Of a stretch of 64,000 bases of DNA, positions 1 to 64,000 are shown piece by piece (position 1 is the first letter of the stretch; every line of letters begins with the position of its first letter). The stretch comes from Fundicoccus culcitae. Lineage in GTDB: Bacteria > Bacillota > Bacilli > Lactobacillales > Aerococcaceae. The DNA is taken from positions 2,418,001 through 2,482,000 of the forward strand of contig NZ_CP102453.1 of the NCBI RefSeq assembly GCF_024661895.1, given 5' to 3'. Made by a program: the position numbers and the translations under genes. The notes beneath the pieces were generated by a model. That model was not told the DNA's origin and ran no database searches. It saw only the letters and a list, made by a program, of their open reading frames with translations.

Positions 1-1178
1 AACATTAAGTTTTCCAAATCCGGATTCTTTTCATATGCATCAGTGATATTTTGTAAGAATTTAGCCCGAATAATACAACCTGCACGCCAAATTTTAGCAA
101 TTTCACCATAGTCTAAATCCCAATTATTTTCTTGGCTTGCGGCACGTAATTGAGAGAACCCTTGCGCGTAACTCATGATTTTACTGAAGTATAACGCTTG
201 GCGGATAGCCGTAATGAAAGTTTCTTTTTCTGCTTCGTTTAAGTCAATCGCTCCCGTAGTTGAAGGAATAATTTGACTGGCTTTAACCCGTTGATCTTTT
301 TGAGCCGAAATAAAGCGCGCAAAAACAGACTCAGTAATTAAGGATAAAGGTTCACCCAAGTCTAAAGCACTTTGTGACGTCCATTTACCCGTTCCTTTAT
401 TACCAGCCGCATCAACGATAACATCAACCATCGGTTTACCTGTATCCGGATCGACTGCTTTAAGGATTTTAGAGGTAATTTCCATTAAGAAACTATCAAG
501 TTCCCCGTTATTCCATTCAGTAAATATATCACCAATTTCTTGCGCGGATAATCCCAAACCACGATGCATAATATCATAGGATTCAGCGATTAATTGCATA
601 TCACCATATTCAATCCCATTATGAACCATTTTAACATAGTGACCCGCACCATCTGCACCAATATACGTCACACAAGGTTGTCCATCTTCAGCTTTAGCAG
701 AGATGGCTTCAAGAATATCCTTCACTAAATCATAGGCTTCTTTTTGTCCACCCGGCATAATCGAAGGACCAAAACGCGCCCCTTCTTCACCACCTGAAAT
801 ACCTGTACCAATAAAGTTAACGCCAGAGTTAGCCAAATATTCATTACGACGAATGGTATCTTTATAAAAAGTATTGCCACCATCAATTAATATATCACCT
901 TCATCCAAATGCGGTAATAAATTATCAATCGTATCATCGGTCCCTTTACCAGCTTGAACCATTAACAAAATCTTTCTAGGTTTTTCTAATGAGTTCACAA
1001 ATTCCTCAATAGAATACGTAGCGACTAATTGTTTGTTTGGGTTTTCTTCAATCACCTGGGTCGTTTTCCAATCCGTCCGATTGTACAATGAAACAGAATA
1101 ACCACGACTTTCAATGTTTAGGGCAATATTACGTCCCATAACCGCCATACCAACTACACCAATTTGTTGTTTTGTCAT
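1..1178 (-). CDS. gnd: 6-phosphogluconate dehydrogenase, decarboxylating (3' end outside window)
   Basis: Oxidises 6-phosphogluconate to ribulose 5-phosphate and CO2 with reduction of NADP, in the cytoplasmic pentose phosphate pathway. The first 392 codons are present, reading leftwards; the family is about 470 residues, so the C-terminal part lies outside. The N-terminus reads [17 protein letters not shown], the GxxxMGxN nucleotide-binding fingerprint. [38 protein letters not shown] and GNKGTGKWT are family signatures containing the catalytic Lys and substrate-binding residues. ATG at 1178 is preceded by AGGAGG with good spacing. It appears monocistronic, with an extended -10 element upstream. 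Identification is secure. Confidence 0.96.
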
Positions 1179-1204
1179 ATTCGTAAGCCTCCTTATATAG
1201 TTAA

Positions 1205-1210
1205 ATTATA
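1205..1210 (-). promoter_or_regulatory. Extended -10 promoter element of gnd
   Basis: On the minus strand the sequence is TTTGGTATAAT, a TGnTATAAT extended -10, 27 bases before the gnd start codon. No good -35 is visible 17 bases upstream (TATTAA), which fits an extended -10 promoter. Confidence 0.5.
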
Positions 1211-1347
1211 CCAAAGTAATGAAATTATTAATAGGTTTTCATACCTAAGAAATCCTAAAACACAAGGACCTAACCCCTTTCTTGCTTTTTTAAATAAATA
1301 CCACTGTTTTATGCCGGGGGGCTTTGGTAATGCTGTGAGTTATGGGG

Positions 1348-1668
1348 TGGTGGGAGTAGAAGTGTTTTGATTGGGTGACAGTTTAACTTCTGGGTGCTTA
1401 GAAGTAGAAGTGATTGGGTGACGGTTTAACTTCTGAGGTGGTAGAAGTATAAGTGATTTGGTGACGGTTTAACTTCTGAGTTGGTAGAAGTATAAGTGAT
1501 TTGGTGACGGTTTAACTTCTGAGTTGGTAGAAGTATAAGTGATTCGCTAACGCTTTAACTTCTGAGGTGGTAGAAGTATAAGTGATTCACCAACACTTTA
1601 ACTTCTGAGTTGGTAGAAGTATAAGTGATTCGATAACGCTTTAACTTCTGGGTTGTTAGAAGTATATA
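1348..1668. repeat. Tandem palindromic repeat family A (43-bp unit)
   Basis: About seven tandem units of 43 bp. Each contains the inverted repeat ACTTCT-N8-AGAAGT, with arms at 1386 and 1429 and so on. Units differ mainly in the linker. Related units recur at about 12,410-12,440 and 12,850-13,010. The array lies upstream of the gnd promoter. No coding potential is evident. Confidence 0.85.
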
Positions 1669-1689
1669 TGTTCATCTAATCACTAAGTC

Positions 1690-1985
1690 TAGTGATAGCT
1701 GCTTACTTTTGCATAGACACCCATAGCGTTGGATGTCAACCCTAATTTCCACTAAAAATTGGGAAATGCCGGCTTTCATTTTCTCGGGAAGTCCTCCAAA
1801 CGCATTTGCCGGATTACATCAAGAATCGACGTCCGGCAAATTAGGACAAATGACGAAAATTATCGCAATTGACTTGTCATCCACTTCCCGCTTAGGTTCA
1901 CGCACACAACAACTGCCCGAATATGTGTGCGCTGGTGCAGCGTAAATGAGAAATGCCGGTAATCCACTTCCCGCTTACGTTAGCC
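1690..1985. repeat. Composite dispersed repeat, copy 1 (about 300 bp)
   Basis: A non-coding block containing GCCGG-type inverted repeats and a CGCACACA/TGTGTGCG hairpin. Nearly the same order of segments recurs at 12,470-12,785 and 13,035-13,385, always flanked by family A units on the left and family B units on the right. Whole segments, not only single hairpins, have therefore been copied. Confidence 0.75.
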
Positions 1986-2345
1986 CGCCAAATGAATCGC
2001 GGTTTGTCGTTCACTCTAGTAATGCCCGCCAAATGAATCGCGGTTTGTCGTTCACTCTAGTAATGCCCGCCAAATGAATCGCGGTTTGTCGTTCACTCTA
2101 GTAATGCCCGCCAAATGAATCGCGGTTTGTCGTTCACTCTAGTAATGCCCGCCAAATGAGTCACGGTTTGTCGTTCACTCTAGTAATGCCCGCCAAATGA
2201 GCCCCGGTTTGTCGTTCACTCTAGTAATGCCCGCCAAATGAGCCCCGGTTTGTCGTTCACTCTAGTAATGCCCGCCAAATGAGTCACGGTTTGTCGGCCG
2301 CTCTAGTAATGCCCGCCAAATGAATAACGGTTTGGCGGACACCCC
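1981..2345. repeat. Tandem palindromic repeat family B (41-bp unit)
   Basis: Eight to nine tandem 41-bp units, each starting GCCCGCCAAATGA and ending with TTTGTCG or TTTGGCG. The unit is an inverted repeat CGCCAAA...TTTGGCG in its least decayed form (last unit, about 2308-2340). The same family recurs near 12.8, 13.4, 24.7, 25.1 and 60.25 kb. Non-coding. Confidence 0.85.
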
Positions 2346-2406
2346 CCTAATAACCCCACTAAATATGTCAAGATATGTCCGTGACAGCTCACCCACACCA
2401 ATAACC

Positions 2407-2438
2407 CCGCTTAAAGTGATAACCATCACTTTAAGCGG
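2407..2438 (-). terminator. Strong hairpin at the 3' end of the maoC/acd operon
   Basis: A perfect 14-bp stem (CCGCTTAAAGTGAT and its complement) with a 4-base loop, directly after the maoC-like stop codon. Only a poor T run follows, so it may act as a terminator or as a 3'-end stabiliser. Confidence 0.6.
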
Positions 2439-2453
2439 AGTGTTTAAATCTAG

Positions 2454-2972
2454 TTATGAATCGGACTTGACTTGATGCGGTGTGGGATCTTCGTAATACA
2501 TCACAATCTTAGTTGTCAAATACATTAGTTGTAAATCAGCATCGTTTTTTACATCCCATTCGACCGTTACAATGGCTTGATAGGGCTTTGATTTGGATGG
2601 TCGAATATCAAGTATCTTAAACTGAGGTTGGATGATATCACCGGGGCGGGTTGGGTTAGGCCAAGATAAATCAACCATGGCGCCAATCATACCGTTCTCC
2701 ATCTGAAATGTTCGAACGAAAAGTCCCATTGTGATGGCTGCCGTATGCCAACCGCTAGCGATTAAGCCACCGAATTGTCGCTTGTTAGCGACCTCTTCAT
2801 CCACATGATAAAATTGCGGGTCATACATTTGGGCGAACTCGATAATATCTTCTTTGCTGATCGCATAAGACCCAGATTGATAGACATCACCAACCACAAG
2901 ATCCTTTAATTGCAAACGATAACTATTGCTAACTTTAAATTTATCTTCAACCGAACATAATTCTCGAAGCAT
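2454..2972 (-). CDS. MaoC-family hot-dog enoyl-CoA hydratase/dehydratase
   Basis: A 172-residue protein of the MaoC/R-hydratase hot-dog fold. The hydratase signature is clear: YDPQFYHVDEE followed by FGGLIASGWHT, holding the Asp and His expected to activate water. Enzymes of this type hydrate trans-2-enoyl-CoA to (R)-3-hydroxyacyl-CoA. Its start codon overlaps the stop of the upstream acyl-CoA dehydrogenase gene (TAATG), so the two are translationally coupled. The context suggests acyl-CoA breakdown, complementing the crotonase encoded on the other side of the LysR gene. The exact substrate and stereochemistry cannot be read from sequence. Confidence 0.85.
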   Translation of the reverse strand: MLRELCSVEDKFKVSNSYRLQLKDLVVGDVYQSGSYAISKEDIIEFAQMYDPQFYHVDEEVANKRQFGGLIASGWHTAAITMGLFVRTFQMENGMIGAMVDLSWPNPTRPGDIIQPQFKILDIRPSKSKPYQAIVTVEWDVKNDADLQLMYLTTKIVMYYEDPTPHQVKSDS

Positions 2973-4177
2973 TACACAAAAGCACCAATGCCAGTTAATT
3001 CACGGCTCACGATAAGAGCATTCACTTCATGGGTTCCTTCGTAAGTATAGATGGCTTCAGCATCAGCAAAGAAGCGCATAACATCCGTTTCTAACGTGAT
3101 TCCATTACCACCGCAAACTTCACGAGCTAAAGCAACCGTTTCTCTCATGTTTAAAGAGTTGTGCATTTTAGCCAAGGCTGAGTTAAGCATTAACTCACGA
3201 CCTTCTTCTTGCAATTGGGCGATCCGAACAGAGTAGCCAATATTGGCAACGACGTTTGCTTGCATACGAGATAATTTTTCTTGAACAAGTTGGAAGCTAG
3301 CGATGCTCTTACCGAATTGTTCTCTTTGTTTAACATATTTTAAGGCAGCAACAAAAGCACCAGCTGAAATTCCCATGGCAATATGGGCAACATCGGCACG
3401 TGTGCGGACTAAAATACGCGAAACATCGCGGAAACCATTGATATTTTCTAAACGGTCGGCTTCTGGGACAACAACGTCTTTCATCACAATGTGACCATTA
3501 CGAATCGCACGCAAAGAGCCTTTGTGTGGAATTGGATCAGCGGAATAACCTTCAGCACCTTTTCTAACAATAAAACATTTAATCCGATTATCTTCCACAT
3601 CACGGGCAAAAATAGGAATAACATCCGCTGTATCTGCGCCACCAATCCAGCGTTTTTCACCATTAAGAATCCAGTTGTTGCCTTCACGACGCGCAGAAGT
3701 AGCAAGTCCACCCGCTATATCTGAACCATGATCTGGCTCAGTTAATCCAAAACAACCTTGCCATTCAAATGAAGCTAATTTTGGTGCAAACTCTTCGATT
3801 TGTCTTTCGTTACCCCCAAGAAGAATGGTGTTATAACATAGACCGCCATGTACCGTATAGAAAGTAGCGATTGAAGCATCGAAACGCGCAAGTTCTAGGT
3901 AAAGAAAAGCCGTATATAATTCCCGTGGTTTGCGTTCACCTTCACGCCCCACATATAATTTAGGGTTGTTCATAATCCCCACATCAGTAACTTTTTTGAA
4001 TTCTGCAAAAGGAAAATCGGCTTTTTCCCAATAGTCAGTAATCACCGGTCTTACATGCGTTTCTAATGCTTCACGTACTTCTTGAAGAACCTCTACTTCT
4101 CCGTCAGTAAGTCCTTCTGCGTAACCATATAAATCTTCTGGGTATAATTCTTTGACTAAATCATTTTTTGATACCAT
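2972..4177 (-). CDS. Acyl-CoA dehydrogenase, glutaryl-CoA dehydrogenase-like
   Basis: A 401-residue FAD-dependent acyl-CoA dehydrogenase (alpha-helical N domain, beta middle domain, helical C domain). Visible features are FGLTEPDHGSD in the flavin/substrate loop, REQFGKSIASFQLVQ in the C domain, and TYEGTHEVNALIVSRELTG, which carries the catalytic Glu and closely resembles glutaryl-CoA dehydrogenases. It introduces the 2,3 double bond into a CoA thioester and needs electron-transfer flavoprotein as acceptor. ETF genes are not in the window. It leads a two-gene operon with maoC, divergent from the LysR gene, with a cre-like site just after its -10. Substrate uncertain: glutaryl- or a short-chain acyl-CoA. 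Confidence 0.9.
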   Translation of the reverse strand: MVSKNDLVKELYPEDLYGYAEGLTDGEVEVLQEVREALETHVRPVITDYWEKADFPFAEFKKVTDVGIMNNPKLYVGREGERKPRELYTAFLYLELARFDASIATFYTVHGGLCYNTILLGGNERQIEEFAPKLASFEWQGCFGLTEPDHGSDIAGGLATSARREGNNWILNGEKRWIGGADTADVIPIFARDVEDNRIKCFIVRKGAEGYSADPIPHKGSLRAIRNGHIVMKDVVVPEADRLENINGFRDVSRILVRTRADVAHIAMGISAGAFVAALKYVKQREQFGKSIASFQLVQEKLSRMQANVVANIGYSVRIAQLQEEGRELMLNSALAKMHNSLNMRETVALAREVCGGNGITLETDVMRFFADAEAIYTYEGTHEVNALIVSRELTGIGAFV

Positions 4178-4207
4178 GAAATTTTAACCTCTTTCTTTGA
4201 TGTTTTC

Positions 4208-4222
4208 TCTAAGCGCTTACAA
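4208..4222 (-). promoter_or_regulatory. cre-like CcpA site before the acyl-CoA dehydrogenase gene
   Basis: Minus-strand TTGTAAGCGCTTAGA matches the catabolite-responsive element consensus WTGNAARCGNWWWCA at all but one position. It lies just downstream of a TACAAT -10 (4228-4233), a position typical of CcpA road-block repression. Confidence 0.65.
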
Positions 4223-4276
4223 GAGGTATTGTACAATTTTAAATTTATTTCGACCACTTATTAAAATTTATTAAAA

Positions 4277-4295
4277 CTATTAGCTGAACTAATAG
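4277..4295. promoter_or_regulatory. LysR-type operator in the acd/lysR divergent region
   Basis: CTATTAGCTGAACTAATAG is a 19-bp inverted repeat with 7-bp arms. It contains the LysR box T-N11-A (TTAGCTGAACTAA) and overlaps the -35 of the lysR promoter, as expected for autorepression. A close relative sits at 5467-5485. Confidence 0.65.
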
Positions 4296-4321
4296 ACATT
4301 TAAAAACAGATTATATATACT
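4293..4321 (+). promoter_or_regulatory. Promoter of the LysR regulator gene
   Basis: TAGACA (4293-4298), 17-bp spacer, TATACT (4316-4321), followed by AAAGGAG and ATG at 4355. Confidence 0.65.
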
Positions 4322-4354
4322 GTTATTAATATCAATAAAGGAGTTCGCTGCAAT

Positions 4355-5263
4355 ATGAATCTAGATGTCAACCAAATGAGTTATTTAATAAATATCGTTG
4401 AATGTGGATGTAATTTAACCTTAGCCGCTAAGAAAATTCATATTAGTCAATCAGCCTTGAGTCAATTTATCAAAAATTTTGAGCAAGACGAAGAAGTTAT
4501 CTTGTTTAATCGAAAGAACGGCCGTTTAAGTGGCTTAACGGAGAGTGGGCAGAAAATTTATCAATATTCCAAAGAGATTATGGAAAAGGTTGAAGAGTTG
4601 GATCAGTTAGTAAGAAGGGAAGCCTCGAAACAAAAAGGAACGGTTCGTTTAGGAGTACCATCCTTAATCTTACGCGTTTACTTAGCGACATTTATTCCGA
4701 ATTTCACTTTGAATTTTCCGGATATTCAGTTTGAGGTGACTGAAAATGGCTGTCATAATTTACGGAAAATGTTAATCAATAACGACATTGATTTGGCCTT
4801 TCTAATTGAACCCACAGACCTGGATTTAACGAGTTTTGATCAACACGTGGTTGATATTAATGAAATGGTTGCGTTTATGGATTCGGAACATGTACTAAAT
4901 CATTCAGCCGATTTGGAATGGGAGGAGTTAAAAGGCTATCCCTTAGCGACTTTCAATGAAACTTTTACAACGAATGGGTTGGTCAGAGATAAACTAAATG
5001 AAAACCATTTAGACAATAAGTTTAGTTTTTTATCGGCTTCGTGGGACTTTTTAGTTGAAGCTACACGCTGGAATGATATCGTGACAATCCTACCTAAGCC
5101 AATTGATAAATATATGGATACGAATGAGGTAGCGGTCAAACGTTTTAAGGACCCCATTCCTTTCAATGTTTATTTATGCCGTCGTAAAAAGGAAACGTAT
5201 AGTGATGTCGAAGATATGTTACTAAATGCCATTTTAGATATGTTTTATGCGCCAGTAGATTAG
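4355..5263 (+). CDS. LysR-family transcriptional regulator of the acyl-CoA island
   Basis: A 302-residue LysR-type regulator. The N-terminal winged helix-turn-helix (residues about 5-65) includes LTLAAKKIHISQSALSQFIK and the linker LTESGQKIYQYSKEI. Residues about 90-300 form the periplasmic-binding-like inducer domain (GTVRLGVPSLI, LAFLIEP). It is transcribed divergently from acd/maoC and lies upstream of the thiolase operon. Both control regions carry similar 19-bp palindromes with T-N11-A boxes, so I infer it controls both. The inducer is unknown; a short-chain acyl-CoA or fatty acid is plausible. Confidence 0.9.
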   Translation: MNLDVNQMSYLINIVECGCNLTLAAKKIHISQSALSQFIKNFEQDEEVILFNRKNGRLSGLTESGQKIYQYSKEIMEKVEELDQLVRREASKQKGTVRLGVPSLILRVYLATFIPNFTLNFPDIQFEVTENGCHNLRKMLINNDIDLAFLIEPTDLDLTSFDQHVVDINEMVAFMDSEHVLNHSADLEWEELKGYPLATFNETFTTNGLVRDKLNENHLDNKFSFLSASWDFLVEATRWNDIVTILPKPIDKYMDTNEVAVKRFKDPIPFNVYLCRRKKETYSDVEDMLLNAILDMFYAPVD

Positions 5264-5327
5264 AAAAACGATAGAAACATTATAATTAAATGAGTAAAAG
5301 TAAGCGGTTTATAAATATTAAATATAT

Positions 5328-5376
5328 AAAGCTATCAGCGTCAATGATGAAAAGGCGTTCATAGCTTTTTATTTTG
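5328..5376 (+). terminator. Intrinsic terminator after the LysR gene
   Basis: AAAGCTAT...ATAGCTTT stem followed by TTATTTT, 65 bases after the lysR stop codon. The stem interior is imperfect. Confidence 0.6.
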
Positions 5377-5466
5377 TTTAAAAATAAGGAAAATAATGAA
5401 AATAATAGTATAAAATTGAAAATTTACTCGGAAGATATTTAAATTACCTTATAAACTACTTTTATA

Positions 5467-5485
5467 CTATAAGCTCAGCTTATAG
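5467..5485. promoter_or_regulatory. LysR-type operator upstream of the thiolase operon
   Basis: CTATAAGCTCAGCTTATAG is a perfect 19-bp palindrome (9-bp arms, one central base) containing T-N11-A (TAAGCTCAGCTTA). Its centre lies roughly 65 bp before the inferred transcription start, the classical recognition-site position for LysR activators. GTCTATTAGAC at 5500-5510 could be the adjacent activation site. Confidence 0.7.
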
Positions 5486-5504
5486 GGTTGTTAATAACCG
5501 TCTA

Positions 5505-5554
5505 TTAGACTTTAATGTTAAGAAAATCTAAGATTATACTTGCAAGCGCTTAAC
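5505..5554 (+). promoter_or_regulatory. Promoter plus cre-like site of the thiolase operon
   Basis: TTAGAC (5505-5510), 18-bp spacer, TAAGAT (5529-5534); an alternative -10 is TATACT at 5535-5540. The cre-like sequence TTGCAAGCGCTTAAC (5540-5554) follows at the expected transcription start and differs from the cre consensus only at its last two positions. Together with the site at 4208 it suggests CcpA repression of the whole island. Confidence 0.55.
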
Positions 5555-5572
5555 AGACAATGGAGGGATTAC

Positions 5573-6754
5573 GTGAAGGAAGTAGTTATCGTATCAGCAA
5601 AACGCTCAGCCATAGGAAGTTTTGGTGGCGTATTTAAAGATGTATCAGCCCTTGAATTAGCCACTCAAGTGACAAAAGCGAGTATCGAAGGAATTGGACT
5701 ATCGGTAGAAGCAGTCGATGAAGTCATTTTAGGAAATGTCTTAGCAGCTGGCTCAGGGCAAAATATTGCGCGACAAGTTGCGATTAAATCCGGTTTACCC
5801 ATAGGAACTTCCGCTTTTACTATTAATAAAGTTTGTGGATCAGGCTTAAAGTCAATTGTTTTAGCGGCCCAATCTATCATGACAGAAGATAATGAGGTTG
5901 TTATAGCAGGTGGCACCGAAAGTATGAGTCAAGCCCCTTATGTACTGAATAACCATCGTTGGGGTCAACGCATGGGTAACGGTGAGGTAGTGGATACTTT
6001 ATTAAAAGACGGCCTAGTCGATGCCTTTAATGATATTCATATGGGGGTTACCGCCGAGAACATTGCCGATCAATATAAAATAACCCGAGAAATGGAAGAT
6101 GAATTAGCTTTAAGTAGTCAACAAAAAGCCGAAGCAGCGATTAAAAGTGGACGTTTTAAAGAAGAAATCATCCCAATCCGTGTTCCGCAAAGAAAAGGTG
6201 AGGATTTAATAATTGATACGGATGAATTCCCGCGTTTTGGATCATCGCAAGCCTCACTCGCTAAATTAAAACCCGCTTTTGTTAAAGATGGGACGGTGAC
6301 GGCAGGGAATGCGTCAGGGATTAATGATGGAGCAGCCATTGTTATTTTAATGTCTAGGGATAAAGCTGAGGCTTTAGGAATTAAACCCATCGCAAGTATT
6401 GTTGCTTATGCAACCGCTGGTGTTGATCCTAAAATTATGGGAACTGGGCCAATTCCGGCGACGCTCAAAGCTTTAGATAAAGCTCAAATTAAATTAGAAG
6501 ATATTGATTTAATTGAAGCCAACGAAGCGTTTGCTTCACAAGCCTTGAGTGTTATTAACGAATTAAAAATGGATAAAGAAATTGTTAATGTCAATGGTGG
6601 AGCTATCGCTTTAGGCCATCCAATTGGAGCCAGTGGTGCTCGCATTACCGTGACCCTACTCCATGAAATGGAAAAACGCGAGGCGAAATTAGGGTTATCT
6701 ACATTATGTATCGGTGGTGGACAAGGTATTACCTTAATTGTTAAACGAGACTAA
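5573..6754 (+). CDS. Acetyl-CoA C-acetyltransferase (thiolase II)
   Basis: A 393-residue biosynthetic/degradative thiolase that interconverts two acetyl-CoA and acetoacetyl-CoA. The catalytic triad is intact: Cys88 in [10 protein letters not shown], His349 in [16 protein letters not shown] and Cys379 in LCIGGGQG. I choose GTG at 5573 because GGAGGG precedes it by a few bases and the protein then has the usual length. An upstream in-frame TTG at 5540 lies inside the cre-like site and has no RBS. It is the first gene of a six-gene operon. In a degradative pathway it would cleave acetoacetyl-CoA to acetyl-CoA. Confidence 0.94.
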
Positions 6755-6797
6755 TGCTTGAGCAGCGATATTTATTTAAAAGGATGGGAGGTGACAC

Positions 6798-7898
6798 GTG
6801 ACCATCGAAAAACAACAAATAATCAGTGATATCAATCAATTCATCACTGAAGAACTAGACGATGTTGTGAAACCATTTGATGAATCGGATGCTTACCCGG
6901 GTGAGTATGTTCAAAAGCTAATCGATTTAAAACTATTAGATTTAGTTGATAACAATGAATTTGAAGCCTTTTTTAAATTAATTAGTCGTATTTCAGCTAA
7001 ATTTCCCGCTTTAGGCAGTATTCTTTTAACGCAGGCCGTCTATGGGGTTTTGAGCTTGAAAATGTTTGGGACTCAAGAGCAACAGGAGCGATATTTAGTT
7101 GAGGCTCTTAAGGGGTCAAATATGATTGGCTATGCTTTTACGGAAGAAACCCATGGCAGTCGCTACTGGAATTTTGATACGAAAGCCGAAGAAACGCCGG
7201 ATGGTTGGGTAATTACCGGACGAAAAGCGACCGTATCAAATGCCAGTGTAAGTTCTACCTTAATTGTCGGGGCTTTGGTTGAAAATACAACCGGCGATGA
7301 TGAATTAGGTTTGTTTCTAGTCGAAACCGATGCAAAGGGCGTCCTCGTTGAAGAACCGTTTGAAAAAATGGGGATGCACGGACTGCCAGTTTCGCAAGTC
7401 CGTTTTGATAAAGTTTTCATTAGTCGACAACAATTGTTGGGTGAAACGTTGTCGGGTATAAGTCAGCACGATGCTTTGATAGATAAAATGCGCTTAGCGA
7501 TTTCAGCTCAATCAGTCGGGATTGCTAGAGGTTCATTGGAAAAAGCTTTTAAATTCACGCGTTCGAAACGGAAATTTGGGGGACGTTTAATTGATTTGGA
7601 ACTTACCCAATACCGCTTGGCTGAATTGATTACCTTATTAGAAGCCACCGAATCCTTTTTGGATGATGTGGTAAAAAATCATCTCGATGATAAACGCAAA
7701 ATTTCTATGGTGAAGTTAATGTCCGCGCAGATGGCTGTGGATATAACAGAATCGGTTTTGCAATTGACTGGTGGACATGGCTATATGCGCAATAATGAGA
7801 TTGAACGTTACGTCAGAGATGCAAAATTACTGCCAATATATGGTGGATCGCAAGACACACAAAAAATAACTATCATTGAACCCTGGTTAGCAAATTAA
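6798..7898 (+). CDS. Acyl-CoA dehydrogenase-like protein lacking the usual catalytic Glu
   Basis: A 366-residue protein with the acyl-CoA dehydrogenase fold: AFTEETHGSR in place of the usual TEPxxGSD loop, RKFGGRLIDLELTQYRLAEL, and TGGHGYMRNNEIERYVRDAK. GTG start at 6798 follows GGGAGGTGA. The position of the catalytic base in medium/short-chain enzymes (YEGT) reads YGGS here. The alternative position used by isovaleryl- and long-chain enzymes (LERL, helix G) appears as KMRL. It may use another base, or act non-catalytically or on an unusual substrate. It sits between thiolase and hydroxybutyryl-CoA dehydrogenase genes, so a role in the same pathway is likely. Confidence 0.82.
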   Translation: MTIEKQQIISDINQFITEELDDVVKPFDESDAYPGEYVQKLIDLKLLDLVDNNEFEAFFKLISRISAKFPALGSILLTQAVYGVLSLKMFGTQEQQERYLVEALKGSNMIGYAFTEETHGSRYWNFDTKAEETPDGWVITGRKATVSNASVSSTLIVGALVENTTGDDELGLFLVETDAKGVLVEEPFEKMGMHGLPVSQVRFDKVFISRQQLLGETLSGISQHDALIDKMRLAISAQSVGIARGSLEKAFKFTRSKRKFGGRLIDLELTQYRLAELITLLEATESFLDDVVKNHLDDKRKISMVKLMSAQMAVDITESVLQLTGGHGYMRNNEIERYVRDAKLLPIYGGSQDTQKITIIEPWLAN

Positions 7899-7916
7899 AA
7901 TGAAAGAGTGAATAGA

Positions 7917-8765
7917 GTGAATATTAATAATGTTATGGTAATTGGCTCAGGTCAAATGGGCAGCGGCATTGCGCAAGTTTTAGCTTTAGCAGGTTATAAG
8001 GTTATCTTGAATGACATCAATGAGACGTTTGTGGAAAAAGGTTTGACTAATATTAAAAATCAACTCCAAAGACAAGTGGAAAAAAATCGTATAAGCCAAG
8101 CTGAAGTTGATGCAGCCGTGGAGAACATTACGACCTCGACAGATTATTCCCATGCGAAAAAGGTTGAGTTGGTGATTGAAGCCGCGACGGAAAAACGTGA
8201 TTTAAAGCTACAAATCTTCAAAGAATTGGATGCCATCGCAGCTGAAGAAACGATTTTAGCCAGCAATACGTCTTCCCTATCGATTACAGAGATAGCGATG
8301 GCGACCGGTCGCCCCCACAAAGTGATTGGAATGCATTTCTTTAACCCCGTTCCTGTGATGAAACTCATCGAAATAAATATCGCCTTAACAACCGATGATG
8401 CGACTGTAGCAGCTATTCGTGCAGTGGGTGAATCGCTGAATAAAACAATTGTTGAAGTGAAAGATTCACCTGGTTTTGTGGTGAACCGTATTCTAATATC
8501 AATGATTAATGAAGCCATCTTTGTTTTAAGTGAAGGTCTTTCAACGGCAGAGGAAATTGATGAAGCCATGAAATTAGGTGCCAACCATCCGATTGGACCT
8601 TTAGCTCTGGGGGACTTAATTGGCTTGGATGTTGTTTTATCGATTATGGAAGTTCTTTACGACGGTTTCAACGATTCGAAATACCGTCCAGCGCCTTTAT
8701 TAAAGAAATATGTTGAAGCAGGTTATCTTGGACGCAAAACAGGTCGCGGATTTTTTAACTATTAA
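7917..8765 (+). CDS. 3-hydroxybutyryl-CoA dehydrogenase
   Basis: A 282-residue NAD(P)-dependent dehydrogenase interconverting (S)-3-hydroxybutyryl-CoA and acetoacetyl-CoA. The N-terminal Rossmann domain shows VMVIGSGQMGSGIAQVL. The catalytic His lies in GMHFFNPVPVMKLIEI. The C-terminal domain has DSPGFVVNRI, LGANHPIGPLALGDLIGLD and GRKTGRGFFNY. I prefer GTG at 7917 over GTG at 7908 because AAAGAG then has normal spacing and the start aligns with the usual MxIxxVMVIG beginning. Part of the thiolase operon. Confidence 0.94.
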   Translation: MNINNVMVIGSGQMGSGIAQVLALAGYKVILNDINETFVEKGLTNIKNQLQRQVEKNRISQAEVDAAVENITTSTDYSHAKKVELVIEAATEKRDLKLQIFKELDAIAAEETILASNTSSLSITEIAMATGRPHKVIGMHFFNPVPVMKLIEINIALTTDDATVAAIRAVGESLNKTIVEVKDSPGFVVNRILISMINEAIFVLSEGLSTAEEIDEAMKLGANHPIGPLALGDLIGLDVVLSIMEVLYDGFNDSKYRPAPLLKKYVEAGYLGRKTGRGFFNY

Positions 8766-8783
8766 TGTAAAGGAGTAAGTTAA

Positions 8784-9569
8784 ATGACAGAATTTAATAA
8801 GATTCAATTCGAAGTAAGAAATAACTTAGGTTATTTAACCATTAACCAACCGAAAAAATTAAATGCTTTAGATACGGAAACCTTGCTGGAAATGGATCAG
8901 GTCTTAACTGACATCGACGGACGTGACGATGTGCGTGTGTTAATTGTCACGGGTGCAGGTGAAAAAGCTTTTGTGGCTGGAGCCAATGTTGCAGAAATGA
9001 AAGATAAAAATCCTATGGAAGCCTTTGAGTTTTCAACTTTAGGTAATAGTGTATTTAGTAAAATCGCTGGTTTGAAACAACCAACGATTGCGGCTGTCAA
9101 TGGCTTTGCTTTGGGAGGTGGAAGTGAATTAGCCTTAGCTTGTGATATCCGTATTGCAAGTGACAATGCGCGTTTTGGTCAACCTGAAGTAGGCTTAGGT
9201 ATTGTACCAGGCTTTGGTGGAACACAACGTTTAAGCCGTTTAGTAGGGGTAGCTAAAGCCAAAGAACTGATTTTTACCGCTAGAAATATCAAAGCGGAAG
9301 AAGCGGAAAAAATTGGCTTAGTTAATAAAGTCGTGCCCTTAGAAGGTTTACTTGAGGAAGTCGAAAAGTTAGGGACGCAAATTGCTAGTAACGGACGTTT
9401 TGCGGTTGAACAATCTAAAGTGTTGATCGATCAAGGAATCGATTTGCCATTAGACCATAGCCTCATTTTGGAAGCCAACGGTTTTGGCTTGTGCTTTGCA
9501 ACCGAAGATCAAACCGAAGGCATGTCAGCCTTCCTTGAAAAAAGAGACGCCAACTTTACGGGAAAATAG
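8784..9569 (+). CDS. Enoyl-CoA hydratase (crotonase)
   Basis: A 261-residue crotonase-fold protein that hydrates short-chain enoyl-CoA to (S)-3-hydroxyacyl-CoA. The oxyanion-hole segment AFVAGANVAEM and the two acid/base glutamates are present, in GGGSELALACDIRIAS and FGQPEVGLGIVPGFGGTQRL. AAAGGAG precedes ATG at 8784. Together with the dehydrogenase upstream and the thiolase it makes a complete beta-oxidation spiral for C4 units. It differs from the MaoC-type hydratase across the regulator, so the island encodes two unrelated hydratases. Confidence 0.93.
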   Translation: MTEFNKIQFEVRNNLGYLTINQPKKLNALDTETLLEMDQVLTDIDGRDDVRVLIVTGAGEKAFVAGANVAEMKDKNPMEAFEFSTLGNSVFSKIAGLKQPTIAAVNGFALGGGSELALACDIRIASDNARFGQPEVGLGIVPGFGGTQRLSRLVGVAKAKELIFTARNIKAEEAEKIGLVNKVVPLEGLLEEVEKLGTQIASNGRFAVEQSKVLIDQGIDLPLDHSLILEANGFGLCFATEDQTEGMSAFLEKRDANFTGK

Positions 9570-9585
9570 AAAAGGAGAACATTTA

Positions 9586-10899
9586 ATGACAAATATTCAA
9601 GCATTGTACCAAGAGAAGTTAACGACAGCTGATGAGGCAGTTAAGCTGATTCAAGCAAAAGACACCATTGTTTACCCAATTTCACCTGGTGAGCCACCTA
9701 TGTTACACGAAGCCATTGGGCGTTTAGATACGTTAGACCATAACACTTTGTTTAGAATGTTGCCTATGTCACCTTCGATTGATGTCCCTGAAGAGCAATT
9801 AAAAACCATTTCGATTTTCTTATCAGGCTATGATCGTAAAGATTTTAATGAACGTAGAATTGATTTAGTGCCGAATCATTTTTCTGATATCCCGTCCGTT
9901 ATTTTAATGCGTGATGAAAACCCTATCATCATGGCGACGGTGTCGCCGATGGATGAAAATGGCAATTTCTCATTAGGTACAAGTGTGTCTTACGTGGGTC
10001 CATTATTAAAACAAGCTAAACATATCATTTTAGAAGTGAATGAAAATATGCCTTACACCTTCGGTGACTTAAACCATATCCATATTAGTGATGTGAGTGC
10101 TTTGGTAGAAAATAATGTTGAATTACCGGCTGCGCCAGACCCAGCTTTAAATGAACGTGATTTAGCGATTGGCCAAATTATTGCTGATATGGTCGAGGAT
10201 AAAGATACCTTACAAATTGGCTTTGGATCTATGCCAAACGCGGTTATGAAATTTTTGACTGAGAAAAAAGAAATTGGTCTGCATACTGAAATGTTTCCAG
10301 ATAAAGCGGTTGAATTGTATGAAAAAGGGGTTATTACCAACCAACATAAACCCTTCGATGAAGGCAAAACCGTTGCGACCTTCGCCTATGGTTCGAAAGA
10401 AATGTACGACTTTATGAACTATAACGAAGATATTTATATGAAACCTTGTGATGTAACCAATCATTTTAGTGTCATTAGCCAAATTGACAATCTGGTAGCC
10501 ATCAATTCAGCTGTACAAGTGGATTTCTTGGGACAATGTAATTCTGAGCGGGTACAAGATAATTACTACTCTTCAACGGGTGGACAGTCTGACTTTATGA
10601 AAGGGGTCCGTTTGACGAAGAACGGAAAAGGTATCATCTGCTTATACTCGACCGCTAAAAAAGATACCATTTCGACAATTGTGCCAGTTTTACACCCAGA
10701 GTCACCTGTAACGACCTCTAAAAATGACATTGACACGGTTGTAACTGAATATGGTGCGGCACAATTAAAAGGTAAAACCATTTTTGAGCGGACAGCAGCT
10801 TTAATTAAAATTGCCCATCCTAAATTTAGAGAAGAACTCGTTGAAGAAGCTAAAAAAATGAACTATTTAGGTCAAGAAGCTACAGTTGACAGTTTGTAG
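9586..10899 (+). CDS. Acetyl-CoA hydrolase/transferase family CoA-transferase (butyryl- or 4-hydroxybutyryl-CoA type)
   Basis: A 437-residue class I CoA-transferase of the acetyl-CoA hydrolase/butyryl-CoA:acetate transferase type. LQIGFGSMPNAVMKFL is the GxGxxPxAV CoA-binding loop. LHTEMFPDKAVELYEKGVI holds the expected catalytic Glu (HTEM). SGGQSDFMKG-like sequence (STGGQSDFMKGVRLTKNGKG) is the C-terminal signature. ATG at 9586 is preceded by AAAGGAG. It would activate an imported short-chain acid at the expense of acetyl-CoA, or release the free acid in the reverse direction. It is followed by a transporter gene, which favours uptake and activation. Confidence 0.88.
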   Translation: MTNIQALYQEKLTTADEAVKLIQAKDTIVYPISPGEPPMLHEAIGRLDTLDHNTLFRMLPMSPSIDVPEEQLKTISIFLSGYDRKDFNERRIDLVPNHFSDIPSVILMRDENPIIMATVSPMDENGNFSLGTSVSYVGPLLKQAKHIILEVNENMPYTFGDLNHIHISDVSALVENNVELPAAPDPALNERDLAIGQIIADMVEDKDTLQIGFGSMPNAVMKFLTEKKEIGLHTEMFPDKAVELYEKGVITNQHKPFDEGKTVATFAYGSKEMYDFMNYNEDIYMKPCDVTNHFSVISQIDNLVAINSAVQVDFLGQCNSERVQDNYYSSTGGQSDFMKGVRLTKNGKGIICLYSTAKKDTISTIVPVLHPESPVTTSKNDIDTVVTEYGAAQLKGKTIFERTAALIKIAHPKFREELVEEAKKMNYLGQEATVDSL

Positions 10900-10936
10900 T
10901 TAATGTCAATAAATCCAATATATTAGAGGTGAATGC

Positions 10937-12271
10937 GTGGAAATTTTAGGTTCAATTGGCGTGTTATTAGGTGTATTTATTATTATTTTGCTAGCTGTTC
11001 GTGGGTTAAATGTTTTGATAGCAGCCCCCATCGCTACAGCGGTTGTCGTCTTGTTTAATGAAATGAATATCTTTGAAACGCTTCTGGGTACAGGTTCGCA
11101 GCAATTCATGGGCGCACTGGGAAATTATGTCGTGAATTTCTTTGCGGTTTTCTTACTGGGCTCTATCTTAGCCAAGCTCATGGAAGAGAGCGGGGCAACC
11201 GTGTCGATTGCCAACTATATTTTAGATAAATTTGGTAAGGATAAACCTTACAGCGTCTTAGTAGCGATATTTATTATCAGTGCGGTCTTGACTTATGGTG
11301 GGATTAGTTTGTTTGTCGTGATGTTCGCGATTATTCCTTTGGCGCGTTCGCTGTTCAAAAAATTGGATATTTCTTGGCATTTGATTCAGGTGCCGCTGTG
11401 GCTAGGGATTGCGACCATTACCATGACCATGTTGCCTGGGACACCGGCGATTCAAAACGTGATCCCTATCCAATATTTAGGCACGTCGCTGACCGCTGCG
11501 CCCATCCCAAGTATTTTAGGAAGTATTGGGACAGTTATTTTTGGTTTGACATATATGCGCTACGTTTTAAATAAAAGTCTGGCTAAAGGTGAAAATTATG
11601 CCACCCATACGAACGACGAGACTGTGGAGATTGAACTAGAAAACCTGCCATCTTTTGCCAGTAGTATTGCCCCTTTGTTAGTGTTGATTACCATTGCGAT
11701 TACAGGAAGTGTTTTCGGTAACGACTTCTGGCGCACCAATGTCATCTACTTTGCCTTGTTAATCGGTATTCTGCTGGGGTATTTCCTATTCAGACCTTAT
11801 ATTACCGATATCGTGAAAGTGCTGAATATCGGTGCCGTTAGTTCGATGAGCCCTCTGATTACAACGGCAACCTCGGTGGCCTTTGGTGCAGTCGTGATGT
11901 CAGTGCCTGGCTTTACGTTCTTTGCTGATTTGATGCTCAATGTTCCGGGCGGCCCATTGGTTGCTTTGACGGTCTTAACCGCAGTTATGTCGGGCATCAC
12001 CGGCTCAACCTCAGGTGCGTTAGGGATTGTTATCCCCGCTTACGGCCAGTATTTCTTAGATGCTGGCGTGCATCCTGAGATGATTCACCGTGTCGCATCC
12101 GTCGGGGCCAACTTCCTAACCCTTGTCCCACATGGCGGCGCTATGCTGACCTTCCTAATGATCAGCGGCCTTACCCACAAAAACGGCTTCAAAGACGCCT
12201 TCAACACGGCCTTCTTTGGCTCCTTAGTAGCCCAAGTAATTATTATCATTAGCGGATCCTTTATTTATTAA
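10937..12271 (+). CDS. GntP/Ylx-type organic acid:H+ symporter
   Basis: A 444-residue polytopic membrane protein with about 12 hydrophobic segments. It resembles the GntP (gluconate/organic acid permease) family. Recognisable are LTYGGISLFVVMFAIIPLAR, MLPGTPAIQNVIPIQYLGTS and the duplicated C-terminal half with SGITGSTSGALGIVIPAYG. In Bacillus subtilis a GntP relative (YxjC) sits with ketone-body CoA-transferase genes, so import of butyrate, hydroxybutyrate or acetoacetate fits here. That substrate is inferred only from context. GTG start at 10937 follows AGAGGTG. It is the last gene of the operon, with a strong terminator after it. Confidence 0.82.
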   Translation: MEILGSIGVLLGVFIIILLAVRGLNVLIAAPIATAVVVLFNEMNIFETLLGTGSQQFMGALGNYVVNFFAVFLLGSILAKLMEESGATVSIANYILDKFGKDKPYSVLVAIFIISAVLTYGGISLFVVMFAIIPLARSLFKKLDISWHLIQVPLWLGIATITMTMLPGTPAIQNVIPIQYLGTSLTAAPIPSILGSIGTVIFGLTYMRYVLNKSLAKGENYATHTNDETVEIELENLPSFASSIAPLLVLITIAITGSVFGNDFWRTNVIYFALLIGILLGYFLFRPYITDIVKVLNIGAVSSMSPLITTATSVAFGAVVMSVPGFTFFADLMLNVPGGPLVALTVLTAVMSGITGSTSGALGIVIPAYGQYFLDAGVHPEMIHRVASVGANFLTLVPHGGAMLTFLMISGLTHKNGFKDAFNTAFFGSLVAQVIIIISGSFIY

Positions 12272-12292
12272 ACCCTTTTAAATAAATATCCC

Positions 12293-12340
12293 CAAAACCC
12301 GACTGCTTCTAAGAAGTGGTCGGGTTTTGGGTTGGTTTTT
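12293..12340 (+). terminator. Intrinsic terminator of the beta-oxidation operon
   Basis: A long stem built on AAAACCCGACT / GTCGGGTTTT with a TTCTAAGAA top, followed by a T-rich stretch (GGTTGGTTTTT). Confidence 0.85.
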
Positions 12341-12359
12341 GGTTGGTTGGGGGGTGCCC

Positions 12360-13590
12360 GCCAAATTAACTCGGTAAATGAAGAATGTGTTGGTGTTTGG
12401 CCAACGGTTTAACTTCTGGGGTGGTAGAAGTAGAAGTGTTTATCAAATTACGCGGTTTAACGATAGCTGACCTATTACGCTAGGTAACAACTCAACCCTA
12501 ATTTCCACTAAATTTGGGAAATGCCGGCTTTCATTTTCTCGGGAAGTCCTTCAAACACACTTGCCGGACGTCATCAAGAATCGACGTCCGGCAAATTAGG
12601 ATAAATGATGAAAATTATCGCAATTGACTTGTTATCCACTTCCCGCTTAGGTTCACGCACACAACAACTGCCCTAATATGTGTGCGCTCCCCATCACGCA
12701 CACAACAAATGCTCCAATATGTGTGCGCTGGTGCAGGGCAAGTGAGAAATGCCGGTTATCCACTTCCCGCTTACGTTAGCCCGCCAAATGAATCCCGGTT
12801 TGTCGTTCACTATAGAAATGCTCGCCAAATGAGCTATGGTTTGTCGTTCAGCCAACGCTTTTACTTCTGAGGTGGTAGAAGTATAAGTGTTCAGCCAACG
12901 CTTTAACTTCTGAGGTGATAGAAGTATAAGTGTTCAGCCAACGCTTTAACTTCTGGGGTGGTAGAAGTATAAGTGATTCGCTAACGCTTTAACTTCTGAG
13001 TTGGTAGAAGTATATATGTTCATCTAATCACTCGGTTTAGTGATAGCTGCTTACTTTTGCATAGACACCCATAGCGTTGGATGTCAACCCAACCCTAATT
13101 GCCACTAAATTTGGGAAATGCCGGCTTTCATTTTCTTGGGAAGTCCTCCAAACACATTTGCCGGACTTCATTAAGAATCGACGTCCGGCAAATTAGGATA
13201 AATGATGAAAATTATTGTAATTGACTTGTTATCCACTTCCCGCTTAGGTTCACGCACACAACAACTGCCCTAATATGTGTGCGCTCCCCATCACGCACAC
13301 AACAAATGCTTCAATATGTGTGCGCTGGTGCAGCGTAAGTGAGAAATGCCGGTTCTTCACTTCCCACTTATGTTAGCCCGCCAAATGAGTCCCGGTTTGG
13401 CGTTCACTTTAGTAATGCCCGCCAAATGAGCTACGGTTTTGGCGTTCACTTTAGTAATGCCCGCCAAATGAGTCCCGGTTTGGCGGCCATTTTAGTAATG
13501 CCCGCCAAATGAATCCCGGTTTGTCTTTCACTTAAGTAATGCTCGCCAAATGAGCCCCGATTTGGCGGGCACACCCCTCCCACCACCTTA
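12360..13590. repeat. Intergenic mosaic of palindromic repeat families A, B, H and composite blocks
   Basis: A 1.2-kb gap between convergent genes with no credible gene. Order: one family A unit (about 12,405-12,440), composite block copy 2 (12,470-12,785) with two CACGCACACA hairpins 41 bp apart (12,654 and 12,695; family H), one or two B units, four A units of 43 bp (12,850-13,015), composite block copy 3 (13,035-13,385), then five B units of 41 bp (13,375-13,585). The order resembles that at 1,350-2,345. Confidence 0.8.
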
Positions 13591-13724
13591 ACTTCTAAGC
13601 CATTAGACATCCAAGCATTCATCAAATTACCCGCTCTATTGGCAACCATCGCTTCCCCACACCCCCCAGAACCCTAGGTGTCAAACCAACTAGCATTTAT
13701 ATCAACCAGTCATCCCAAACACAC

Positions 13725-13756
13725 AAAAAGCCACTGGTCCCAAGACCAGCAGCTGC
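13725..13756 (-). terminator. Terminator of the secreted His-rich protein gene
   Basis: On the minus strand GCTGGTC TTGG GACCAGTGGC is followed by TTTTTGTG, a short intrinsic terminator just after the stop codon at 13771. Confidence 0.65.
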
Positions 13757-13770
13757 TTTCTTCTTCTTAA

Positions 13771-14367
13771 TCAATGTCCCTCATGGTGTTCTACATCTTC
13801 AGCGTGGCCACTTTCGAACAAATGTGTAAATTCAACATAGGATTCGACATAGGCACGGCCGGCTTCGGTATCTTCTACATCAAAGTCTATCCGTTCGAGT
13901 AAAGTAGCAAAGACTGCTTCGACATGTGTACGGTTTTCATCGGTAATAAAGCCGCCATCCTCTAAAGGTTGTAAGGATTCAGCAGTAATACTTTGATCAG
14001 CTAAAGCGACCCCTTCATCGACCGCTTCGTCTGAAATACCGGTGTATGGAGCGCCTTCACCTGCACGGTGTAAACGAACGAAGTTTTCAAATAAATAATC
14101 CTCCGCCAACTGTAACGTTTCTTCATCTTCTGTTTTACTCATAACACTCATCGTGGTATCGAAGGTGCTTTTTAGTTCCGCTTCACTGTCTGGAAGAACC
14201 CAATAAGAAATATGGTTAAAGTCGTTTTCTTCAATGGCATTTTGCAGTGCTTCATAGGTAGGACCCGCGTGTGTATCGCAGTGAGCCTCTGCTGTTAAAG
14301 GTGCTAATAAGCTGCCACCTAAACCGATAATCCCTACAAAAGCCATTAATTTATTTCGTTTAAACAT
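13771..14367 (-). CDS. Secreted DUF6448-like protein with His-rich tail
   Basis: A 198-residue exported protein. A Sec signal peptide (MFKRNKLMAFVGIIGLGGSL..) ends at TAEA|HCDT. The mature N-terminus begins AHCDTHAGPTYEAL, the hallmark I associate with the DUF6448 family. The rest is helical and acidic, with LHRAGEGAPYTGI. The C-terminus HAEDVEHHEGH is rich in His and acids and may bind metal. The Cys is not in a lipobox. Function unknown. It is monocistronic, with its own terminator, and lies downstream of the dhaS/dhaQ unit on the same strand. Confidence 0.7.
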   Translation of the reverse strand: MFKRNKLMAFVGIIGLGGSLLAPLTAEAHCDTHAGPTYEALQNAIEENDFNHISYWVLPDSEAELKSTFDTTMSVMSKTEDEETLQLAEDYLFENFVRLHRAGEGAPYTGISDEAVDEGVALADQSITAESLQPLEDGGFITDENRTHVEAVFATLLERIDFDVEDTEAGRAYVESYVEFTHLFESGHAEDVEHHEGH

Positions 14368-14466
14368 TTGTTTTTCCTTCTTTCTTTATTTGATGCTTTC
14401 ATTTTAACTAGAAAGAAGGGTTAAAAAATTTTATAGCCAAAACAGCAGTGATATTTATTAAAAAAA

Positions 14467-15044
14467 TCATTGGGTGTTTTCAGCAAACTCGTCGAGTGAA
14501 TCGAGCAGGATATTTATATAGTTGATAATGTTCTTAGAAAATTGTTCCTCAGAGCTCTCAGGTTCATTGAGGATCCAATCGATGGTCGACTCAACAATGC
14601 CATTGGCGTAAATGGTGATGAGCAAGTTGTAGTTATTGGGTTGTTGCTCAAATTCAGCGCGCAAGTGGGGGGTGACGGAACAATAGATTTTTTCGACCAG
14701 GTTCACCGTATGGTCTTTCAGATATTTTTTAAAGGAATTTTGGCCGGAATAAGTAAACACTTGTTTAAAAACATTCGATTGAGCTTGAAATGATTGATTA
14801 GATTGACGATTATTTCTTCCCAACGACTGTACTCAATGTTATCATCGATTAATTCGGTATTTTCTTGTTGAAAAATCCAGTCCACCAAATCATATTTATC
14901 AATAAAATAATTATAAAATGACTGGCGGCGCATACCAATGTTTTTCATTAAAGTAGAAATACTCATCGCTTGGAGTCCGTCGGCTATGACGAGTTGTTTG
15001 AACTCCTTAGCAATTCGCTTTTTTGTAATAATTGAATGGGACAT
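14467..15044 (-). pseudogene. dhaS: dhaS, TetR-type activator of the dihydroxyacetone kinase operon, frameshifted
   Basis: Two overlapping reading frames together make one DhaS-like protein. Frame one (from 15044) encodes MSHSIITKKRIAKEFKQLVI...RRQSFYNYFIDKYDLVDWIF, the TetR helix-turn-helix and following helix. Frame two continues with NVFKQVFTYSGQNSFKKYL down to 14467, the ligand domain. Homology passes from frame one to frame two at about 14,772-14,780 (minus-strand CGAATG before a TTTTT run), so one base appears to be missing. In Lactococcus DhaS with DhaQ activates dhaKLM. As written the protein would lose its C-terminal half. A sequencing error or programmed frameshift cannot be excluded. 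Confidence 0.8.
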
Positions 15045-15074
15045 ATGGACTCCTTTGCTTCAGTTCATTCCTAA

Positions 15075-16076
15075 CTAGTGTTTCCAAGCAAATGCGTTCG
15101 TGTCTTCCTGTAATAAATCCAAAATCTTTGCATCAAAAAGATTCAAAAACGTTAACGATAAACCATTCGTATTATAGGAGGTCATAAAATTTCCTAGTAA
15201 TTTAAATTCCACCGCAATGTCAGCAATGTCTAATAATTGCATCACGTGATTCAAAAAAATCGACAACTCTAACAAGGTTGCACTCCCTAAACCGTTTACA
15301 ATTATAGCCACGCTTTTCAATTCTGCTCTTTCATACTGCGTAATTAACTTATTGGTTAACTCCAAAGCGATTCTTTCGGAGGACTTCATTTCTTCAATCC
15401 GATAGCCCGGTTCCCCATGAATGCCGATGCCAAAATACATTTCATTGGGCTTTAAGCTGTATTGTGAAGGCTTATCACCAATCGGCTTTGTGCCTGAAAA
15501 AGCGACACCTAGTGTTTTAGTCGCTTGAATCGTCTGATTGCCCAAAGCAACCAGCTCGGATAAGGACAGCCCCTGTGCACTAGCCGTGCCCAGTATTTTA
15601 TGAATAAATATCGTCCCCGCAACGCCTTTCTTGCGCTTTTCAAAAGTCGCCGACTCAATCGAACAGTCATCATTGACAATCACATGATCGACCACATAGC
15701 CTGTTTCAATTGCCATCCTCTCGCCTTCCAGGAAACTAGCGACATCTTTTTCAAAGTTTTTAATAATCAATAATGTCCCGTGACCATTATAACTTGCTTG
15801 GATAGCCTGGAACACTTCTGCAGCCGTTGGCGGTTCAAAAATATTCCCCATGACCGCCACATCCAGCATATTGTCGCCAACATAGCCTATGTGAGCAGGT
15901 TCATGACCGCTCCCACCACCACTGATGATGACAACCTTATCTTTGTCCGGCTTTAATTTCTGGATAATACGACTGCCAGGGATACGTATAATCCTATGGG
16001 AATAGGCTGCAACAAAGCCGTCGATTAATTGGTCAACAATCTGGTTGTCGCCCATGTCTTTTAGAAAATAATTCAT
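15075..16076 (-). CDS. dhaQ: DhaQ, dihydroxyacetone-binding coactivator paralogous to DhaK
   Basis: A 333-residue DhaK paralogue. SGGGSGHEPAHIGYVGDNML and the conserved His in GIGIHGEPGYRIEE, which binds dihydroxyacetone covalently in DhaK, are both present. The kinase-side motif NYSGD of the neighbouring DhaK is replaced by NFEKD, consistent with a sensor rather than an enzyme. The start at 16076 follows AGAGGTG; an in-frame ATG nine codons upstream has no RBS. In the lactococcal system DhaQ bound to dihydroxyacetone joins DhaS to activate dhaKLM. It lies next to dhaS and divergent from dhaK, exactly that arrangement. Confidence 0.88.
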   Translation of the reverse strand: MNYFLKDMGDNQIVDQLIDGFVAAYSHRIIRIPGSRIIQKLKPDKDKVVIISGGGSGHEPAHIGYVGDNMLDVAVMGNIFEPPTAAEVFQAIQASYNGHGTLLIIKNFEKDVASFLEGERMAIETGYVVDHVIVNDDCSIESATFEKRKKGVAGTIFIHKILGTASAQGLSLSELVALGNQTIQATKTLGVAFSGTKPIGDKPSQYSLKPNEMYFGIGIHGEPGYRIEEMKSSERIALELTNKLITQYERAELKSVAIIVNGLGSATLLELSIFLNHVMQLLDIADIAVEFKLLGNFMTSYNTNGLSLTFLNLFDAKILDLLQEDTNAFAWKH

Positions 16077-16138
16077 TTGGCAAGCACCTCTTTTTTCTCT
16101 CATTATAAGCTTACATTAATTGTTACATTTTTGTAAGC

Positions 16139-16160
16139 GGACACATCACAACTTTTGTCC
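16139..16160. promoter_or_regulatory. DhaS operator between dhaQ and dhaK
   Basis: GGACACAT-N6-TTTTGTCC matches the lactococcal DhaS site (GGACACAT-N6-ATTTGTCC) at 15 of 16 defined positions. It abuts the dhaK -35 element, a typical activator position. Confidence 0.8.
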
Positions 16161-16161
16161 A

Positions 16162-16190
16162 TTGTTGCTGTCATATAAGTATTTTACTAT
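16162..16190 (+). promoter_or_regulatory. Promoter of dhaKLM-glpF
   Basis: TTGTTG (16162-16167), 17-bp spacer, TACTAT (16185-16190), immediately downstream of the DhaS operator. Confidence 0.65.
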
Positions 16191-16221
16191 AGACACAACA
16201 CAAATAGAAAGGGTGTCGGTT

Positions 16222-17211
16222 GTGAAAAAAATTATCAATCAGCCAGAAAATGTTGTCGATGAAATGATTAATGGTATTGTTCGGTCAAATAGCCAATTAC
16301 TCGAGCGCGTTCCCAATACAAATGTCATCAAACAAATAAATATCCCCAATCAAGTTGCCTTAGTCAGCGGTGGGGGCAGTGGGCATGAACCAGCCCATGC
16401 CGGCTTTGTTGGAGACGGCATGTTACAAGCAGCGGTTTGTGGCGAGGTATTTACTTCACCGACATCGGATCAAGTTTATGAAGCGATTAAAGCCGTTGAT
16501 CAAGGCCAAGGCGTCCTCTTAATTATCAAAAACTACTCTGGCGACATTATGAATTTCGAAATGGCGCAAGAACTGGCTGAAATGGACGATATTAAAGTAG
16601 GTAAAGTGATTGTCGATGATGATATAGCGGTCGAAGATAGTACCTTTACTCAAGGGAAACGCGGCGTTGCCGGAACCGTCTTAGTCCACAAAATTTTAGG
16701 GAGTGCAGCCCGTGCTGGCGCTAGCTTAGACGAATTAGTTGAATTAGGACAACAAGTGGTGGCTAATATTAAAACGGTCGGTGTGGCTTTAACCGGTGCA
16801 ACAGTTCCCGAAGTAGGGCAACCAGGTTTTGTCTTAGCCGATGACGAAATCGAATTTGGGGTCGGTATCCACGGTGAACCAGGCTATCGCAAAGAGAAAT
16901 TAACGACTTCAAAAGAAATGGCTAGTGAAATTGTTGAAAAATTAGAAGCAGCTTTTAATTGGGAAGAAAATGAAGCTGTTGGGATTTTGGTTAACGGTAT
17001 GGGTGGAACCCCTTTGATGGAACAATTTGTCTTCTTTAATGATAGCTACCAATTATTAGCGGATAAAAATTTACACATTGACTTCACTAAAGTGGGTAAT
17101 TTTATGACCTCGATTGAAATGCAAGGGCTATCTTTAACGGTGATTAGATTAGCTGATGCTAATTGGTTAGAACATTTAGAGGCAGATGTAACGACAGCAA
17201 ATTGGATTTAA
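16222..17211 (+). CDS. dhaK: PTS-dependent dihydroxyacetone kinase, dihydroxyacetone-binding subunit DhaK
   Basis: A 329-residue subunit that binds dihydroxyacetone through a hemiaminal to His217 (GVGIHGEPGYR). SGGGSGHEPAHAGFVGDGML, IIKNYSGDIMNF and the VDDDIAVED acid cluster are canonical active-site elements. With DhaL and DhaM it forms dihydroxyacetone phosphate using phosphate from the PTS. GTG at 16222 is supported by AAAGGGTG and by the family length; an in-frame start 34 codons upstream would run through the promoter. First gene of dhaK-dhaL-dhaM-glpF. Confidence 0.95.
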   Translation: MKKIINQPENVVDEMINGIVRSNSQLLERVPNTNVIKQINIPNQVALVSGGGSGHEPAHAGFVGDGMLQAAVCGEVFTSPTSDQVYEAIKAVDQGQGVLLIIKNYSGDIMNFEMAQELAEMDDIKVGKVIVDDDIAVEDSTFTQGKRGVAGTVLVHKILGSAARAGASLDELVELGQQVVANIKTVGVALTGATVPEVGQPGFVLADDEIEFGVGIHGEPGYRKEKLTTSKEMASEIVEKLEAAFNWEENEAVGILVNGMGGTPLMEQFVFFNDSYQLLADKNLHIDFTKVGNFMTSIEMQGLSLTVIRLADANWLEHLEADVTTANWI

Positions 17212-17223
17212 GGAGTGTTAACG

Positions 17224-17805
17224 ATGGATGTTAGTCAAACAATCAAATGGATGGAAATCTTTCACGCAAAAATAAATGAAAACAAACAAACGCTAAACTT
17301 ACTTGATACCCCCATCGGTGATGGGGATCATGGGAGCAATATGGTACGCGGTATGAATGCGGTCTGGGAAGGACTGGAAGAAGGTCAACCAGGCGATGTT
17401 CCGACAGCCTTAAAAATTATTGCCAAAAATCTCTTAAGTAAAGTCGGCGGTTCAGCTGGGCCATTATATGGTTCTGCTTTTCTAGGCATGGCTAAAAGTA
17501 TGCAAGCAGGAGGCAGTTTCCCCGAAGCTATCCAGCAAGCGGCCGAAAGTATTATGCAAAGAGGGAAATCAACCACCGGCGAAAAAACCATGAATGATGT
17601 TTGGGTGCCAGTCGCGCAAGCACTGCAAGCAGGAACATTAACCGATGAAAGCATCGATCAATTGGTGCAATCCACGGCCCAAATGAAGGCCACCAAAGGA
17701 CGTGCCTCTTACGTCGGCGACCGTTCGATGGGCCATGTTGACCCAGGTGCTTATTCATCCGGTCTGTTATTTAAAGCGTTAATCGAAGTGGAAGGTGAAA
17801 AATAA
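17224..17805 (+). CDS. dhaL: Dihydroxyacetone kinase, ADP-binding subunit DhaL
   Basis: A 193-residue helical-barrel subunit holding tightly bound ADP as a phosphate relay between DhaM and dihydroxyacetone. Mg-ADP ligands Asp28, Asp33 and Asp35 are in LDTPIGDGDHGSNMVRGM. GGSAGPLYGSAFL and RASYVGDRSMGHVDPGA are the other conserved loops. ATG at 17224 lies 8 bases after AAGGAG, which overlaps the end of dhaK. Confidence 0.95.
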   Translation: MDVSQTIKWMEIFHAKINENKQTLNLLDTPIGDGDHGSNMVRGMNAVWEGLEEGQPGDVPTALKIIAKNLLSKVGGSAGPLYGSAFLGMAKSMQAGGSFPEAIQQAAESIMQRGKSTTGEKTMNDVWVPVAQALQAGTLTDESIDQLVQSTAQMKATKGRASYVGDRSMGHVDPGAYSSGLLFKALIEVEGEK

Positions 17806-18179
17806 TGTCAGAATATGGAGTTGTTATCGTTTCACATTCTAAGCACATTGCCCAAGGGGTTTATGATTTAGTTCAAGAAGTCGCAAAAGATGTTGCTGTG
17901 ACTTATGTTGGTGGTACCGAAGATGGTGGCATTGGTACAAGTTTTGATGGTGCTTTAGAAGCCATTGATAGCAATGCTAAAGATAAACTCTTAGCCTTTT
18001 TCGATTTAGGTAGTGCCAGACTCAATTTGGAATTAGCGCTTGAAATGAGTGATAAAGAGGTCACCGTATACAGTGTGCCCCTAGTTGAAGGCGCCTATAC
18101 CGCAGCGGCCTTATTGCAAGTAGACTCACCGATTGAAGCCATTGTAGAACAATTAGACGCATTAACCATCAATAAATAA
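17805..18179 (+). CDS. dhaM: Dihydroxyacetone kinase phosphotransfer subunit DhaM (EIIA-Man-like)
   Basis: A 124-residue single-domain DhaM that accepts phosphate from HPr and passes it to DhaL-ADP. The phosphorylated His is in VIVSHSKHIAQGV. The sequence TYVGGTEDGGIGTSFDGAL and FFDLGSARLNLEL match the mannose-type EIIA fold. It lacks the HPr and EI-like extensions of the E. coli protein, as in other Firmicutes. Its ATG overlaps the dhaL stop codon by one base. Confidence 0.94.
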   Translation: MSEYGVVIVSHSKHIAQGVYDLVQEVAKDVAVTYVGGTEDGGIGTSFDGALEAIDSNAKDKLLAFFDLGSARLNLELALEMSDKEVTVYSVPLVEGAYTAAALLQVDSPIEAIVEQLDALTINK

Positions 18180-18204
18180 TTTATTATACAAGGAGGAAAT
18201 ATTC

Positions 18205-18912
18205 ATGGAATACGTTGGCGAATTTCTTGGGACATTTATTCTGGTTCTTCTAGGGAATGGGGTTGTCGCAGGTTCGGTCTTAAAAGACACCAAAGCAACA
18301 AGTACAGGTTGGGTTATGATTACGTTAGGATGGGCTGCGGCCGTAACGATTGGGGTTCTGGTTTCAGGTTTTTATAGTCCGGCACATATTAATCCAGCCA
18401 TGACAATTGCCATGGCAACCATCGGTGCCATTAGTTGGGATGTTGTCCCAGGATTTATTATTGCGCAACTATTAGGCGCTATGTTAGCAGCGATTGTGCT
18501 TTATGTCCATTACTTACCCCATTGGGAAATTTCAGACGCTGACTCTGTTTTAGCTTCATTCTCAACCGCACCTGCAAAACGCGATGTCTTTTCCAACCTA
18601 TTTGGCGAAATGTTAAGTACAGCCGTTTTAGTTGTCGGTGTTATGGCCATGGGTCCAAATAATCTAGCTGGCGGTATAGCACCCATTATGGTGGGTCTCA
18701 TCGTCTTAGCCATCGGACTTTCCCTTGGAGCCACAACCGGTTACGCCATCAACCCAGCCCGTGACTTAGGCCCAAGAATTGTGCACCAATTCCTACCGAT
18801 TAAAGGCAAACGCGACTCTGATTGGGGTTACGCTTGGATCCCGGTTGTCGGACCTATATTAGGCGGAATCATCGGCGCCGTACTTTATAATATGGTGTTA
18901 TCTGGCTTATAA
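18205..18912 (+). CDS. glpF: Glycerol/dihydroxyacetone facilitator (aquaglyceroporin)
   Basis: A 235-residue MIP-family channel with six membrane helices and two half-helices. Both NPA motifs are present: HINPAMTIAM and GYAINPARDLGPR. The Asp after the second NPAR is typical of glycerol facilitators rather than water channels. AAGGAGGAA precedes the ATG. It is the last gene of the dha operon, so it most likely admits dihydroxyacetone or glycerol. A strong terminator follows. Confidence 0.93.
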   Translation: MEYVGEFLGTFILVLLGNGVVAGSVLKDTKATSTGWVMITLGWAAAVTIGVLVSGFYSPAHINPAMTIAMATIGAISWDVVPGFIIAQLLGAMLAAIVLYVHYLPHWEISDADSVLASFSTAPAKRDVFSNLFGEMLSTAVLVVGVMAMGPNNLAGGIAPIMVGLIVLAIGLSLGATTGYAINPARDLGPRIVHQFLPIKGKRDSDWGYAWIPVVGPILGGIIGAVLYNMVLSGL

Positions 18913-18942
18913 AATAATTTAAATAAATATCTTTGCTTCAAA

Positions 18943-19006
18943 AAGCCGCAAGTATCATCATAGTGAGTCGTTCTTAACACTATGATCAAACTTGCGGCTT
19001 ATTTAT
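18943..19006. terminator. Terminator after glpF
   Basis: Stem AGCCGCAAGT / ACTTGCGGCT, extended by ATCATAGTG / CACTATGAT, followed by TATTTATT. It also has A-rich flanks on the other side and could serve the convergent Nudix gene. Confidence 0.8.
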
Positions 19007-19020
19007 TGCGTTTCATTTAA

Positions 19021-19527
19021 CTAGTTTTCTCCCAGCCGCACCAACGGATACAAGGAAAAATCTCGCTTGCTATATTCAATAATCGTTTCTTGCCGAATCA
19101 ACAACAACATCTCCTCCACCGACCCCCATCGATAATCACTAATCTCTGCCTCGTTAAACACAATAGGATCATGCGGCACATCCACTCTAGCATATAAATT
19201 ATAAATAATAATCTGAAACTGCTCATCAACCACGGAATTAATCAGCTCGATGTCATTTAATTGCCAACCCAATTCTTCCTTTAACTCCCGCTGAATCTCC
19301 GCCACATAATCCTCCCCAACTTGCACTCGACCACTAATCGTCGCTTCCCACTTGCCAGGAAAAATCTTTTTAGCGTGACTCCTTTGCGTCAACAAAATCG
19401 GACCATTTTCGTGCTGTATCAGTAAGGTGACCACCAGATGATACAAGCCATCCGGGATTTGTTCGCTACTCGGATGCTTCTGTGACACCAACTGACCTTC
19501 CTTATCATATAAATCCCAATACTCCAT
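19021..19527 (-). CDS. Nudix hydrolase, isopentenyl-diphosphate isomerase-like branch
   Basis: A 168-residue Nudix protein. The Nudix box GX5EX7REUXEEXGU is complete: GRVQVGE, then RELKEELGW. The N-terminal strand-rich segment MEYWDLYDKEGQLV and GLYHLVVTLLI resemble the IDI/YfcD-like subgroup, which hydrolyses nucleoside diphosphate derivatives or similar. The substrate is not predictable. Monocistronic, convergent with glpF; its upstream region is shared with the divergent zinc-ribbon gene. Confidence 0.9.
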   Translation of the reverse strand: MEYWDLYDKEGQLVSQKHPSSEQIPDGLYHLVVTLLIQHENGPILLTQRSHAKKIFPGKWEATISGRVQVGEDYVAEIQRELKEELGWQLNDIELINSVVDEQFQIIIYNLYARVDVPHDPIVFNEAEISDYRWGSVEEMLLLIRQETIIEYSKRDFSLYPLVRLGEN

Positions 19528-19656
19528 CCACTTGCCTCCTTTTTCTCTATTTTACCAAAAGTTTATACAAAGTTTATGTTTTTCCATTATAATAGATTAA
19601 ACGACAGAAAGGAATGAACTCTAATTAACAATTTAAAACTCAAACTCAGCCGCTTT

Positions 19657-20034
19657 ATGTACGGCCGCTATGGAGCCGATCAACTTTACATCGCCCTCGC
19701 CGTTATTTTTATTATTCTGCAATTATTTCAATTATTTGCCCAAAACCCTCTAATAAATATCGCCTCATTAGCCCTGATTGTTTGGATGTTCTACCGTGTT
19801 TTTTCAAAAAATATCACAGCCCGCCAAGCGGAGAATCAGCGATATTTACGTTTAAGCAAAAAAGTAAAAACAAAAACCCACTTATGGTTCCGCAAAGTAA
19901 AAGAAATTCGGACCCATCGCTACCGCCAATGCCCTGAATGCCACACCACCTTACGCTTGCCACGCAAACGAGGCAGCCACACCGTACGCTGCCCACAATG
20001 TGAACACGCATTTGAAGTAAAAATCACCTTATAG
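19657..20034 (+). CDS. Membrane protein with C-terminal zinc ribbon
   Basis: At least 125 residues: hydrophobic segments at about residues 10-30 and 32-48, a basic linker, and a C-terminal zinc ribbon CPECHTT...CPQCEHAF (two CxxC). The first ATG is 19657, but the frame is open back to 19618 and translates NNLKLKLSRFMYGRYG. I recall this beginning from lactobacillale homologues that start MxNxxxKLxxFMYGRYG. A GAAAGGA at 19607-19613 is well spaced for an ATT at 19624, so translation may begin at a non-canonical ATT. Function unknown. Confidence 0.72.
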   Translation: MYGRYGADQLYIALAVIFIILQLFQLFAQNPLINIASLALIVWMFYRVFSKNITARQAENQRYLRLSKKVKTKTHLWFRKVKEIRTHRYRQCPECHTTLRLPRKRGSHTVRCPQCEHAFEVKITL

Positions 20035-20039
20035 AACGG

Positions 20040-20640
20040 GAAAATGCCAAGAAACCCCTCAAAGGCGGACGTCAATCTAAGCTGACGACCGCCTTTTAAG
20101 CTTGCCGGACGTCGATGGGAAACGAAAGCCGGCAAAACGGAGAAAAAGCCTTGACCCTCTGAATTGCCGGACGACAATTCAAGCTGACGTCCGCCTTTTA
20201 AGCTTGCCGGACGACGATGGGAAACGAAAGCCGGCAAATCGGAGAAAACGTCTTGACCCTCTCAAATGCCGGACGTCGATTCAATCTGACGTCCGCCAAC
20301 TAACTTTGCCGGACGACAATTCAAGTTGACGTCCGCCTTTTGACTTTGCCGGACGTCGAAGGAAAACGAAAGCCGGCAAATCGATGAAAATACATCGACT
20401 CTCCGAAATGCCGGACGACAATTCAAGCTGACGTCCGCCAACTAACTTTGCCGGACGACAATGGGAAACGAAATCCGGCAAATCGGTGAAAAAGCAACGA
20501 CACTCCAAAATGCCGGACGACAATTCAAGCTGACGTCCGCCTTTTATGCTTGCCGGACGACGATGGGAAACGAAAGCCGGCAAATCGGAGAAAACATCTT
20601 GACCCTCTCAAATGCCGGACGACGGACGGTTAGTGGGAAG
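20040..20640. repeat. Tandem palindromic repeat family C (40 + 62 bp composite)
   Basis: Ten or so GCCGGACG motifs spaced alternately about 40 and 62 bp (20,104, 20,166, 20,206, 20,268, 20,308, 20,348, 20,411, 20,451 and on). Short units pair GGACG with CGTCC, long units pair GCCGG with CCGGC. It lies between convergent genes. Frames read through it are artefacts of the periodicity. Confidence 0.8.
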
Positions 20641-21440
20641 TGAGTTATCGTCAGATTATGATAGACCACCTTTGGAATGGAAGAAATCCACAAAAATTAT
20701 TAGGCAAATGCTTGATCAAGTCATTACACTGTTAGCAGTGGCCAGAATAATCATTTTAAACTGACGATTTCTGAAAAAATCTCAAATTGAGATGATTCAA
20801 CTAAGAAAAACAGCCTTTTATCACATTGATGCATCGCAAACAACCGCTCGTTAACTTCTCGCTTACTCCTAACCGCCAGAGGGAAGTCTGAGAGGCGGAT
20901 TGGCACTCCCAACCGCCAGAGAGAAGTCTGAGAGGCGGATTGGCACTCCCAACCGCCAGAGAGAAGTCTGAGAGGCGGATTGGCGCCCCCAACCGCCAGA
21001 GGAAATCCTGAGAGGCGGACGGGAGAGAAAAAGGTACCTTATCAATTTGACGATCTTTCACTTCCCGCTTGTCATGAGGAAAAATCTGAATGACAATGGG
21101 AGGCTTTATTGTCATGAGAAAAAATCTGAGTGACAATGAGAGGCTTTATTGTCATGAAAAAAAATCTGAATGACAATGGGAGGCTTTATTGTCATGAGAA
21201 AAAATCTGAATGACAATGGGCGTGCTTATTGTCATGAGAAAAAATCTGAGTGACAATGAGAGGCTTTATTGTCATGAGAAAAAATCTGAGTGACAATGAG
21301 CGGTTTTATTGTCATAAGGAAGTAAGCGCGAAAGCCGGTAAACCACCGTAAATCCATCGACTATCCGAAATGCCGGACGACAATTCAAGCTGACGTCCGC
21401 CAACTAACTTTGCCGGACGTCGTCGTAAAATGACCTCCGG
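20641..21440. repeat. Repeat families D and E arrays plus a family C remnant
   Basis: 20,641-20,865 holds a decayed block similar to 40,745-40,960 (ATGATAGACCACC..., isolated GCAGTGGCCAG). 20,871-21,020 has four exact 40-bp units with CCGCC...GGCGG hairpins (starts 20,873, 20,913, 20,953, 20,993; family D). 21,071-21,330 has seven exact 40-bp units with TTGTCAT...TGACAA (21,071, 21,111, 21,151 and so on; family E). A last C-type unit lies at 21,340-21,440. No gene seen. Confidence 0.85.
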
Positions 21441-21490
21441 CAACCCCACCACCCCACCAACCCATCACCCCCATCGAACCCACCACCCCA

Positions 21491-21535
21491 CAAAAAAACG
21501 GCTACCACAATTTTTCTTGTGATAGCCGTTTTTCA
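21491..21535 (-). terminator. Intrinsic terminator of the truncated gene at 21557
   Basis: Minus-strand stem AAAACGGCTATCACAA / TTGTGGTAGCCGTTTT with a GAAAAA loop and T tail. The conserved terminator supports that a real gene once ended here. Confidence 0.8.
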
Positions 21536-21556
21536 TTTCCCACCTTAGTACGTCAG

Positions 21557-21905
21557 TTATTTATTCACACTAGCCATTCTAAACCAAGTGTAGTGTTCAC
21601 CTTTAAGTGAAACGGACAGTTGATAAATGTTTTTAGGTGGGGTACAACCACCGAACCCACCGTCACCGATGGCGTGGATATCGGCGCCAGTTTCTTTCAT
21701 TTTTAAAGCCACTTGCGAAATAGTGGCAGGGTCAGCACATTCAACGGAAGAGTTCAAGAAACACATAGCCAAGGTGCCTGGTTTGTAGCGGTGCGTGAAC
21801 TCAACCAACTCACGAATCATTTCCGTAGTAATACCACCACGTGTACCGGGACAAGGGAGGTCAATGCAATCAGCGCCAGCATCAATCAATTCTTTAGTAA
21901 TCGAT
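21557..21905 (-). pseudogene. C-terminal remnant of a TIM-barrel-like enzyme gene
   Basis: The frame encodes ITKELIDAGADCIDLPCPGTRGG through GFGGCTPPKNIYQLSVSLKG to a proper stop and terminator. The phrase IDAGADCIDLPCPG is typical of a beta-alpha barrel strand. Upstream on the minus strand the frame hits a stop at about 21,906, inside the control region of the divergent LacI gene, and no RBS is present. The N-terminal part is therefore deleted. I recognise the family only as an uncharacterised barrel protein. Confidence 0.65.
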
Positions 21906-21926
21906 TACCCAAAAGAGGTGAATGAA

Positions 21927-22931
21927 GTGAGAAATGTAACGATTAAAGACATAGCCCGCTTAAGTGGGGTTTCTGTAGCGACCGTGTCGCGGGTTATTAA
22001 TAATAATGGGCGTTTTTCTGAAGAAACGAGGCAAAAAGTCCTTCAAGTGATTGAAGAAACGGGCTATCAAATGAATTTTAGTGCCAAAAGTTTGCGGATG
22101 AATCGATCCTTTACCATCGGTATTTTGGTTCCGGATATTTCAAATTACTTCTTTGCGGATGTCGTGCAGCAAATTGAAGAAAAGTTTTTTGAACTAGGAT
22201 ATTCAACCATCATTTGTAACACCGCCCGCAACTCAGATAAGGAGCAAAAATACCTAACTATTTTAGAAAGTAAGTCCGTCGATGGTATCATTGTGATTTC
22301 GGGGGCGAGCGAAGAAGGCATCGAGTTCAATTTTGAAAAGACCATTCCTTACATTTGTATTGACCGCAAGCCTAAAGATGAAAAAAATACGTTGTTCATT
22401 TCGTCCAATCACTATCAGGGAGGCTTTATTGCGACCGAAAAGTTGATTGAATTGGGATCCAAGCAACCGGTCATTGTTCTACATCAATTATTGACCTCAT
22501 CTTCAAAAGAGCGGGCGAAAGGTTTTGTTGACGCCATGAAAAAGAACAGTTTGTACTTTGATGAAACGGTCAACCAACTCATTTTAGGCACGGAACAGGA
22601 TGATATTACCCAACAAGTCACTGATTTCTTAACCAAACATCCCGAAACCGATAGTTTTTTCACCACCAATGATATTCTTGCCTTGAAAATTCTTAAAATC
22701 GTAAAGACCCTAGGAATAAATATCCCTGCTTCACTAAAAGTGATTGGTTTCGATGATGTCCCAAGTTCTCAATATTCAACGCCGACTTTATCCTCTATTA
22801 GGCAAAACACCGAAGAAATTGCCCGCGTAGCAACTAAAAGTTTACTAGCGTTTATCGATGGCGATGATAAGCAACAGGGTAAACAGATATTAATCCCCGT
22901 CGAACTAGTCAGCCGCGAATCCATTGAATGA
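21927..22931 (+). CDS. LacI-family transcriptional regulator
   Basis: A 334-residue LacI/GalR regulator. The DNA-binding head is VTIKDIARLSGVSVATVSRV, with hinge helix SAKSLRMNRS. The periplasmic-binding core runs from ITIGILVPDISNYFFADV to the C-terminus (GFDDVPSSQYSTPTLSSIRQ). GTG at 21927 follows AGAGGTGA; longer in-frame versions run into the neighbouring remnant and lack an RBS. The divergent gene it probably once controlled is truncated, so its present target is unclear. The effector is likely a sugar. Confidence 0.88.
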   Translation: MRNVTIKDIARLSGVSVATVSRVINNNGRFSEETRQKVLQVIEETGYQMNFSAKSLRMNRSFTIGILVPDISNYFFADVVQQIEEKFFELGYSTIICNTARNSDKEQKYLTILESKSVDGIIVISGASEEGIEFNFEKTIPYICIDRKPKDEKNTLFISSNHYQGGFIATEKLIELGSKQPVIVLHQLLTSSSKERAKGFVDAMKKNSLYFDETVNQLILGTEQDDITQQVTDFLTKHPETDSFFTTNDILALKILKIVKTLGINIPASLKVIGFDDVPSSQYSTPTLSSIRQNTEEIARVATKSLLAFIDGDDKQQGKQILIPVELVSRESIE

Positions 22932-22976
22932 TTAAAAGAGACTGCACGCATCTTCAATGCATACAGTCTCTTTAAC
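22931..22976. terminator. Bidirectional terminator between lacI-like gene and uraA
   Basis: Stem AAAGAGACTG / CAGTCTCTTT around CACGCATCTTCAATGCATA, between two convergent stop codons. Confidence 0.8.
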
Positions 22977-22985
22977 GTTAAAGCC

Positions 22986-24374
22986 TTATACGGTTGCTTC
23001 TTTCTTACTACCTAAGTTTAAAATAAAATTCAAGATAATCCCGAAAATGGAAGCTCCAGCCACGGATGGGATTTCAATCCCGAAGAAAGGAATATTACCC
23101 CCAAAAGCGTACTGACCACCAACCCCGATAATCATAATCGTAGCGATAACAGCGATATTTTTTGAATCGAAAAGATCGACTTTCTTGTCCACCATAATCG
23201 CAATGCCTTGGGCCGCAATAGCCCCAAACAAATAAATTTCTAAACCGCCGATGACGGCATTAGGAATCGAATAGATGGCATTTACTAGAGGCGTGAAACA
23301 GGCAATCACCATGGCGATAATGGCCGCAGCAATAATGACGGGAACGGAATAAACCCGTGTAATGGCCATGGCGCTAATGTTTTCACCGTAGTTCGTTCCA
23401 GCCGGACCACCGACGAAACCAGAAACAATATCACCAATCCCATCCCCAATCAGGTTTAAGCCCAATTTATCGGCGATGTTATAACGTGGCTTACCTTTTT
23501 TCTCTGCCAAGTCGTTGACATAGATATCAAGTTGATAAACATGCGCGGTTGATTCAGGAATCGTCGCCAAGGCAATGGGCATAATCGCCGCCACCGATGC
23601 CCAGTTTGGAATCGGCATCGTAAAGATTGGTAAAGCAAAGACTCCTTGATTCGCTACTTCGGGTAAAGACTTAAATAAATCAATGCCCGTAACGGCACGG
23701 ACAACTAAAGCTGTCACCAATCCTACCGCAGGTCCCAAAATTAATGGCAGTTGCCCCCACAGACCTTTTAAATAAACCGAAAACAAAATAGTGGATAAGA
23801 GCGTAACCAGTGAGATAACCCAAGCCATATTCTCCGCTAATTGAATTTGATCAGCTGCCACCCCAATCGTACCCGCCGAATCAATCGCAATCGACGTGGC
23901 GTCTAACAAAGCATTGCTGGCTAACGTTAAACCAATAATCATCGCAATCGGCCCCGTGATCGTTGCCGGCAATATTTTTTCAATTTTATCCTTACCTGAC
24001 CTATTGACAATGACCCCCGCTATAATAGATACAAAACCCGATAAAATAATTCCAAATTGAGCATGAGCAATTTTATCATTCAACGGTAAGCCAGACAAAG
24101 CCTCCGAACCCATCAAACCCGCAATCGCCGCAACATATGAAAAACTAGAGCCATAATACAAGGGGATTTGACCCTTTGTCACCAGAATAAATGCCAGCGT
24201 CGCCAACCCACTCGCAAAAATCGTCGTCGAAATATGAAAATTAGTAATTAAGGCCACCGCCACCGTCGCCGGGAACATGACAATCACATGTTGCAAGGCA
24301 TATAACATCAACCGCCCAAAGGCAGGCCGCTCATCCGGCAAGTAACCAATCACTTCATTATCTTTCGCATTCAT
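22986..24374 (-). CDS. NCS2 nucleobase:cation symporter, uracil/xanthine permease
   Basis: A 462-residue membrane protein with about 14 segments. The family start LQHVIVMFPATVAVALIT, the GSSFSYVAAI segment, the NCS2 motif region ATIPESTAHVYQLD with AGTNYGENISAMAITRV, and FTPLVNAIYSIPNAVIGG are clear. The start MNAKDNEVIGYLPDERP (24374) follows GGAGG; the ATG five codons upstream overlaps that RBS. A PyrR-like element in the leader favours uracil over xanthine. Monocistronic, with an attenuated leader. Confidence 0.88.
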   Translation of the reverse strand: MNAKDNEVIGYLPDERPAFGRLMLYALQHVIVMFPATVAVALITNFHISTTIFASGLATLAFILVTKGQIPLYYGSSFSYVAAIAGLMGSEALSGLPLNDKIAHAQFGIILSGFVSIIAGVIVNRSGKDKIEKILPATITGPIAMIIGLTLASNALLDATSIAIDSAGTIGVAADQIQLAENMAWVISLVTLLSTILFSVYLKGLWGQLPLILGPAVGLVTALVVRAVTGIDLFKSLPEVANQGVFALPIFTMPIPNWASVAAIMPIALATIPESTAHVYQLDIYVNDLAEKKGKPRYNIADKLGLNLIGDGIGDIVSGFVGGPAGTNYGENISAMAITRVYSVPVIIAAAIIAMVIACFTPLVNAIYSIPNAVIGGLEIYLFGAIAAQGIAIMVDKKVDLFDSKNIAVIATIMIIGVGGQYAFGGNIPFFGIEIPSVAGASIFGIILNFILNLGSKKEATV

Positions 24375-24436
24375 CCACACAACCTCCATAATTTTATTTA
24401 TTCGTCTTGTTATGGGTCAAGACGTAACCCTTGAAA

Positions 24437-24450
24437 AGCCTCACAGAACT
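24437..24450 (-). promoter_or_regulatory. PyrR-binding-loop-like sequence in the uracil permease leader
   Basis: Minus-strand AGTTCTGTGAGGCT differs by one base from the PyrR RNA consensus ARUCCNGNGAGGYU and is followed by CAAGGG. After it, CGTCTTG / CAAGACG can pair just before the RBS but has no U tract, so control might be translational. Confidence 0.5.
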
Positions 24451-24527
24451 TTCTTAAAGGACAAAAACCTAACTAAATATCGCTGCTACACCCACTCTCC
24501 TATGAATTGGAAAAGACCCGCTGGCAT

Positions 24528-24557
24528 AAAAAATACGCCTTACTCTAAAGTAAGGCG
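24528..24557 (-). terminator. Leader terminator (attenuator candidate) upstream of uraA
   Basis: CGCCTTAC / GTAAGGCG stem, 6-base loop, then TATTTTTT on the minus strand. It sits between the inferred promoter and the gene, as in attenuators. Confidence 0.75.
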
Positions 24558-24632
24558 CACAAAAAACAATATGCTTCATCCCGTTACCTTACAAGTATCT
24601 CGTACTGATTTAAAGGTCTCTAACTGCTTCAT

Positions 24633-24662
24633 ACTATAGCACACTTGCTTTTCATTTGTCTA
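24633..24662 (-). promoter_or_regulatory. Promoter of the uracil permease leader transcript
   Basis: Minus strand TAGACA (24657-24662), 18-bp spacer, TATAGT (24633-24638). It would yield a leader of about 250 bases. Confidence 0.5.
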
Positions 24663-24674
24663 TCAGAAAATACG

Positions 24675-25470
24675 CTATGACTCAGCCCCCGCCAAATGGA
24701 GTGTGGATTGGCTGTCACCCAGGTTACGCCCGCCAAATGGCAGCTGGATTGGCGGGCACTCAGGTTGCACCTGCCAAATGGCAGCTGGATTGGCGGTCAC
24801 CCAAGTTGCGCCCGCCAAATGAAGTGTGGTTTGGCTGTCACTCAGGCTGCGCCCGCCAAATGGCAAGTTGTTTGGCGGTTACTAGTAAATGGGAAGTGGC
24901 AGACAAGTCATTAATGATAATTTTTGTTAAATATCTTAATTTGCCGGACGACAATTACAGGTGAGATCCGGCAAGCCTGTTTGGCGGACTTCCCGCGAAA
25001 ACGACGTCCGGAAACCCGTCGCACTAAGGCATAAAAGCCAAATGTGGGAAGACGATTTCAGCTGTGTTCCGCCAAATGGCAGCTGGATTGGCTGTCACCC
25101 AAGTTGCGCCCGCCAAATGAAGTGTGGTTTGGCTGTCACTCAGGCTGCGCCCGCCAAATGGCAAGTTGTTTGGCGGGCGCTAGTAAATGGGAAGTGGCAG
25201 ACAAGTCATTAATGATAATTTTCGTTAAATATCTTAATTTGCCGGACGACAATTACAGGTGAGATCCGGCAAGTTAATTTGGCGGACTTCCTGCGAAAAC
25301 GACGACCGGCAACCTGTCGCACTAAGGCATAAAAGCCAAATGTGGGAGGACGATTTCAGCTGTGTTCCGCCAAATGGCAGCTGGTTTGGCTGTCACCCAA
25401 GTTGCGCCCGCCAAATGAAGCCCGGATTGGCGGTAACTCAATTCGGACCTATCAGTTGGAGTTAGTAGGA
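24675..25470. repeat. Family B/C repeat block with an internal tandem duplication of about 298 bp
   Basis: CGCCAAATGG-type units with TTTGGCGG partners (24,690-24,880 and again 25,070-25,180, 25,370-25,440) alternate with GCCGGACGAC units. The segment starting TTAATGATAA at about 24,911 recurs at about 25,209 with few differences, so a whole block was duplicated. Overlapping frames here are repeat artefacts. Confidence 0.8.
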
Positions 25471-25660
25471 GTAGCCTTTCACTGTTTTCAATAGGTATTT
25501 ATCAAACGCATATAGCGTTTCGTGATTTCCCTATACGCGTTTGTCAAAAGAGAATAAAAATAATAGCTGGCGAGGAAGTATGTGGGCTTCGCCAGCAAAT
25601 TAAATAGGTGGCGAGGAAGTATGTGGGCTTCGCCAGCAAACCAAGAAATTCGTGACGAAA
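25471..25660. repeat. Family I remnant and family J pair (41-bp unit)
   Basis: Around 25,505-25,545 an ACGCATATA...TATACGCGT hairpin of family I occurs singly. At 25,569 and 25,610 two 41-bp units GGCGAGGAAG...CTTCGCCAGC form TGGCGA/TCGCCA hairpins (family J). Non-coding. Confidence 0.7.
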
Positions 25661-25744
25661 TAGGCGCTAGCCGTAATATTCGATCCCGTTTTACTGCGGT
25701 TTACACCTCAATTTCAAAAAAGCAGGGATATTTATATAAAAAGC

Positions 25745-25796
25745 TTGCAATTTTTGGGTTACGGTTGTAAACTATATTTAGATTACAAATGTAAAC
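25745..25796 (+). promoter_or_regulatory. Promoter and paired operators of the ABC exporter
   Basis: TTGCAA (25745-25750), 17-bp spacer, TAAACT (25768-25773). Two copies of TTAC-N4-TGTAAAC, at 25759-25772 and 25783-25796, lie 24 bp apart and overlap the -10. They look like operators for a dimeric repressor not encoded here. Confidence 0.55.
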
Positions 25797-25812
25797 CTAG
25801 AGAGAGGGGATT

Positions 25813-26784
25813 ATGATGGCTGAAGTTATTTTACGGACGGAGAATTTGAAGAAGGCTTATGCGACTAAGTCTGGGAAACCACATGAGGCGGTAAAAGGGA
25901 TAACGATGGATGTGAAAAAGGGTGAGATTTTTGGGTTTTTAGGACCGAATGGTGCGGGGAAAAGTACAACGATTAATATGTTGACGACACAACTCATATC
26001 GACATCCGGCGATATTTATATAGATGGGGAGTCTTTAGTGGATAACCCTGCGAAAGCGCGGCAGAAAATTGGGGTAGTGGCGCAGCATAATAATTTGGAT
26101 CGGGGTTTGACGGCGCGGGAGAATTTGATTTATCATGCCATGTATTTTGGGATTGATAAGGATGTTGCCAATAAGCGGGCGGATGACCTTTTGGAGAAGT
26201 TTGGTTTGACGGATCGCCAACATGATTATGTTAAAACATATTCCGGTGGGATGGCGCAACGGTTGAAAATTGCGCGTGCGATTATGCATGAGCCAGAGAT
26301 TATCTTTTTGGATGAGCCAACGACGGGATTGGATCCCGCTTACCGTGAGATTTTGTGGAATCAAATGTTGGAGTTAAACAAAGAGGGTACAACGATTTTT
26401 CTAACGACGCATTATATGGAAGAACCTGAGCAATTGTGTGATCGGGTGGCGATTGTGGATAAGGGTGAAATGCAAGCGATTGGGACCGTGGATGAATTAA
26501 AAGCCATGATGCCGACGAATAATATTGTGTATTTGCGCCTGAAAGATATGAAAGAAGCGTATACGGAACAAGCTAAGGAATTGCCGGGCATTGATGATGT
26601 GACGATTCAAGATGGCGTGTTGCAGTTGTATACTTCTGAGAAACATCCGGATTTGAATGCTATTTTGAATTGGGTGAATGAGTTGGGAACAACGTTAGAA
26701 GATATTCGACTTAGCCAAGTTTCCTTGAATGATGTATTTATTTATTTGACAGAAGATAAAAAAGAAATGAAGGGGGCGGAATAA
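25813..26784 (+). CDS. ABC-2 type exporter, ATP-binding subunit (DrrA-like)
   Basis: A 323-residue ATPase with Walker A GPNGAGKST, Q-loop VVAQHNNLD, signature YSGGMAQRLKIARA, Walker B IIFLDEPTTGLDP and H-loop TTHYMEE. The C-terminal extension (residues about 225-320) is the daunorubicin-resistance-type domain. GAGAGGGG precedes the start; ATG 25816 is an equal alternative. Coupled to the permease gene (2-base gap). The likely role is export of a drug, lipid or peptide; the substrate is unknown. The repeated operator upstream suggests induction by a ligand. Confidence 0.92.
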   Translation: MMAEVILRTENLKKAYATKSGKPHEAVKGITMDVKKGEIFGFLGPNGAGKSTTINMLTTQLISTSGDIYIDGESLVDNPAKARQKIGVVAQHNNLDRGLTARENLIYHAMYFGIDKDVANKRADDLLEKFGLTDRQHDYVKTYSGGMAQRLKIARAIMHEPEIIFLDEPTTGLDPAYREILWNQMLELNKEGTTIFLTTHYMEEPEQLCDRVAIVDKGEMQAIGTVDELKAMMPTNNIVYLRLKDMKEAYTEQAKELPGIDDVTIQDGVLQLYTSEKHPDLNAILNWVNELGTTLEDIRLSQVSLNDVFIYLTEDKKEMKGAE

Positions 26785-26785
26785 A

Positions 26786-27595
26786 ATGGCATCGACAACA
26801 CAAAAGAATTTAACGTGGACCGCTTTTAAAAGCATGGTGAAACGGGATTTGGTTATTCAATGGCGGGATAAAGGCGAGTTTGTTTTCCGTGTGGCCATGC
26901 TGCCTTTCGTTTTGATTTTATTATATGGTTATGTTTTACCGAACATCGGCGTCCTCGACCGTTCGTTTCCTGATCAAATGTTTCCAGGGATGGTCGGCAT
27001 GAGTTTGCTTGTTACCGGGATTCACGGGACGGCGATTCCTTTATCGATGGATTTTAACAATACGCGTGCAATTGAAGACCGCCTGTTAGCACCGGTGGAT
27101 GTGCGTGTGATTGCGGCGTCCAAAATGTTTGTCGGAATTCTAGAAGCTTGGATTGGTGCACTGATTGTTTTACCGATTTCCTTGTTATTTATGGGTAGCA
27201 ATTTAAATATCCAAATGGAATGGTCAGACGTTCCACTGTTCATTTTGATTTTAGTCTTAGCCGCTGTGATGTCCGCCAGCCTCGGTTTGTTGGTCGGCAC
27301 CATTGTCAAACCGTCGCAAATAGCGGCCATGTTCCCAGGTTTCCTTATGCCCCTCGTTTTCACCGGTGGCGTCTTTTTCACCTGGGAATCCCTAAGCCCA
27401 ATCCCTTGGTTCCAATACCTTGTCCTAATCAACCCCTTGTTGTACGTCAACGAAGCGCTACGTTTCGTCATGACCCCGCAACTCCCAAGCTTCCCAATCT
27501 GGGTGAGTCTTCTTGGGATGGTTGTGATGACCCTTATCATGGGCTACTTCGGCATCCGTCGCTTCATCAAAATGACCACGGGTGAGATTAATTAA
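26786..27595 (+). CDS. ABC-2 type exporter, permease subunit (DrrB-like)
   Basis: A 269-residue protein with six predicted membrane helices and the ABC-2 signature near PGFLMPLVFTGGVFFTWESL and IPWFQYLVLINPLLYVNEALR. The N-terminal amphipathic segment FKSMVKRDLVIQWRDKGEF is typical. It pairs with the ATPase directly upstream to form the exporter. A terminator follows. Confidence 0.92.
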   Translation: MASTTQKNLTWTAFKSMVKRDLVIQWRDKGEFVFRVAMLPFVLILLYGYVLPNIGVLDRSFPDQMFPGMVGMSLLVTGIHGTAIPLSMDFNNTRAIEDRLLAPVDVRVIAASKMFVGILEAWIGALIVLPISLLFMGSNLNIQMEWSDVPLFILILVLAAVMSASLGLLVGTIVKPSQIAAMFPGFLMPLVFTGGVFFTWESLSPIPWFQYLVLINPLLYVNEALRFVMTPQLPSFPIWVSLLGMVVMTLIMGYFGIRRFIKMTTGEIN

Positions 27596-27611
27596 ACTAA
27601 ATATCACTGCT

Positions 27612-27646
27612 AAAAGACATAGGTCGCGGCCTATGTCTTTTGTTTT
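27612..27646 (+). terminator. Terminator of the ABC exporter operon
   Basis: AAAAGACATAGG / CCTATGTCTTTT stem with a TCGCGG loop, then TGTTTTG. Confidence 0.85.
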
Positions 27647-27649
27647 GGG

Positions 27650-28110
27650 TTGGTGGCTGGATGAGGTGTGGGTGGGTTATGGTGTTATACGATTTGGGTT
27701 TGTGTTGCAATCAACAAGGGTAAGGTGACACGGATTGTCAGCAGGAGGTGTAGGAGCCTGAAAAACTGGCGTGGGATGGAGAAGCTTGCTTTCATCATCA
27801 TTCGGGGAAAGGAATTGGGGAATATGATGCGGTTTGTCAAATTAACGGCCATGAAACACCTGATTTCATGACCGAATAGCTTTATTGTTAGTCTGTTTTA
27901 TGGTCATACGTTTCCTGCTTACGTTATGTGGAATATACTGGTCGAGTTCGTTCCACTTACTCAGTTATGTGGAATATTCAGACAGAGTTAGATCCACTTA
28001 CTCAGTTATGTGGAATATACTGGTCGAGTTTGTTCCACTTACTCAGCAAATGTGACAAATGAGTGGTCACGCAATCACTTACCAACCCAACTCCACCCCC
28101 AACTCCACTA
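27650..28110. repeat. Intergenic region with families F and G repeats
   Basis: No credible gene. 27,840-27,910 has decayed family F sequence (CATGAAA...TTTCATGACCG). At 27,928, 27,969 and 28,010 three units of exactly 41 bp carry GTGGAA...TTCCAC inverted repeats (family G). The 180 bases before 27,840 show nothing recognisable. Confidence 0.7.
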
Positions 28111-28111
28111 C

Positions 28112-29362
28112 CTACCTAAACAACCCCACAAACCACTTAAAGAACACACCGATAAACAGGAAGTCACTATCCCCAAAAACGATATTATCCGTTGGGTCAC
28201 CAACATAAACCATGTAAATGGCGGGCATGAAAACCATCACCAAGCCTACAACAAACGCCCCGGCAATCGCCCCTTTGTAACCACCGGTCGCATTACCATA
28301 CATGGCTGTGATACCGCCTAAAAAGAAATACTGTTGCATCCCAGGAATAATAATGGGCAAACCGACCATCGGTAAGACAAAAATTCCCAACATGCCGACC
28401 GCCAACGAGACTAAGAAACCGAGGATCAATGAATTAGAACCGTAAGGTAACATCACAGGTGAGTCTAAAGAAGGAACCGCATTAGGAATCAAGCGATTAG
28501 CAATCCCCTTGAAGGCTGGGACAATTTCTTTCAAGGCCATATTGACCCCGGTAATCAAAATCTCAATGCCGGCTGCAAAATAGATGGCTTGCATAAAGGC
28601 AAAGAAAATATAATTAGTCCCGCCAGACAACTGACTTTCAACAAAGGTTTGACCACTTAACACCGCTAAGACAATGAATAAGATACTCATGGTCAACGAA
28701 ATCGAAATCGCAGGTGTTTTTAAAAAGCTTAAGGATTGCGGCACATTCATATCCTCCGTTGACTGCGAAGGATCACCCACCAACTTACCCATCAAAGCCC
28801 CAATCAAAAATGAAGACGAGCCCGCATTGGCCACCGCAAATTCATCCGTACCCGTAATTTTACGCGTGAACGGCTGAATCAAAGCCGGCGAAACCGCCAT
28901 ATAAATCGCAATCAGAATTGCAGCCATAATGGTAGCAGGCCAATAAGGCAAGCCTTCAAAAATCATCGCAAACATCGCGCTCAAGTACATGACCAAATGC
29001 GAAGCCAAATAAATATACTTAAACCGCGTGAACCGCGCAATCAACAAGTTAAACACCATCGCCAACACAAAAATCACTGTTGCCGAAGGATACTCCTCTA
29101 GTAACAAAGCCCCCATCGCATCCGTCGACATGACAGCTGCTTGGATTCCGAACGCTTCCACAAACATGGCTGAAAAATTATCTAAGGTATCAGCCGCAAT
29201 ACCGGCTCCAAGATTTAACATAATAAAACCAATGATGGTATTAAACGTTGCAGTAATAATTTCAGCTATTGGCGAACCTAACAACACCGAACCCACCAAA
29301 ACAAATAAACCAACCAAAATAGCTGGCGTGCCTAAAATATCATTTATTAAGACATCTAACAC
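28112..29362 (-). CDS. PTS ascorbate-type transporter subunit IIC (UlaA/SgaT-like), orphan
   Basis: A 416-residue polytopic protein of the UlaA superfamily: LVGSVLLGSPIAEIITATFNTIIGFIMLNLGAGI, FIYLASHL-like and ITGTDEFAVANAGSSSFLIGALMGKLVGD are typical segments. GTG at 29362 lies 7 bases after GGAGG; the ATG five codons upstream overlaps that RBS. No IIA or IIB gene is adjacent, so it must use partners encoded elsewhere, or transport without phosphorylation, or be a relic. Substrate: ascorbate or another sugar acid. Confidence 0.85.
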   Translation of the reverse strand: MLDVLINDILGTPAILVGLFVLVGSVLLGSPIAEIITATFNTIIGFIMLNLGAGIAADTLDNFSAMFVEAFGIQAAVMSTDAMGALLLEEYPSATVIFVLAMVFNLLIARFTRFKYIYLASHLVMYLSAMFAMIFEGLPYWPATIMAAILIAIYMAVSPALIQPFTRKITGTDEFAVANAGSSSFLIGALMGKLVGDPSQSTEDMNVPQSLSFLKTPAISISLTMSILFIVLAVLSGQTFVESQLSGGTNYIFFAFMQAIYFAAGIEILITGVNMALKEIVPAFKGIANRLIPNAVPSLDSPVMLPYGSNSLILGFLVSLAVGMLGIFVLPMVGLPIIIPGMQQYFFLGGITAMYGNATGGYKGAIAGAFVVGLVMVFMPAIYMVYVGDPTDNIVFGDSDFLFIGVFFKWFVGLFR

Positions 29363-29439
29363 GGAAACACCTCCCATTTCACAAGTTCAATAAATCAATT
29401 ATAGATGATTTCAATCGCCTAAAACAGAGATATTTAGTA

Positions 29440-29478
29440 AAAAAGATTGTTTGAATGGTGAGCCACCCAAACAATCTC
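29440..29478 (-). terminator. Terminator of the Mgl-type operon
   Basis: Minus-strand AGATTGTTTGGGTGG / CCATTCAAACAATCT stem followed by TTTTTT. Confidence 0.85.
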
Positions 29479-29489
29479 TTAACCAGTGT

Positions 29490-30500
29490 TTATTTGCGAC
29501 GTAACGTTTTACGGATATCCAAAGCAACGGCGATAACAATAACAGCCCCTTGGAACACTAACGTTAATTCCGGCGAAATACCTAAGAATTGCAAACACGT
29601 TTTCAGTAACTCAAAGACTAGCACCCCGATTAAGACACCCGGCACTGTACCAACCCCACCCGTGGTTGAAACCCCACCGATGGTGGCAGCCGCGATGGCT
29701 TCCAACTCGTAGCTTGTCCCTAAAGTAACGGCCGCTGAACCTGTCTTAGCTGTCAATAAGAAACCCGCTAAACCGTAAAGGAGCCCCGCTAAAGAGAAAA
29801 CCAGAATTTTTGTCCGATTGGTGTTAACCCCAGACACTTCCGCGGCCACCTCGTTGCCCCCCAAAGCATACATATTTTTACCATAGACCGTTTTCTTATA
29901 TAAAATAAATATCACAATCCCCACGCCGATAGCTACAAAAGCCAACCAAGGAATCGTAACCGGCCCCATGCGCAGCCCTTGGGTACCAAAGCGCGTAAAT
30001 GATTGGTTTAGTGAACCAATTGGACGGTTTTGTGAATACAATTGGTTTAAACCGAAAATCGCAATTTGTGTTCCTAAGGTTGCGATAAAGGGTGGTACCT
30101 TCAAATAAGCAATAATCAAACCGTTAATTAAACCAAAGACTAAACCGACCGCCATGGCCACCACTAAAGCGACTGGAATAGGCGTTCCAGCAATGTTGCC
30201 GTATAAAATTCCTGCGCCGTCAGGTCTTTGTAATAAAGTCCCCGTGACAACCGCCGCCATCCCGACAATCCGTCCTGCTGATAAGTCGGTCCCTTTAATA
30301 ATTAGGACACCAGAAACCCCCAAAGCGATAATGAAACGGACCGCCACATTAGATAAAATATTGGATAAGTTATGGAAGTTTAAAAAGTTATCCGCTGAAA
30401 TAGCGGTATAAACGACCATTAATAAAATAACGACGATTAGCGCATTTTCAATGAGCCAGTCTTTGACAGTTGTTTTTTGTTTTACATTTGCATTTTCCAT
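29490..30500 (-). CDS. mglC: Galactose/methyl-galactoside-type ABC importer, permease
   Basis: A 336-residue BPD_transp_2-type sugar permease with about ten helices. IIKGTDLSAGRIVGMAAVV is the conserved segment of ribose/galactose permeases. GNEVAAEVSGVNTNRTKILVFSLAGLLYGLAG and AIAAATIGGVSTTGGVGTVPG are also family hallmarks. It is the last gene of the operon mglB-mglA-mglC, one base after mglA. Substrate inferred from the closest resemblance of the binding protein to MglB (galactose/glucose). Confidence 0.9.
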   Translation of the reverse strand: MENANVKQKTTVKDWLIENALIVVILLMVVYTAISADNFLNFHNLSNILSNVAVRFIIALGVSGVLIIKGTDLSAGRIVGMAAVVTGTLLQRPDGAGILYGNIAGTPIPVALVVAMAVGLVFGLINGLIIAYLKVPPFIATLGTQIAIFGLNQLYSQNRPIGSLNQSFTRFGTQGLRMGPVTIPWLAFVAIGVGIVIFILYKKTVYGKNMYALGGNEVAAEVSGVNTNRTKILVFSLAGLLYGLAGFLLTAKTGSAAVTLGTSYELEAIAAATIGGVSTTGGVGTVPGVLIGVLVFELLKTCLQFLGISPELTLVFQGAVIVIAVALDIRKTLRRK

Positions 30501-30501
30501 G

Positions 30502-32040
30502 CTAATTCACCTCTTCAATAACTGCTTCTGATGTATGCATAAAGGCAGTGGCTAATTCCATAATTTTCTCTTGAGTGGCTTCTTCAGGACTTAAATAACC
30601 TGAAATGCGCCCCTCACACATCACCATAATCCGGTCTGACATTCCCATGATTTCACTCATTTCAGAAGAAATCATTATAATCGACTTGCCTTCACGAGAA
30701 AGGGCGTCGATAATTTCATAAATTTCATATTTAGCCCCCACATCAATTCCCCGTGTCGGCTCATCTAAGATCAAAATATCAGGTGAAGTTGCTAACCAGC
30801 GAGATAAAACAACCTTCTGTTGGTTACCACCCGATAAGTTTTCAATGCGCGTTTTAGCTGAAGGGGTTTTAATGCGCAGGGAGGTAATCCCATGATCAAC
30901 TACTTCTTTCATCGCTGATTCATCCAGTAAGCCGGTTGGTTTCTGGAAATTTCTAATTGAGGCAATGGTAATATTATCGGCAACCGGTAAAACACCAAAA
31001 ATACCTGAATGGCGTCGGTCTTCCGTCACAAAAGCCATGTTATTTTTAATGGCATCTTGTGGGGATTTAATTTCGACTTCTTCGCCCCGAATCAATATTT
31101 GGCCACCAGCTTCAACATCTCTTAAACCAAAGACAGCTTCCATTAATTCCGATCGTTGAGCACCAACCAAGCCAGCCACACCAAGGATTTCGCCTTGTTT
31201 TAGCTGAAAAGAACAATCTTTAAAGGATAAAACATTCGGTGACGTCAAATTTTTCACTTCTAAGAGCACTTTATCCGTTGATTCATCGACATGATCCGGA
31301 AACTGATTGACTAATTCACGCCCAACCATATCATGAATGATTTGCGCCTTCGTTAAATTTTTTGCGTCATGCGTTGCTACATACTTACCGTCTCGCATGA
31401 TAGTGACCTCATCTGAAATTTCTAAGATTTCATCCATCTTGTGAGAAATATAAATAATGGCAATGCCTTGGGATGTCAATGTACGGATAATATCAAATAA
31501 TTTTTCAACTTCGGTAGAGGTTAAGGAGGACGTTGGTTCATCCATAATGACAATTTTAACGTCATGTGAGATGGCTTTAGCAATTTCAACCGACTGTTGT
31601 TGTGAAATCGTTAAATTACCCAACAAGGTATCAGGTGGAACATCCAAACCAACAATATCTAAAAAGCGTTTACTTTCAGCATTCATTTTATCATGGTCAA
31701 CAAATAAGCCATTTTTAGGATAATTACCCAAAAAGATATTCTCAGCCACGGTCATCATCGGGATAGGTTGTAATTCTTGGTGAATCATTGAAATGCCCGC
31801 ATCAATCGCCGCTTTTGAATTCAAGAAATTGACTTCTTGGCCATCAAAAATAATCTCGCCACTATCTTTATAATAAATACCATACAAACACTTCATTAAG
31901 GTAGACTTTCCGGCTCCGTTTTCACCCATTAAAGCATGAACGGTACCTTTCCTTAAGGTCAGCTGCACGTTATCCAAGGCTTGCACACCTGGAAACGCCT
32001 TGTTGATATTTTTCATTTCTAGAATAATTTCATTCATCAT
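30502..32040 (-). CDS. mglA: Galactose/methyl-galactoside-type ABC importer, ATPase with two nucleotide-binding domains
   Basis: A 512-residue tandem ATPase energising the sugar importer. First domain: Walker A GENGAGKSTLMKCL, signature LTISQQQSVEIAKA and Walker B IVIMDEPTSSLT. Second domain: degenerate A-site GLVGAQRSELMEAVFGL, signature LSGGNQQKVVLSRW and DILILDEPTRGIDVGAKYEIY, as usual for RbsA/MglA. Three ATGs are possible; 32040 has the best spacing from AGGAG. Confidence 0.93.
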   Translation of the reverse strand: MMNEIILEMKNINKAFPGVQALDNVQLTLRKGTVHALMGENGAGKSTLMKCLYGIYYKDSGEIIFDGQEVNFLNSKAAIDAGISMIHQELQPIPMMTVAENIFLGNYPKNGLFVDHDKMNAESKRFLDIVGLDVPPDTLLGNLTISQQQSVEIAKAISHDVKIVIMDEPTSSLTSTEVEKLFDIIRTLTSQGIAIIYISHKMDEILEISDEVTIMRDGKYVATHDAKNLTKAQIIHDMVGRELVNQFPDHVDESTDKVLLEVKNLTSPNVLSFKDCSFQLKQGEILGVAGLVGAQRSELMEAVFGLRDVEAGGQILIRGEEVEIKSPQDAIKNNMAFVTEDRRHSGIFGVLPVADNITIASIRNFQKPTGLLDESAMKEVVDHGITSLRIKTPSAKTRIENLSGGNQQKVVLSRWLATSPDILILDEPTRGIDVGAKYEIYEIIDALSREGKSIIMISSEMSEIMGMSDRIMVMCEGRISGYLSPEEATQEKIMELATAFMHTSEAVIEEVN

Positions 32041-32112
32041 GCACATCTCCTAAAAAAACAGAGGCACCAAGTAAGCAATCACCTGACGCCTCGTATCAAA
32101 TCAATCTAGTTA

Positions 32113-33183
32113 CTACTCTGCGCTACCATATGTTTCTTCTAAACGTTGTTGGTATTCTTCAATTGTTTCTTCGTTAAAGTCTAAACGTTTTAACTCAGCT
32201 TCTTCAGCAGAAGTTACTTTAACATAATCATGCCAGAAGTAAGGAGCAACTTCTTCACCGTTTAATAATCTAACAGCAACTTCAGCAGCTGTACGCGCTT
32301 GGTTGAAGTGGTCATTTAAGACGGTACCAGTAAAGTTACCAGCTGTAATCAATTCAACCACTTCTGGAAGAGCATCCACCCCAACAATGTAAATATCTTC
32401 GTTAATCACACGGCCTGCGCCATCAATGGCTTGAACAGCACCTAATGCCATACCATCGTTGTTTGAGAAAATAACTTCTAAATCTTCACCGTATTGGCTT
32501 AAAGCGTTAGCTGCAATTTCTTGTCCGCGTGCTTGGTCCCAGTTACCGCGTTGGTGTTCACCTAAGCTAGCCGTAGGAATCGTTTGTTCTAATGTTTCGA
32601 TAGAGTATTGGGTTCTTTGTTCAGCATCAACGTTACCAGCGTCACCCATAATCATTAAGTAACTTACCACGCCGTCGCCGTTAAGGTCACCATGATTGTC
32701 TAAGTCAGCAATGATTTCACCTTGGAACACACCTGATTGACGCGCATCTACCCCAACATAGGTTGTTTTACCTGGCCATAATTCCATGGTTGAAATATCT
32801 GGTTCACGGTTGATGAAAATTACGGGAATATCGGCTGATTGAGCTGATAAGATAATTTGTTCTGCACCTGTTGGATCCACTAAGTTAGCAATAATTAAAT
32901 CTTTCCCTTGAGCAATAAAGTTGTTCAATTGTTCTGTTTGCGTTGCTTGGTTATTTTGACCATCTTGGAAATCGACATTGTAAGTATTGCCATCAGCTTC
33001 ACCTAACTCAGTGAAGTAGTTACCTAATTCTTCACGATACAAAGTCATAAAGTTGTCATTGTATTGATAAATAGCAACTCCAATTTCAAACGTTTGCGGT
33101 TCTTGTGCTTGAACTTGACTGAATCCTCCAAAAGATACCAACGTTAACACCAATGCCATAAAAGCTGACATAAATTTGCGCAT
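32113..33183 (-). CDS. mglB: Galactose/glucose-type substrate-binding protein
   Basis: A 356-residue periplasmic-binding protein of the MglB type. FEIGVAIYQYNDNFMTLYREEL opens the mature domain. PVIFINREP and NNDGMALGAVQAI are sugar-binding segments. DLNGDGVVSYLM is the EF-hand-like calcium loop of galactose-binding proteins. The signal peptide ends QVQA|QEPQ, and there is no lipobox Cys, unusual for a Gram-positive importer. The start at 33183 (MRKFM) has GGAGG six bases upstream. First gene of the operon, behind a cre-like site. Confidence 0.92.
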   Translation of the reverse strand: MRKFMSAFMALVLTLVSFGGFSQVQAQEPQTFEIGVAIYQYNDNFMTLYREELGNYFTELGEADGNTYNVDFQDGQNNQATQTEQLNNFIAQGKDLIIANLVDPTGAEQIILSAQSADIPVIFINREPDISTMELWPGKTTYVGVDARQSGVFQGEIIADLDNHGDLNGDGVVSYLMIMGDAGNVDAEQRTQYSIETLEQTIPTASLGEHQRGNWDQARGQEIAANALSQYGEDLEVIFSNNDGMALGAVQAIDGAGRVINEDIYIVGVDALPEVVELITAGNFTGTVLNDHFNQARTAAEVAVRLLNGEEVAPYFWHDYVKVTSAEEAELKRLDFNEETIEEYQQRLEETYGSAE

Positions 33184-33216
33184 AACCATCCTCCTAAATA
33201 TTTATTAACTACAGTA

Positions 33217-33231
33217 TAGGAAACGCTATCA
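33217..33231 (+). promoter_or_regulatory. cre-like CcpA site in the mglB/regulator intergenic region
   Basis: TAGGAAACGCTATCA matches WTGNAARCGNWWWCA except at position 2. It overlaps a minus-strand TATACT (33213-33218), a plausible mglB -10, so CcpA binding would repress the importer. Confidence 0.55.
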
Positions 33232-33439
33232 ATTTTAACCATGGAGTTTTTGTGGATATTTTATAAAAAATATTCACTAAAGTGGTTGTAACAAGTCGAA
33301 ATTATTTAAAAAATCCGCTGAATTTAAGAAAAATCTACAAAAGAGATAGAATAATCTACACTTTTGGTAATTTCATTGTTAATTAAGCGATATTTATTTA
33401 AACTTAAAGTGAGCAATTTTTCGAAGAAAGGGGTTTAAA

Positions 33440-35083
33440 ATGAAACGTTTAATTATTGTCGATGATGAAGAAGAAGTGCGCCAATCGATTGTTAATGTCA
33501 TCGACTGGGCTGAAGCGGGCTTTGAATTGGTGGGCGATGCGTCCAATGGGCAAGAGGCGCTGACTTTGGTTGAAGAAAATAAAATTGATGTCGTCATCAC
33601 CGATATTCGGATGCCGGTGATGGACGGCCTGGAATTATCGCAACATATCCAAATTATTGATCCGACGATTAAAATTATTATCCTCACGGGTTTTGATAAT
33701 ATTGAGTATGCCCAAGAGGCTTTCCGCTGGAATATTCACGAATATTTATTAAAGCCGGTCTCGGTGGAGGACTTGTATGCGGCCTTGCAACGGGTGTCCA
33801 ACGCCATTGACGCTGACCGTCGGCAGGCGACCGATATTAATTCCTTGACCCAACAATATATGCAGTCGCTGGATGCGACCCGGCGAACGTATTTAATTTC
33901 CTTGATTAATAATACCTATTTTTCAAGTGACGAGGGTCACCTGGCCAACCAAGCGCAACTCTATCAAGTACGTTTAAATGGACCGCAATATGTGATGGTC
34001 AATATCGTTTTGACCGAAGAAAGTGGCTTGTATTTGAATGAAGAAGTGAGCACTTATACCAAGGATATCGTTTTTTACAAAGAAATCGACTGGGTATCCT
34101 ACACCTCTTCCGTCGAGCGGATTATCGACCGCTACGGGCAAGGGGAAGTTTTCCGCTACAATCAATCGATCATGCTAATCCTAAACGGCAAGGAAACTTT
34201 TTTTGAAAACACTTTGGATATTCTCCTAACCGACATTCGTCAATCCTTAAATAAATTATTTAATGTGCATGCGGTGATGGGGATTTCTGAAACGACCGAT
34301 AAACTGTCTAACTTGAATCATTTGTATCGCCAAACCTTGAACGCCCTTGAATATGGCAGCACCCACCCGGAGTTTACCCAGATTACTATTTCGGATGTCG
34401 AAAGTCATGATAATTATAATATCCAAACGACCGATTTAATTATCGAAGACATTGTGCGCGCCGTGAGACTAGGGCAAGCTGACAAGTTAACGCAAGCGAT
34501 TCAACAATTTAGCGACTATGTCCATGACAACCATTTTCAAAGCTCTTTCGTCTTTTCCGTTTTGTTAGGTTTGGTTGGCCAATTGACTCGTTTATATTAT
34601 GAAACGGTGGTCGTTGACGTCAACAGTTTGTTTATCAATCAGCAACTGGACTATTTTCTGGCCTCCCGCGGTCAATTTACCGACGTGATTATTGACAACT
34701 TCAAACAAATATCGCTGAATATCTTGAAAGAAATTCAAACCAAACATGACCAAACCAAAGAAAGTATTACGTCACAAGCTTTGCGCATGATTGCTGACCA
34801 ATTTCAAAATCCTGAATTTAGCCAGCAAATGTTAGCCGACCAACTCTTTATTACGCCCAATTATTTATCGACTTTATTTACCAAAGAAACCGGCAAAACC
34901 TTTAAAGAGCATTTAATTGAAAAAAGGATGCTGCAAGGCCAAGAATTGTTATTGACCACGAATGCAAAAATCCATGAGATTGCCCAAGCAGTTGGCTATA
35001 CAGACCAATATTATTTTTCTTATTCTTTTAAAAAATATTTTGGTATTTCGCCTCGGCAAATGCGGCAAGACCACAAGAAATAG
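33440..35083 (+). CDS. Response regulator with AraC-type DNA-binding domain (YesN-like)
   Basis: A 547-residue regulator. Receiver domain at residues 1-120 with Asp55 (VVITDIRMPVMDG) as phosphoacceptor and the Lys of LLKPVSVEDL. A long middle region follows. The C-terminal AraC helix-turn-helix pair covers about 445-545 (LADQLFITPNYLSTLFTKET and IAQAVGYTDQYYFSYSFKKY). Such regulators typically control a nearby sugar importer. It is divergent from mglBAC and upstream of its kinase. GAAAGGGG precedes the ATG. Confidence 0.93.
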   Translation: MKRLIIVDDEEEVRQSIVNVIDWAEAGFELVGDASNGQEALTLVEENKIDVVITDIRMPVMDGLELSQHIQIIDPTIKIIILTGFDNIEYAQEAFRWNIHEYLLKPVSVEDLYAALQRVSNAIDADRRQATDINSLTQQYMQSLDATRRTYLISLINNTYFSSDEGHLANQAQLYQVRLNGPQYVMVNIVLTEESGLYLNEEVSTYTKDIVFYKEIDWVSYTSSVERIIDRYGQGEVFRYNQSIMLILNGKETFFENTLDILLTDIRQSLNKLFNVHAVMGISETTDKLSNLNHLYRQTLNALEYGSTHPEFTQITISDVESHDNYNIQTTDLIIEDIVRAVRLGQADKLTQAIQQFSDYVHDNHFQSSFVFSVLLGLVGQLTRLYYETVVVDVNSLFINQQLDYFLASRGQFTDVIIDNFKQISLNILKEIQTKHDQTKESITSQALRMIADQFQNPEFSQQMLADQLFITPNYLSTLFTKETGKTFKEHLIEKRMLQGQELLLTTNAKIHEIAQAVGYTDQYYFSYSFKKYFGISPRQMRQDHKK

Positions 35084-35091
35084 GTGAGTGT

Positions 35092-36846
35092 ATGCGTCGA
35101 TTGACTAAAAAAATTCAACCTTTGCAACGCCTAATTTTTGCGGTGCTCATGATTTTAGCGGCCATTGTTTTAATTGTGGGTTTGTGGGTGTCCTATGTTT
35201 TTCAAAGAAACTTGCTAATTGATCAAACCGCCGAAACCACTCAAATCAATGCCATGCAAGCCAGCGAGTCCTTGCAAAATATGTTTTTTAATATGGACAA
35301 TACACTGCGGGCAGTTTCCATTGAGTTGCAACTCTACGACCATGATTTGGAAGCCATGCAGGAACTGATTGACTCATCGGTTAGTTTAAATCAAGACCTA
35401 GACTCCATTACTATTGTCGATGCAGCAGGGGAGGTCTACGCTTATGCTCCATCTTATCGGCGACTGGCCGATGATGATGGGCCGGTCCAACCCTTAACCG
35501 CAGCTTGGTATGAAGCCGACAAGCAATTTGACCAGTCTTTGTATTCCGTTCCCCATCAACAAACGATTTATCGTCAAAATGATATCAAAGTTATTTCGGT
35601 CACGGTGCCTTTTCTCCATGATGGAGAGGAGTACATTCTAATAGCCGACTTTCATGAAGACCTGTTGGAACGCTACTACAAAGCGGAATTTAACACGACT
35701 TACGGGGACTCGTACATTATTAATCAAGCGGGTGAAATTATTTACACACCGGATAATCTCAATGAAAGAACCTTGGAAATTCATCAAACCCTCCAAGATC
35801 AAAACCTAATCAATCGTTTAATTGTCGAACCGGCCAACGATTTTGTGGTAGCCACTAGCCGTCTAGGCATTACGCCCTGGACCGTGGTGCATATTTCCTA
35901 TATCAACGACCTTATTCAGTCGTCCTTAAATGCCATTCTCCGGTCGTCGGTAGCGATATTTATTGTTTTGATTGTGGTTATTGCCTATATTTCTTTTATC
36001 ACGTCCAATTATATTTCGCGTCCGTTAGAAAATATCGTTGGTAAAATGCAGGCCTTGAACCGTGAAAATATCACTGACTCATACATTGATAACACCAAGT
36101 TGCAAGCTTCCAATACCTATCAGGAAGCCAATATGTTGACACAATCCTACAATCAAATGGTCGACACGATTCTTTACTTGATGTCGCGGATTCAAGCCGA
36201 GGAGAAAGCTTTGCGTAAAAGTGAGCGCAATACCCTGGAAGCTCAAATCCAGCCGCACTTTTTATACAACACCCTCGAATCGATTTTATGGATGATTGAG
36301 CGCGGCAACAACCAAGACGCTTCCGAAATGGTCCGCTCACTCGGCAAAATGTTGCGCATCTCACTCAGCAAAGGCCAAGAAATCATCACCCTCGGTCGCG
36401 AACTGGAACAAGTCGAGCACTACTTCGTCATCCAGTCCTTACGCTACAAAGGCCAGTTCACCTACCAAATAAATATCCCTGCGGAACTCCGTGAGTGCAA
36501 GGTGATTAAGTTGGTCGTGCAACCCCTGGTTGAAAATGCCATTTACCATGGTGTTTCCCGTACGGTGGACATGGGTGAAATTAGTGTATCGGTCCATCGT
36601 GACAAGGACCAAATTTTGTTAACCGTTTCAGACAACGGGCTCGGCATCGAAGAAACAAAGTTAGCCGAAATCCGTGCCCACCTACGGGAACCGAGTGGCA
36701 AGATGGGCTTAGGTTTAATTAATGTTCATCAACGGCTGCAAATTTATTATGGTAAAAACTATGGGGTTACCATTAATAGCGAACTGGATTACGGTACCGA
36801 AGTCACCATTAATTTTCCTCTTGACGAAAGTGAGGTCACCCAATGA
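35092..36846 (+). CDS. Sensor histidine kinase (YesM-like)
   Basis: A 584-residue membrane kinase: helix about 15-38, extracellular sensor (about 39-280, Cache-like), second helix about 283-305, HAMP about 305-360, then the His_kinase domain with His389 in EAQIQPHFLYNTLESIL. The C-terminal ATPase has VVQPLVENAIYHG (N box), DNGLGIEE (G1) and GLGLINVHQRL (G2). Gap of 8 bases to the regulator gene and 4-base overlap (ATGA) with the downstream binding-protein gene. It probably senses a sugar with that protein. Confidence 0.93.
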   Translation: MRRLTKKIQPLQRLIFAVLMILAAIVLIVGLWVSYVFQRNLLIDQTAETTQINAMQASESLQNMFFNMDNTLRAVSIELQLYDHDLEAMQELIDSSVSLNQDLDSITIVDAAGEVYAYAPSYRRLADDDGPVQPLTAAWYEADKQFDQSLYSVPHQQTIYRQNDIKVISVTVPFLHDGEEYILIADFHEDLLERYYKAEFNTTYGDSYIINQAGEIIYTPDNLNERTLEIHQTLQDQNLINRLIVEPANDFVVATSRLGITPWTVVHISYINDLIQSSLNAILRSSVAIFIVLIVVIAYISFITSNYISRPLENIVGKMQALNRENITDSYIDNTKLQASNTYQEANMLTQSYNQMVDTILYLMSRIQAEEKALRKSERNTLEAQIQPHFLYNTLESILWMIERGNNQDASEMVRSLGKMLRISLSKGQEIITLGRELEQVEHYFVIQSLRYKGQFTYQINIPAELRECKVIKLVVQPLVENAIYHGVSRTVDMGEISVSVHRDKDQILLTVSDNGLGIEETKLAEIRAHLREPSGKMGLGLINVHQRLQIYYGKNYGVTINSELDYGTEVTINFPLDESEVTQ

Positions 36847-37916
36847 GAAAAGCAGTGATATTTATTATGTTGGTTTTAAGTGTTTTTGCCGTTGATGGAA
36901 CGGTTTTTGCGGCGGACAAGGACATTAAAATCGGCGTTGTCTACTATAAATTTGACGACGTCTACATTACGTCGGTGCGGATGGCGTTTGAGCGGTTGGT
37001 GGCGGGGTACGATAATGTGGAGGCGCTGACCTTTAATTCGCAAAATGATCAGGCTTTGCAATTTGAGCAAATTGATCAGCTGATTGCAGCCGATGTGGAT
37101 GTGTTGCTGGTGAATATTGTCGACACGCAATGTGCGCATATCGCAGTGGGGAAGGCTGAGGCTGCTGGCTTGCCAATCATTTTGTTTAACCGCGAGTCGG
37201 AGCTGGCGTCCTATAGCGACTATGAAGGCGCGCGTTACGTGGGTTCCATGGCGCTGGAAGCCGGGATTATCCAAGGTGAGATGATCGCGGACTTGTGGTT
37301 GAGCGATCCGGCTTATGACCGCAACGGCAATGGCGTGCTGGATTATGTCATGTTGAGTGGCGATGAAAACAATTTGGAAGCTACTTTGCGTACCATCCAT
37401 TCAGTGAAGACGGTGGAGGAAGCCGGGATTGAGGTGGCCGAGCTTGGGTCAGTCATTGCTTCTTGGGATGCCGACAAAGCCTATGATGCGATGAAAGGCT
37501 GGTTGGCAACTGACATCGATAACATCGACGTGGTGTTTGCCAACAATGACTCCATGGCAGCCGGCGCCATTGTCGCCTTGCAAGAAGAAGGCTTTAATTT
37601 AGGGCAAGATGGGGGTAGTGCGGATGGGGGTAGTGCAGATGGGGGGAGTGCGGACGGGGGGAGTGCGGATGGGGACGGTGCGGGCGGATTTATTCCGGTT
37701 TTTGGCGTCGATGGCACGGAAGAAGCTTTGGATTTGGTGTCACGTGGCATCATGTCAGGCAGTGTCACCCAAGACCAACAAGCCATGGGTGAAGCCATGT
37801 TCAAGCTTGCTTACAACGCCGGCCAAGGCCGCGAATTCTTGGATGGCACCGATTATAGCTATGACGAAAGCGGCCTAGCCGTGAGAATTCCTTACCAAGC
37901 GTTTGTGGTGGAGTAG
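36843..37916 (+). CDS. MglB-like binding protein in the sensor operon, with Gly-Ser-Ala-Asp insertion
   Basis: A 357-residue exported sugar-binding protein paralogous to the mglB product. It shares IKIGVVYYKFDDVYITSVR, IILFNRESEL, DRNGNGVLDYVMLSGDENNLEA (calcium-like loop) and FANNDSMAAGAIVAL. No lipobox Cys follows the signal peptide (TVFA|ADKD). Residues about 256-280 are a low-complexity insert of repeated GGSAD encoded by 15-bp direct repeats, between two conserved strands (NLGQ and FIPVFGVD). It is co-translated with the kinase gene, so I infer a ligand-sensing partner of the kinase rather than a transport component. Confidence 0.87.
   Translation: MRKAVIFIMLVLSVFAVDGTVFAADKDIKIGVVYYKFDDVYITSVRMAFERLVAGYDNVEALTFNSQNDQALQFEQIDQLIAADVDVLLVNIVDTQCAHIAVGKAEAAGLPIILFNRESELASYSDYEGARYVGSMALEAGIIQGEMIADLWLSDPAYDRNGNGVLDYVMLSGDENNLEATLRTIHSVKTVEEAGIEVAELGSVIASWDADKAYDAMKGWLATDIDNIDVVFANNDSMAAGAIVALQEEGFNLGQDGGSADGGSADGGSADGGSADGDGAGGFIPVFGVDGTEEALDLVSRGIMSGSVTQDQQAMGEAMFKLAYNAGQGREFLDGTDYSYDESGLAVRIPYQAFVVE
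37610..37676 (+). repeat. 15-bp minisatellite inside the binding-protein gene
   Basis: Four to five copies of a 15-bp unit (GGGGGTAGTGCGGAT and variants) encode GGSAD repeats in frame. Copy number could change by slippage without breaking the frame. Confidence 0.85.
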
Positions 37917-38216
37917 GTGGGGTGGTGGCGACCCCTGCCTCCCTCCTCGCCATCAATTCGATTAGTTGGCGAAGCTCATCATCCTCTTCGCCATCAATTC
38001 AATTAGATGGCGCAGCTCCCAAACGGTTTCGCCATCAATTAAAATGATCCTTATTAGATGGACTAATCTTAGTTTGACGGTCAATCACTTGTTTTCTCAC
38101 TTACGACGGCGCACACATATTCGGGCAGTTGTTGTGAGCGTGATGGTGAGCGCACACATATTGGAGCAGTTGTTGTGAGCGCGAGCCCAGGCGCACGCAG
38201 GAAATGTCGCTTCTTG
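37917..38216. repeat. Family J and H palindromic repeats left of IS66
   Basis: Three 41-bp units TCGCCATCAATT...TGGCGA start at 37,947, 37,988 and 38,029 (family J). Two 41-bp units GCGCACACATATT...TTGTTGTGAGCG start at 38,109 and 38,150 (family H). A further H hairpin was split by the IS66 insertion. No gene. Confidence 0.8.
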
Positions 38217-38309
38217 GTACGCGCCTAATAGTGAGGTATCTATGAATAAAAAAGTGGACATGCTAAACTAACCCAGACAGATAAACAATCTGGGTTAGGT
38301 GGTTTGATA

Positions 38310-39965
38310 TCAGGCTGCTTTGTTATAACCAGCATCACCAATTACCTTTTTAAGCCCACACGCTTCTTGGATCTCATCGGTCCAAGGCAGATAGCGGCTT
38401 AAATCTGCGTTTGTTATATCGATGATGTTCGGTAGATGGGTAAGTAAGTATTCAATATATTGCTTCCCATCCACGCGATGCAGCTTAGCCGTTTCAATCA
38501 GTGAGAGAAGAACAGCCCCCGCTTGGGCACCATCAAAAGTCGCCGCAAATGGATAGTTCTTTCTCCCCATGACCACAGTTCGTATGGCGCGTTCAGCAGC
38601 GTTATTACTTAACTCTAGACGTCCATCGTTTAGAACCGTATAGAATCGTGTCCGATGATTTTGGGCATAGACAAGCGCTTCACTAAATTTACCAATGGGA
38701 TTACCATTAGCGGCACATTGGTCGATAAAAGTGAATAGCTCATTAAATAATTTTTTGAGAATCCTCTGTCTCTTTTTAAGTCGATCCACAATCGATAATG
38801 ACGCCCATTCACGCTCTTTTTCAAAGATTTTATTAATCATTTCCATGATTTCGCTAACCGGCGTCTCCCCTTGTCCCTTGATAACCACATTGGCTTCGTG
38901 AAATTTTCGCCGTAAATGTGCCCAACAAGCAGCGAGTTCGAGGTCGTCAGAGGAGTCACTCGCATTTCGATAGACCACATACATATCACAGTGGATGGTC
39001 CCGTGGAAATTGCCAATGACATCTTTAAACAAGTTGCCACTACGCCCATCGTGATGTGAAAAACAAATGACTTTATTTTCCACGTGTTTTGAACTGTGAA
39101 GCACCCAGTAATACGTTCGGCTCTTCTTGCTTTCAAGGACACGATAAGTAGTTTCATCCGCATGAACAATATCTTGTTTTTGAAGTTCCGCATGAAAGGC
39201 TTGGAAAATAAACCCTAAATAATATTTGCTGGCATCAATATGCCACCGACAAATAGATGTGCGGGATAAAGGGAACCCTAATTTACGCCAGTGTTGTTCT
39301 TGGCGGTGAGCGGGTACCTTAAGTTCATATTTTTGATAAACAGTTTCGGCAATCATCGAAGCAGAACCAAAACTATTCTTAAAGGGTTGCGCGGGTAATT
39401 TCGATTTAACAAATTGATCGGTATCTTTTTGAGACGAGCAGTGGTCGCATTTATAGCTGTGTTGACGATGATTAATACATTCTAAAGTAGCTGGGATAAA
39501 TTTGAGTTCACGCGTGATACTCGCTAACCCGACGTACGATAGAGAATGATGACAATCACGACACACCTGTTCCTCTTCAGATAAATAATAATTGATATCC
39601 TTTTGAGGATATTGATCTAGAATCTCAGTTTTTCTTCCGACGGATTTTTTTCGGCGGGTGTAGCCTTTTACTTTTGTTTTTTTTTCATCATCTGACTCGT
39701 TAGAACTCGTGTCACCTGATGATCCGTTCGTTGCCTCACCCGTGTCAGCAGCGGCCTGTCCATTAGGAACATGTGTTTCTTTCTTACGGCCAAACAATAA
39801 TTTTTGGAAGTGTAACATTTTTTGTGTCATTTCTTCTAATTGAAGGGCTAACGCATCGGTCTTATCATTGGCTACTTTTAAGTCTTGTTGGAGATGTTTA
39901 ATTTCCAAGGCTTGTTCTTCAATAATTTTATTTTTTTCTAAGATTTCTAATTCTTCTTTTGTCAT
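38310..39965 (-). CDS. tnpC: IS66 transposase (TnpC)
   Basis: A 551-residue DDE transposase. The N-terminal coiled coil (about residues 5-50) is followed by a Gly/Ser/Asp-rich linker and a zinc finger CRDCHHSL...CDHCSS. Catalytic residues lie in DIVHADETTYRVL (D), GTIHCDMYVVYRN (D) and NNAAERAIRTVVMGRKNYPF (E). The start at 39965 is 8 bases after AGAGG; an upstream in-frame GTG overlaps that RBS. Full length for the family. Confidence 0.95.
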   Translation of the reverse strand: MTKEELEILEKNKIIEEQALEIKHLQQDLKVANDKTDALALQLEEMTQKMLHFQKLLFGRKKETHVPNGQAAADTGEATNGSSGDTSSNESDDEKKTKVKGYTRRKKSVGRKTEILDQYPQKDINYYLSEEEQVCRDCHHSLSYVGLASITRELKFIPATLECINHRQHSYKCDHCSSQKDTDQFVKSKLPAQPFKNSFGSASMIAETVYQKYELKVPAHRQEQHWRKLGFPLSRTSICRWHIDASKYYLGFIFQAFHAELQKQDIVHADETTYRVLESKKSRTYYWVLHSSKHVENKVICFSHHDGRSGNLFKDVIGNFHGTIHCDMYVVYRNASDSSDDLELAACWAHLRRKFHEANVVIKGQGETPVSEIMEMINKIFEKEREWASLSIVDRLKKRQRILKKLFNELFTFIDQCAANGNPIGKFSEALVYAQNHRTRFYTVLNDGRLELSNNAAERAIRTVVMGRKNYPFAATFDGAQAGAVLLSLIETAKLHRVDGKQYIEYLLTHLPNIIDITNADLSRYLPWTDEIQEACGLKKVIGDAGYNKAA

Positions 39966-40033
39966 GAATATCACCTCTTTTCACTAAGTTTATTGTACCA
40001 TATTCATGGTATATTTACTAGTAAATATAGCGA

Positions 40034-40378
40034 TTAATCGTTGAAAATAAAAGAAGATTTTAGCGGTGGATTCAAGCTATCTCCACGTAATAATCGTTCG
40101 ATTTGAAAGAGAGAAATTTCCATAAATTTTGGTTCTGTCGTTGGCCATTGGAAGACGCCGCCATCTATACGATAAATCAGCTCAATAAAACGCTGACCAT
40201 CCCAATAGATAATTCGTAAGACCTTTTTCTTACTATTACAAAATAGATAAGCAGCTGACTTATCGCGTACAAAAACGGCACTCGATTGAATCAAGGCTAA
40301 GAGTCGTTGAAGTGCTTGGTTTCCTGGAGAGAATTGAGGCATCAAGTAAAGTGTTTCTGGTACAGTAAAATCGATCAT
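40034..40378 (-). CDS. tnpB: IS66 accessory protein TnpB (Orf2)
   Basis: A 114-residue protein of the IS66 Orf2 family, required with TnpC for transposition but of unknown mechanism. KSAAYLFCNSKKKVLRIIYWDGQRFIELIYRID contains the conserved LxLFxxxxxxxKxLxWDGxGF-like core. ATG at 40378 lies 8 bases after AAGGAG; ATG 40384 is too close. It precedes tnpC. Confidence 0.92.
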   Translation of the reverse strand: MIDFTVPETLYLMPQFSPGNQALQRLLALIQSSAVFVRDKSAAYLFCNSKKKVLRIIYWDGQRFIELIYRIDGGVFQWPTTEPKFMEISLFQIERLLRGDSLNPPLKSSFIFND

Positions 40379-40468
40379 TATCATCGCTCCTTATTGTTGA
40401 TGATTTCATCATACTAAACTAGGATAATTTTAAGAAGATACCTCATTATTAGGCGCGTACGCTTCTTG

Positions 40469-41295
40469 TGTGCGTGAACCTAAGCGGGAAATGTGTGACC
40501 ATAAAATAAACTACAAATTAGGCTATTCGGTCATGAAATTAGGTATTTGGTGATTGATTAGATTTATTTAACGTTTGCTCACTTCCTGCTTACCCCCAAC
40601 CGCCAGAGAGCGAGATGAGAGGCGGATGGCAAGTCCCAACCGCCAGAGAGCGATGTGAGAGGCGGATGGCAAGTCCCAACCGCCAGAGAGTGACGTGAGA
40701 GGCGGATGGCAAGTCCCAACCGCCAGAGAGTGACGTGAGAGGCGGATGGTTGTAAGTGACTGCCAGTCTATGATAGTCCACCTAAAGAAGAAATTCACAA
40801 TAATTATTTGGTAATTGCTTAATCTAGCCACTGCTAAGAGAGCAGTGACCCGCAAAGTGCTATTCTGGCCACTGCTATCAGAGCAGTGACCAGATAAATT
40901 ATTTTTAACTAGAGATTCCTGCAAAAATTTCAAATTGTGATGATCCATTGAAGAAAAGCAGCTTTTTATAGCCTTGATTTATCGCAATCAATAACCGCTC
41001 GTTGTAAGCTGGAAATGAAAGACAGTCGAATAAAGCTAATCGGTCACTAAGCACTTGATTTCGTGACCGAATAAAGCTAATCGGTCATCAAATACCTGAT
41101 TTCGTGACCGAATAAAGCTAATCGGTCATCAAATACCTAATTTCATGACCGATTAGCCTTATTGTAGCCTATTTTACGGTAATACCCATCCCACTTACAC
41201 CAAATTTCTGCTAAAAGCCAGCAATCAAATCAGCCGGCACAGCCAACCACCTTCTATACCACCAATCAACCCCACCACCCCACACATTCCTTCCC
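40469..41295. repeat. Palindromic repeat families D, K and F right of IS66
   Basis: Four 40-bp D units (CCGCCAGAGAG...GGCGG) begin at 40,600, 40,640, 40,680 and 40,720. Two 41-bp K units (CACTGCT...AGCAGTG) begin at 40,829 and 40,870. Three 41-bp F units (CGGTCA...TGACCG) begin at 41,041, 41,082 and 41,123. The order D then K-like block resembles 20.65-21.0 kb. No gene is evident. Confidence 0.85.
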
Positions 41296-41298
41296 AAA

Positions 41299-41340
41299 CA
41301 AAAAACCTGCGGATGTCGATTGTTAGACATCCGCAGGTTT
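41299..41340 (-). terminator. Terminator of the trxB-nrdH operon
   Basis: ACCTGCGGATGTC / GACATCCGCAGGT stem, 8-base loop, followed on the minus strand by TTTTTTG. Confidence 0.9.
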
Positions 41341-41370
41341 GGTTTAAATCTTAAGCCAGGACTACGACGC

Positions 41371-41604
41371 TTATTTCACTAACTGCATCACACGGGCTTG
41401 GTCAAAACCTAGAACCCATTCGCCGTTAATATTTGTTTGTGGAACACCATATTGACCCGTTTCTTGCACTAAACGATTAGCAGCAATCGGGTCTTTTTGA
41501 ACGTTGACTTCAGTAAATTCCAAATTGTTATGCGTTAAAAAGCGTTTCATCATTTCGCAATAAGGGCAAGTGCTCGTTGTATATACTGTAATATTATTTT
41601 TCAT
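41371..41604 (-). CDS. NrdH-like glutaredoxin
   Basis: A 77-residue thioredoxin-fold protein with the redox motif TCPYCEMMKRFL and the cis-Pro segment YGVPQTNINGEWVLGFD. NrdH-type glutaredoxins are reduced by thioredoxin reductase and reduce class Ib ribonucleotide reductase or other disulfides. It directly follows trxB on the same strand (38-base gap), which strengthens that electron route. No ribonucleotide reductase gene is adjacent. A paralogue lies at 45409. Confidence 0.9.
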   Translation of the reverse strand: MKNNITVYTTSTCPYCEMMKRFLTHNNLEFTEVNVQKDPIAANRLVQETGQYGVPQTNINGEWVLGFDQARVMQLVK

Positions 41605-41642
41605 TAATAAGTCTCCTTTTTATTCAGTGATATTTATTGGGG

Positions 41643-42587
<945 letters not shown>

Positions 42588-42622
42588 CTAAATGTTAAAA
42601 GCCTCTAATAAATATCTCTTAA

Positions 42623-42678
42623 CATTCAATTGTTTAATTGAATGATTTAATTATAAACCCATTTCGTTCTTTTGTCAA
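42623..42678 (-). promoter_or_regulatory. trxB promoter with ArsR-type operator
   Basis: Minus strand TTGACA (42673-42678), 17-bp spacer, TATAAT (42650-42655). The inverted repeat CATTCAAT-N6-ATTGAATG (42623-42644) covers the transcription start, a repressor position. A matching 8-6-8 palindrome precedes the nrdH-arsR operon at 45680. Confidence 0.8.
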
Positions 42679-42689
42679 TTTGAATGATT

Positions 42690-44630
42690 GGGTTTTTAGC
42701 GGGAGAGGAGGAAGGTTGGCGTTATGGCGATTCTCATCCTATTCAGAGAGTTACCGGAACAATAATTCAGAGGGAAGCCGGCGTTTGGTAGAACTATATC
42801 CGAGGAAAGCCGGTGTTTGCCGGACGTCAATTCACCGAGACGACCGGCAACCGCGAATGGCGGACTTCCCGCAACAACGACGTCCGGCAAGTTAAGAAAT
42901 AAGCAGGAAAAAGTTGCAACATGGTAGTAAATGAAGAAATGGCGGACGTCGATACACCGGGACGACCGTCAACCGCGAATGCCGGCCTTCCTGCAACAAC
43001 GACGTCCGGCAAGTTGGGAAATAAGCTGAATATTGCTGAAGCCCAGTAGTAAATGAAGAAATGGCGGACGTCAATACACCGGGACGACCGGCAACCGCAA
43101 ATGGCGGACTTCCCGCAACAACGACGTCCGGCAAGTTAAGAAATAAGCTGAAAAAAGTTGAAACACAGTAGCAAATGAAGAAATGGCGGACGTCAATTCG
43201 CCGGGACGACCGGCAACCGCGAATGGCGGACTTCCCGCAAAAACGACGTCCGGCAAGTTGGGAAATAAACTGGAAAAAGCTGAATCACAGTATCAAATGA
43301 AGAAATGGCGGACGTCAATACACCAGGACGACCGGCAACCGCGAATGGCGGACTTCCCGTAAAAACGACGTCCGGCAAGTTGGGGAATAAGCAGGAAATA
43401 GTTGAAACATAGTTGCAAATGAAGAAATGGCGGACGTCAATTCACCGGGACGACCGGCAACCGCGAATGGCGGACTTCCCGCAAAAACGACGTCCGGCAA
43501 GTTGGGAAATAAGCTGAAAATTGCTGAAGCGCAGTTGTAAATGAAGAAATGGCGGACGTCAATACACCGGGACGACCGTCAACCGCGAATGCCGGCCTTC
43601 CCGCAAATACGACGTCCGGCAAGTTAAGAAATAAGCTGAAAAAAGTTGAAACACAGCAGCAAATGAAGAAATGGCGGACGTCAATTCACCGGGACGACCG
43701 GCAACCGCAAATGGCGGCCATCCCGCAAAAACGACGTCCGGCAAGTTAAGAAATAAGCAGAAAAAAGTTGCAACATGGTAGTAAATGAAGAAATGGCGGA
43801 CGTCGATTCACCGGGACGACCGTCAACCGTCAATGCCGGCCATCCCACAACAACGACGTCCGGCAAGTTGGGGAATAAGCAGAAAATTGCTGAAGCACAG
43901 TAGCAAATGAAGAAATGGCGGACGTCGATTCACCGGGACGACCGTCAACCGCGAATGCCGGCCTTCCCGCAACAACGACGTCCGGCAAGTTGGGAAATAA
44001 ACTGGAAAAAGTTGAAGCACAGTAGCAAATGAAGAAATGGCGGACGTCGATTCACCGGGACGACCGGCAACCGCGAATGCCGGCCTTCCCGCAACAACGA
44101 CGTCCGGCAAGTTAAGAAATAAGCAGGAAAAAGTTGCAACATGGTAGTAAATGAAGAAATGGCGGACGTCGATTCACCGGGACGACCGTCAACCGTCAAT
44201 GCCGGCCATCCCACAACAACGACGTCCGGCAAGTTGGGGAATAAGCAGGAAAAAGTTGAAACACAGCAGCAAATGAAGAAATGGCGGACGTCGATTCACT
44301 GGGACGACCGGCAACCGCGAATGGCGGACGTCCCGCAACAACGACGTCCGGCAAGTTGGGGAATAAGCTGAATATTGCTGAAACACAGTAGTAAATGAAG
44401 AAATGGCGGACGTCAATACACCGGGACGACCGGCAACCGCAAATGGCGGACGTCCCGCAACAACGACGTCCGGCAAGTTGGGGAATAAGCTGAATATTGC
44501 TGAATCACAGTAGCAAATGAAGAAATGGCGGACGTCAATTCGCCGGGACGTCCGTCAACCGTCAATTCACCTAGCCGCCCGCCCCCCCAACCGCACTCCC
44601 AACCCCCGCACTCCCAACCCCATTCACCAC
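42690..44630. repeat. 122-bp higher-order tandem array (family C related)
   Basis: About 14 copies of a 122-bp unit, ATGGCGGACGTC...GACGTCCGGCAAG, with starts stepping by 122 (for example 43,071, 43,193, 43,315, 43,437, 43,559, 43,681). Each unit holds three inverted-repeat elements, so 122 is close to three 40.7-bp modules. Copies differ at a few sites, such as GCGGACTTCC versus CCGGCCTTCC. The unit is not a multiple of three and frames through it carry no gene. Confidence 0.9.
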
Positions 44631-44633
44631 ACA

Positions 44634-44676
44634 AAAACAGCATGCCACCCGACTTTCTAGTCTGAGGACATGCTGG
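44634..44676 (-). terminator. Terminator of the nrdH-arsR operon
   Basis: CAGCATG...CATGCTG stem followed on the minus strand by TTTTTGTG, just after the regulator's stop codon. Confidence 0.75.
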
Positions 44677-44688
44677 AAAAGCAGATAT

Positions 44689-45342
44689 TTATTTGGCGGC
44701 TTGCCATTCGAAGACGTCTTCTTCGATGCGGTAAGCTTGGAAGCCTTGTTTCAACATTTGATCGACGGCCTGCGTTGTGTAGATGCAATAAGGGCCGCGA
44801 CAATAGACGGCAAACTGCGAATTTTTGGAGGCGTCGAGTAAAAAGGTGTCCAAATCTTCCATGGGAACGGATAGGGCGCCATCAATATGCTCGCTCTCAT
44901 ATTCCTCGCGTGGACGGATATCCAAAACCGTCATGTCTCCATTGGCGACTCTTTCCAAGACATCATTTTGCGAAATGGTTTGCACATCCGCATAGTCTTC
45001 GTGGAAATCATGCTTCAAGCGCGAAACCTCCGATAATTGATTTTCCGAAATTTTCCACAAAGCGCGCAAAAAGACCTCGACATCCTCGCTGGCTAAGGAA
45101 TAAATCACATATTTGCCTTGCTTTTTATACGTTACCAAATTCGCGTCCAACAAAATTTGCAAATGCCGCGACACATTGGCGACACTCATGCCCGTATTAT
45201 TGGCAATCGTTTCAACCGACTTGGCCCCATTCGTCAACAAATTCAAAATCTCCAGCCGCCGCTCACTCGACAGCGACTTCCCAATGCGCGCATACTGCAA
45301 AAACAGCTGCTCGTTATACTGTGTTGCTTCTTGATTGTCCAT
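44689..45342 (-). CDS. ArsR-type regulator fused to a rhodanese domain
   Basis: A 217-residue fusion. Residues about 10-95 form an ArsR winged helix (LSSERRLEILNLLTNGAKSV, TGMSVANVSRHLQILLDANL). Residues about 115-215 form a rhodanese with the active-site loop VYCRGPYCIYTTQAV, so two Cys are near the catalytic position. Such fusions sense reactive sulfur or redox state. ATG at 45342 is 8 bases after GGAGG. It follows an NrdH-like gene, and matching operators precede both this operon and trxB, so I infer it represses both and is released by thiol oxidation or persulfide. Confidence 0.9.
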   Translation of the reverse strand: MDNQEATQYNEQLFLQYARIGKSLSSERRLEILNLLTNGAKSVETIANNTGMSVANVSRHLQILLDANLVTYKKQGKYVIYSLASEDVEVFLRALWKISENQLSEVSRLKHDFHEDYADVQTISQNDVLERVANGDMTVLDIRPREEYESEHIDGALSVPMEDLDTFLLDASKNSQFAVYCRGPYCIYTTQAVDQMLKQGFQAYRIEEDVFEWQAAK

Positions 45343-45408
45343 TCGCTTCACCTCCCTTTCATTATATCAAACCCTCTAACTAAATATCGCTGTCAATCAC
45401 CTTGTCAT

Positions 45409-45642
45409 CTAATATTTAACTAGACTTAACGTTTTTTGTAAATCATAACCGATGACCCACTCGCCATTAATGTTGGTTTGCGGAACGGTCAATTTCCCTG
45501 TTTGCTTTACCAGACGAAACATGGCCACGGGATTAAAGGTGACGTCAACCTCTTTAAACGGCAGATCATTATTAATTAGAAATGTTTTCATCATGTTGCA
45601 GTAGGGACAAGTGGGTGTGGTGTAGATAGTAATATCATTCAT
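45409..45642 (-). CDS. NrdH-like glutaredoxin, second copy
   Basis: A 77-residue paralogue of the protein at 41371, with TCPYCNMMKTFL and LTVPQTNINGEWVIGYD. GVPQT has become TVPQT. It is the first gene of an operon with the ArsR-rhodanese regulator, 66 bases upstream. Likely a disulfide reductant fed by the nearby thioredoxin reductase. Confidence 0.88.
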   Translation of the reverse strand: MNDITIYTTPTCPYCNMMKTFLINNDLPFKEVDVTFNPVAMFRLVKQTGKLTVPQTNINGEWVIGYDLQKTLSLVKY

Positions 45643-45679
45643 GCAAGTTAACTCCTATGGGTAGTGATATTTATTTAAA

Positions 45680-45743
45680 ACGTTCAATCAAATAATTGAA
45701 CGTCAATTAAATTCATTATAAATTGAAATGACAGGGGAGTCAA
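45680..45743 (-). promoter_or_regulatory. Promoter and ArsR-type operator of the nrdH-arsR operon
   Basis: Minus strand TTGACT (45738-45743), 17-bp spacer, TATAAT (45715-45720). The palindrome ACGTTCAAT-N6-ATTGAACGT (45680-45703) lies just after the start site, with the same 8-6-8 layout and position as at trxB. Confidence 0.8.
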
Positions 45744-45745
45744 AT

Positions 45746-45771
45746 AAAAAACCTTCTCATGAAGAGAAGGC
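45746..45771 (-). terminator. Terminator of the small CxxC protein gene
   Basis: CCTTCTC / GAGAAGG stem, 5-base loop, then TTTTTT on the minus strand. Confidence 0.8.
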
Positions 45772-45781
45772 TTAGGTTGGA

Positions 45782-45976
45782 TTATTTTTCTTCGTTTAAG
45801 GCCGAGATGATTGCTTGGACGGTATCTTCGGAGTCGATAAAATGAAAATCTGTTTCAACACAATTGACGCATTGAATGCCATTCATGCTATTACTTTCAA
45901 CAATCGCATCGTTGATTTCATCTTCTGCCTCAGGGGACCAGCCCATCGTAGGTGCCACTTTTTTCTTCACCATCAT
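45782..45976 (-). CDS. Small uncharacterised protein with a CxxC motif
   Basis: A 64-residue soluble protein with a good RBS (AAAGGAGG, then ATG 45976) and its own terminator, so I regard it as real. The sequence has VAPTMGWSPEAEDEINDAIV, then CVNCVETDFHFIDSE. The single CxxC could bind metal or form a disulfide. I do not recognise the family. It lies immediately upstream of the redox operon, on the same strand. Confidence 0.65.
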   Translation of the reverse strand: MMVKKKVAPTMGWSPEAEDEINDAIVESNSMNGIQCVNCVETDFHFIDSEDTVQAIISALNEEK

Positions 45977-46130
45977 TATCGCCTCCTTTCGATTCCTTTG
46001 TTACTCCTATTATAGCATAAAAAATAGTTATAAACAGGCCAAGGTGAAGCGCAAAGGTAGACATCGACAATCCGTTTGATCAATTAAGTCATGCCGAATG
46101 GTTCGACTGAGGGTGGTAGAAAACCTTCAA

Positions 46131-46862
46131 TTACTCCACCAGCCGCTGAACCACTCGTTCAATGGCTGCCGCACTAAATCCAAGCGCTTCAAAATAGCCT
46201 TCGAAAGAACCGTAATGTGCCAGCACATGTTGATATGCCTGCTTGATGTTTTCGGGGTTCGACCCTAAGGTGTTCATTGGGATGTCGGTCAGCGCCGCTT
46301 GATTGGCACTAAAAGTCAAATTGGTGTAGCTGACTTCGTAATTAGTCATAATATCTTGCAAAGACACACCCGCAAGACCCAGCAGTAGCATCGCCACAAT
46401 GCCGGTGCGGTCTTTGCCGCCTGAACAATGAAAAAGCACCGCTTCTTTAGGGTTACTTTGTGCGATAATCGTCAAGACTTCCTTCAAAAGCGTTTTTTCC
46501 TCAATCATCGCTAAATAAATATCTCTGAGATAGGTCGGCTGTAAACGGCGGGCTTTGATTTCGGCTTGCGACAAGGCAGAGTAATCTAACAAGCTGACAT
46601 GATGATAGTGGATTCTCTCAACATCTTTTGCTGGATTAGGATGCACTGTTAATTCTCTTGGGGTGCGTAAGTCAATGATATGGCGCACCCCATAATCGTA
46701 TAAGAATGCCAGATCAGCCTCCGTGGCCGTTCCTAAATCACTGGAACGAATCAAGGATTGCCAACGGATGACTTGCTGATTATTTGTTGGATAACCTCCT
46801 AAATCACGACAATTAGCCACACCTTCTAGAGGCAAGCGGACAAAGTTTTTTTGATGTCTCAT
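46131..46862 (-). CDS. Tyrosine-protein phosphatase, LipA/DSP-like
   Basis: A 243-residue protein of the Tyr_phosphatase3 type. N-terminal LEGVANCRDLGGYPT, then IIDLRTPRE, and the P-loop LFHCSGGKDRTGIVAMLLL (HCX5R, with the Lys typical of lipid/dual phosphatases). It may act on phosphotyrosine or phosphoinositide-like substrates. Monocistronic and divergent from a metallophosphoesterase gene. No regulation is evident. Confidence 0.9.
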   Translation of the reverse strand: MRHQKNFVRLPLEGVANCRDLGGYPTNNQQVIRWQSLIRSSDLGTATEADLAFLYDYGVRHIIDLRTPRELTVHPNPAKDVERIHYHHVSLLDYSALSQAEIKARRLQPTYLRDIYLAMIEEKTLLKEVLTIIAQSNPKEAVLFHCSGGKDRTGIVAMLLLGLAGVSLQDIMTNYEVSYTNLTFSANQAALTDIPMNTLGSNPENIKQAYQHVLAHYGSFEGYFEALGFSAAAIERVVQRLVE

Positions 46863-46932
46863 GGGTACACTCCTTAAATTTCTATGTTAAAATAGGATTA
46901 GAATACTTTTTAAATTAGAAAGGTGGATTCCT

Positions 46933-47751
46933 ATGCGGTTAGCCTTTGTTTCTGATTTACATTTCGATTTACCCATTAAAGCACCACCCAGACAATATTT
47001 CGATATTTTTTCAAAACTGGTCAAAGCTAAAGGCATTGATATTTTGGTGCTCGGTGGTGATATTTCAGACTTCTATACTTTGACGATTTCATTTGTTGAA
47101 ATGCTACAAAAGCGTTTAGAAATTCCTGTCTACTTTATTCCTGGAAATCATGATTTCTATAGTGAACAAAAACATAAAGATACGTGGGATATTTATGATG
47201 AATTTAAAGAACATCCTCAATGTTTAATTGAATCACCGCTTAAGTTAACCGATGAATACACGCTGGTAGGCCATACGGCCTGGTTTAATTTTTCTTTCCA
47301 TAATGAGACCGCCAATAATTATTATTCACAAGAAGGTTTAACGCCTGAGGGATTAGTTTATAAAGAAAAAGAATATACTAATTGGAACATGACCGATATT
47401 GAGTTGTCGAAATATTTTTCTAAGATTATTGAAAAAGATTTTCAACTCAATTATTCGCCGCATTATATTTTAGTGACTCATGTGATGAATCATGCTGTTT
47501 TCGCTAAGGACATTGATGAGGATCCTCATGTAGAACCCCGTTTTATTCCGTTTGCAGCTACCAATGACTTAGATAAAATTTTCGAGTCCTATTCAATACC
47601 TTACAGCATCCAAGGACATTACCATATCCGTCAACGCGTGCAACAAGGGGACACTTTGTTTGTTTCATGTGCTTTGGGTAGGCCTGAGGAATGGAAAAGT
47701 AATAACATTTCCAAAGAGTTGGAAGAAGCCGTTTTTATTTTGGATATTTAA
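46933..47751 (+). CDS. Calcineurin-like metallophosphoesterase
   Basis: A 272-residue binuclear metallophosphatase. Motifs in order: LAFVSDLHFDLP (DxH), LVLGGDISDFYT (GD), YFIPGNHDFYSEQ (GNHD), LVTHVMNH (H) and IQGHYHIRQRV (GHxH). The substrate is unknown; proteins of this type cleave phosphomono- or diesters. A strong RBS AGAAAGGTGG precedes the ATG. Its final terminator is shared with the convergent permease gene. Confidence 0.9.
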   Translation: MRLAFVSDLHFDLPIKAPPRQYFDIFSKLVKAKGIDILVLGGDISDFYTLTISFVEMLQKRLEIPVYFIPGNHDFYSEQKHKDTWDIYDEFKEHPQCLIESPLKLTDEYTLVGHTAWFNFSFHNETANNYYSQEGLTPEGLVYKEKEYTNWNMTDIELSKYFSKIIEKDFQLNYSPHYILVTHVMNHAVFAKDIDEDPHVEPRFIPFAATNDLDKIFESYSIPYSIQGHYHIRQRVQQGDTLFVSCALGRPEEWKSNNISKELEEAVFILDI

Positions 47752-47786
47752 AGGGAGCTGGCTCCAAGCCCCAAGTAATTTAAGTG

Positions 47787-47885
47787 AAAAAAAGCCGGAT
47801 TTTTAATGCTCGTCTGCTGCGTCAATGCCACGTTTAAAGCGGGCGGAGGACGCTTCCACTAACATTAAAAGTCCGGCTTTTTTGC
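47787..47885. terminator. Long bidirectional terminator
   Basis: AAAAAGCCGGA...TTAATG pairs with CATTAA...TCCGGCTTTTTT around a long interior. A runs on the left and T runs on the right allow termination from both strands. Confidence 0.8.
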
Positions 47886-47915
47886 ATTCATGCGTTCATG
47901 TGTTCAAATCCAGCT

Positions 47916-49634
47916 TTATGCTTTGACTTTGTTTTTCCTGCCGTTGCGACCATAAACAAAATAGATGGCAATGGCTGAAATAATCATGATGATCACCGAA
48001 TAGACATAAGTTAACAATTGTTGTTCAGGCGGAGCCGTTGGTTCGGTCGTTTGTTTTAAGACAATCCCTAATGGTTGATACAGGGGATGGAAAACAAAGA
48101 CGGTCGCATCATATTCCGCTAACATACCAATAAAACTTAACAAAAAGGTTGATAAAACCGTTGGCCAAATAATCGGGATAATGACTTTTGTATAAGTTGA
48201 AAAAGTTGACGCACCAACATTTTTGGCCGCTTCTTCTAAAGAATAATCGACCGACAAATAACCGGATTTAATCATCCGTAGGGTGGTCGGTAACCGCAAG
48301 ATGATATAGACAATCAGTAGGATAACGGTCGTTCCCGTTAGCGTTTGACCAAAGGTAAACACAGTCGGTTGATTAAAAGTCATCACAAACCCTAAAGCAA
48401 TTAACGTCGCCGGTAAATACCAAGGGATTTGCAGTAGATTTTCAAGCAATTGCGACAAGGGATGGTTGTATTTAGTAATAATCCGCGCCAGCACCAGCAT
48501 AATCAGCACTGAAATTAAAGCAGCTAAACCAGAGTAGACAATACTCACAAAAATCGGTTGTAAACCTTGGGACGACTCAAACACGCGTATGTAATTATCA
48601 AAGGATAAATTCCTAAAATCAATCACACCATACAACAAATCATTGATATTCATAAATGAAAACAGAATAACAAACAACAACGGCAGAACATTAATCAAGC
48701 CAATAATATGTGCCATCACCGTAACGATGGCATTGGCCGTCTTGTTTTGAATCTTAACCTTCTTGATTTTTGTTTTTACTTTTGAGACAGAGATATTTAT
48801 ATTATGTTTTTCAATATAAGTAAATATCAACAAGATAATGATGGTGATTACCGCCAATAATAGGGCTAAGACCGCGGCATAATTGCGCGTGCCAATTTGC
48901 GCAGAAAAGGTCATAATTAGCGGGTTGATGGTTTCGAAATCGCCACCTAAGACCTCAGGGGTAGCAAAAGCGGAAATACCGGAAAGGAAAACCAGGATAG
49001 AGGCCGCAATTAAGGCAGGTGCTAACTGGGGCAACACAACTTTCGTAATGATGCGAAACTCTTTAACCCCCATGTTCCGGGCCGCTTCAATCGTTTGGTA
49101 ATCCACATTTTTCATCGCGCTACGCACCAGCACAATATGATTGAAGGTGTTGGCAATCGTCATTTGCGCCAAAACCGCCCAAAAACCCCTAAACCAATTG
49201 ACATTCATATCCGGGAAATATTGCAGTAAATTGGCGGTTAAAAAGCCGCGCGGCCCCAAAATAAAGTTGTAAGCCGTCACTAGGACAATCCCATTACAAA
49301 TCAAACTCGAATAATACGCCATATTAAGCCAACGACTGCCCTTAATCTCAAAATAATCCAGCACAAAGACTTGAAAAATCCCCAAAATATTGGTCGTAAT
49401 AACCAAACTCACCGCCAAAATAAATGAATTAAATATCGCTGTGACCGCTCTTTTAGAGCGCAAAACATTCATCATCGGATCGAGATCCAGTTCCCCATTA
49501 GGGAAGAAACTTGATTGGAGAATGGTTATGTTAGGGTAAATTAAAAAGGTGAAAACGCCCCAACCAACAATAACACCCATGATCATCAATAACATTCGGT
49601 TTCTTAATTTATAATTTGTGGTTTGTTCATTCAC
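47916..49634 (-). CDS. Fused ABC importer permease (ferric iron / 2-aminoethylphosphonate type)
   Basis: A 572-residue protein containing two binding-protein-dependent permease units in tandem, about 12 helices. Each half has an EAA loop: TIEAARNMGVKEFRIITKVV and SLEEAAKNVGASTFSTYTKV. Fused permeases like this occur in FbpB-type iron and PhnU-type 2-aminoethylphosphonate importers. GTG at 49634 follows AGGGGG; the in-frame ATG six codons upstream overlaps it. Operon order: binding protein, ATPase, permease. The substrate is undecided; Pho-like hexamers upstream favour a phosphorus compound. Confidence 0.87.
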   Translation of the reverse strand: MNEQTTNYKLRNRMLLMIMGVIVGWGVFTFLIYPNITILQSSFFPNGELDLDPMMNVLRSKRAVTAIFNSFILAVSLVITTNILGIFQVFVLDYFEIKGSRWLNMAYYSSLICNGIVLVTAYNFILGPRGFLTANLLQYFPDMNVNWFRGFWAVLAQMTIANTFNHIVLVRSAMKNVDYQTIEAARNMGVKEFRIITKVVLPQLAPALIAASILVFLSGISAFATPEVLGGDFETINPLIMTFSAQIGTRNYAAVLALLLAVITIIILLIFTYIEKHNINISVSKVKTKIKKVKIQNKTANAIVTVMAHIIGLINVLPLLFVILFSFMNINDLLYGVIDFRNLSFDNYIRVFESSQGLQPIFVSIVYSGLAALISVLIMLVLARIITKYNHPLSQLLENLLQIPWYLPATLIALGFVMTFNQPTVFTFGQTLTGTTVILLIVYIILRLPTTLRMIKSGYLSVDYSLEEAAKNVGASTFSTYTKVIIPIIWPTVLSTFLLSFIGMLAEYDATVFVFHPLYQPLGIVLKQTTEPTAPPEQQLLTYVYSVIIMIISAIAIYFVYGRNGRKNKVKA

Positions 49635-49638
49635 ACCA

Positions 49639-50664
49639 TTACCCCCTATCAAAAATGATTAAGTCATCAGGGCTAATTTTTAGATTGATTGGCTGGTTGA
49701 TGTCAACGTCCAGACCCTCTCTTTGTTGAATGCTGGTTAGATGCATATTGCCAACTTCACTCACTCGACGAGTGGTCATCCCATAAAATTCTTGGAGCTT
49801 GAAGGTAGCCGGCAATCTAAGGTAGCGATCGTCATTAGTAGCACGGGTGTCATCGGTAACATTTTCTATTCTGACAAACACTTTTTTGCTTGGGTCGAGC
49901 TTTAAGCCAGGATTATTTTGATTTAAAATCTGAATGGTTTCTTCCGTTAATTCGTTGGAGTCCCCAATAAAGCGTGTTACATAAGGTGAAATTGGATGAT
50001 CATATATTTCTTGCGGTGTGCCAACTTGTTCAAGGAAGCCGTTATTGAAGACCGCAATCCGATCAGACAAGGTTAAAGCCTCTTCTTGGTCATGGGTGAC
50101 ATAAATCATGGTAATATTCGACTCGTTTTGAATTTGTTTCAATTCACGGCGTAGATTTTTTCTTAAGTGGGCATCGAGGTTGGATAGAGGTTCATCTAAG
50201 GCAATAATGTTAGGTTGTAAAGCTAAGGCTCTAGCGATAGCTACCCGTTGTTGTTGACCTCCTGACAATTCAGAGACCCCTCGATGAAGTTGGTCAGTAG
50301 TTAAATTGACCATTTTGGCGACTTGTTTCACACGGGTTTGAATTTCTTGTTTATCGACTTTGCGTTCCTTTAAACCAAAGGTAATGTTCTCTTCGACGCT
50401 CATATTAGGAAAGAGGGCATAGCTTTGAAAAACCATCGCAATCCCACGTTTTTCAATGGGTTTATTAGTAATATCTTCCCCATTTACAACGATAGTGCCT
50501 TTAGTGGGATTTTCAAACCCCACCAAGGCACGTAATGTTGTTGTTTTCCCTGAGCCAGAAGGACCTAAGAATGTAAAGAACTCGCCTTGATTAATTTGAA
50601 GATTCAAATCGTTAATGGCAACAAAATCCCCATATTTAATTTCTACATGGTTAAATTCTATCAT
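49639..50664 (-). CDS. ABC importer ATPase (Fe/phosphonate/polyamine type)
   Basis: A 341-residue ATPase with Walker A GPSGSGKTTTLRAL, Q-loop VFQSYALFPNMSVEENI, signature LSGGQQQRVAIARALALQP, Walker B IIALDEPLSNLD and H-loop THDQEEAL. The C-terminal TOBE-like domain starts at about residue 245. It lies between the binding protein and fused permease genes in one operon. Confidence 0.92.
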   Translation of the reverse strand: MIEFNHVEIKYGDFVAINDLNLQINQGEFFTFLGPSGSGKTTTLRALVGFENPTKGTIVVNGEDITNKPIEKRGIAMVFQSYALFPNMSVEENITFGLKERKVDKQEIQTRVKQVAKMVNLTTDQLHRGVSELSGGQQQRVAIARALALQPNIIALDEPLSNLDAHLRKNLRRELKQIQNESNITMIYVTHDQEEALTLSDRIAVFNNGFLEQVGTPQEIYDHPISPYVTRFIGDSNELTEETIQILNQNNPGLKLDPSKKVFVRIENVTDDTRATNDDRYLRLPATFKLQEFYGMTTRRVSEVGNMHLTSIQQREGLDVDINQPINLKISPDDLIIFDRG

Positions 50665-50684
50665 TGGCCGGGCTCCTCTAAAAA

Positions 50685-51779
50685 TTATGGCATATATTCA
50701 AGTAAGATTTTAGCAACCCATTCGTCAAGTCTTGAGTTAATATAAGTCCAGTCAGCTTCTTGCCATTTAAAATTAGCATTGATTTCTTGCATACGTGGAT
50801 CCATAAATTCTACCGCATCAACGTTAGTAACAATCGTTCCGTTATCCGCTGCATATTCACCAATGACATCTGCACTACCAATCCAGTTAGCAAAACGAAT
50901 CGATTCGTCAACGATAGCTTGGTCATCACTGTTGACAACACCCACGTGGTTAGTATTGGTTGGAGCACCTTCTTCAAAGTACACAATCAGTGGTGTTTCA
51001 AAGTCAGCAGCAGCGGCATCTAATTTAGAATAAATAAGGGAAGCAGCCGTATAGGCATAAGGCACTGTGCCTTCTACTAAATTAACAAACTCATCTTCAC
51101 CTTCTTGAGCTTGGTAGCCGTTGGCAAAATACGCTTCAATCGCTGCCCAACCTGCCTCAGAAACGCCAAGTTCGCCACTTTCATCTAAGTATTGCGCTAA
51201 AATACCACCGACCATCATCCGCGCTTGTGCACCCCCTAATTCCTTAGGTACCATATATTTTCCATGGTAAGCTTCATCTTCCCATAATTGGCTAATCGTT
51301 GTGGGCAGTTCTTCTGCAGATACAACGTTTGGATTAGCAACATACAATTTTGGTTGGACTTCATATGGCCAAGAGTAACCATTCACACCATGTGAGCCTT
51401 CAACTTTATCCGCCCATGCGGGTTCCCAAGCCGTTAAAGCACCGGCTTCAACCATTAAATTAAAGTTATCTTCAGAGGGTCCCCAAACAACATTCATTGT
51501 TGGGTTGTTAGCTTCTGCAATCACACGTGACGTTAAATCCCCACCACCTAAGCTAACTAATTGAATATTAAAACCAGCTTCTTCAGCGGCATTTAATAAC
51601 CAGGCTTCACGTGGTTCACCTGCACCTGTGTTGTTTGTTCCAATCACAAGTTGTACCCCTGTTGGTTCTTGATCAATAATATCTTGTTGCGGTGATTGTG
51701 CTGAAACGAGAGCCGTTCCAAAGGTGCTTAATGCTAAAGCGGCTACTGCGGTAAAGTTAAATAGTTTTTTAAAAACCAT
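50685..51779 (-). CDS. ABC importer substrate-binding protein (Fe/phosphonate/polyamine class)
   Basis: A 364-residue exported binding protein, SBP_bac class 1/6-like. The mature part starts with the signal-peptide junction VSA|QSPQ and VQLVIGTNNTGAGEPREAWL. The segment NVVWGPSEDNFNLMVEAGAL and KYMVPKELGGAQARMMVG line the cleft. It has no lipobox Cys. No Tyr pair typical of ferric-binding proteins is obvious, which mildly argues against iron. First gene of the operon. Confidence 0.85.
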   Translation of the reverse strand: MVFKKLFNFTAVAALALSTFGTALVSAQSPQQDIIDQEPTGVQLVIGTNNTGAGEPREAWLLNAAEEAGFNIQLVSLGGGDLTSRVIAEANNPTMNVVWGPSEDNFNLMVEAGALTAWEPAWADKVEGSHGVNGYSWPYEVQPKLYVANPNVVSAEELPTTISQLWEDEAYHGKYMVPKELGGAQARMMVGGILAQYLDESGELGVSEAGWAAIEAYFANGYQAQEGEDEFVNLVEGTVPYAYTAASLIYSKLDAAAADFETPLIVYFEEGAPTNTNHVGVVNSDDQAIVDESIRFANWIGSADVIGEYAADNGTIVTNVDAVEFMDPRMQEINANFKWQEADWTYINSRLDEWVAKILLEYMP

Positions 51780-51884
51780 GGTTCATTCTCCTCTAAATAA
51801 ATATGATTGAATTAACAGCTACCCAAAAGTAATTGTTATATCCTTCCTTAACCTTAATCCAAAGCGTTATCTATCACAATATGC

Positions 51885-51912
51885 TTTACAGATTGTTAAC
51901 GTGGACTTTACA
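51885..51912 (+). promoter_or_regulatory. Pho-box-like hexamer repeats between the importer and NERD genes
   Basis: TTTACA, TTAACG and TTTACA on the plus strand, each separated by 5 bases, give the 11-bp period of PhoP boxes. A fourth TTTACA at 51915 is out of phase. They lie between the divergent binding-protein gene and the NERD gene; which side they serve is unclear. Confidence 0.4.
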
Positions 51913-52000
51913 AATTTACATATTTTGTGAAATAAAAAGATGGAATCCGGCTTTTTTTACGTATATATATATGACACGTAAAATAAAGGAGATATTTATT

Positions 52001-52927
52001 ATGAAAAAAAGCAATCATTTGATGGTTTTGGAATACATGGAACGGCGCGGGATGTTAGTTGATGCGGACGCCAAGAGCCAATTGTATGCGATGCAGAAGG
52101 GTTTTGAGGGGGAGTTGGCTTTTGCGGCTTTGTTTGAGCGGTTTGCGAATCAGGATTGGCTGCTGATTTATGATTATTGGTTTGCTTCAGGCAAGAAAAA
52201 GCAAATAGACTTTTTGTTGTTATCGAGTGCGGTGTGGTTTCAGATTGAAGTGAAAAATTATGAAGGACGGTTCGAGTATAAGACCGGGGAGTGTTGGCAC
52301 AATGGGAAGCTGTTGGACGAGAATCTTTTTTCAAATATGGAAGAGCGGGCACGGCGGTTGAAAAAGATTGCAGCTGGGGTCAGTTCGAAGATTCAGGTGC
52401 GATCGATAGCGATCTTTATCAATGAGTTTGGTCAGACTTATTTTGACGAGACTTTCACCGGTGAAGCGATTAACCACCTTCAAATTAAGGATTTCTTTTG
52501 GAGCATTCGCAATGTGCAGAAGCTGCCAGCCTGGCTGGAGGACAAGGTACGGTTGGCTTTGGAAGAGGAGCGAGGAACCTATGCGATTGCCTTTAAGGGG
52601 CTGGACCCGGGCGTGTTTGAGTTGGTGCGACAGGGGGTGTGTTGCGACGGAGATGAGAGTTGTGGAGGCTTTCATGCGGTGCGCCATCAGCAGTATAGTT
52701 TTATTTGCCAAAAGTGCGGGAAAATAGAGAGTCTTGCCGATGTGATCGCAAGACATGCGGTGGAGTTGCGGTATCTGTTTTATGATTACCCAGAAATGGT
52801 GACGGCAGGGAATTTGTATCTGTTGATGGGCGGGGCAGTGTCGAAGATAGCTATAAGAAAACATTTATCCGCAAAATACGACCTAGTAAGAGTTTCAAAC
52901 ACGCATTATTATCGAATAAATATCTGA
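52001..52927 (+). CDS. NERD-domain (nuclease-related) protein with C-terminal zinc-finger region
   Basis: A 308-residue protein. Residues about 28-130 form a NERD/restriction-like domain: EGELAFAALFERF, then QIDFLLLSSAVWFQIEVKNYEG, giving the D...ExK catalytic pattern. The C-terminal part holds Cys/His candidates CCDGDESCGGFH and FICQKCGK, then a possible DNA-binding tail. ATG at 52001 follows AAAGGAG; the frame is open upstream but lacks an RBS. G-rich codon use (many TTG, GCG) differs somewhat from neighbours. Role unknown; such proteins occur near DNA-repair or defence genes, but none are nearby. Confidence 0.8.
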   Translation: MKKSNHLMVLEYMERRGMLVDADAKSQLYAMQKGFEGELAFAALFERFANQDWLLIYDYWFASGKKKQIDFLLLSSAVWFQIEVKNYEGRFEYKTGECWHNGKLLDENLFSNMEERARRLKKIAAGVSSKIQVRSIAIFINEFGQTYFDETFTGEAINHLQIKDFFWSIRNVQKLPAWLEDKVRLALEEERGTYAIAFKGLDPGVFELVRQGVCCDGDESCGGFHAVRHQQYSFICQKCGKIESLADVIARHAVELRYLFYDYPEMVTAGNLYLLMGGAVSKIAIRKHLSAKYDLVRVSNTHYYRINI

Positions 52928-52934
52928 AAAATAA

Positions 52935-53670
52935 GACTGTTAAGGTTTTTTGCTGAACGCGTATATGGAAATCGTAAAAGGCTATACGCGATTGCTGAAC
53001 GCGTATATGGAAATCGTAAAAGGCTATACGCGTTTTCCCCACCCCCACAAAACACCAAAAAAGGCGCCCCAGCGGCGCCTTTCACTATCACCACTTCACA
53101 TAAATTGACCACACATTAAGGCCATGAAGCTTTTAGGTAAGGGAGTATATGGAAAATATGAAACGCGTATATGGAAATCGTAAAAGGCTATATGCGATTG
53201 CTGAACGCGTATATGGAAATCCTAAAAGGCTATACGCGATTGCTGAACGCGTATATGGAAATCACAAAAGGCTATACGCGTTTTCCCCACCCCCACAAAA
53301 ACACCAAAAAAGGCGCCCTAGCGGCGCCTTTCACTATCACCACTTCACATAAATTGACCACACATTAAGGCCATGAAGCTTTTAGGTAAGGGAGTATATG
53401 GAAAATATGAAACGCGTATATGGAAATCGTAAAAGGCCATATGCGATTGCCAAACGCGTATATGGAAATCACAAAAGGCTATACGCGATTGCCAAACGCG
53501 TATATGGAAATCACAAAAGGCTATACGCGATTGCTGAACGCGTATATGGAAATCACAAAAGGCTATATGCGTTTGCTGAACGCGTATATGGAAACCACAA
53601 AAGGCTATACGCGTTTTCCCCACCCCCACAAAACACCAAAAAAGGCGCCCCAGCGGCGCCTTTCACCATC
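52935..53670. repeat. Family I palindromic repeats (42-bp unit) within a 250-bp tandem duplication
   Basis: Units AACGCGTATATGG...GGCTATACGCG recur every 42 bp (52,957, 52,999, and longer runs at 53,170-53,280 and 53,410-53,610), each an ACGCGTATA/TATACGCGT hairpin. A 250-bp block, including a copy of the PHP gene's last 25 bp and its terminator (about 53,031-53,160), is repeated at 53,281-53,410. Confidence 0.85.
53636..53664 (-). terminator. Terminator of the PHP operon (also duplicated at about 53,065 and 53,315)
   Basis: GGCGCC-GCTG-GGCGCC stem followed on the minus strand by TTTTTTGG, directly after the stop codon at 53672. Confidence 0.85.
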
Positions 53671-53671
53671 A

Positions 53672-54739
53672 TCACTTCACATAAATCGGGTTACCTACTA
53701 CAACCAACGTATTCTCCACGCCACGGAAGTCACCGCGAACTTCAAATCGCACAAAGCCGGGCTTAACAGCAGCAGTATCTAACGCAAAGACCACTTCAAA
53801 GCCATCGCCACCAAGCTCAGCAACAGGCTCGCTCTGGTGGAGCAGGGTGTTGTTATTCCACACGGACACGACTGCGTGGGTTACGGGGAATTGTTTCAAG
53901 TCGCGCAACTCAGTAGGGGTCACCGCCACACGCACCTCAGCAGCAGCACCCCCGTCAGCACCAGCCTCAGCAGTAGCACTACCCCCCTCACCAGCACCCC
54001 CCTCAGCCAGCTTCCCAGCGCCCACACGGTCGCCCATGTGCCAGTCGCCCACGGAAAACTGCACACGAGGTCCCAAAGTAATATAATAGGACCCGCTACG
54101 CAGAGCTTCCTTAAAGGTCGCCGGCGTCAACGCCTTTCCAGCCGCCAACTCCACATAGGTCACGCCCATATTGGCGTCGGGGCCATCGGGGCGGTGCCAA
54201 TCACGGCCGGCGGAGCAAGAGATTTCGTAGCCTTCCAATAGCTTGCCTAGCCATAACTCATAAGCTAAGACAGATTCCAACTTGGCTTGCGGGGAATTGC
54301 TATTCCAGATTTCGATATAATTGACCAAGCTAAAATCCTTCACGCGGAAATCCCAGTGACAGCCGGTGCAAATGGGCGACCCGATATCAAATGGATGGGC
54401 AATCCCCACCAAGCCATTGGCCGCACGGACTTCAGCCATGTAGTCATCGATCGTATCCACCGTGGCTTCACGCCAATCGACATCGTAGTCGGCATCGTGG
54501 GCCAGCATATGCCCGAAGTAAGTCGTCCACTCCATGCCATGCAAGGTCACTAGCGCCCCAGACTTTACCGCCTCGACTTCCGCCATCTCCAAATAACCTG
54601 CCGACGAATTGTGGTCGGTCAAAATTAAGCCTTTGTAGCCGAAGTCGACAGCAGCATCCACCAACTCACTCACGCTAAACTGCCCATCGCTGTGGTAGGT
54701 ATGCGAATGCACTTCGACGGGGTATTGATATTTATTCAT
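53672..54739 (-). CDS. PHP-domain metallophosphoesterase, CehA/McbA-like, with Gly/Ala/Glu insert
   Basis: A 355-residue PHP hydrolase. Metal ligands are in VHSHTYHSDGQFS, LILTDHNSSAGY, TLHGMEWTTYFGHML, GIAHPFDIGSPIC and CSAGRDWHRPDGP. The C-terminal beta domain (from about 235) contains a low-complexity insert of about 30 residues (GEGGSATAEAGADGGAAAEV). It would cleave phosphate esters or diesters. Its start overlaps the stop of the upstream small gene (ATGA). Last of a seven-gene operon with an importer and a glycerophosphodiesterase-like gene. Confidence 0.87.
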   Translation of the reverse strand: MNKYQYPVEVHSHTYHSDGQFSVSELVDAAVDFGYKGLILTDHNSSAGYLEMAEVEAVKSGALVTLHGMEWTTYFGHMLAHDADYDVDWREATVDTIDDYMAEVRAANGLVGIAHPFDIGSPICTGCHWDFRVKDFSLVNYIEIWNSNSPQAKLESVLAYELWLGKLLEGYEISCSAGRDWHRPDGPDANMGVTYVELAAGKALTPATFKEALRSGSYYITLGPRVQFSVGDWHMGDRVGAGKLAEGGAGEGGSATAEAGADGGAAAEVRVAVTPTELRDLKQFPVTHAVVSVWNNNTLLHQSEPVAELGGDGFEVVFALDTAAVKPGFVRFEVRGDFRGVENTLVVVGNPIYVK

Positions 54740-55185
54740 AGAGACGCCTCGATTCTAACATTAGCCTTAACAACTTTACTGGCCACACAGTGGCAATTCA
54801 ACTGCAATTCCCAACGACCGGCATCCACATCGACCGGCCAAAACCCATGGCTGGCCGACGCTGCGCTAATCACAATCGTTTGGTCATTGCTTTTATTATG
54901 ATGCGCCCCCAAATAACGACCGTTTTTACTCAACGACAAAGTAATCAAATTATCGACCGGTAAAAAATTCGCGACCTGATAATCCTCCGGACGACTCCCC
55001 GGCAGAGCATACTTGACTACAGCCTCTTCAAGCTGGCTAATCGCGACGTCATCGCTACTTTTATTGGGCGAATAGTTAAAATAGATCGTCAGCTGCGTGT
55101 ACGTTTGATTCAGTTCAAACGGAATCTTAATATTCGTTTGCGTATCAAACTTCCCCAGCTGAATCGTCAAATCGACAATTTTCAT
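54736..55185 (-). CDS. Beta-sandwich protein resembling the N-terminal domain of CehA/McbA metallohydrolases
   Basis: A 149-residue beta-rich protein. The segments LTIYFNYSP, NLITLSLSKNGRYLGAHHNKS and HGFWPVDVDAGRWELQLNCH resemble the usual N-terminal domain (ending ..PGxxxAGxWxVxL) that precedes the PHP domain in CehA/McbA-type proteins. Here it is a separate gene overlapping the PHP gene by 4 bases. I infer the two products form one split enzyme. The resemblance is from memory of family patterns. Confidence 0.6.
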   Translation of the reverse strand: MKIVDLTIQLGKFDTQTNIKIPFELNQTYTQLTIYFNYSPNKSSDDVAISQLEEAVVKYALPGSRPEDYQVANFLPVDNLITLSLSKNGRYLGAHHNKSNDQTIVISAASASHGFWPVDVDAGRWELQLNCHCVASKVVKANVRIEASL

Positions 55186-55818
55186 CTAGGCCACCCCCAA
55201 ATACGCTAAGGCACTGCGACTTGTTACATTATAAACCCCCATATTTAAATAAATATCAATGGTACTCAAGTCGTTAACGGTCCAAACAGAGATATTTACA
55301 TTGAAATGATGAATGATTTCCACAATTTCAGGGGTTACAAACCCATAGTAAAATTGTACGACACGCACACCCCGCGCATAAATATCGCTTAAGACCCGCA
55401 CGAAAACTTCATGATCAAAGGTTTGGCTGTAATCCCAGCTGTTTTCGAAATTATAGAAGAGTTGCGGGCGGAACGATGGCTCGTAATCTTCAATCACCAA
55501 ACCACCACTCAGGACAATGCGGTCAACTAAGTCAAACGCTTGCGCCAATTCAACGGCTAAAGGCCCAATCGCACCGTTTTTACAGTCGATATTTATTAGG
55601 GTGGTTTGGTTTTGAGAGGTTTTCATCTGTTGAAAGACATCCTTTAAAAGGACGCAGTCAGCGTAATCGGCCATTTCGTCGTGGCTGAGGTACAAGGTTC
55701 CGTCCTCAGCCAATTGACAGTCAATCTCAAACGCTTCAACGTTGGCGTTTAACATTGCTTCAATAAATTCCATACTATTATCTTTAAATCCATCACTACC
55801 AGAATGTGCTGTTATCAT
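55186..55818 (-). CDS. Glycerophosphodiester phosphodiesterase-like protein
   Basis: A 210-residue TIM-barrel GDPD homologue. ITAHSGSDGFKDNSMEFIEA replaces the usual HRGxxxxxPENT, keeping the His. FEIDCQLAEDGTLYLSHDE gives the ExD metal ligands and catalytic His. VWTVNDLSTIDIYLNMGVYNVTS matches the C-terminal strand. ATG at 55818 overlaps the permease stop codon and follows GGGAG. It lacks a signal peptide, so it would act on diesters after import. Confidence 0.85.
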   Translation of the reverse strand: MITAHSGSDGFKDNSMEFIEAMLNANVEAFEIDCQLAEDGTLYLSHDEMADYADCVLLKDVFQQMKTSQNQTTLINIDCKNGAIGPLAVELAQAFDLVDRIVLSGGLVIEDYEPSFRPQLFYNFENSWDYSQTFDHEVFVRVLSDIYARGVRVVQFYYGFVTPEIVEIIHHFNVNISVWTVNDLSTIDIYLNMGVYNVTSRSALAYLGVA

Positions 55819-56657
55819 TATTGTTTCTCCCATGCTTCGTCTCGTAAGTTGGAGACGATATATAATACGGCCGCAAATGAACAGAAAATGAACATGATGA
55901 CCGATAAAGCTGCGGCTCTTTCATAAGCCATGTATGAATTGAACTGGTCGTATAAGACCACGCCCAACATTTTTGGATGGTTGGCACCCATTAAAAATGG
56001 TGTCGTAAACGATCCGATATTACCCATAAAGACAAATGTCATGGACATCAACATATCTTTGTAGGTGATGGGTAACAACAATTTGGTGAAAACATGCCAA
56101 GTGTTACCGCCAACGTCACGCAAACCTTCAATGTAAGAGTCCTTAACATTCGATAAAGCCGATAATAGAATTAAACTGGAAAAAGGAATGTTAAACCATA
56201 GGTTCATGATGACAATCCCTTCCATATTGTACATCCAGCCTAAACTTAACTCGATCCCAAACCAATTCGCAATCCGTGCCAAAACCCCGGCGTCGCGAAT
56301 CATTAAAATCATTGAATAGACCGCCACTAAACCAGGAATAAACCGTGGCAGTAAGACGAGCCATCCCATCCATTTAGACACGCGCGATTTTGAAAAGCGC
56401 AAGTAAATCGCCAACAAATACGAAATAACTAAAGTTAACACAACCGTAATAAGCACGATTTGCAACGTATAAATAATATTTTGTTGTTGGACCGGATCTG
56501 TAAAGAAAAAGAGATAATTATCCAACGTAAAGGAACCATCTTCAGGATCAGCAAAACTACGGAAAATGGAGTTAAACATTGGCACGACAACAAAGGTAAT
56601 CACAATAATAAACGACGGCGCCACTAAGAGGTAAGGGGTCCATTTATTTTCTTTCAA
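55818..56657 (-). CDS. ABC importer permease A (PotB/ThiP-like)
   Basis: A 279-residue permease with six helices and the EAA-type loop SYIEGLRDVGGNTWHVFTKL before PITYKDMLMSM. TTG start at 56657 follows GGAGGGG. Together with the permease at 57655 it forms a heterodimeric channel. In the operon for uptake of an organic phosphodiester-like compound (inferred from the linked hydrolases). Confidence 0.88.
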   Translation of the reverse strand: MKENKWTPYLLVAPSFIIVITFVVVPMFNSIFRSFADPEDGSFTLDNYLFFFTDPVQQQNIIYTLQIVLITVVLTLVISYLLAIYLRFSKSRVSKWMGWLVLLPRFIPGLVAVYSMILMIRDAGVLARIANWFGIELSLGWMYNMEGIVIMNLWFNIPFSSLILLSALSNVKDSYIEGLRDVGGNTWHVFTKLLLPITYKDMLMSMTFVFMGNIGSFTTPFLMGANHPKMLGVVLYDQFNSYMAYERAAALSVIMFIFCSFAAVLYIVSNLRDEAWEKQ

Positions 56658-56669
56658 TATGAACCCCTC

Positions 56670-57641
56670 CTATTTCCCTGCGTAAACATGGTGTCTAGCG
56701 ACTTTATACGAAACGTCACTACCGATCAAATAGTTGGGCACTTCAGACCGTGAAATAAATGACTGCAATTGACTACCATTCGGCAAGTCCAAGGTCACAA
56801 TCGCATAGTGACCAATCAACATAATATCCGCAATGGTCGCGCTGTGTTCATATTCACCGGCTTGTCCTAAGACAATATCTTCCGGACGTGAAGCCACCAC
56901 TTCGCCACTTTCAGACTGATCAAAGTTCATCGTTCCAATAAATGACGCCACATATTGTGTTTCAGGGTTGTCATAAATATCATTTGGTGTCCCAACTTGC
57001 GCAATGACCCCTTTATCCATAACCACAATGCGGTCAGAAATTGACATGGCTTCTTCTTGGTCATGCGTGACAAAGACAATTGTTAAATCCAAATCTTGGC
57101 GAATCCGTTTAATTTCAGACCGCATTTCATGACGAATCTTCGCATCCAAAGCCGAGAAAGGCTCGTCTAACAATAAGACCGCTGGTTTTAACAACAAACT
57201 CCGCGCAATCGCGACCCGTTGTTGTTGCCCACCTGATAATTGGGAAGGAAACTTCTCTTCAACCCCCGGCATGCGCACCAAATCCAAAATAGTCGCCACC
57301 TGCTTTTTAATATCCGCTTTCGACACTTTACGCAATTTCAAGCCAAAGGCTAAATTCTCAAACACAGTCATATGTGGCCACAAGTTATACGATTGAAACA
57401 CCATCCCGGTCGGACGGTTTTCAGGCGCCAAGTTCGTCACATCTTGACCATCAATCAAAATCTCGCCCGCCGTCACCTTGTTAAAGCCACCAATCGCGCG
57501 CATAATCGTCGTTTTCCCACAGCCCGACGGCCCCAAGAGTGTCAAAATCTCCCCTTGATTAATGGACAAATTAATATCCTTAACGCCGTCGCCGTTATCA
57601 TAGATGACACTTAAATTATTTATTTGAACTTTTTCAACCAT
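56670..57641 (-). CDS. ABC importer ATPase (PotA/UgpC-like)
   Basis: A 323-residue ATPase with Walker A GPSGCGKTTIMRAI, VFQSYNLWPHMTVFENL, signature LSGGQQQRVAIARSLLLKP, Walker B VLLLDEPFSALD and H-loop THDQEEAM. A TOBE domain lies C-terminal (SRPEDIVLG). ATG at 57641 follows AAGGAG, with the dispersed GATATTTAT motif filling the RBS spacer. Gap of 12 bases to the permease downstream. Confidence 0.92.
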   Translation of the reverse strand: MVEKVQINNLSVIYDNGDGVKDINLSINQGEILTLLGPSGCGKTTIMRAIGGFNKVTAGEILIDGQDVTNLAPENRPTGMVFQSYNLWPHMTVFENLAFGLKLRKVSKADIKKQVATILDLVRMPGVEEKFPSQLSGGQQQRVAIARSLLLKPAVLLLDEPFSALDAKIRHEMRSEIKRIRQDLDLTIVFVTHDQEEAMSISDRIVVMDKGVIAQVGTPNDIYDNPETQYVASFIGTMNFDQSESGEVVASRPEDIVLGQAGEYEHSATIADIMLIGHYAIVTLDLPNGSQLQSFISRSEVPNYLIGSDVSYKVARHHVYAGK

Positions 57642-57654
57642 AATAAATATCTCC

Positions 57655-58485
57655 TTATTTCATTTTAAAGCCTTGGCCTAAGGCATCGGCCGACAGGTAT
57701 TTTCTAAATAACCAAATCACAATGATCGATGGCACCATTAAGATAAGTGAGAAGACAGCCCCCGCTTGCAATGGATAATCCAAGATAATCCCATACATTG
57801 CCGTTGCCATCGTATTAATATCCGGGAAGCCAACTAACAGCGTTCCTTGCGCTTCTTCCATGGAACCTAAAAAGGTGTAAACCGATGCGACTGCAATCCC
57901 AGGCATGGCCAAAGGTAAGGTTATTTTCCGAAAGACCATAAAAGGGGAGGCCCCCACATCACGGGCTGCTTCTTCTTGTTGTCTGTGGACCGATCTAAAA
58001 GAACCGGCCGGTAACCAAATCATAAACATCAACGTATTGATTAAATGGATAATAATAACGCCCGGCAAAGTCCCCATTAAATTCAAACGATAAAAAATGA
58101 TGGCCATAGCCACATAAATACCCATTTTCGGAAACGCATTGGAAATTAAAAAGGTGAACATGAAAAACTTGCGTCCGACAAAGTTATACCGCGAAATCGC
58201 ATAAGCGGCCGGCACGCCAACGATCAATGAAATAATGGTCGTCAAAGTCGCCACCACAAAGGAGGTAATAATCGACTCAACTAACTGATCTTGACTGAAA
58301 ATAAATTCCCACCAACGCAAACCAAATTCTTGGGGAATCACATTGGGATAACGATACGTATCGCCAAAAGCGATCATGATGTTATTGACTAAAGGAGTAT
58401 AGAAAAAGAGTAAAAAAATAGCAAAAATCACAAAGTTCCAAAATTTACGCGGCCCCACAGCGTGGTAATAACGTTTCGGTGACAT
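57655..58485 (-). CDS. ABC importer permease B (PotC/UgpE-like)
   Basis: A 276-residue permease with six helices. The EAA loop reads QQEEAARDVGASPFMVFRKI. ATG at 58485 follows AAGGAGGAG; a longer in-frame version begins inside the intergenic hairpin region and lacks an RBS. Partner of the permease at 55818. Confidence 0.9.
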   Translation of the reverse strand: MSPKRYYHAVGPRKFWNFVIFAIFLLFFYTPLVNNIMIAFGDTYRYPNVIPQEFGLRWWEFIFSQDQLVESIITSFVVATLTTIISLIVGVPAAYAISRYNFVGRKFFMFTFLISNAFPKMGIYVAMAIIFYRLNLMGTLPGVIIIHLINTLMFMIWLPAGSFRSVHRQQEEAARDVGASPFMVFRKITLPLAMPGIAVASVYTFLGSMEEAQGTLLVGFPDINTMATAMYGIILDYPLQAGAVFSLILMVPSIIVIWLFRKYLSADALGQGFKMK

Positions 58486-58629
58486 ACAAACTCCTCCTTG
58501 TAAAGTTTTATCAATTACAAAAGCCGAACGTTTCACCATATCGTGTACTATCGCGAGAAGGACAGTATGTTTTCACGATAAGATAGAACGTTCAGCTAAT
58601 GTAGAGTAGCAGTGATATTTAGTTAACGA
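58486..58629 (-). other. Intercistronic gap between binding protein and permease genes
   Basis: 144 bases holding the dispersed motif GCAGTGATATTTAG (58,606-58,619) and imperfect inverted repeats (GAACGTTC...GAAACGTTC, ATCGTG...CACGAT) that could form an mRNA stem protecting the binding-protein transcript. No U tract, so full termination is unlikely. Confidence 0.4.
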
Positions 58630-59781
58630 TTATTGTAAAGTTCCGATTTCATTGTCCCAACGTTCGTTAAGTAAACCACCTAGTTCACCTAAGCTTGAAC
58701 GACGGAAGTTAGTCACATCAAGGCCTTCTAATAACGAAGAGTTCGGGCTATCGAAGCTAGAAGAATCGACTAAAGGAATTGCAGCCATGTTGTCTAACAA
58801 GATTTGTTGTGCTTCGTCCGTTAACATGAAGTCCATAACGGCATGCGCACCTTCAACGTTTGAACCGATGGTAGGAATCGCAAAAGCATTCAAGCTTCCA
58901 GTGAAACCAGGATCGATTTGAGCAATTTTAGTTGTTTCAGGTAAAATACCTTGGTTGATTTGAGAAATAGCCATATCAGCCCAAGCAGGAATCATGTCTA
59001 CTTGTTGGTCAATTAGTAAATCAAGTGTTCCTTGGTTTTTGTTAGGATAAACGGTTGAACCACCAGATTGGTATAAGAATGGGTGTAACTCTTCTAATAA
59101 AGCAAAACCTTGATCCCATTGTTCCATGTTAGCTTCGTCAGAAGACGTTAAAGCCGCTTCATCTAAGAAGTTGTAAACAGCTGTCACAACAAATGAGCTA
59201 CCAGCACCACCAGAACCTGGTGTGTTGTAAGCGAAACGACCTGGATTTTCTTTAATCCATGTGTATAATTCATCAGCCGTTGTTGGAACATTTTCAACAC
59301 GTTCCTCGTCATAAGCTAAAACAACCGTTGTTCCACGGTAAGGAGCTAAGTATTCAGCATTTTCTGCCACTTGCGCATCCACGCGTTCTAAGTTAGGTAC
59401 TAAGGCTGTATCGACAGGAACGAACATTTCATCAACCGTCATATCGGTTGTGTAGGAAGGAATATCATCAGCACCTAATTCGATAATGTCATAGTTTGTG
59501 CCAGTTTCGCCAGCTAAAGTAGCTGCCACTAAACGATCACGTAACCCTTGTGCACCAGAACCAGATAAAATGAACTCAACTTCTAAGTCATATAATTCAC
59601 CATAAGATGAATTGTCAAACGCTTTTTCTAACTCTTCGAAGACCATACGAACATTGTCAGATCCACCTGTCCATAAAGTAACCGTCGTTTTTTCTTGCGC
59701 AGACACAGTTGCTGTTGCTAATGAACCCGCTAAAGCCGCAACCCCAGCCAAGCCCATCAATTTTTTAAGTGCTTTTTTCAT
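58630..59781 (-). CDS. ABC importer substrate-binding protein (SBP_bac_1/6 class)
   Basis: A 383-residue exported binding protein. Mature start VSA|QEKTTVTLWTGGSDNVRM, then LSGSGAQGLRDRLVAATLAG, NTPGSGGAGSSFVVTAVYNF and IPTIGSNVEGAHAVMDFML. No lipobox Cys. First gene of the importer-GDPD-PHP operon. The ligand is unknown; linked genes and the Pho-like box suggest a phosphate ester such as a glycerophosphodiester. Confidence 0.87.
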   Translation of the reverse strand: MKKALKKLMGLAGVAALAGSLATATVSAQEKTTVTLWTGGSDNVRMVFEELEKAFDNSSYGELYDLEVEFILSGSGAQGLRDRLVAATLAGETGTNYDIIELGADDIPSYTTDMTVDEMFVPVDTALVPNLERVDAQVAENAEYLAPYRGTTVVLAYDEERVENVPTTADELYTWIKENPGRFAYNTPGSGGAGSSFVVTAVYNFLDEAALTSSDEANMEQWDQGFALLEELHPFLYQSGGSTVYPNKNQGTLDLLIDQQVDMIPAWADMAISQINQGILPETTKIAQIDPGFTGSLNAFAIPTIGSNVEGAHAVMDFMLTDEAQQILLDNMAAIPLVDSSSFDSPNSSLLEGLDVTNFRRSSLGELGGLLNERWDNEIGTLQ

Positions 59782-59833
59782 TTGCTACCTCCAAAATAAT
59801 TGTTTTTTTACAGCACCTATCGTACCACCCCAT

Positions 59834-59872
59834 TGTTAATTTCCAGTCAAATTCCCGTAAATATTACGTAAA
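59834..59872 (-). promoter_or_regulatory. Pho-box-like array of four hexamers before the importer-GDPD-PHP operon
   Basis: Reading towards the gene: TTTACG, TTTACG, TTGACT and TTAACA, each separated by exactly 5 bases (11-bp period). This is the layout of PhoP boxes (TTHAYA repeats) in Bacillus. It ends 53 bases before the ATG, close to where a -35 would lie. Confidence 0.65.
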
Positions 59873-59939
59873 TCCAGCACTTTGATTGTAAAGTTTTTGT
59901 ATACCTCTCGAATTCACTATTTTCCAAATAAATATCTCT

Positions 59940-60335
59940 GCTAGCTTCTAAGCTGGCTGCGTGCTGCTTTTCGGGAACGGCTGTGCTTTCCGATATTGGT
60001 AGAAAAACAAGTCATCGCCAGTGACTGCGAGTGACGGGAAATGCTAAAAGGCGGACTTGGAATGGGGCGGACGACCGGCAATTTGAATTGGCGGACGTCC
60101 CACAAAAACGACGACCGGCAAGTGTGCTTAATAAGGTGTAAACGCCAAAAAACCGGACTTGGAATGATGGGGACGACCGGCAAGTTGAATTAGCGGACGT
60201 CCCACAAAAACGACGACCGGCAAGTGTTGGCAGTGATAGAATGAATCATAATGCCCGCCAAACCAGCTTCCATTTGGCGATGTCTTCAACTCTGCCCGCC
60301 AAACGACCTTCCATTTGGCGAGTTTGTTTTGTCAT
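59940..60335. repeat. Family C and B palindromic repeats before the acetyltransferase gene
   Basis: Units GGACGACCGGCAA...GGCGGACGTCC recur between 60,050 and 60,230. Two 41-bp family B units (CCCGCCAAAC...TTTGGCGA) start at 60,254 and 60,295. The following bases to 60,500 contain a GGTGGCGA/CGCCACC J-like hairpin at about 60,408-60,440. No gene. Confidence 0.75.
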
Positions 60336-60540
60336 ATTAAGTACGAAGTAAAAAAGTGGAGGGATTTCGGATACAGAAAAACGACAGCTAAAGTTTTATC
60401 GATATAGGTGGCGAAGCCCGCGCATTCCCCCGCCACCCATAACCTCTACTGACAAATCAATCCTCTTCACAAGAATTTTCCACAAGAAATTTAGTGTAAA
60501 TCATGTTAAGATATTGGAAACGACTTTGAGGAGTGGTAAG

Positions 60541-61104
60541 ATGAGTAGATATGTTTTTAAACTGCGAGTAGATAATCAATTGAGTCTCGTGGCACCGATA
60601 GCGACGGCAAAAGTTGCGGCAGAGTTATTTACTTTAATTGACAAAGACCGGGACCATTTAAAACCGTTCTTACCCTGGGTTCAAGCCACGCAAACGGTGG
60701 AGGACGAATTCAACTTCTTAAAGCGGGTGCTGCAAGCTCAAGCCGAGGGTGAGACTTACATGTTCCTTATTGAATATGACGACCAAATAGTTGGCACGAT
60801 TGATTTGCATTTTGTAAATACGAATCATCACCGAGCCGAAATTGGTTATTGGTTGGCCTCGTCGCACACAGGGCTTGGGATTATGACACGCTGCGTCAAC
60901 ACAGTCACTCAATATGGTTTTCAAACTCTGGATTTGAATCGCATTGATATTTATTGTGATGTGGAGAATGTGGCGTCAAACGCGGTCGCCAAGCGGTCAA
61001 ACTATCAATTTCTCGCGACGCAACCGGCGCAAGTTTTTCAAGATAACCGCTATCGGGATATGAATCAGTATGTGATGTTAAAACGTGATTTCAAGGAGGA
61101 CTAA
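60541..61104 (+). CDS. GNAT acetyltransferase, RimL-like
   Basis: A 187-residue N-acetyltransferase of the RimJ/RimL type. LSLVAPIATAKVAAELFTLI, FLIEYDDQIVGTIDLHFVN, AEIGYWLASSHTGLGIMTRCV (acetyl-CoA binding region) and RIDIYCDVENVASNAVAKRSNYQF are typical. ATG at 60541 lies 7 bases after GAGGAG. It may acetylate a ribosomal protein N-terminus or a small amine. It is directly followed by a small membrane protein gene. Confidence 0.9.
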   Translation: MSRYVFKLRVDNQLSLVAPIATAKVAAELFTLIDKDRDHLKPFLPWVQATQTVEDEFNFLKRVLQAQAEGETYMFLIEYDDQIVGTIDLHFVNTNHHRAEIGYWLASSHTGLGIMTRCVNTVTQYGFQTLDLNRIDIYCDVENVASNAVAKRSNYQFLATQPAQVFQDNRYRDMNQYVMLKRDFKED

Positions 61105-61404
61105 ATGGATATATTAGGAATACTTGGTTGGATTGTTATCATTATCGTTGCTGTTGTTGTCTATAGTTTTATGGCGCGGTCAAAGAATCGGCGCGAAATG
61201 GAGCGCAATCGCCGCGATTTGCGGGATGGGAAATTGAATGACAGTCAGCTGAAAGAGATTTATCGCAAGTTAGATAGTTATAAAGATGATCCGTTTTTTG
61301 CGGTAGCTTCCTATGGCTTGTTCTATAAGGAATACTACCAGTTGGCCAATGAAAATTATGAAGCATTTAAACCTGAGATGCTAAAGCGAGGGCTACTCCG
61401 TTAA
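61105..61404 (+). CDS. Small membrane-anchored protein, function unknown
   Basis: A 99-residue protein: one N-terminal helix (residues about 4-25), then a charged, helical cytoplasmic part with RREMERNRRDLRDGKLND and DPFFAVASYGLFYKEYYQ. The GGAGG lies inside the end of the acetyltransferase gene and the ATG directly follows that gene's stop, so the two are co-translated. I do not recognise the family. Confidence 0.7.
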   Translation: MDILGILGWIVIIIVAVVVYSFMARSKNRREMERNRRDLRDGKLNDSQLKEIYRKLDSYKDDPFFAVASYGLFYKEYYQLANENYEAFKPEMLKRGLLR

Positions 61405-61445
61405 CTCCGTTTAGTTAGCCTCAGCCATGAGGAAGGGATATTTAT

Positions 61446-62513
61446 TTGAAAAAGATAGGGAAAGTATTAGGATGGGTTGGGGGTTTGATGGGCGGGGCGG
61501 CGCTGGCGGCTTATGCGACAACGCTGGTGACGCCAAAACCGGAAGCTTTTATGATAAAGCAGCTATTCAACCGTCCATATGGGATAAAAAATCCGACGAT
61601 GTACGAGGCGGCGAGTGGACGAGTGAAAGTGCTTGAGGATTTGTCGTTTTCGAGTCATTTTGAAAACAGCACCTACGATTTGTATTTGCCAATCGATTTG
61701 GCTGACAATGAGAAGTTGCCTTTGGTGGTGTGGTTGCACGGCGGCGGTTTTGTGGGTGGCGACAAGTCGCAAATGCATGAGTTCGCCACTTATTTAACAG
61801 CGCGTTCGCGTGTGGTAGTGGCTACTTTAAATTACGGTCTAGCCCCTAAAAATAAATATCCCTACCAATTAAACCAGTTGGCTACTGCTATCTGCTATTT
61901 CAAGGAAGAGCCAACCTTAGCGGAGCATTTGGATTGTTCGCGCATAATAATTGGGGGCGATTCGGCAGGGGCACAAATTGCTGGCCAATATGTGTTGATG
62001 CAGACAAACGATGCTTATCGTGAGTCAATGGGGCATAAGCAGAGCTTAGAGACAGAGCAAATCAAGGGCTTTATCTCTTATTGTGGTCCGCTAGCCATGA
62101 GTCGCTTGGCGACCCATCCCCATGAAAGTCGGATGGTGCGCTATATGTTGCATACCATATCGCGTTCCATTATTAAGAGTCGCGAATGGACACAGCAAGC
62201 GGAATTGTTTGAAGCTTCAATAACCGATCATGTCAACAGCTGTTTTCCTCCATCTTATGTTACGGATGGGAATACACGGACATTTGATATGCAAGGGCAA
62301 GCCTTTACCCAGCGGCTGAAAGAATTGAAGGTGCCTGTTGTGGAACGCTTTTTTGCCGATACCGATCGCAAGGTGATGCACGAATACCAGTTTGAGTATT
62401 TAACGGATGATGCGCTAGTTTGTTTGGATGAAACGTGTGCGTTTATTGATGAGGTGTTGCAGGAAATGAAGGATGATAATGGCAGAAGTATGTATTTGAA
62501 GGAGATTAAATGA
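61446..62513 (+). CDS. Alpha/beta hydrolase (esterase/lipase, HSL-like)
   Basis: A 355-residue alpha/beta hydrolase. An N-terminal hydrophobic segment (WVGGLMGGAALAAYATTLV) suggests membrane anchoring. The oxyanion motif LVVWLHGGGFVGGD and nucleophile elbow IIGGDSAGAQIAGQ are canonical for the hormone-sensitive-lipase group. Asp and His candidates lie in FFADTDRKVMHEYQFEY. TTG start at 61446 follows GGAAGGG, with the dispersed GATATTTAT motif in the spacer. Coupled to the next gene by a 4-base overlap. Confidence 0.85.
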   Translation: MKKIGKVLGWVGGLMGGAALAAYATTLVTPKPEAFMIKQLFNRPYGIKNPTMYEAASGRVKVLEDLSFSSHFENSTYDLYLPIDLADNEKLPLVVWLHGGGFVGGDKSQMHEFATYLTARSRVVVATLNYGLAPKNKYPYQLNQLATAICYFKEEPTLAEHLDCSRIIIGGDSAGAQIAGQYVLMQTNDAYRESMGHKQSLETEQIKGFISYCGPLAMSRLATHPHESRMVRYMLHTISRSIIKSREWTQQAELFEASITDHVNSCFPPSYVTDGNTRTFDMQGQAFTQRLKELKVPVVERFFADTDRKVMHEYQFEYLTDDALVCLDETCAFIDEVLQEMKDDNGRSMYLKEIK

Positions 62514-63133
62514 AAAATATAGTTGTTAGAGGGCTGTTTTTGGTGATGGGATCCCTTTTGTTAGGTGTGGGGGTCGGCTTGGGCATTGCCGGAGGCCAAG
62601 AGGTTGACGCTTTGGGAACGATTTGGGAAGGCATGAGCCTGACGTTTGGTTGGTCCTTAGGGTCAGCGAATTTGATTTTCAACCTAATTTTGTTAGTTGT
62701 TCTGCTTTTTGTCGATATTAAGCAGGTCCATGTGGGGACGTTATTGAGTCCGGTGATTGCGGGAGCGGCGACCAATTATACTTTGGCGCTAGTGGAGACG
62801 CCGGAGTCTTTTGTCATGCAAATCATCCTTTCCGCGTTTGGCGTGCTAGTGATTTCAACGGGGGTCGGTGTTTACACTGCATCGGAATTGGGCAAAAGTG
62901 CTTATGATGGCATCACCTTTGCCATGAGTGCCCGTTTAAAGGTTGAATTGTACAAAGTCCGTTTTGTTAATGACTTGATTCTGTTGGTTTTGGGCTATCT
63001 GATGGGCGGCACGATTGGCCTAGTGACTCTAGTGGCCATGTTGTACGTTGGCGTCGTCGTCCAGCGCGTCAATAGCTGGAGCACACGCACCATTGAACAA
63101 CTGAGTGAAAAACCGGCTTGGAAAGCCGATTAA
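62510..63133 (+). CDS. YczE/YyaS-type integral membrane protein
   Basis: A 207-residue protein with five to six helices. LLGVGVGLGIAGGQEVDALGTIWEGMSLTFG and GVYTASELGKSAYDGITFAMS match the YczE/YitT-like family, with the duplicated G..P/D.L pattern. Function is unknown, though YczE-like proteins are often called transporters or regulators. Its ATG overlaps the hydrolase stop. Confidence 0.8.
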   Translation: MKNIVVRGLFLVMGSLLLGVGVGLGIAGGQEVDALGTIWEGMSLTFGWSLGSANLIFNLILLVVLLFVDIKQVHVGTLLSPVIAGAATNYTLALVETPESFVMQIILSAFGVLVISTGVGVYTASELGKSAYDGITFAMSARLKVELYKVRFVNDLILLVLGYLMGGTIGLVTLVAMLYVGVVVQRVNSWSTRTIEQLSEKPAWKAD

Positions 63134-63171
63134 TCTTTTAATAAATATCTCTGCTCTTCGTATCTTTTCTT

Positions 63172-63217
63172 ATGACTATATATTAGGTTTTTGATATTAT
63201 AGAGATAATCATTATCT
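63172..63217 (+). promoter_or_regulatory. Promoter with Fur-like box before the Ltp-domain gene
   Basis: ATGACT (63172-63177), 17-bp spacer, TATTAT (63195-63200). AGATAATCATTATCT (63203-63217) is a perfect 15-bp palindrome that matches the Fur 7-1-7 box TGATAATNATTATCA except at the outer pair, and it covers the start site. Metal-dependent repression is inferred. Confidence 0.7.
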
Positions 63218-63288
63218 ACTGAAGGTATCATTTTCAACGATAATGAGTAATGAAGGTTGATTCTACAACAATAGTTAAGGAGAGGCAT

Positions 63289-63927
63289 ATGAAGAAATTT
63301 GTATTGTTATTGGTGAGTTTATTTGTCTTTGTATCTGTTCCAACGGTTTCCGCGCAAGAAATTACTGAGTCTGAAAATGAAACATTAGTCATTTTAAATC
63401 AATCATTGTATCAACATTACTTTTTCAACTTTAATCCTGAAACGAAAACCTTCAATTTTGTCCCTAATGAATTGATTACCGAACAAATGAACAAAATGCT
63501 GGCTGGCGAAACGTCAGAAGAAGAGACCCAAACCGTGAACGAACTAAAAGATGTCTTTTACGAATTATATCAGGCTATTGTCGAAAAACATGGTCCAGGC
63601 TATACCTTTAAAATGCTAAGTGGTACAGATGTCAGTCACGTCCTGATTGAATTGAAGGATGACGATGTGATTACCGATGTCTTTGAAGAGATAGGGGGAG
63701 CTGTGGATTCGGGGGCTGCCGAAGTTCCTGAAGAATTTCAAGTAGCCCTTGATACGGCTGAGACTTCGCTAGATGCCTTGGCTTTTTCAAAAGAAGGCTT
63801 GTACAATCAATTGCTGTACAAAGAATTTTCTGAAGAAGCAGCCCAATATGCCGTAGATAACATTCAAGCCGACTGGAATGAACAAGCCGTCCTGGTCGCT
63901 CAGCGGTATTTGGATATCAAACCATAA
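63289..63927 (+). CDS. Secreted protein with C-terminal Ltp domain, interrupted by a stop codon
   Basis: A 212-residue exported protein with signal peptide MKKFVLLLVSLFVFVSVPTV ending SA|QEIT, without lipobox. Residues about 163-210 form a repeat of the Ltp (host cell surface-exposed lipoprotein) type: SKEGLYNQLLYKEFSEEAAQ followed by YAVDNIQADWNEQAV. ATG 63289 follows AAGGAGAGG. After TAA at 63925 the same frame continues with a second, similar repeat, so the gene was probably longer. Ltp-type proteins can block phage DNA entry; that role here is speculation. Fur-like box upstream. Confidence 0.75.
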   Translation: MKKFVLLLVSLFVFVSVPTVSAQEITESENETLVILNQSLYQHYFFNFNPETKTFNFVPNELITEQMNKMLAGETSEEETQTVNELKDVFYELYQAIVEKHGPGYTFKMLSGTDVSHVLIELKDDDVITDVFEEIGGAVDSGAAEVPEEFQVALDTAETSLDALAFSKEGLYNQLLYKEFSEEAAQYAVDNIQADWNEQAVLVAQRYLDIKP

Positions 63928-64000
63928 ACCGATGACGAACTGACTGCTCAATTGCTTTATGAAAAATTTACCGAAGCAGAAGCCCAATATGCGGTGGAGA
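63928..64000 (+). pseudogene. Continuation of the Ltp-domain gene after an in-frame stop
   Basis: The frame reads TDDELTAQLLYEKFTEAEAQ then YAVE to the window edge, matching the preceding repeat GLYNQLLYKEFSEEAAQYAV. A nonsense mutation at 63925-63927 (or a sequencing error) separates the two. Confidence 0.65.

Follow-up and report, generated by a model that had tools for sequence, protein, structure and literature searches.

Intergenic palindromes arrayed in tandem with a period of 40 to 43 bp recur across the genome of Fundicoccus culcitae (GCF_024661895.1), and this period peak is genome-wide and not a product of chance. The window, i.e., the whole stretch of 64,000 nucleotides analyzed here, spans positions 2,418,001 to 2,482,000 of NZ_CP102453.1. 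Periods of 40 to 43 bp accounted for 44/115 tandem-repeat rows of TRF in the window and 20 other stretches spaced evenly over the same genome (464 kb) and for 21/66 rows in a second, separate set of stretches (400 kb), versus 1/13 rows in 400 kb from five relatives and 1/169 in 1.34 Mb from 80 named loci; these rows may overlap and outnumber the separate arrays. About a dozen palindrome superfamilies are involved, most of them with this period. The common period of the original prediction stands as a peak, but the genome also holds periods of 31, 51, 52, 62, 72, and 82 bp, plus 47-bp steps in one array. Among the relatives, G010 carries one AT-rich, imperfectly palindromic 42-bp repeat (2.7 copies), and G017 carries one 42-bp array with 5-bp arms (stretch L122). 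We favor, with a probability of roughly 0.6, the reading that the arrays are intergenic mosaics of the BIME/BOX kind, which an IS66 transposase would move in trans and whose period would be fixed by a constraint on duplex DNA.

All eleven stem families originally listed, with their periods and positions, are present in the window (Table 1). The gap between the arms is the modal one of the family in 462 of 504 exact arm pairs, a count in which the CCGCC share includes some B palindromes. The B stem at 1983-2334 is imperfect, since its right arm reads TTTGTCG in 8/9 units. Loop and linker lengths are fixed for each family while their sequences drift. Identity between arrays is 0.80 to 1.00 in the arms and 0.41 to 0.62 in the loop cores (families A, B, E, G, g, I, J, and L), with cores of B and I reaching down to about 0.41 to 0.42 with few length changes. 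Arm patterns place half-sites 14 to 26 bp apart, depending on the family. In the G alignment, 18 cells changed on both sides and the covariation score was higher than in any of 500 shuffles or any slid control; the two measures on which relatedness weighs least showed no excess over shuffles (3 pairs versus 3.1 and 6 types versus 5.7), and the covariation check found no two-sided change in family I. Most families share no detectable sequence, but not all are unrelated as originally described: 5/136 family pairs (G-L, g-L, G-O, H-h, and g-J) beat all 200 shuffles. The argument that a single period would not result from independent slippage stands too, but members of a family inherit their period, so the independent cases are about a dozen superfamilies instead of the arrays. 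In the arrays displayed, linkers resemble one another, unlike the unique spacers between constant repeats of CRISPR. A separate CRISPR-like array with a period of 65 to 69 lies in stretch L099.

Table 1. Palindrome arrays and IS66-type features in the window
Feature	Coordinates	Strand	Remarks
A array (ACTTCT/AGAAGT), 7 x 43 bp	1368..1666	.	TRF and layout
IS66-type terminus (CACTTCCCGCTTAG)	1882..1895	+	Joins an F palindrome
IS66-type terminus (CACTTCCCGCTTAC)	1965..1978	+	Just ahead of B array
B array (CGCCAAA), 8.6 x 41 bp	1983..2334	.	
Two more composites, terminus-F units-terminus-B units	12637..13571	+	A array between them
F unit pairs (CGCACACA), 41 bp	near 12656 and 13253		
A array (ACTTCT), 43 bp	12846-13022		Between the two further composites
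B array (CGCCAAA), 41 bp	13376-13567		
K array (GGACG/CGTCC; CCGGACG)	20054..20623	.	Spacings 40 and 62 bp
Segment with inverted IS66-type termini (GTTAGTGGGAAGTG ... AACTTCTCGCTTAC)	20629..20866	.	Between K and C arrays; no exact target duplication found
C array (CCGCC/GGCGG), 3.9 x 40 bp	20865..21019	.	
IS66-type terminus	21059..21072	+	Overlaps D array start
D array (TTGTCA/TGACAA), 6.2 x 40 bp	21069..21315	.	
B arrays, 41 bp, with K units	24688..25440	.	298-bp segmental tandem duplication
B sub-arrays, 41 bp	24688-24865 and 25069-25174		Inside 24688..25440
Left-end type termini (GTAAATGGGAAGTG)	24885 and 25183		In B/K duplication
I array (TGGCGA/TCGCCA), 41 bp	25562..25640	.	
E array (GTGGAA/TTCCAC), 3 x 41 bp	27923..28046	.	
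I array (TGGCGA/TCGCCA), 41 bp	37947..38040	.	
F units (CGCACACA), 41 bp	38108..38216 (array 38108-38196)	.	Third unit split by IS66 element
8-bp target duplication GCTTCTTG of group Z element	left 38209..38216, right 40461..40468	+	
Group Z IS66-family element, termini GTACGCGCC...	38217..40460	-	In F palindrome
Group Z TnpC gene	38310-39974		
Group Z TnpB gene	40034-40384		
114-bp segment, IS66-type termini (CTAAGCGGGAAATG ... CACTTCCTGCTTAC)	40480..40593	.	Holds G-type palindrome; no exact target duplication
C array (CCGCC/GGCGG), 3.9 x 40 bp	40595..40749	.	
CACTGCT/AGCAGTG palindromes, only two	40829..40888	.	41 bp apart
Segment bounded by GTAAGCTGGAAATG ... CCCATCCCACTTAC	41004..41198	.	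Holds G array; no exact target duplication
G array (TCGGTCA/TGACCGA), 3.1 x 41 bp	41027..41152	.	Covariation examined
K array, unit 122 bp, 14.3 copies	42821..44561	.	Spacings 40 + 82 bp
Three H arrays (ACGCGTATA), 42 bp	52950..53613	.	In 249-bp segmental duplication; no IS66 terminus within 250 bp

The mosaic junctions of many arrays are 14-bp termini (GTAAGYGGGAAGTG) of an IS66-family transposon. Its intact form (group X, 2,286 bp) occurs in two copies, L098:5594-7879 and L145:15159-17444, with ends GTAAGTGGGAAGTG...CACTTCCCGCTTAC that the junctions match with few mismatches, and it encodes IS66 TnpC and TnpB (PF03050, E 7e-75; PF05717, E 1.3e-16). Copies of the terminus with up to 1 mismatch number 154 here versus 0 to 4 in each of 30 relatives, and exact copies number 103 versus 0 to 1 in each of 394 other genomes. 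Exact 7-bp target duplications flank both intact copies as well as 11 transposase-free segments of 191 to 693 bp. The latter were recovered from 176 candidate terminus pairs, which overlap and do not equal the number of elements, against a shuffled mean of 0.28; one further pair shows 8 bp. IS66 elements typically duplicate 8 bp, the length found in groups Y and Z (7/7 copies), and group X is classed as IS66 by its proteins despite its 7 bp (2/2 copies). L138:6770-6881 (112 bp) matches the opening 112 bp of the intact element at 94% identity, and the remaining segments have only about 20 to 30 terminal bases in common with it.

Palindromic repeats host 16 of 21 inspected IS66-type insertions (12 interrupt a palindrome and 4 fall in array linkers), and joining their flanks restores the 40/41-bp register; the five outside arrays include 2/3 group Y copies. 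The mosaics thus grow by nesting, given the 7-bp duplications shared by segments and intact element and the preponderance of insertions in palindromic repeats. The number of units varies among composites with matching flanking modules: 2, 2, 3, 4, and 5 F units in L152, L104, L151, L138, and L102, respectively, and 1, 2, and 2 in the three composites of the window. From these sequences, a common trans-acting enzyme, an IS66-family DDE transposase, plausibly disperses the mosaics across many families. The original prediction of such an enzyme is therefore supported in part, with the 14-bp termini bounding the mosaics, but not in its suggestion of a hairpin-specific single-strand type. The IS66 transposase would account for dispersal and nesting but not for the period, since arrays with no terminus nearby have periods of 42, 31, 40+62, or 40+82. 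Specifically, a terminus lies within 250 bp of 0/6 H and 0/2 P arrays, 4/7 K clusters have none within that distance, and only 4/8 F arrays outside the motif-chosen stretches are near one.

The periods cluster near whole helical turns (31, 40 to 43, 51, 62, 72, and 82 bp), and a free scan from 7 to 25 returned 10.3 bp as the best helical repeat. The N palindrome was found at 41 and at 51 bp and K units measure 102, 112, or 122 bp, so that period changes within these two families are of 10 or 20 bp. A whole-turn prediction fixed before the second sample held for 4/6 new off-peak arrays. The 47-bp steps in L185 correspond to 4.56 turns, off the whole-turn series; other spacings between same-family neighbors are 27, 49 (a poly-C expansion), 76 (twice), and 132 bp. 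Between different families, the 74 distinct spacings were not phased with the helix (p about 0.43). With these exceptions, the whole-turn clustering favors a face-of-helix constraint. In the favored reading, the IS66 transposase would move terminus-bounded segments in trans, arrays would expand and contract in place, and the duplex-DNA constraint would keep neighboring palindromes whole helical turns apart, usually four. In the simplest form, the arms would be half-sites for a putative dimeric DNA-binding protein, with neighbors on one face. The phased DNA-binding protein put forward originally agrees with the invariant spacer lengths, the whole-turn periods, and the 10-bp steps within families, but fits less well with the unphased spacings between families, the 47-bp steps, and the 4/6 score. 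A single protein geometry does not suit all families, since half-site distance differs among them, and no array-binding protein was found among the transposases, reverse transcriptase, and recombinases sought. A bolder version, which we put forward tentatively and consider doubtful, is that a one-turn ruler governs palindrome arrays in this lineage whatever their sequence, unit length tending to shift by whole turns (31, 41, 51, 62, 72, and 82 bp). Its cause would be either proteins assembled on the duplex or an amplification reaction requiring that duplex sites be synapsed on one face, in both cases acting on many unrelated palindromes, with IS66 then spreading and nesting the arrays. If true, the arrays would form a class of phased chromosomal repeat that is both new and tolerant of sequence.

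The strongest competitor, possible though on balance improbable, is a period inherited without constraint, i.e., a few ancestral arrays of ∼41 bp that diverged by concerted evolution, slippage, or unequal exchange and serve no phasing function. The kinship of some families (G, g, L, and O; H and h) speaks for it, as do the 249- and 298-bp segmental duplications, which reveal ordinary tandem duplication at work, the simple handing down of the period within each family, and the unphased distances between families. However, most families share no detectable sequence, with so few pairs exceeding the shuffles; the loop cores of B and I have diverged to 0.41 to 0.42 identity, yet with few length changes; and the periods of N and K shift by 10 or 20 bp, although the steps in L185 do not.

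Very improbably, the arrays would act at the RNA level, as transcribed terminators or stabilizing hairpins. They do prefer convergent gene ends (12/39 convergent spacers hold arrays, versus 11/121 codirectional and 3/37 divergent; p = 0.0009) and 4/12 units give RNA folds with z below -3. However, the other 8/12 reach only -0.9 to -1.6, arrays sit past an ordinary terminator in three loci read by eye (two in L102 and one in L103), no Rfam family was found in the window, and such a role offers no evident reason for a fixed linker length. Less credible still is a role as tyrosine recombinase core sites (a short variable center between inverted arms), one recombinase per family: arms are indeed conserved and centers variable, and by eye the N family looks like a known site, but its match scores 24, inside the range of shuffled sites (mean 15.6, maximum 30), and the five phage-integrase-family matches here, compared with 2 to 19 in 25 relatives, indicate no expansion. 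Least probable of all is the generation of palindromes in trans by a hairpin-specific single-strand transposase (RAYT or IS200/IS605 Y1), for which the intergenic palindrome mosaics typical of REP/RAYT systems in the available text of PMC3733652 would argue, but the genome (rated 99% complete) yielded 0 matches to Y1_Tnp (PF01797) in a search positive in 5/14 control genomes and none to PF07282 (TnpB type), single-strand DNA hairpins are weak, with 2/12 units (E and H, both with an arm mismatch) failing to fold into their own palindrome, and the dispersal observed carries target duplications and inverted termini. As far as the PF01797 profile can tell, such enzymes are excluded, and only an unrecognized HUH enzyme would revive the idea.

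Intergenic palindromic repeats have been recognized for about four decades, yet what fixes their unit length is rarely testable. About a dozen families with one period, spacers fixed in length but drifting in sequence, and two families in versions 10 bp apart offer a natural experiment in which to study helical phasing. The IS66 partner identified here would further provide a concrete, testable account of mosaic building, by a transposon with relatives that carry palindromes and frequently insert into them. Plasmid iterons also have unrelated sequences and a period near whole helical turns, with a protein bound on one face; the repeats described here share the period of this kind but are chromosomal, have palindromic units of about four turns instead of two, and are linked to no Rep protein. 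RUP of pneumococcus is a MITE driven by an IS transposase. Our short transposase-free segments resemble MITEs in that the same genome has an intact element with matching termini and target duplications, with a 7-bp duplication where the other two IS66 groups have 8 bp; unlike MITEs, their interiors are largely palindromic arrays that are themselves insertion targets. BIMEs and REP arrays of Enterobacteria and Pseudomonas are intergenic inverted repeats in arrays and mosaics (available text of PMC3733652), and insertion sequences target REPs, five families being named in the accessible part of PMC1525189 (IS3, IS110, IS4, IS256, and IS5). Here, too, high-copy intergenic palindromes form arrays and mosaics hit by insertion sequences, but there is no Y1/RAYT match and IS66 is outside those five families. 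Also similar in architecture are the BOX elements of Streptococcus pneumoniae and the BOX-type families of S. suis, which, as far as the available portion of PMC3049150 describes them, combine end modules with a variable number of central modules, inverted termini, target duplications, mutual insertion, an excess between convergent genes, and several module types per genome. As far as that portion allows comparison, the arrays of F. culcitae are likewise modular and nested, with inverted termini, target duplications, and a convergent-gene excess, but differ from BOX in that their palindromic modules fall into about a dozen families, the majority at a period of 40 to 43 bp, and in having termini that belong to an identified intact IS66 element.

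Tandem Repeats Finder (TRF) recovered the arrays listed for the window with their periods at the same values, and the peak at 40 to 43 bp across many families, as set out in the original prediction, recurred in two sets of stretches beyond it. From the single 3.22-Mb contig of the genome we sampled 20 evenly spaced 20-kb stretches and, after the expectation had been written down, a second set of 20, both sets being nearly evenly spaced; a separate 20 stretches picked for a boundary motif are biased. The period fell within 40 to 43 bp in 44 of the 115 TRF rows from the window and first set (464 kb), 25 of them at exactly 41 bp, and other periods there included 31, 51, 62, 102, 122, and 142 bp. 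The second set placed 21 of 66 rows in the peak. The corresponding counts were 1/13 for five relatives (400 kb) and 1/169 for 80 named loci (1.34 Mb). These TRF counts do not depend on the families behind the pattern counts, which were first seen in the window. Arrays made up 8,944 of the 400,000 bases of the first set, and none of 50 merged arrays (window plus stretches) lay inside a kept open reading frame (ORF), mostly-array ORFs having been removed beforehand. An Rfam scan of the window returned no family, and window positions 40440-41200, the sole stretch compared with plasmids and phages, yielded no match.

The period is strict within each family (table). Among 504 exact inverted arm pairs of 12 arm types (668 kb, gaps of 0 to 45 bp allowed), 462 had the modal gap of their family, and linkers were nearly as strict, for instance at the modal length in 68/69 cases for F, 25/26 for I, 37/39 for D, and 50/59 for A. 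The CCGCC linkers are the exception (36/68), and this short arm matches B palindromes too. Same-family neighbors within 160 bp of each other were spaced by 40 to 43 bp in 327 of 366 cases from the same 668 kb; the remainder comprised 29 of the 31-bp family and 10 at other distances. In one F array, a linker with a run of about 14 C produces a 49-bp step by homopolymer slippage. Identity between arrays was 0.80 to 1.00 in the arms and 0.41 to 0.62 in the loop cores of A, B, E, G (a set that includes TCTGTC-type arrays), g, I, J, and L, with higher loop-core values in D (0.84), H (0.74), and O (1.00); thus, most families keep spacer length while spacer sequence drifts. No identity is given for C or F, since the C set includes B arrays and some F arrays were counted in duplicate at a 2-bp offset. 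Just 5 of 136 family pairs beat all 200 shuffles; for most families, sequence thus gives no sign of a relationship. An alignment of 25 G units, TCTGTC-type arrays included, contained two-sided changes in 18 cells; none of the 500 shuffles and none of the slid controls reached this count or the covariation score. The number of pairs altered in both arms (3 versus 3.1) and the number of pair types (6 versus 5.7) did not exceed the shuffles. Arms of the I family are nearly invariant, which renders covariation uninformative there.

Periods of the palindrome families and locations of the arrays and elements discussed (L-numbers, fetched stretches; letters, families; G, g, L, and O are partly related)
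Feature	Location	Period or length	Remarks
ACTTCT (A)		43 bp	
CGCCAAA (B), GTGGAA (E), CGCWCACA		41 bp	
TCGGTCA (G)/TCTGTC/GGACAGAAT		41 bp	
TGGCGA (I), GCGCGA, CGTCAGAT		41 bp	
CCGCC (C), TTGTCA (D)		40 bp	
CGCGTATA, TTATAGTA		42 bp	
CGAACTA		31 bp	
N array	L186:4674-5057	41-bp steps	N palindromes look like phage recombinase site arms by eye; some shuffled sites score higher
N arrays	L186:9330-9680, L098:17443-18451	51-52 bp	
F array with C run	L103:2974-3139		
g/L array	L185:19290-20000		
Segmental tandem duplications	window 24773-25420, 52950-53529	298, 249 bp	each across several arrays
IS66 group X	L098:5594-7879, L145:15159-17444	2,286 bp	two identical copies; ends are the 14-bp motif
IS66 group Y	L138:4190-6442, L168:393-2646, L169:393-2646		third group; termini GTAAGCGCCCAATA; 8-bp duplications
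IS66 group Z	window 38217-40460		other termini; 8-bp duplication; inside F palindrome
Group II intron (example)	L163:769-2651	about 1.88 kb	
CRISPR-like array	L099:16395-19963	65-69 bp	repeat with CGCACTC-ACGAG-GAGTGCG hairpin
AT-rich repeat	L130:1904-2013	42 bp, 2.7 copies	imperfectly palindromic; relative G010 (different genus, same family)

One 14-bp motif, CACTTCCCRCTTAC / GTAAGYGGGAAGTG, precedes or follows different arrays. The genome holds 154 copies at up to 1 mismatch, against 0 to 4 in each of 30 relatives and a single genomic copy of the reversed pattern; exact copies number 103, whereas none of 394 further genomes from the order has more than one. Exact 7-bp direct repeats flank 11 of 176 candidate pairs of inverted copies (shuffled partners: mean, 0.28; maximum, 2), and one additional pair is flanked by 8-bp repeats. 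Profile searches of the genome returned nine matches to the IS66 transposase and four to DDE_Tnp_1. The two group X copies are flanked by the 7-bp duplications GACGTCG and ATTGGTC, and the L098 copy encodes TnpC (PF03050) and TnpB (PF05717). A 112-bp stretch in L138 matches the opening 112 bp of X at 94% identity, as would be expected of a deletion derivative, and the remaining bounded segments have about 20 to 30 terminal bases in common with X and no more.

A target duplication was recognized at 21 inspected IS66-type insertions (12 transposase-free segments and every copy of X, Z, and Y, numbering 2, 4, and 3), two of which, in L144, have nearly identical flanks and may be nonindependent, while one segment in L151 contains another. 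Twelve of the 21 cut a palindrome, 4 lie in array linkers, and 5, including two group Y copies, lie elsewhere, most X-type sites coming from stretches chosen by the motif, a choice that favors mosaics. Once the flanks were joined, the regular step returned (for instance, 41/41 in J, 40/40 in D, 62/40 in K, 41/41 in F, and 41/41/41 in O), which indicates that the arrays at these sites are older than the insertions and were used as targets. The number of F units enclosed by one and the same pair of flanking modules varies among matching composites (2, 2, 3, 4, and 5), and the three window composites have 1, 2, and 2. Two segmental duplications in the window show ordinary duplication acting in the same regions as the arrays. 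With the biased stretches included, a terminus (the 14-bp end) was found within 250 bp of 14/15 C, 12/12 D, 24/29 F, 7/8 G, and 4/4 O arrays, whereas none was found within that distance of the 6 H and 2 P arrays; in the window and unbiased stretches alone, the count for F was 4/8. The J association is not given because the filter overlooked one 3-mismatch terminus adjoining a J array. IS66 would thus account for the dispersal of many families and the growth of their mosaics; it does not account for the period.

The period itself probably reflects helical phasing. When divisors from 7 to 25 bp were scanned freely over 18 values, one per family or spacing type, 10.3 bp emerged as the best common divisor (R = 0.906), and the off-cluster values 31, 51, 52, 62, and 82 each deviate from an integral number of turns by at most 0.061 turn (chance, 5e-6 for the five values and 3e-4 when reduced to three). 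As the whole-turn pattern was noticed post hoc, we wrote down a prediction and then drew new sequence. Four of six new off-peak palindromic arrays agreed (31, 31, 51, and 72, the last as 40+72 = 112), and two did not (33, and 47 as 41+47 = 88), after leaving out the in-ORF rows (33, 36, 57, and one 40 that belongs to a K array, CCGGACG), a nonpalindromic row of 27 bp, and rows at multiples of 41 or 51. More telling than this count are the period shifts within families, namely those of the N palindrome, ATAACTTC-16-GAAGTTAT, between arrays and those of the K unit, mostly 102 bp long, once 112 bp, and once 122 bp. Two observations count against phasing: several units of a g/L array are 47 bp apart instead of 41 bp, the clearest exception to whole-turn spacing, and neighbors of different families have no helical phase (74 distinct distances; R = 0.107; p about 0.43). 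A one-turn ruler governing array unit length whatever the sequence seems less likely than not.

Other candidate generators were rejected. For reverse transcriptase as an amplifier, the genome offers four near-identical group II introns (L161 to L164; at least 99.8% identity over the shared stretch; a reverse transcriptase frame of ~300 amino acids, then a separate frame), one of which adjoins a B array, with no wider link. Tyrosine recombinases, one per family, find no counterpart in a recombinase expansion in the genome. The hairpin-specific Y1/RAYT transposase of the original prediction is excluded at the profile level by a genome search without any Y1 match, and the search for a TnpB-type enzyme (PF07282) was likewise empty. 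The relative G010, considered as a second array host via TACTTCCCGCTTAC, holds just one weak AT-rich repeat in the fetched stretches; on its contig 8, an IS66 gene (34% identity to X) ends 67 bp before the TACTTCCCGCTTAC copy. In a literature whose subscription papers were mostly out of reach, our searches turned up no account of a single period spanning many palindrome families or of palindromic mosaics driven by IS66.

Single-strand DNA hairpins of the units are weak (-2.5 to -7.6 kcal/mol), which favors recognition of the arms in duplex DNA; 2 of 12 units (E and H, each with an arm mismatch) fail to fold into their own palindrome. We favor a dimeric protein that would recognize the arms in the duplex, with neighboring units held on one helix face. 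Taken as a whole, the data are probably best explained, at a probability of roughly 0.58, by palindrome mosaics dispersed by IS66 together with a period constraint acting at the duplex level. Arrays occupy 12/39 convergent, 11/121 codirectional, and 3/37 divergent spacers (p = 0.0009, not adjusted for spacer length and based on crude ORF calls from which mostly-array ORFs were first removed). This preference would also fit a topological role. In the report on pneumococcal BOX elements, the bias toward convergent ends is taken as tolerance of parasitic insertions (PMC3049150), and the arrays described here have the same convergent-gene preference as those elements (PMC3049150).
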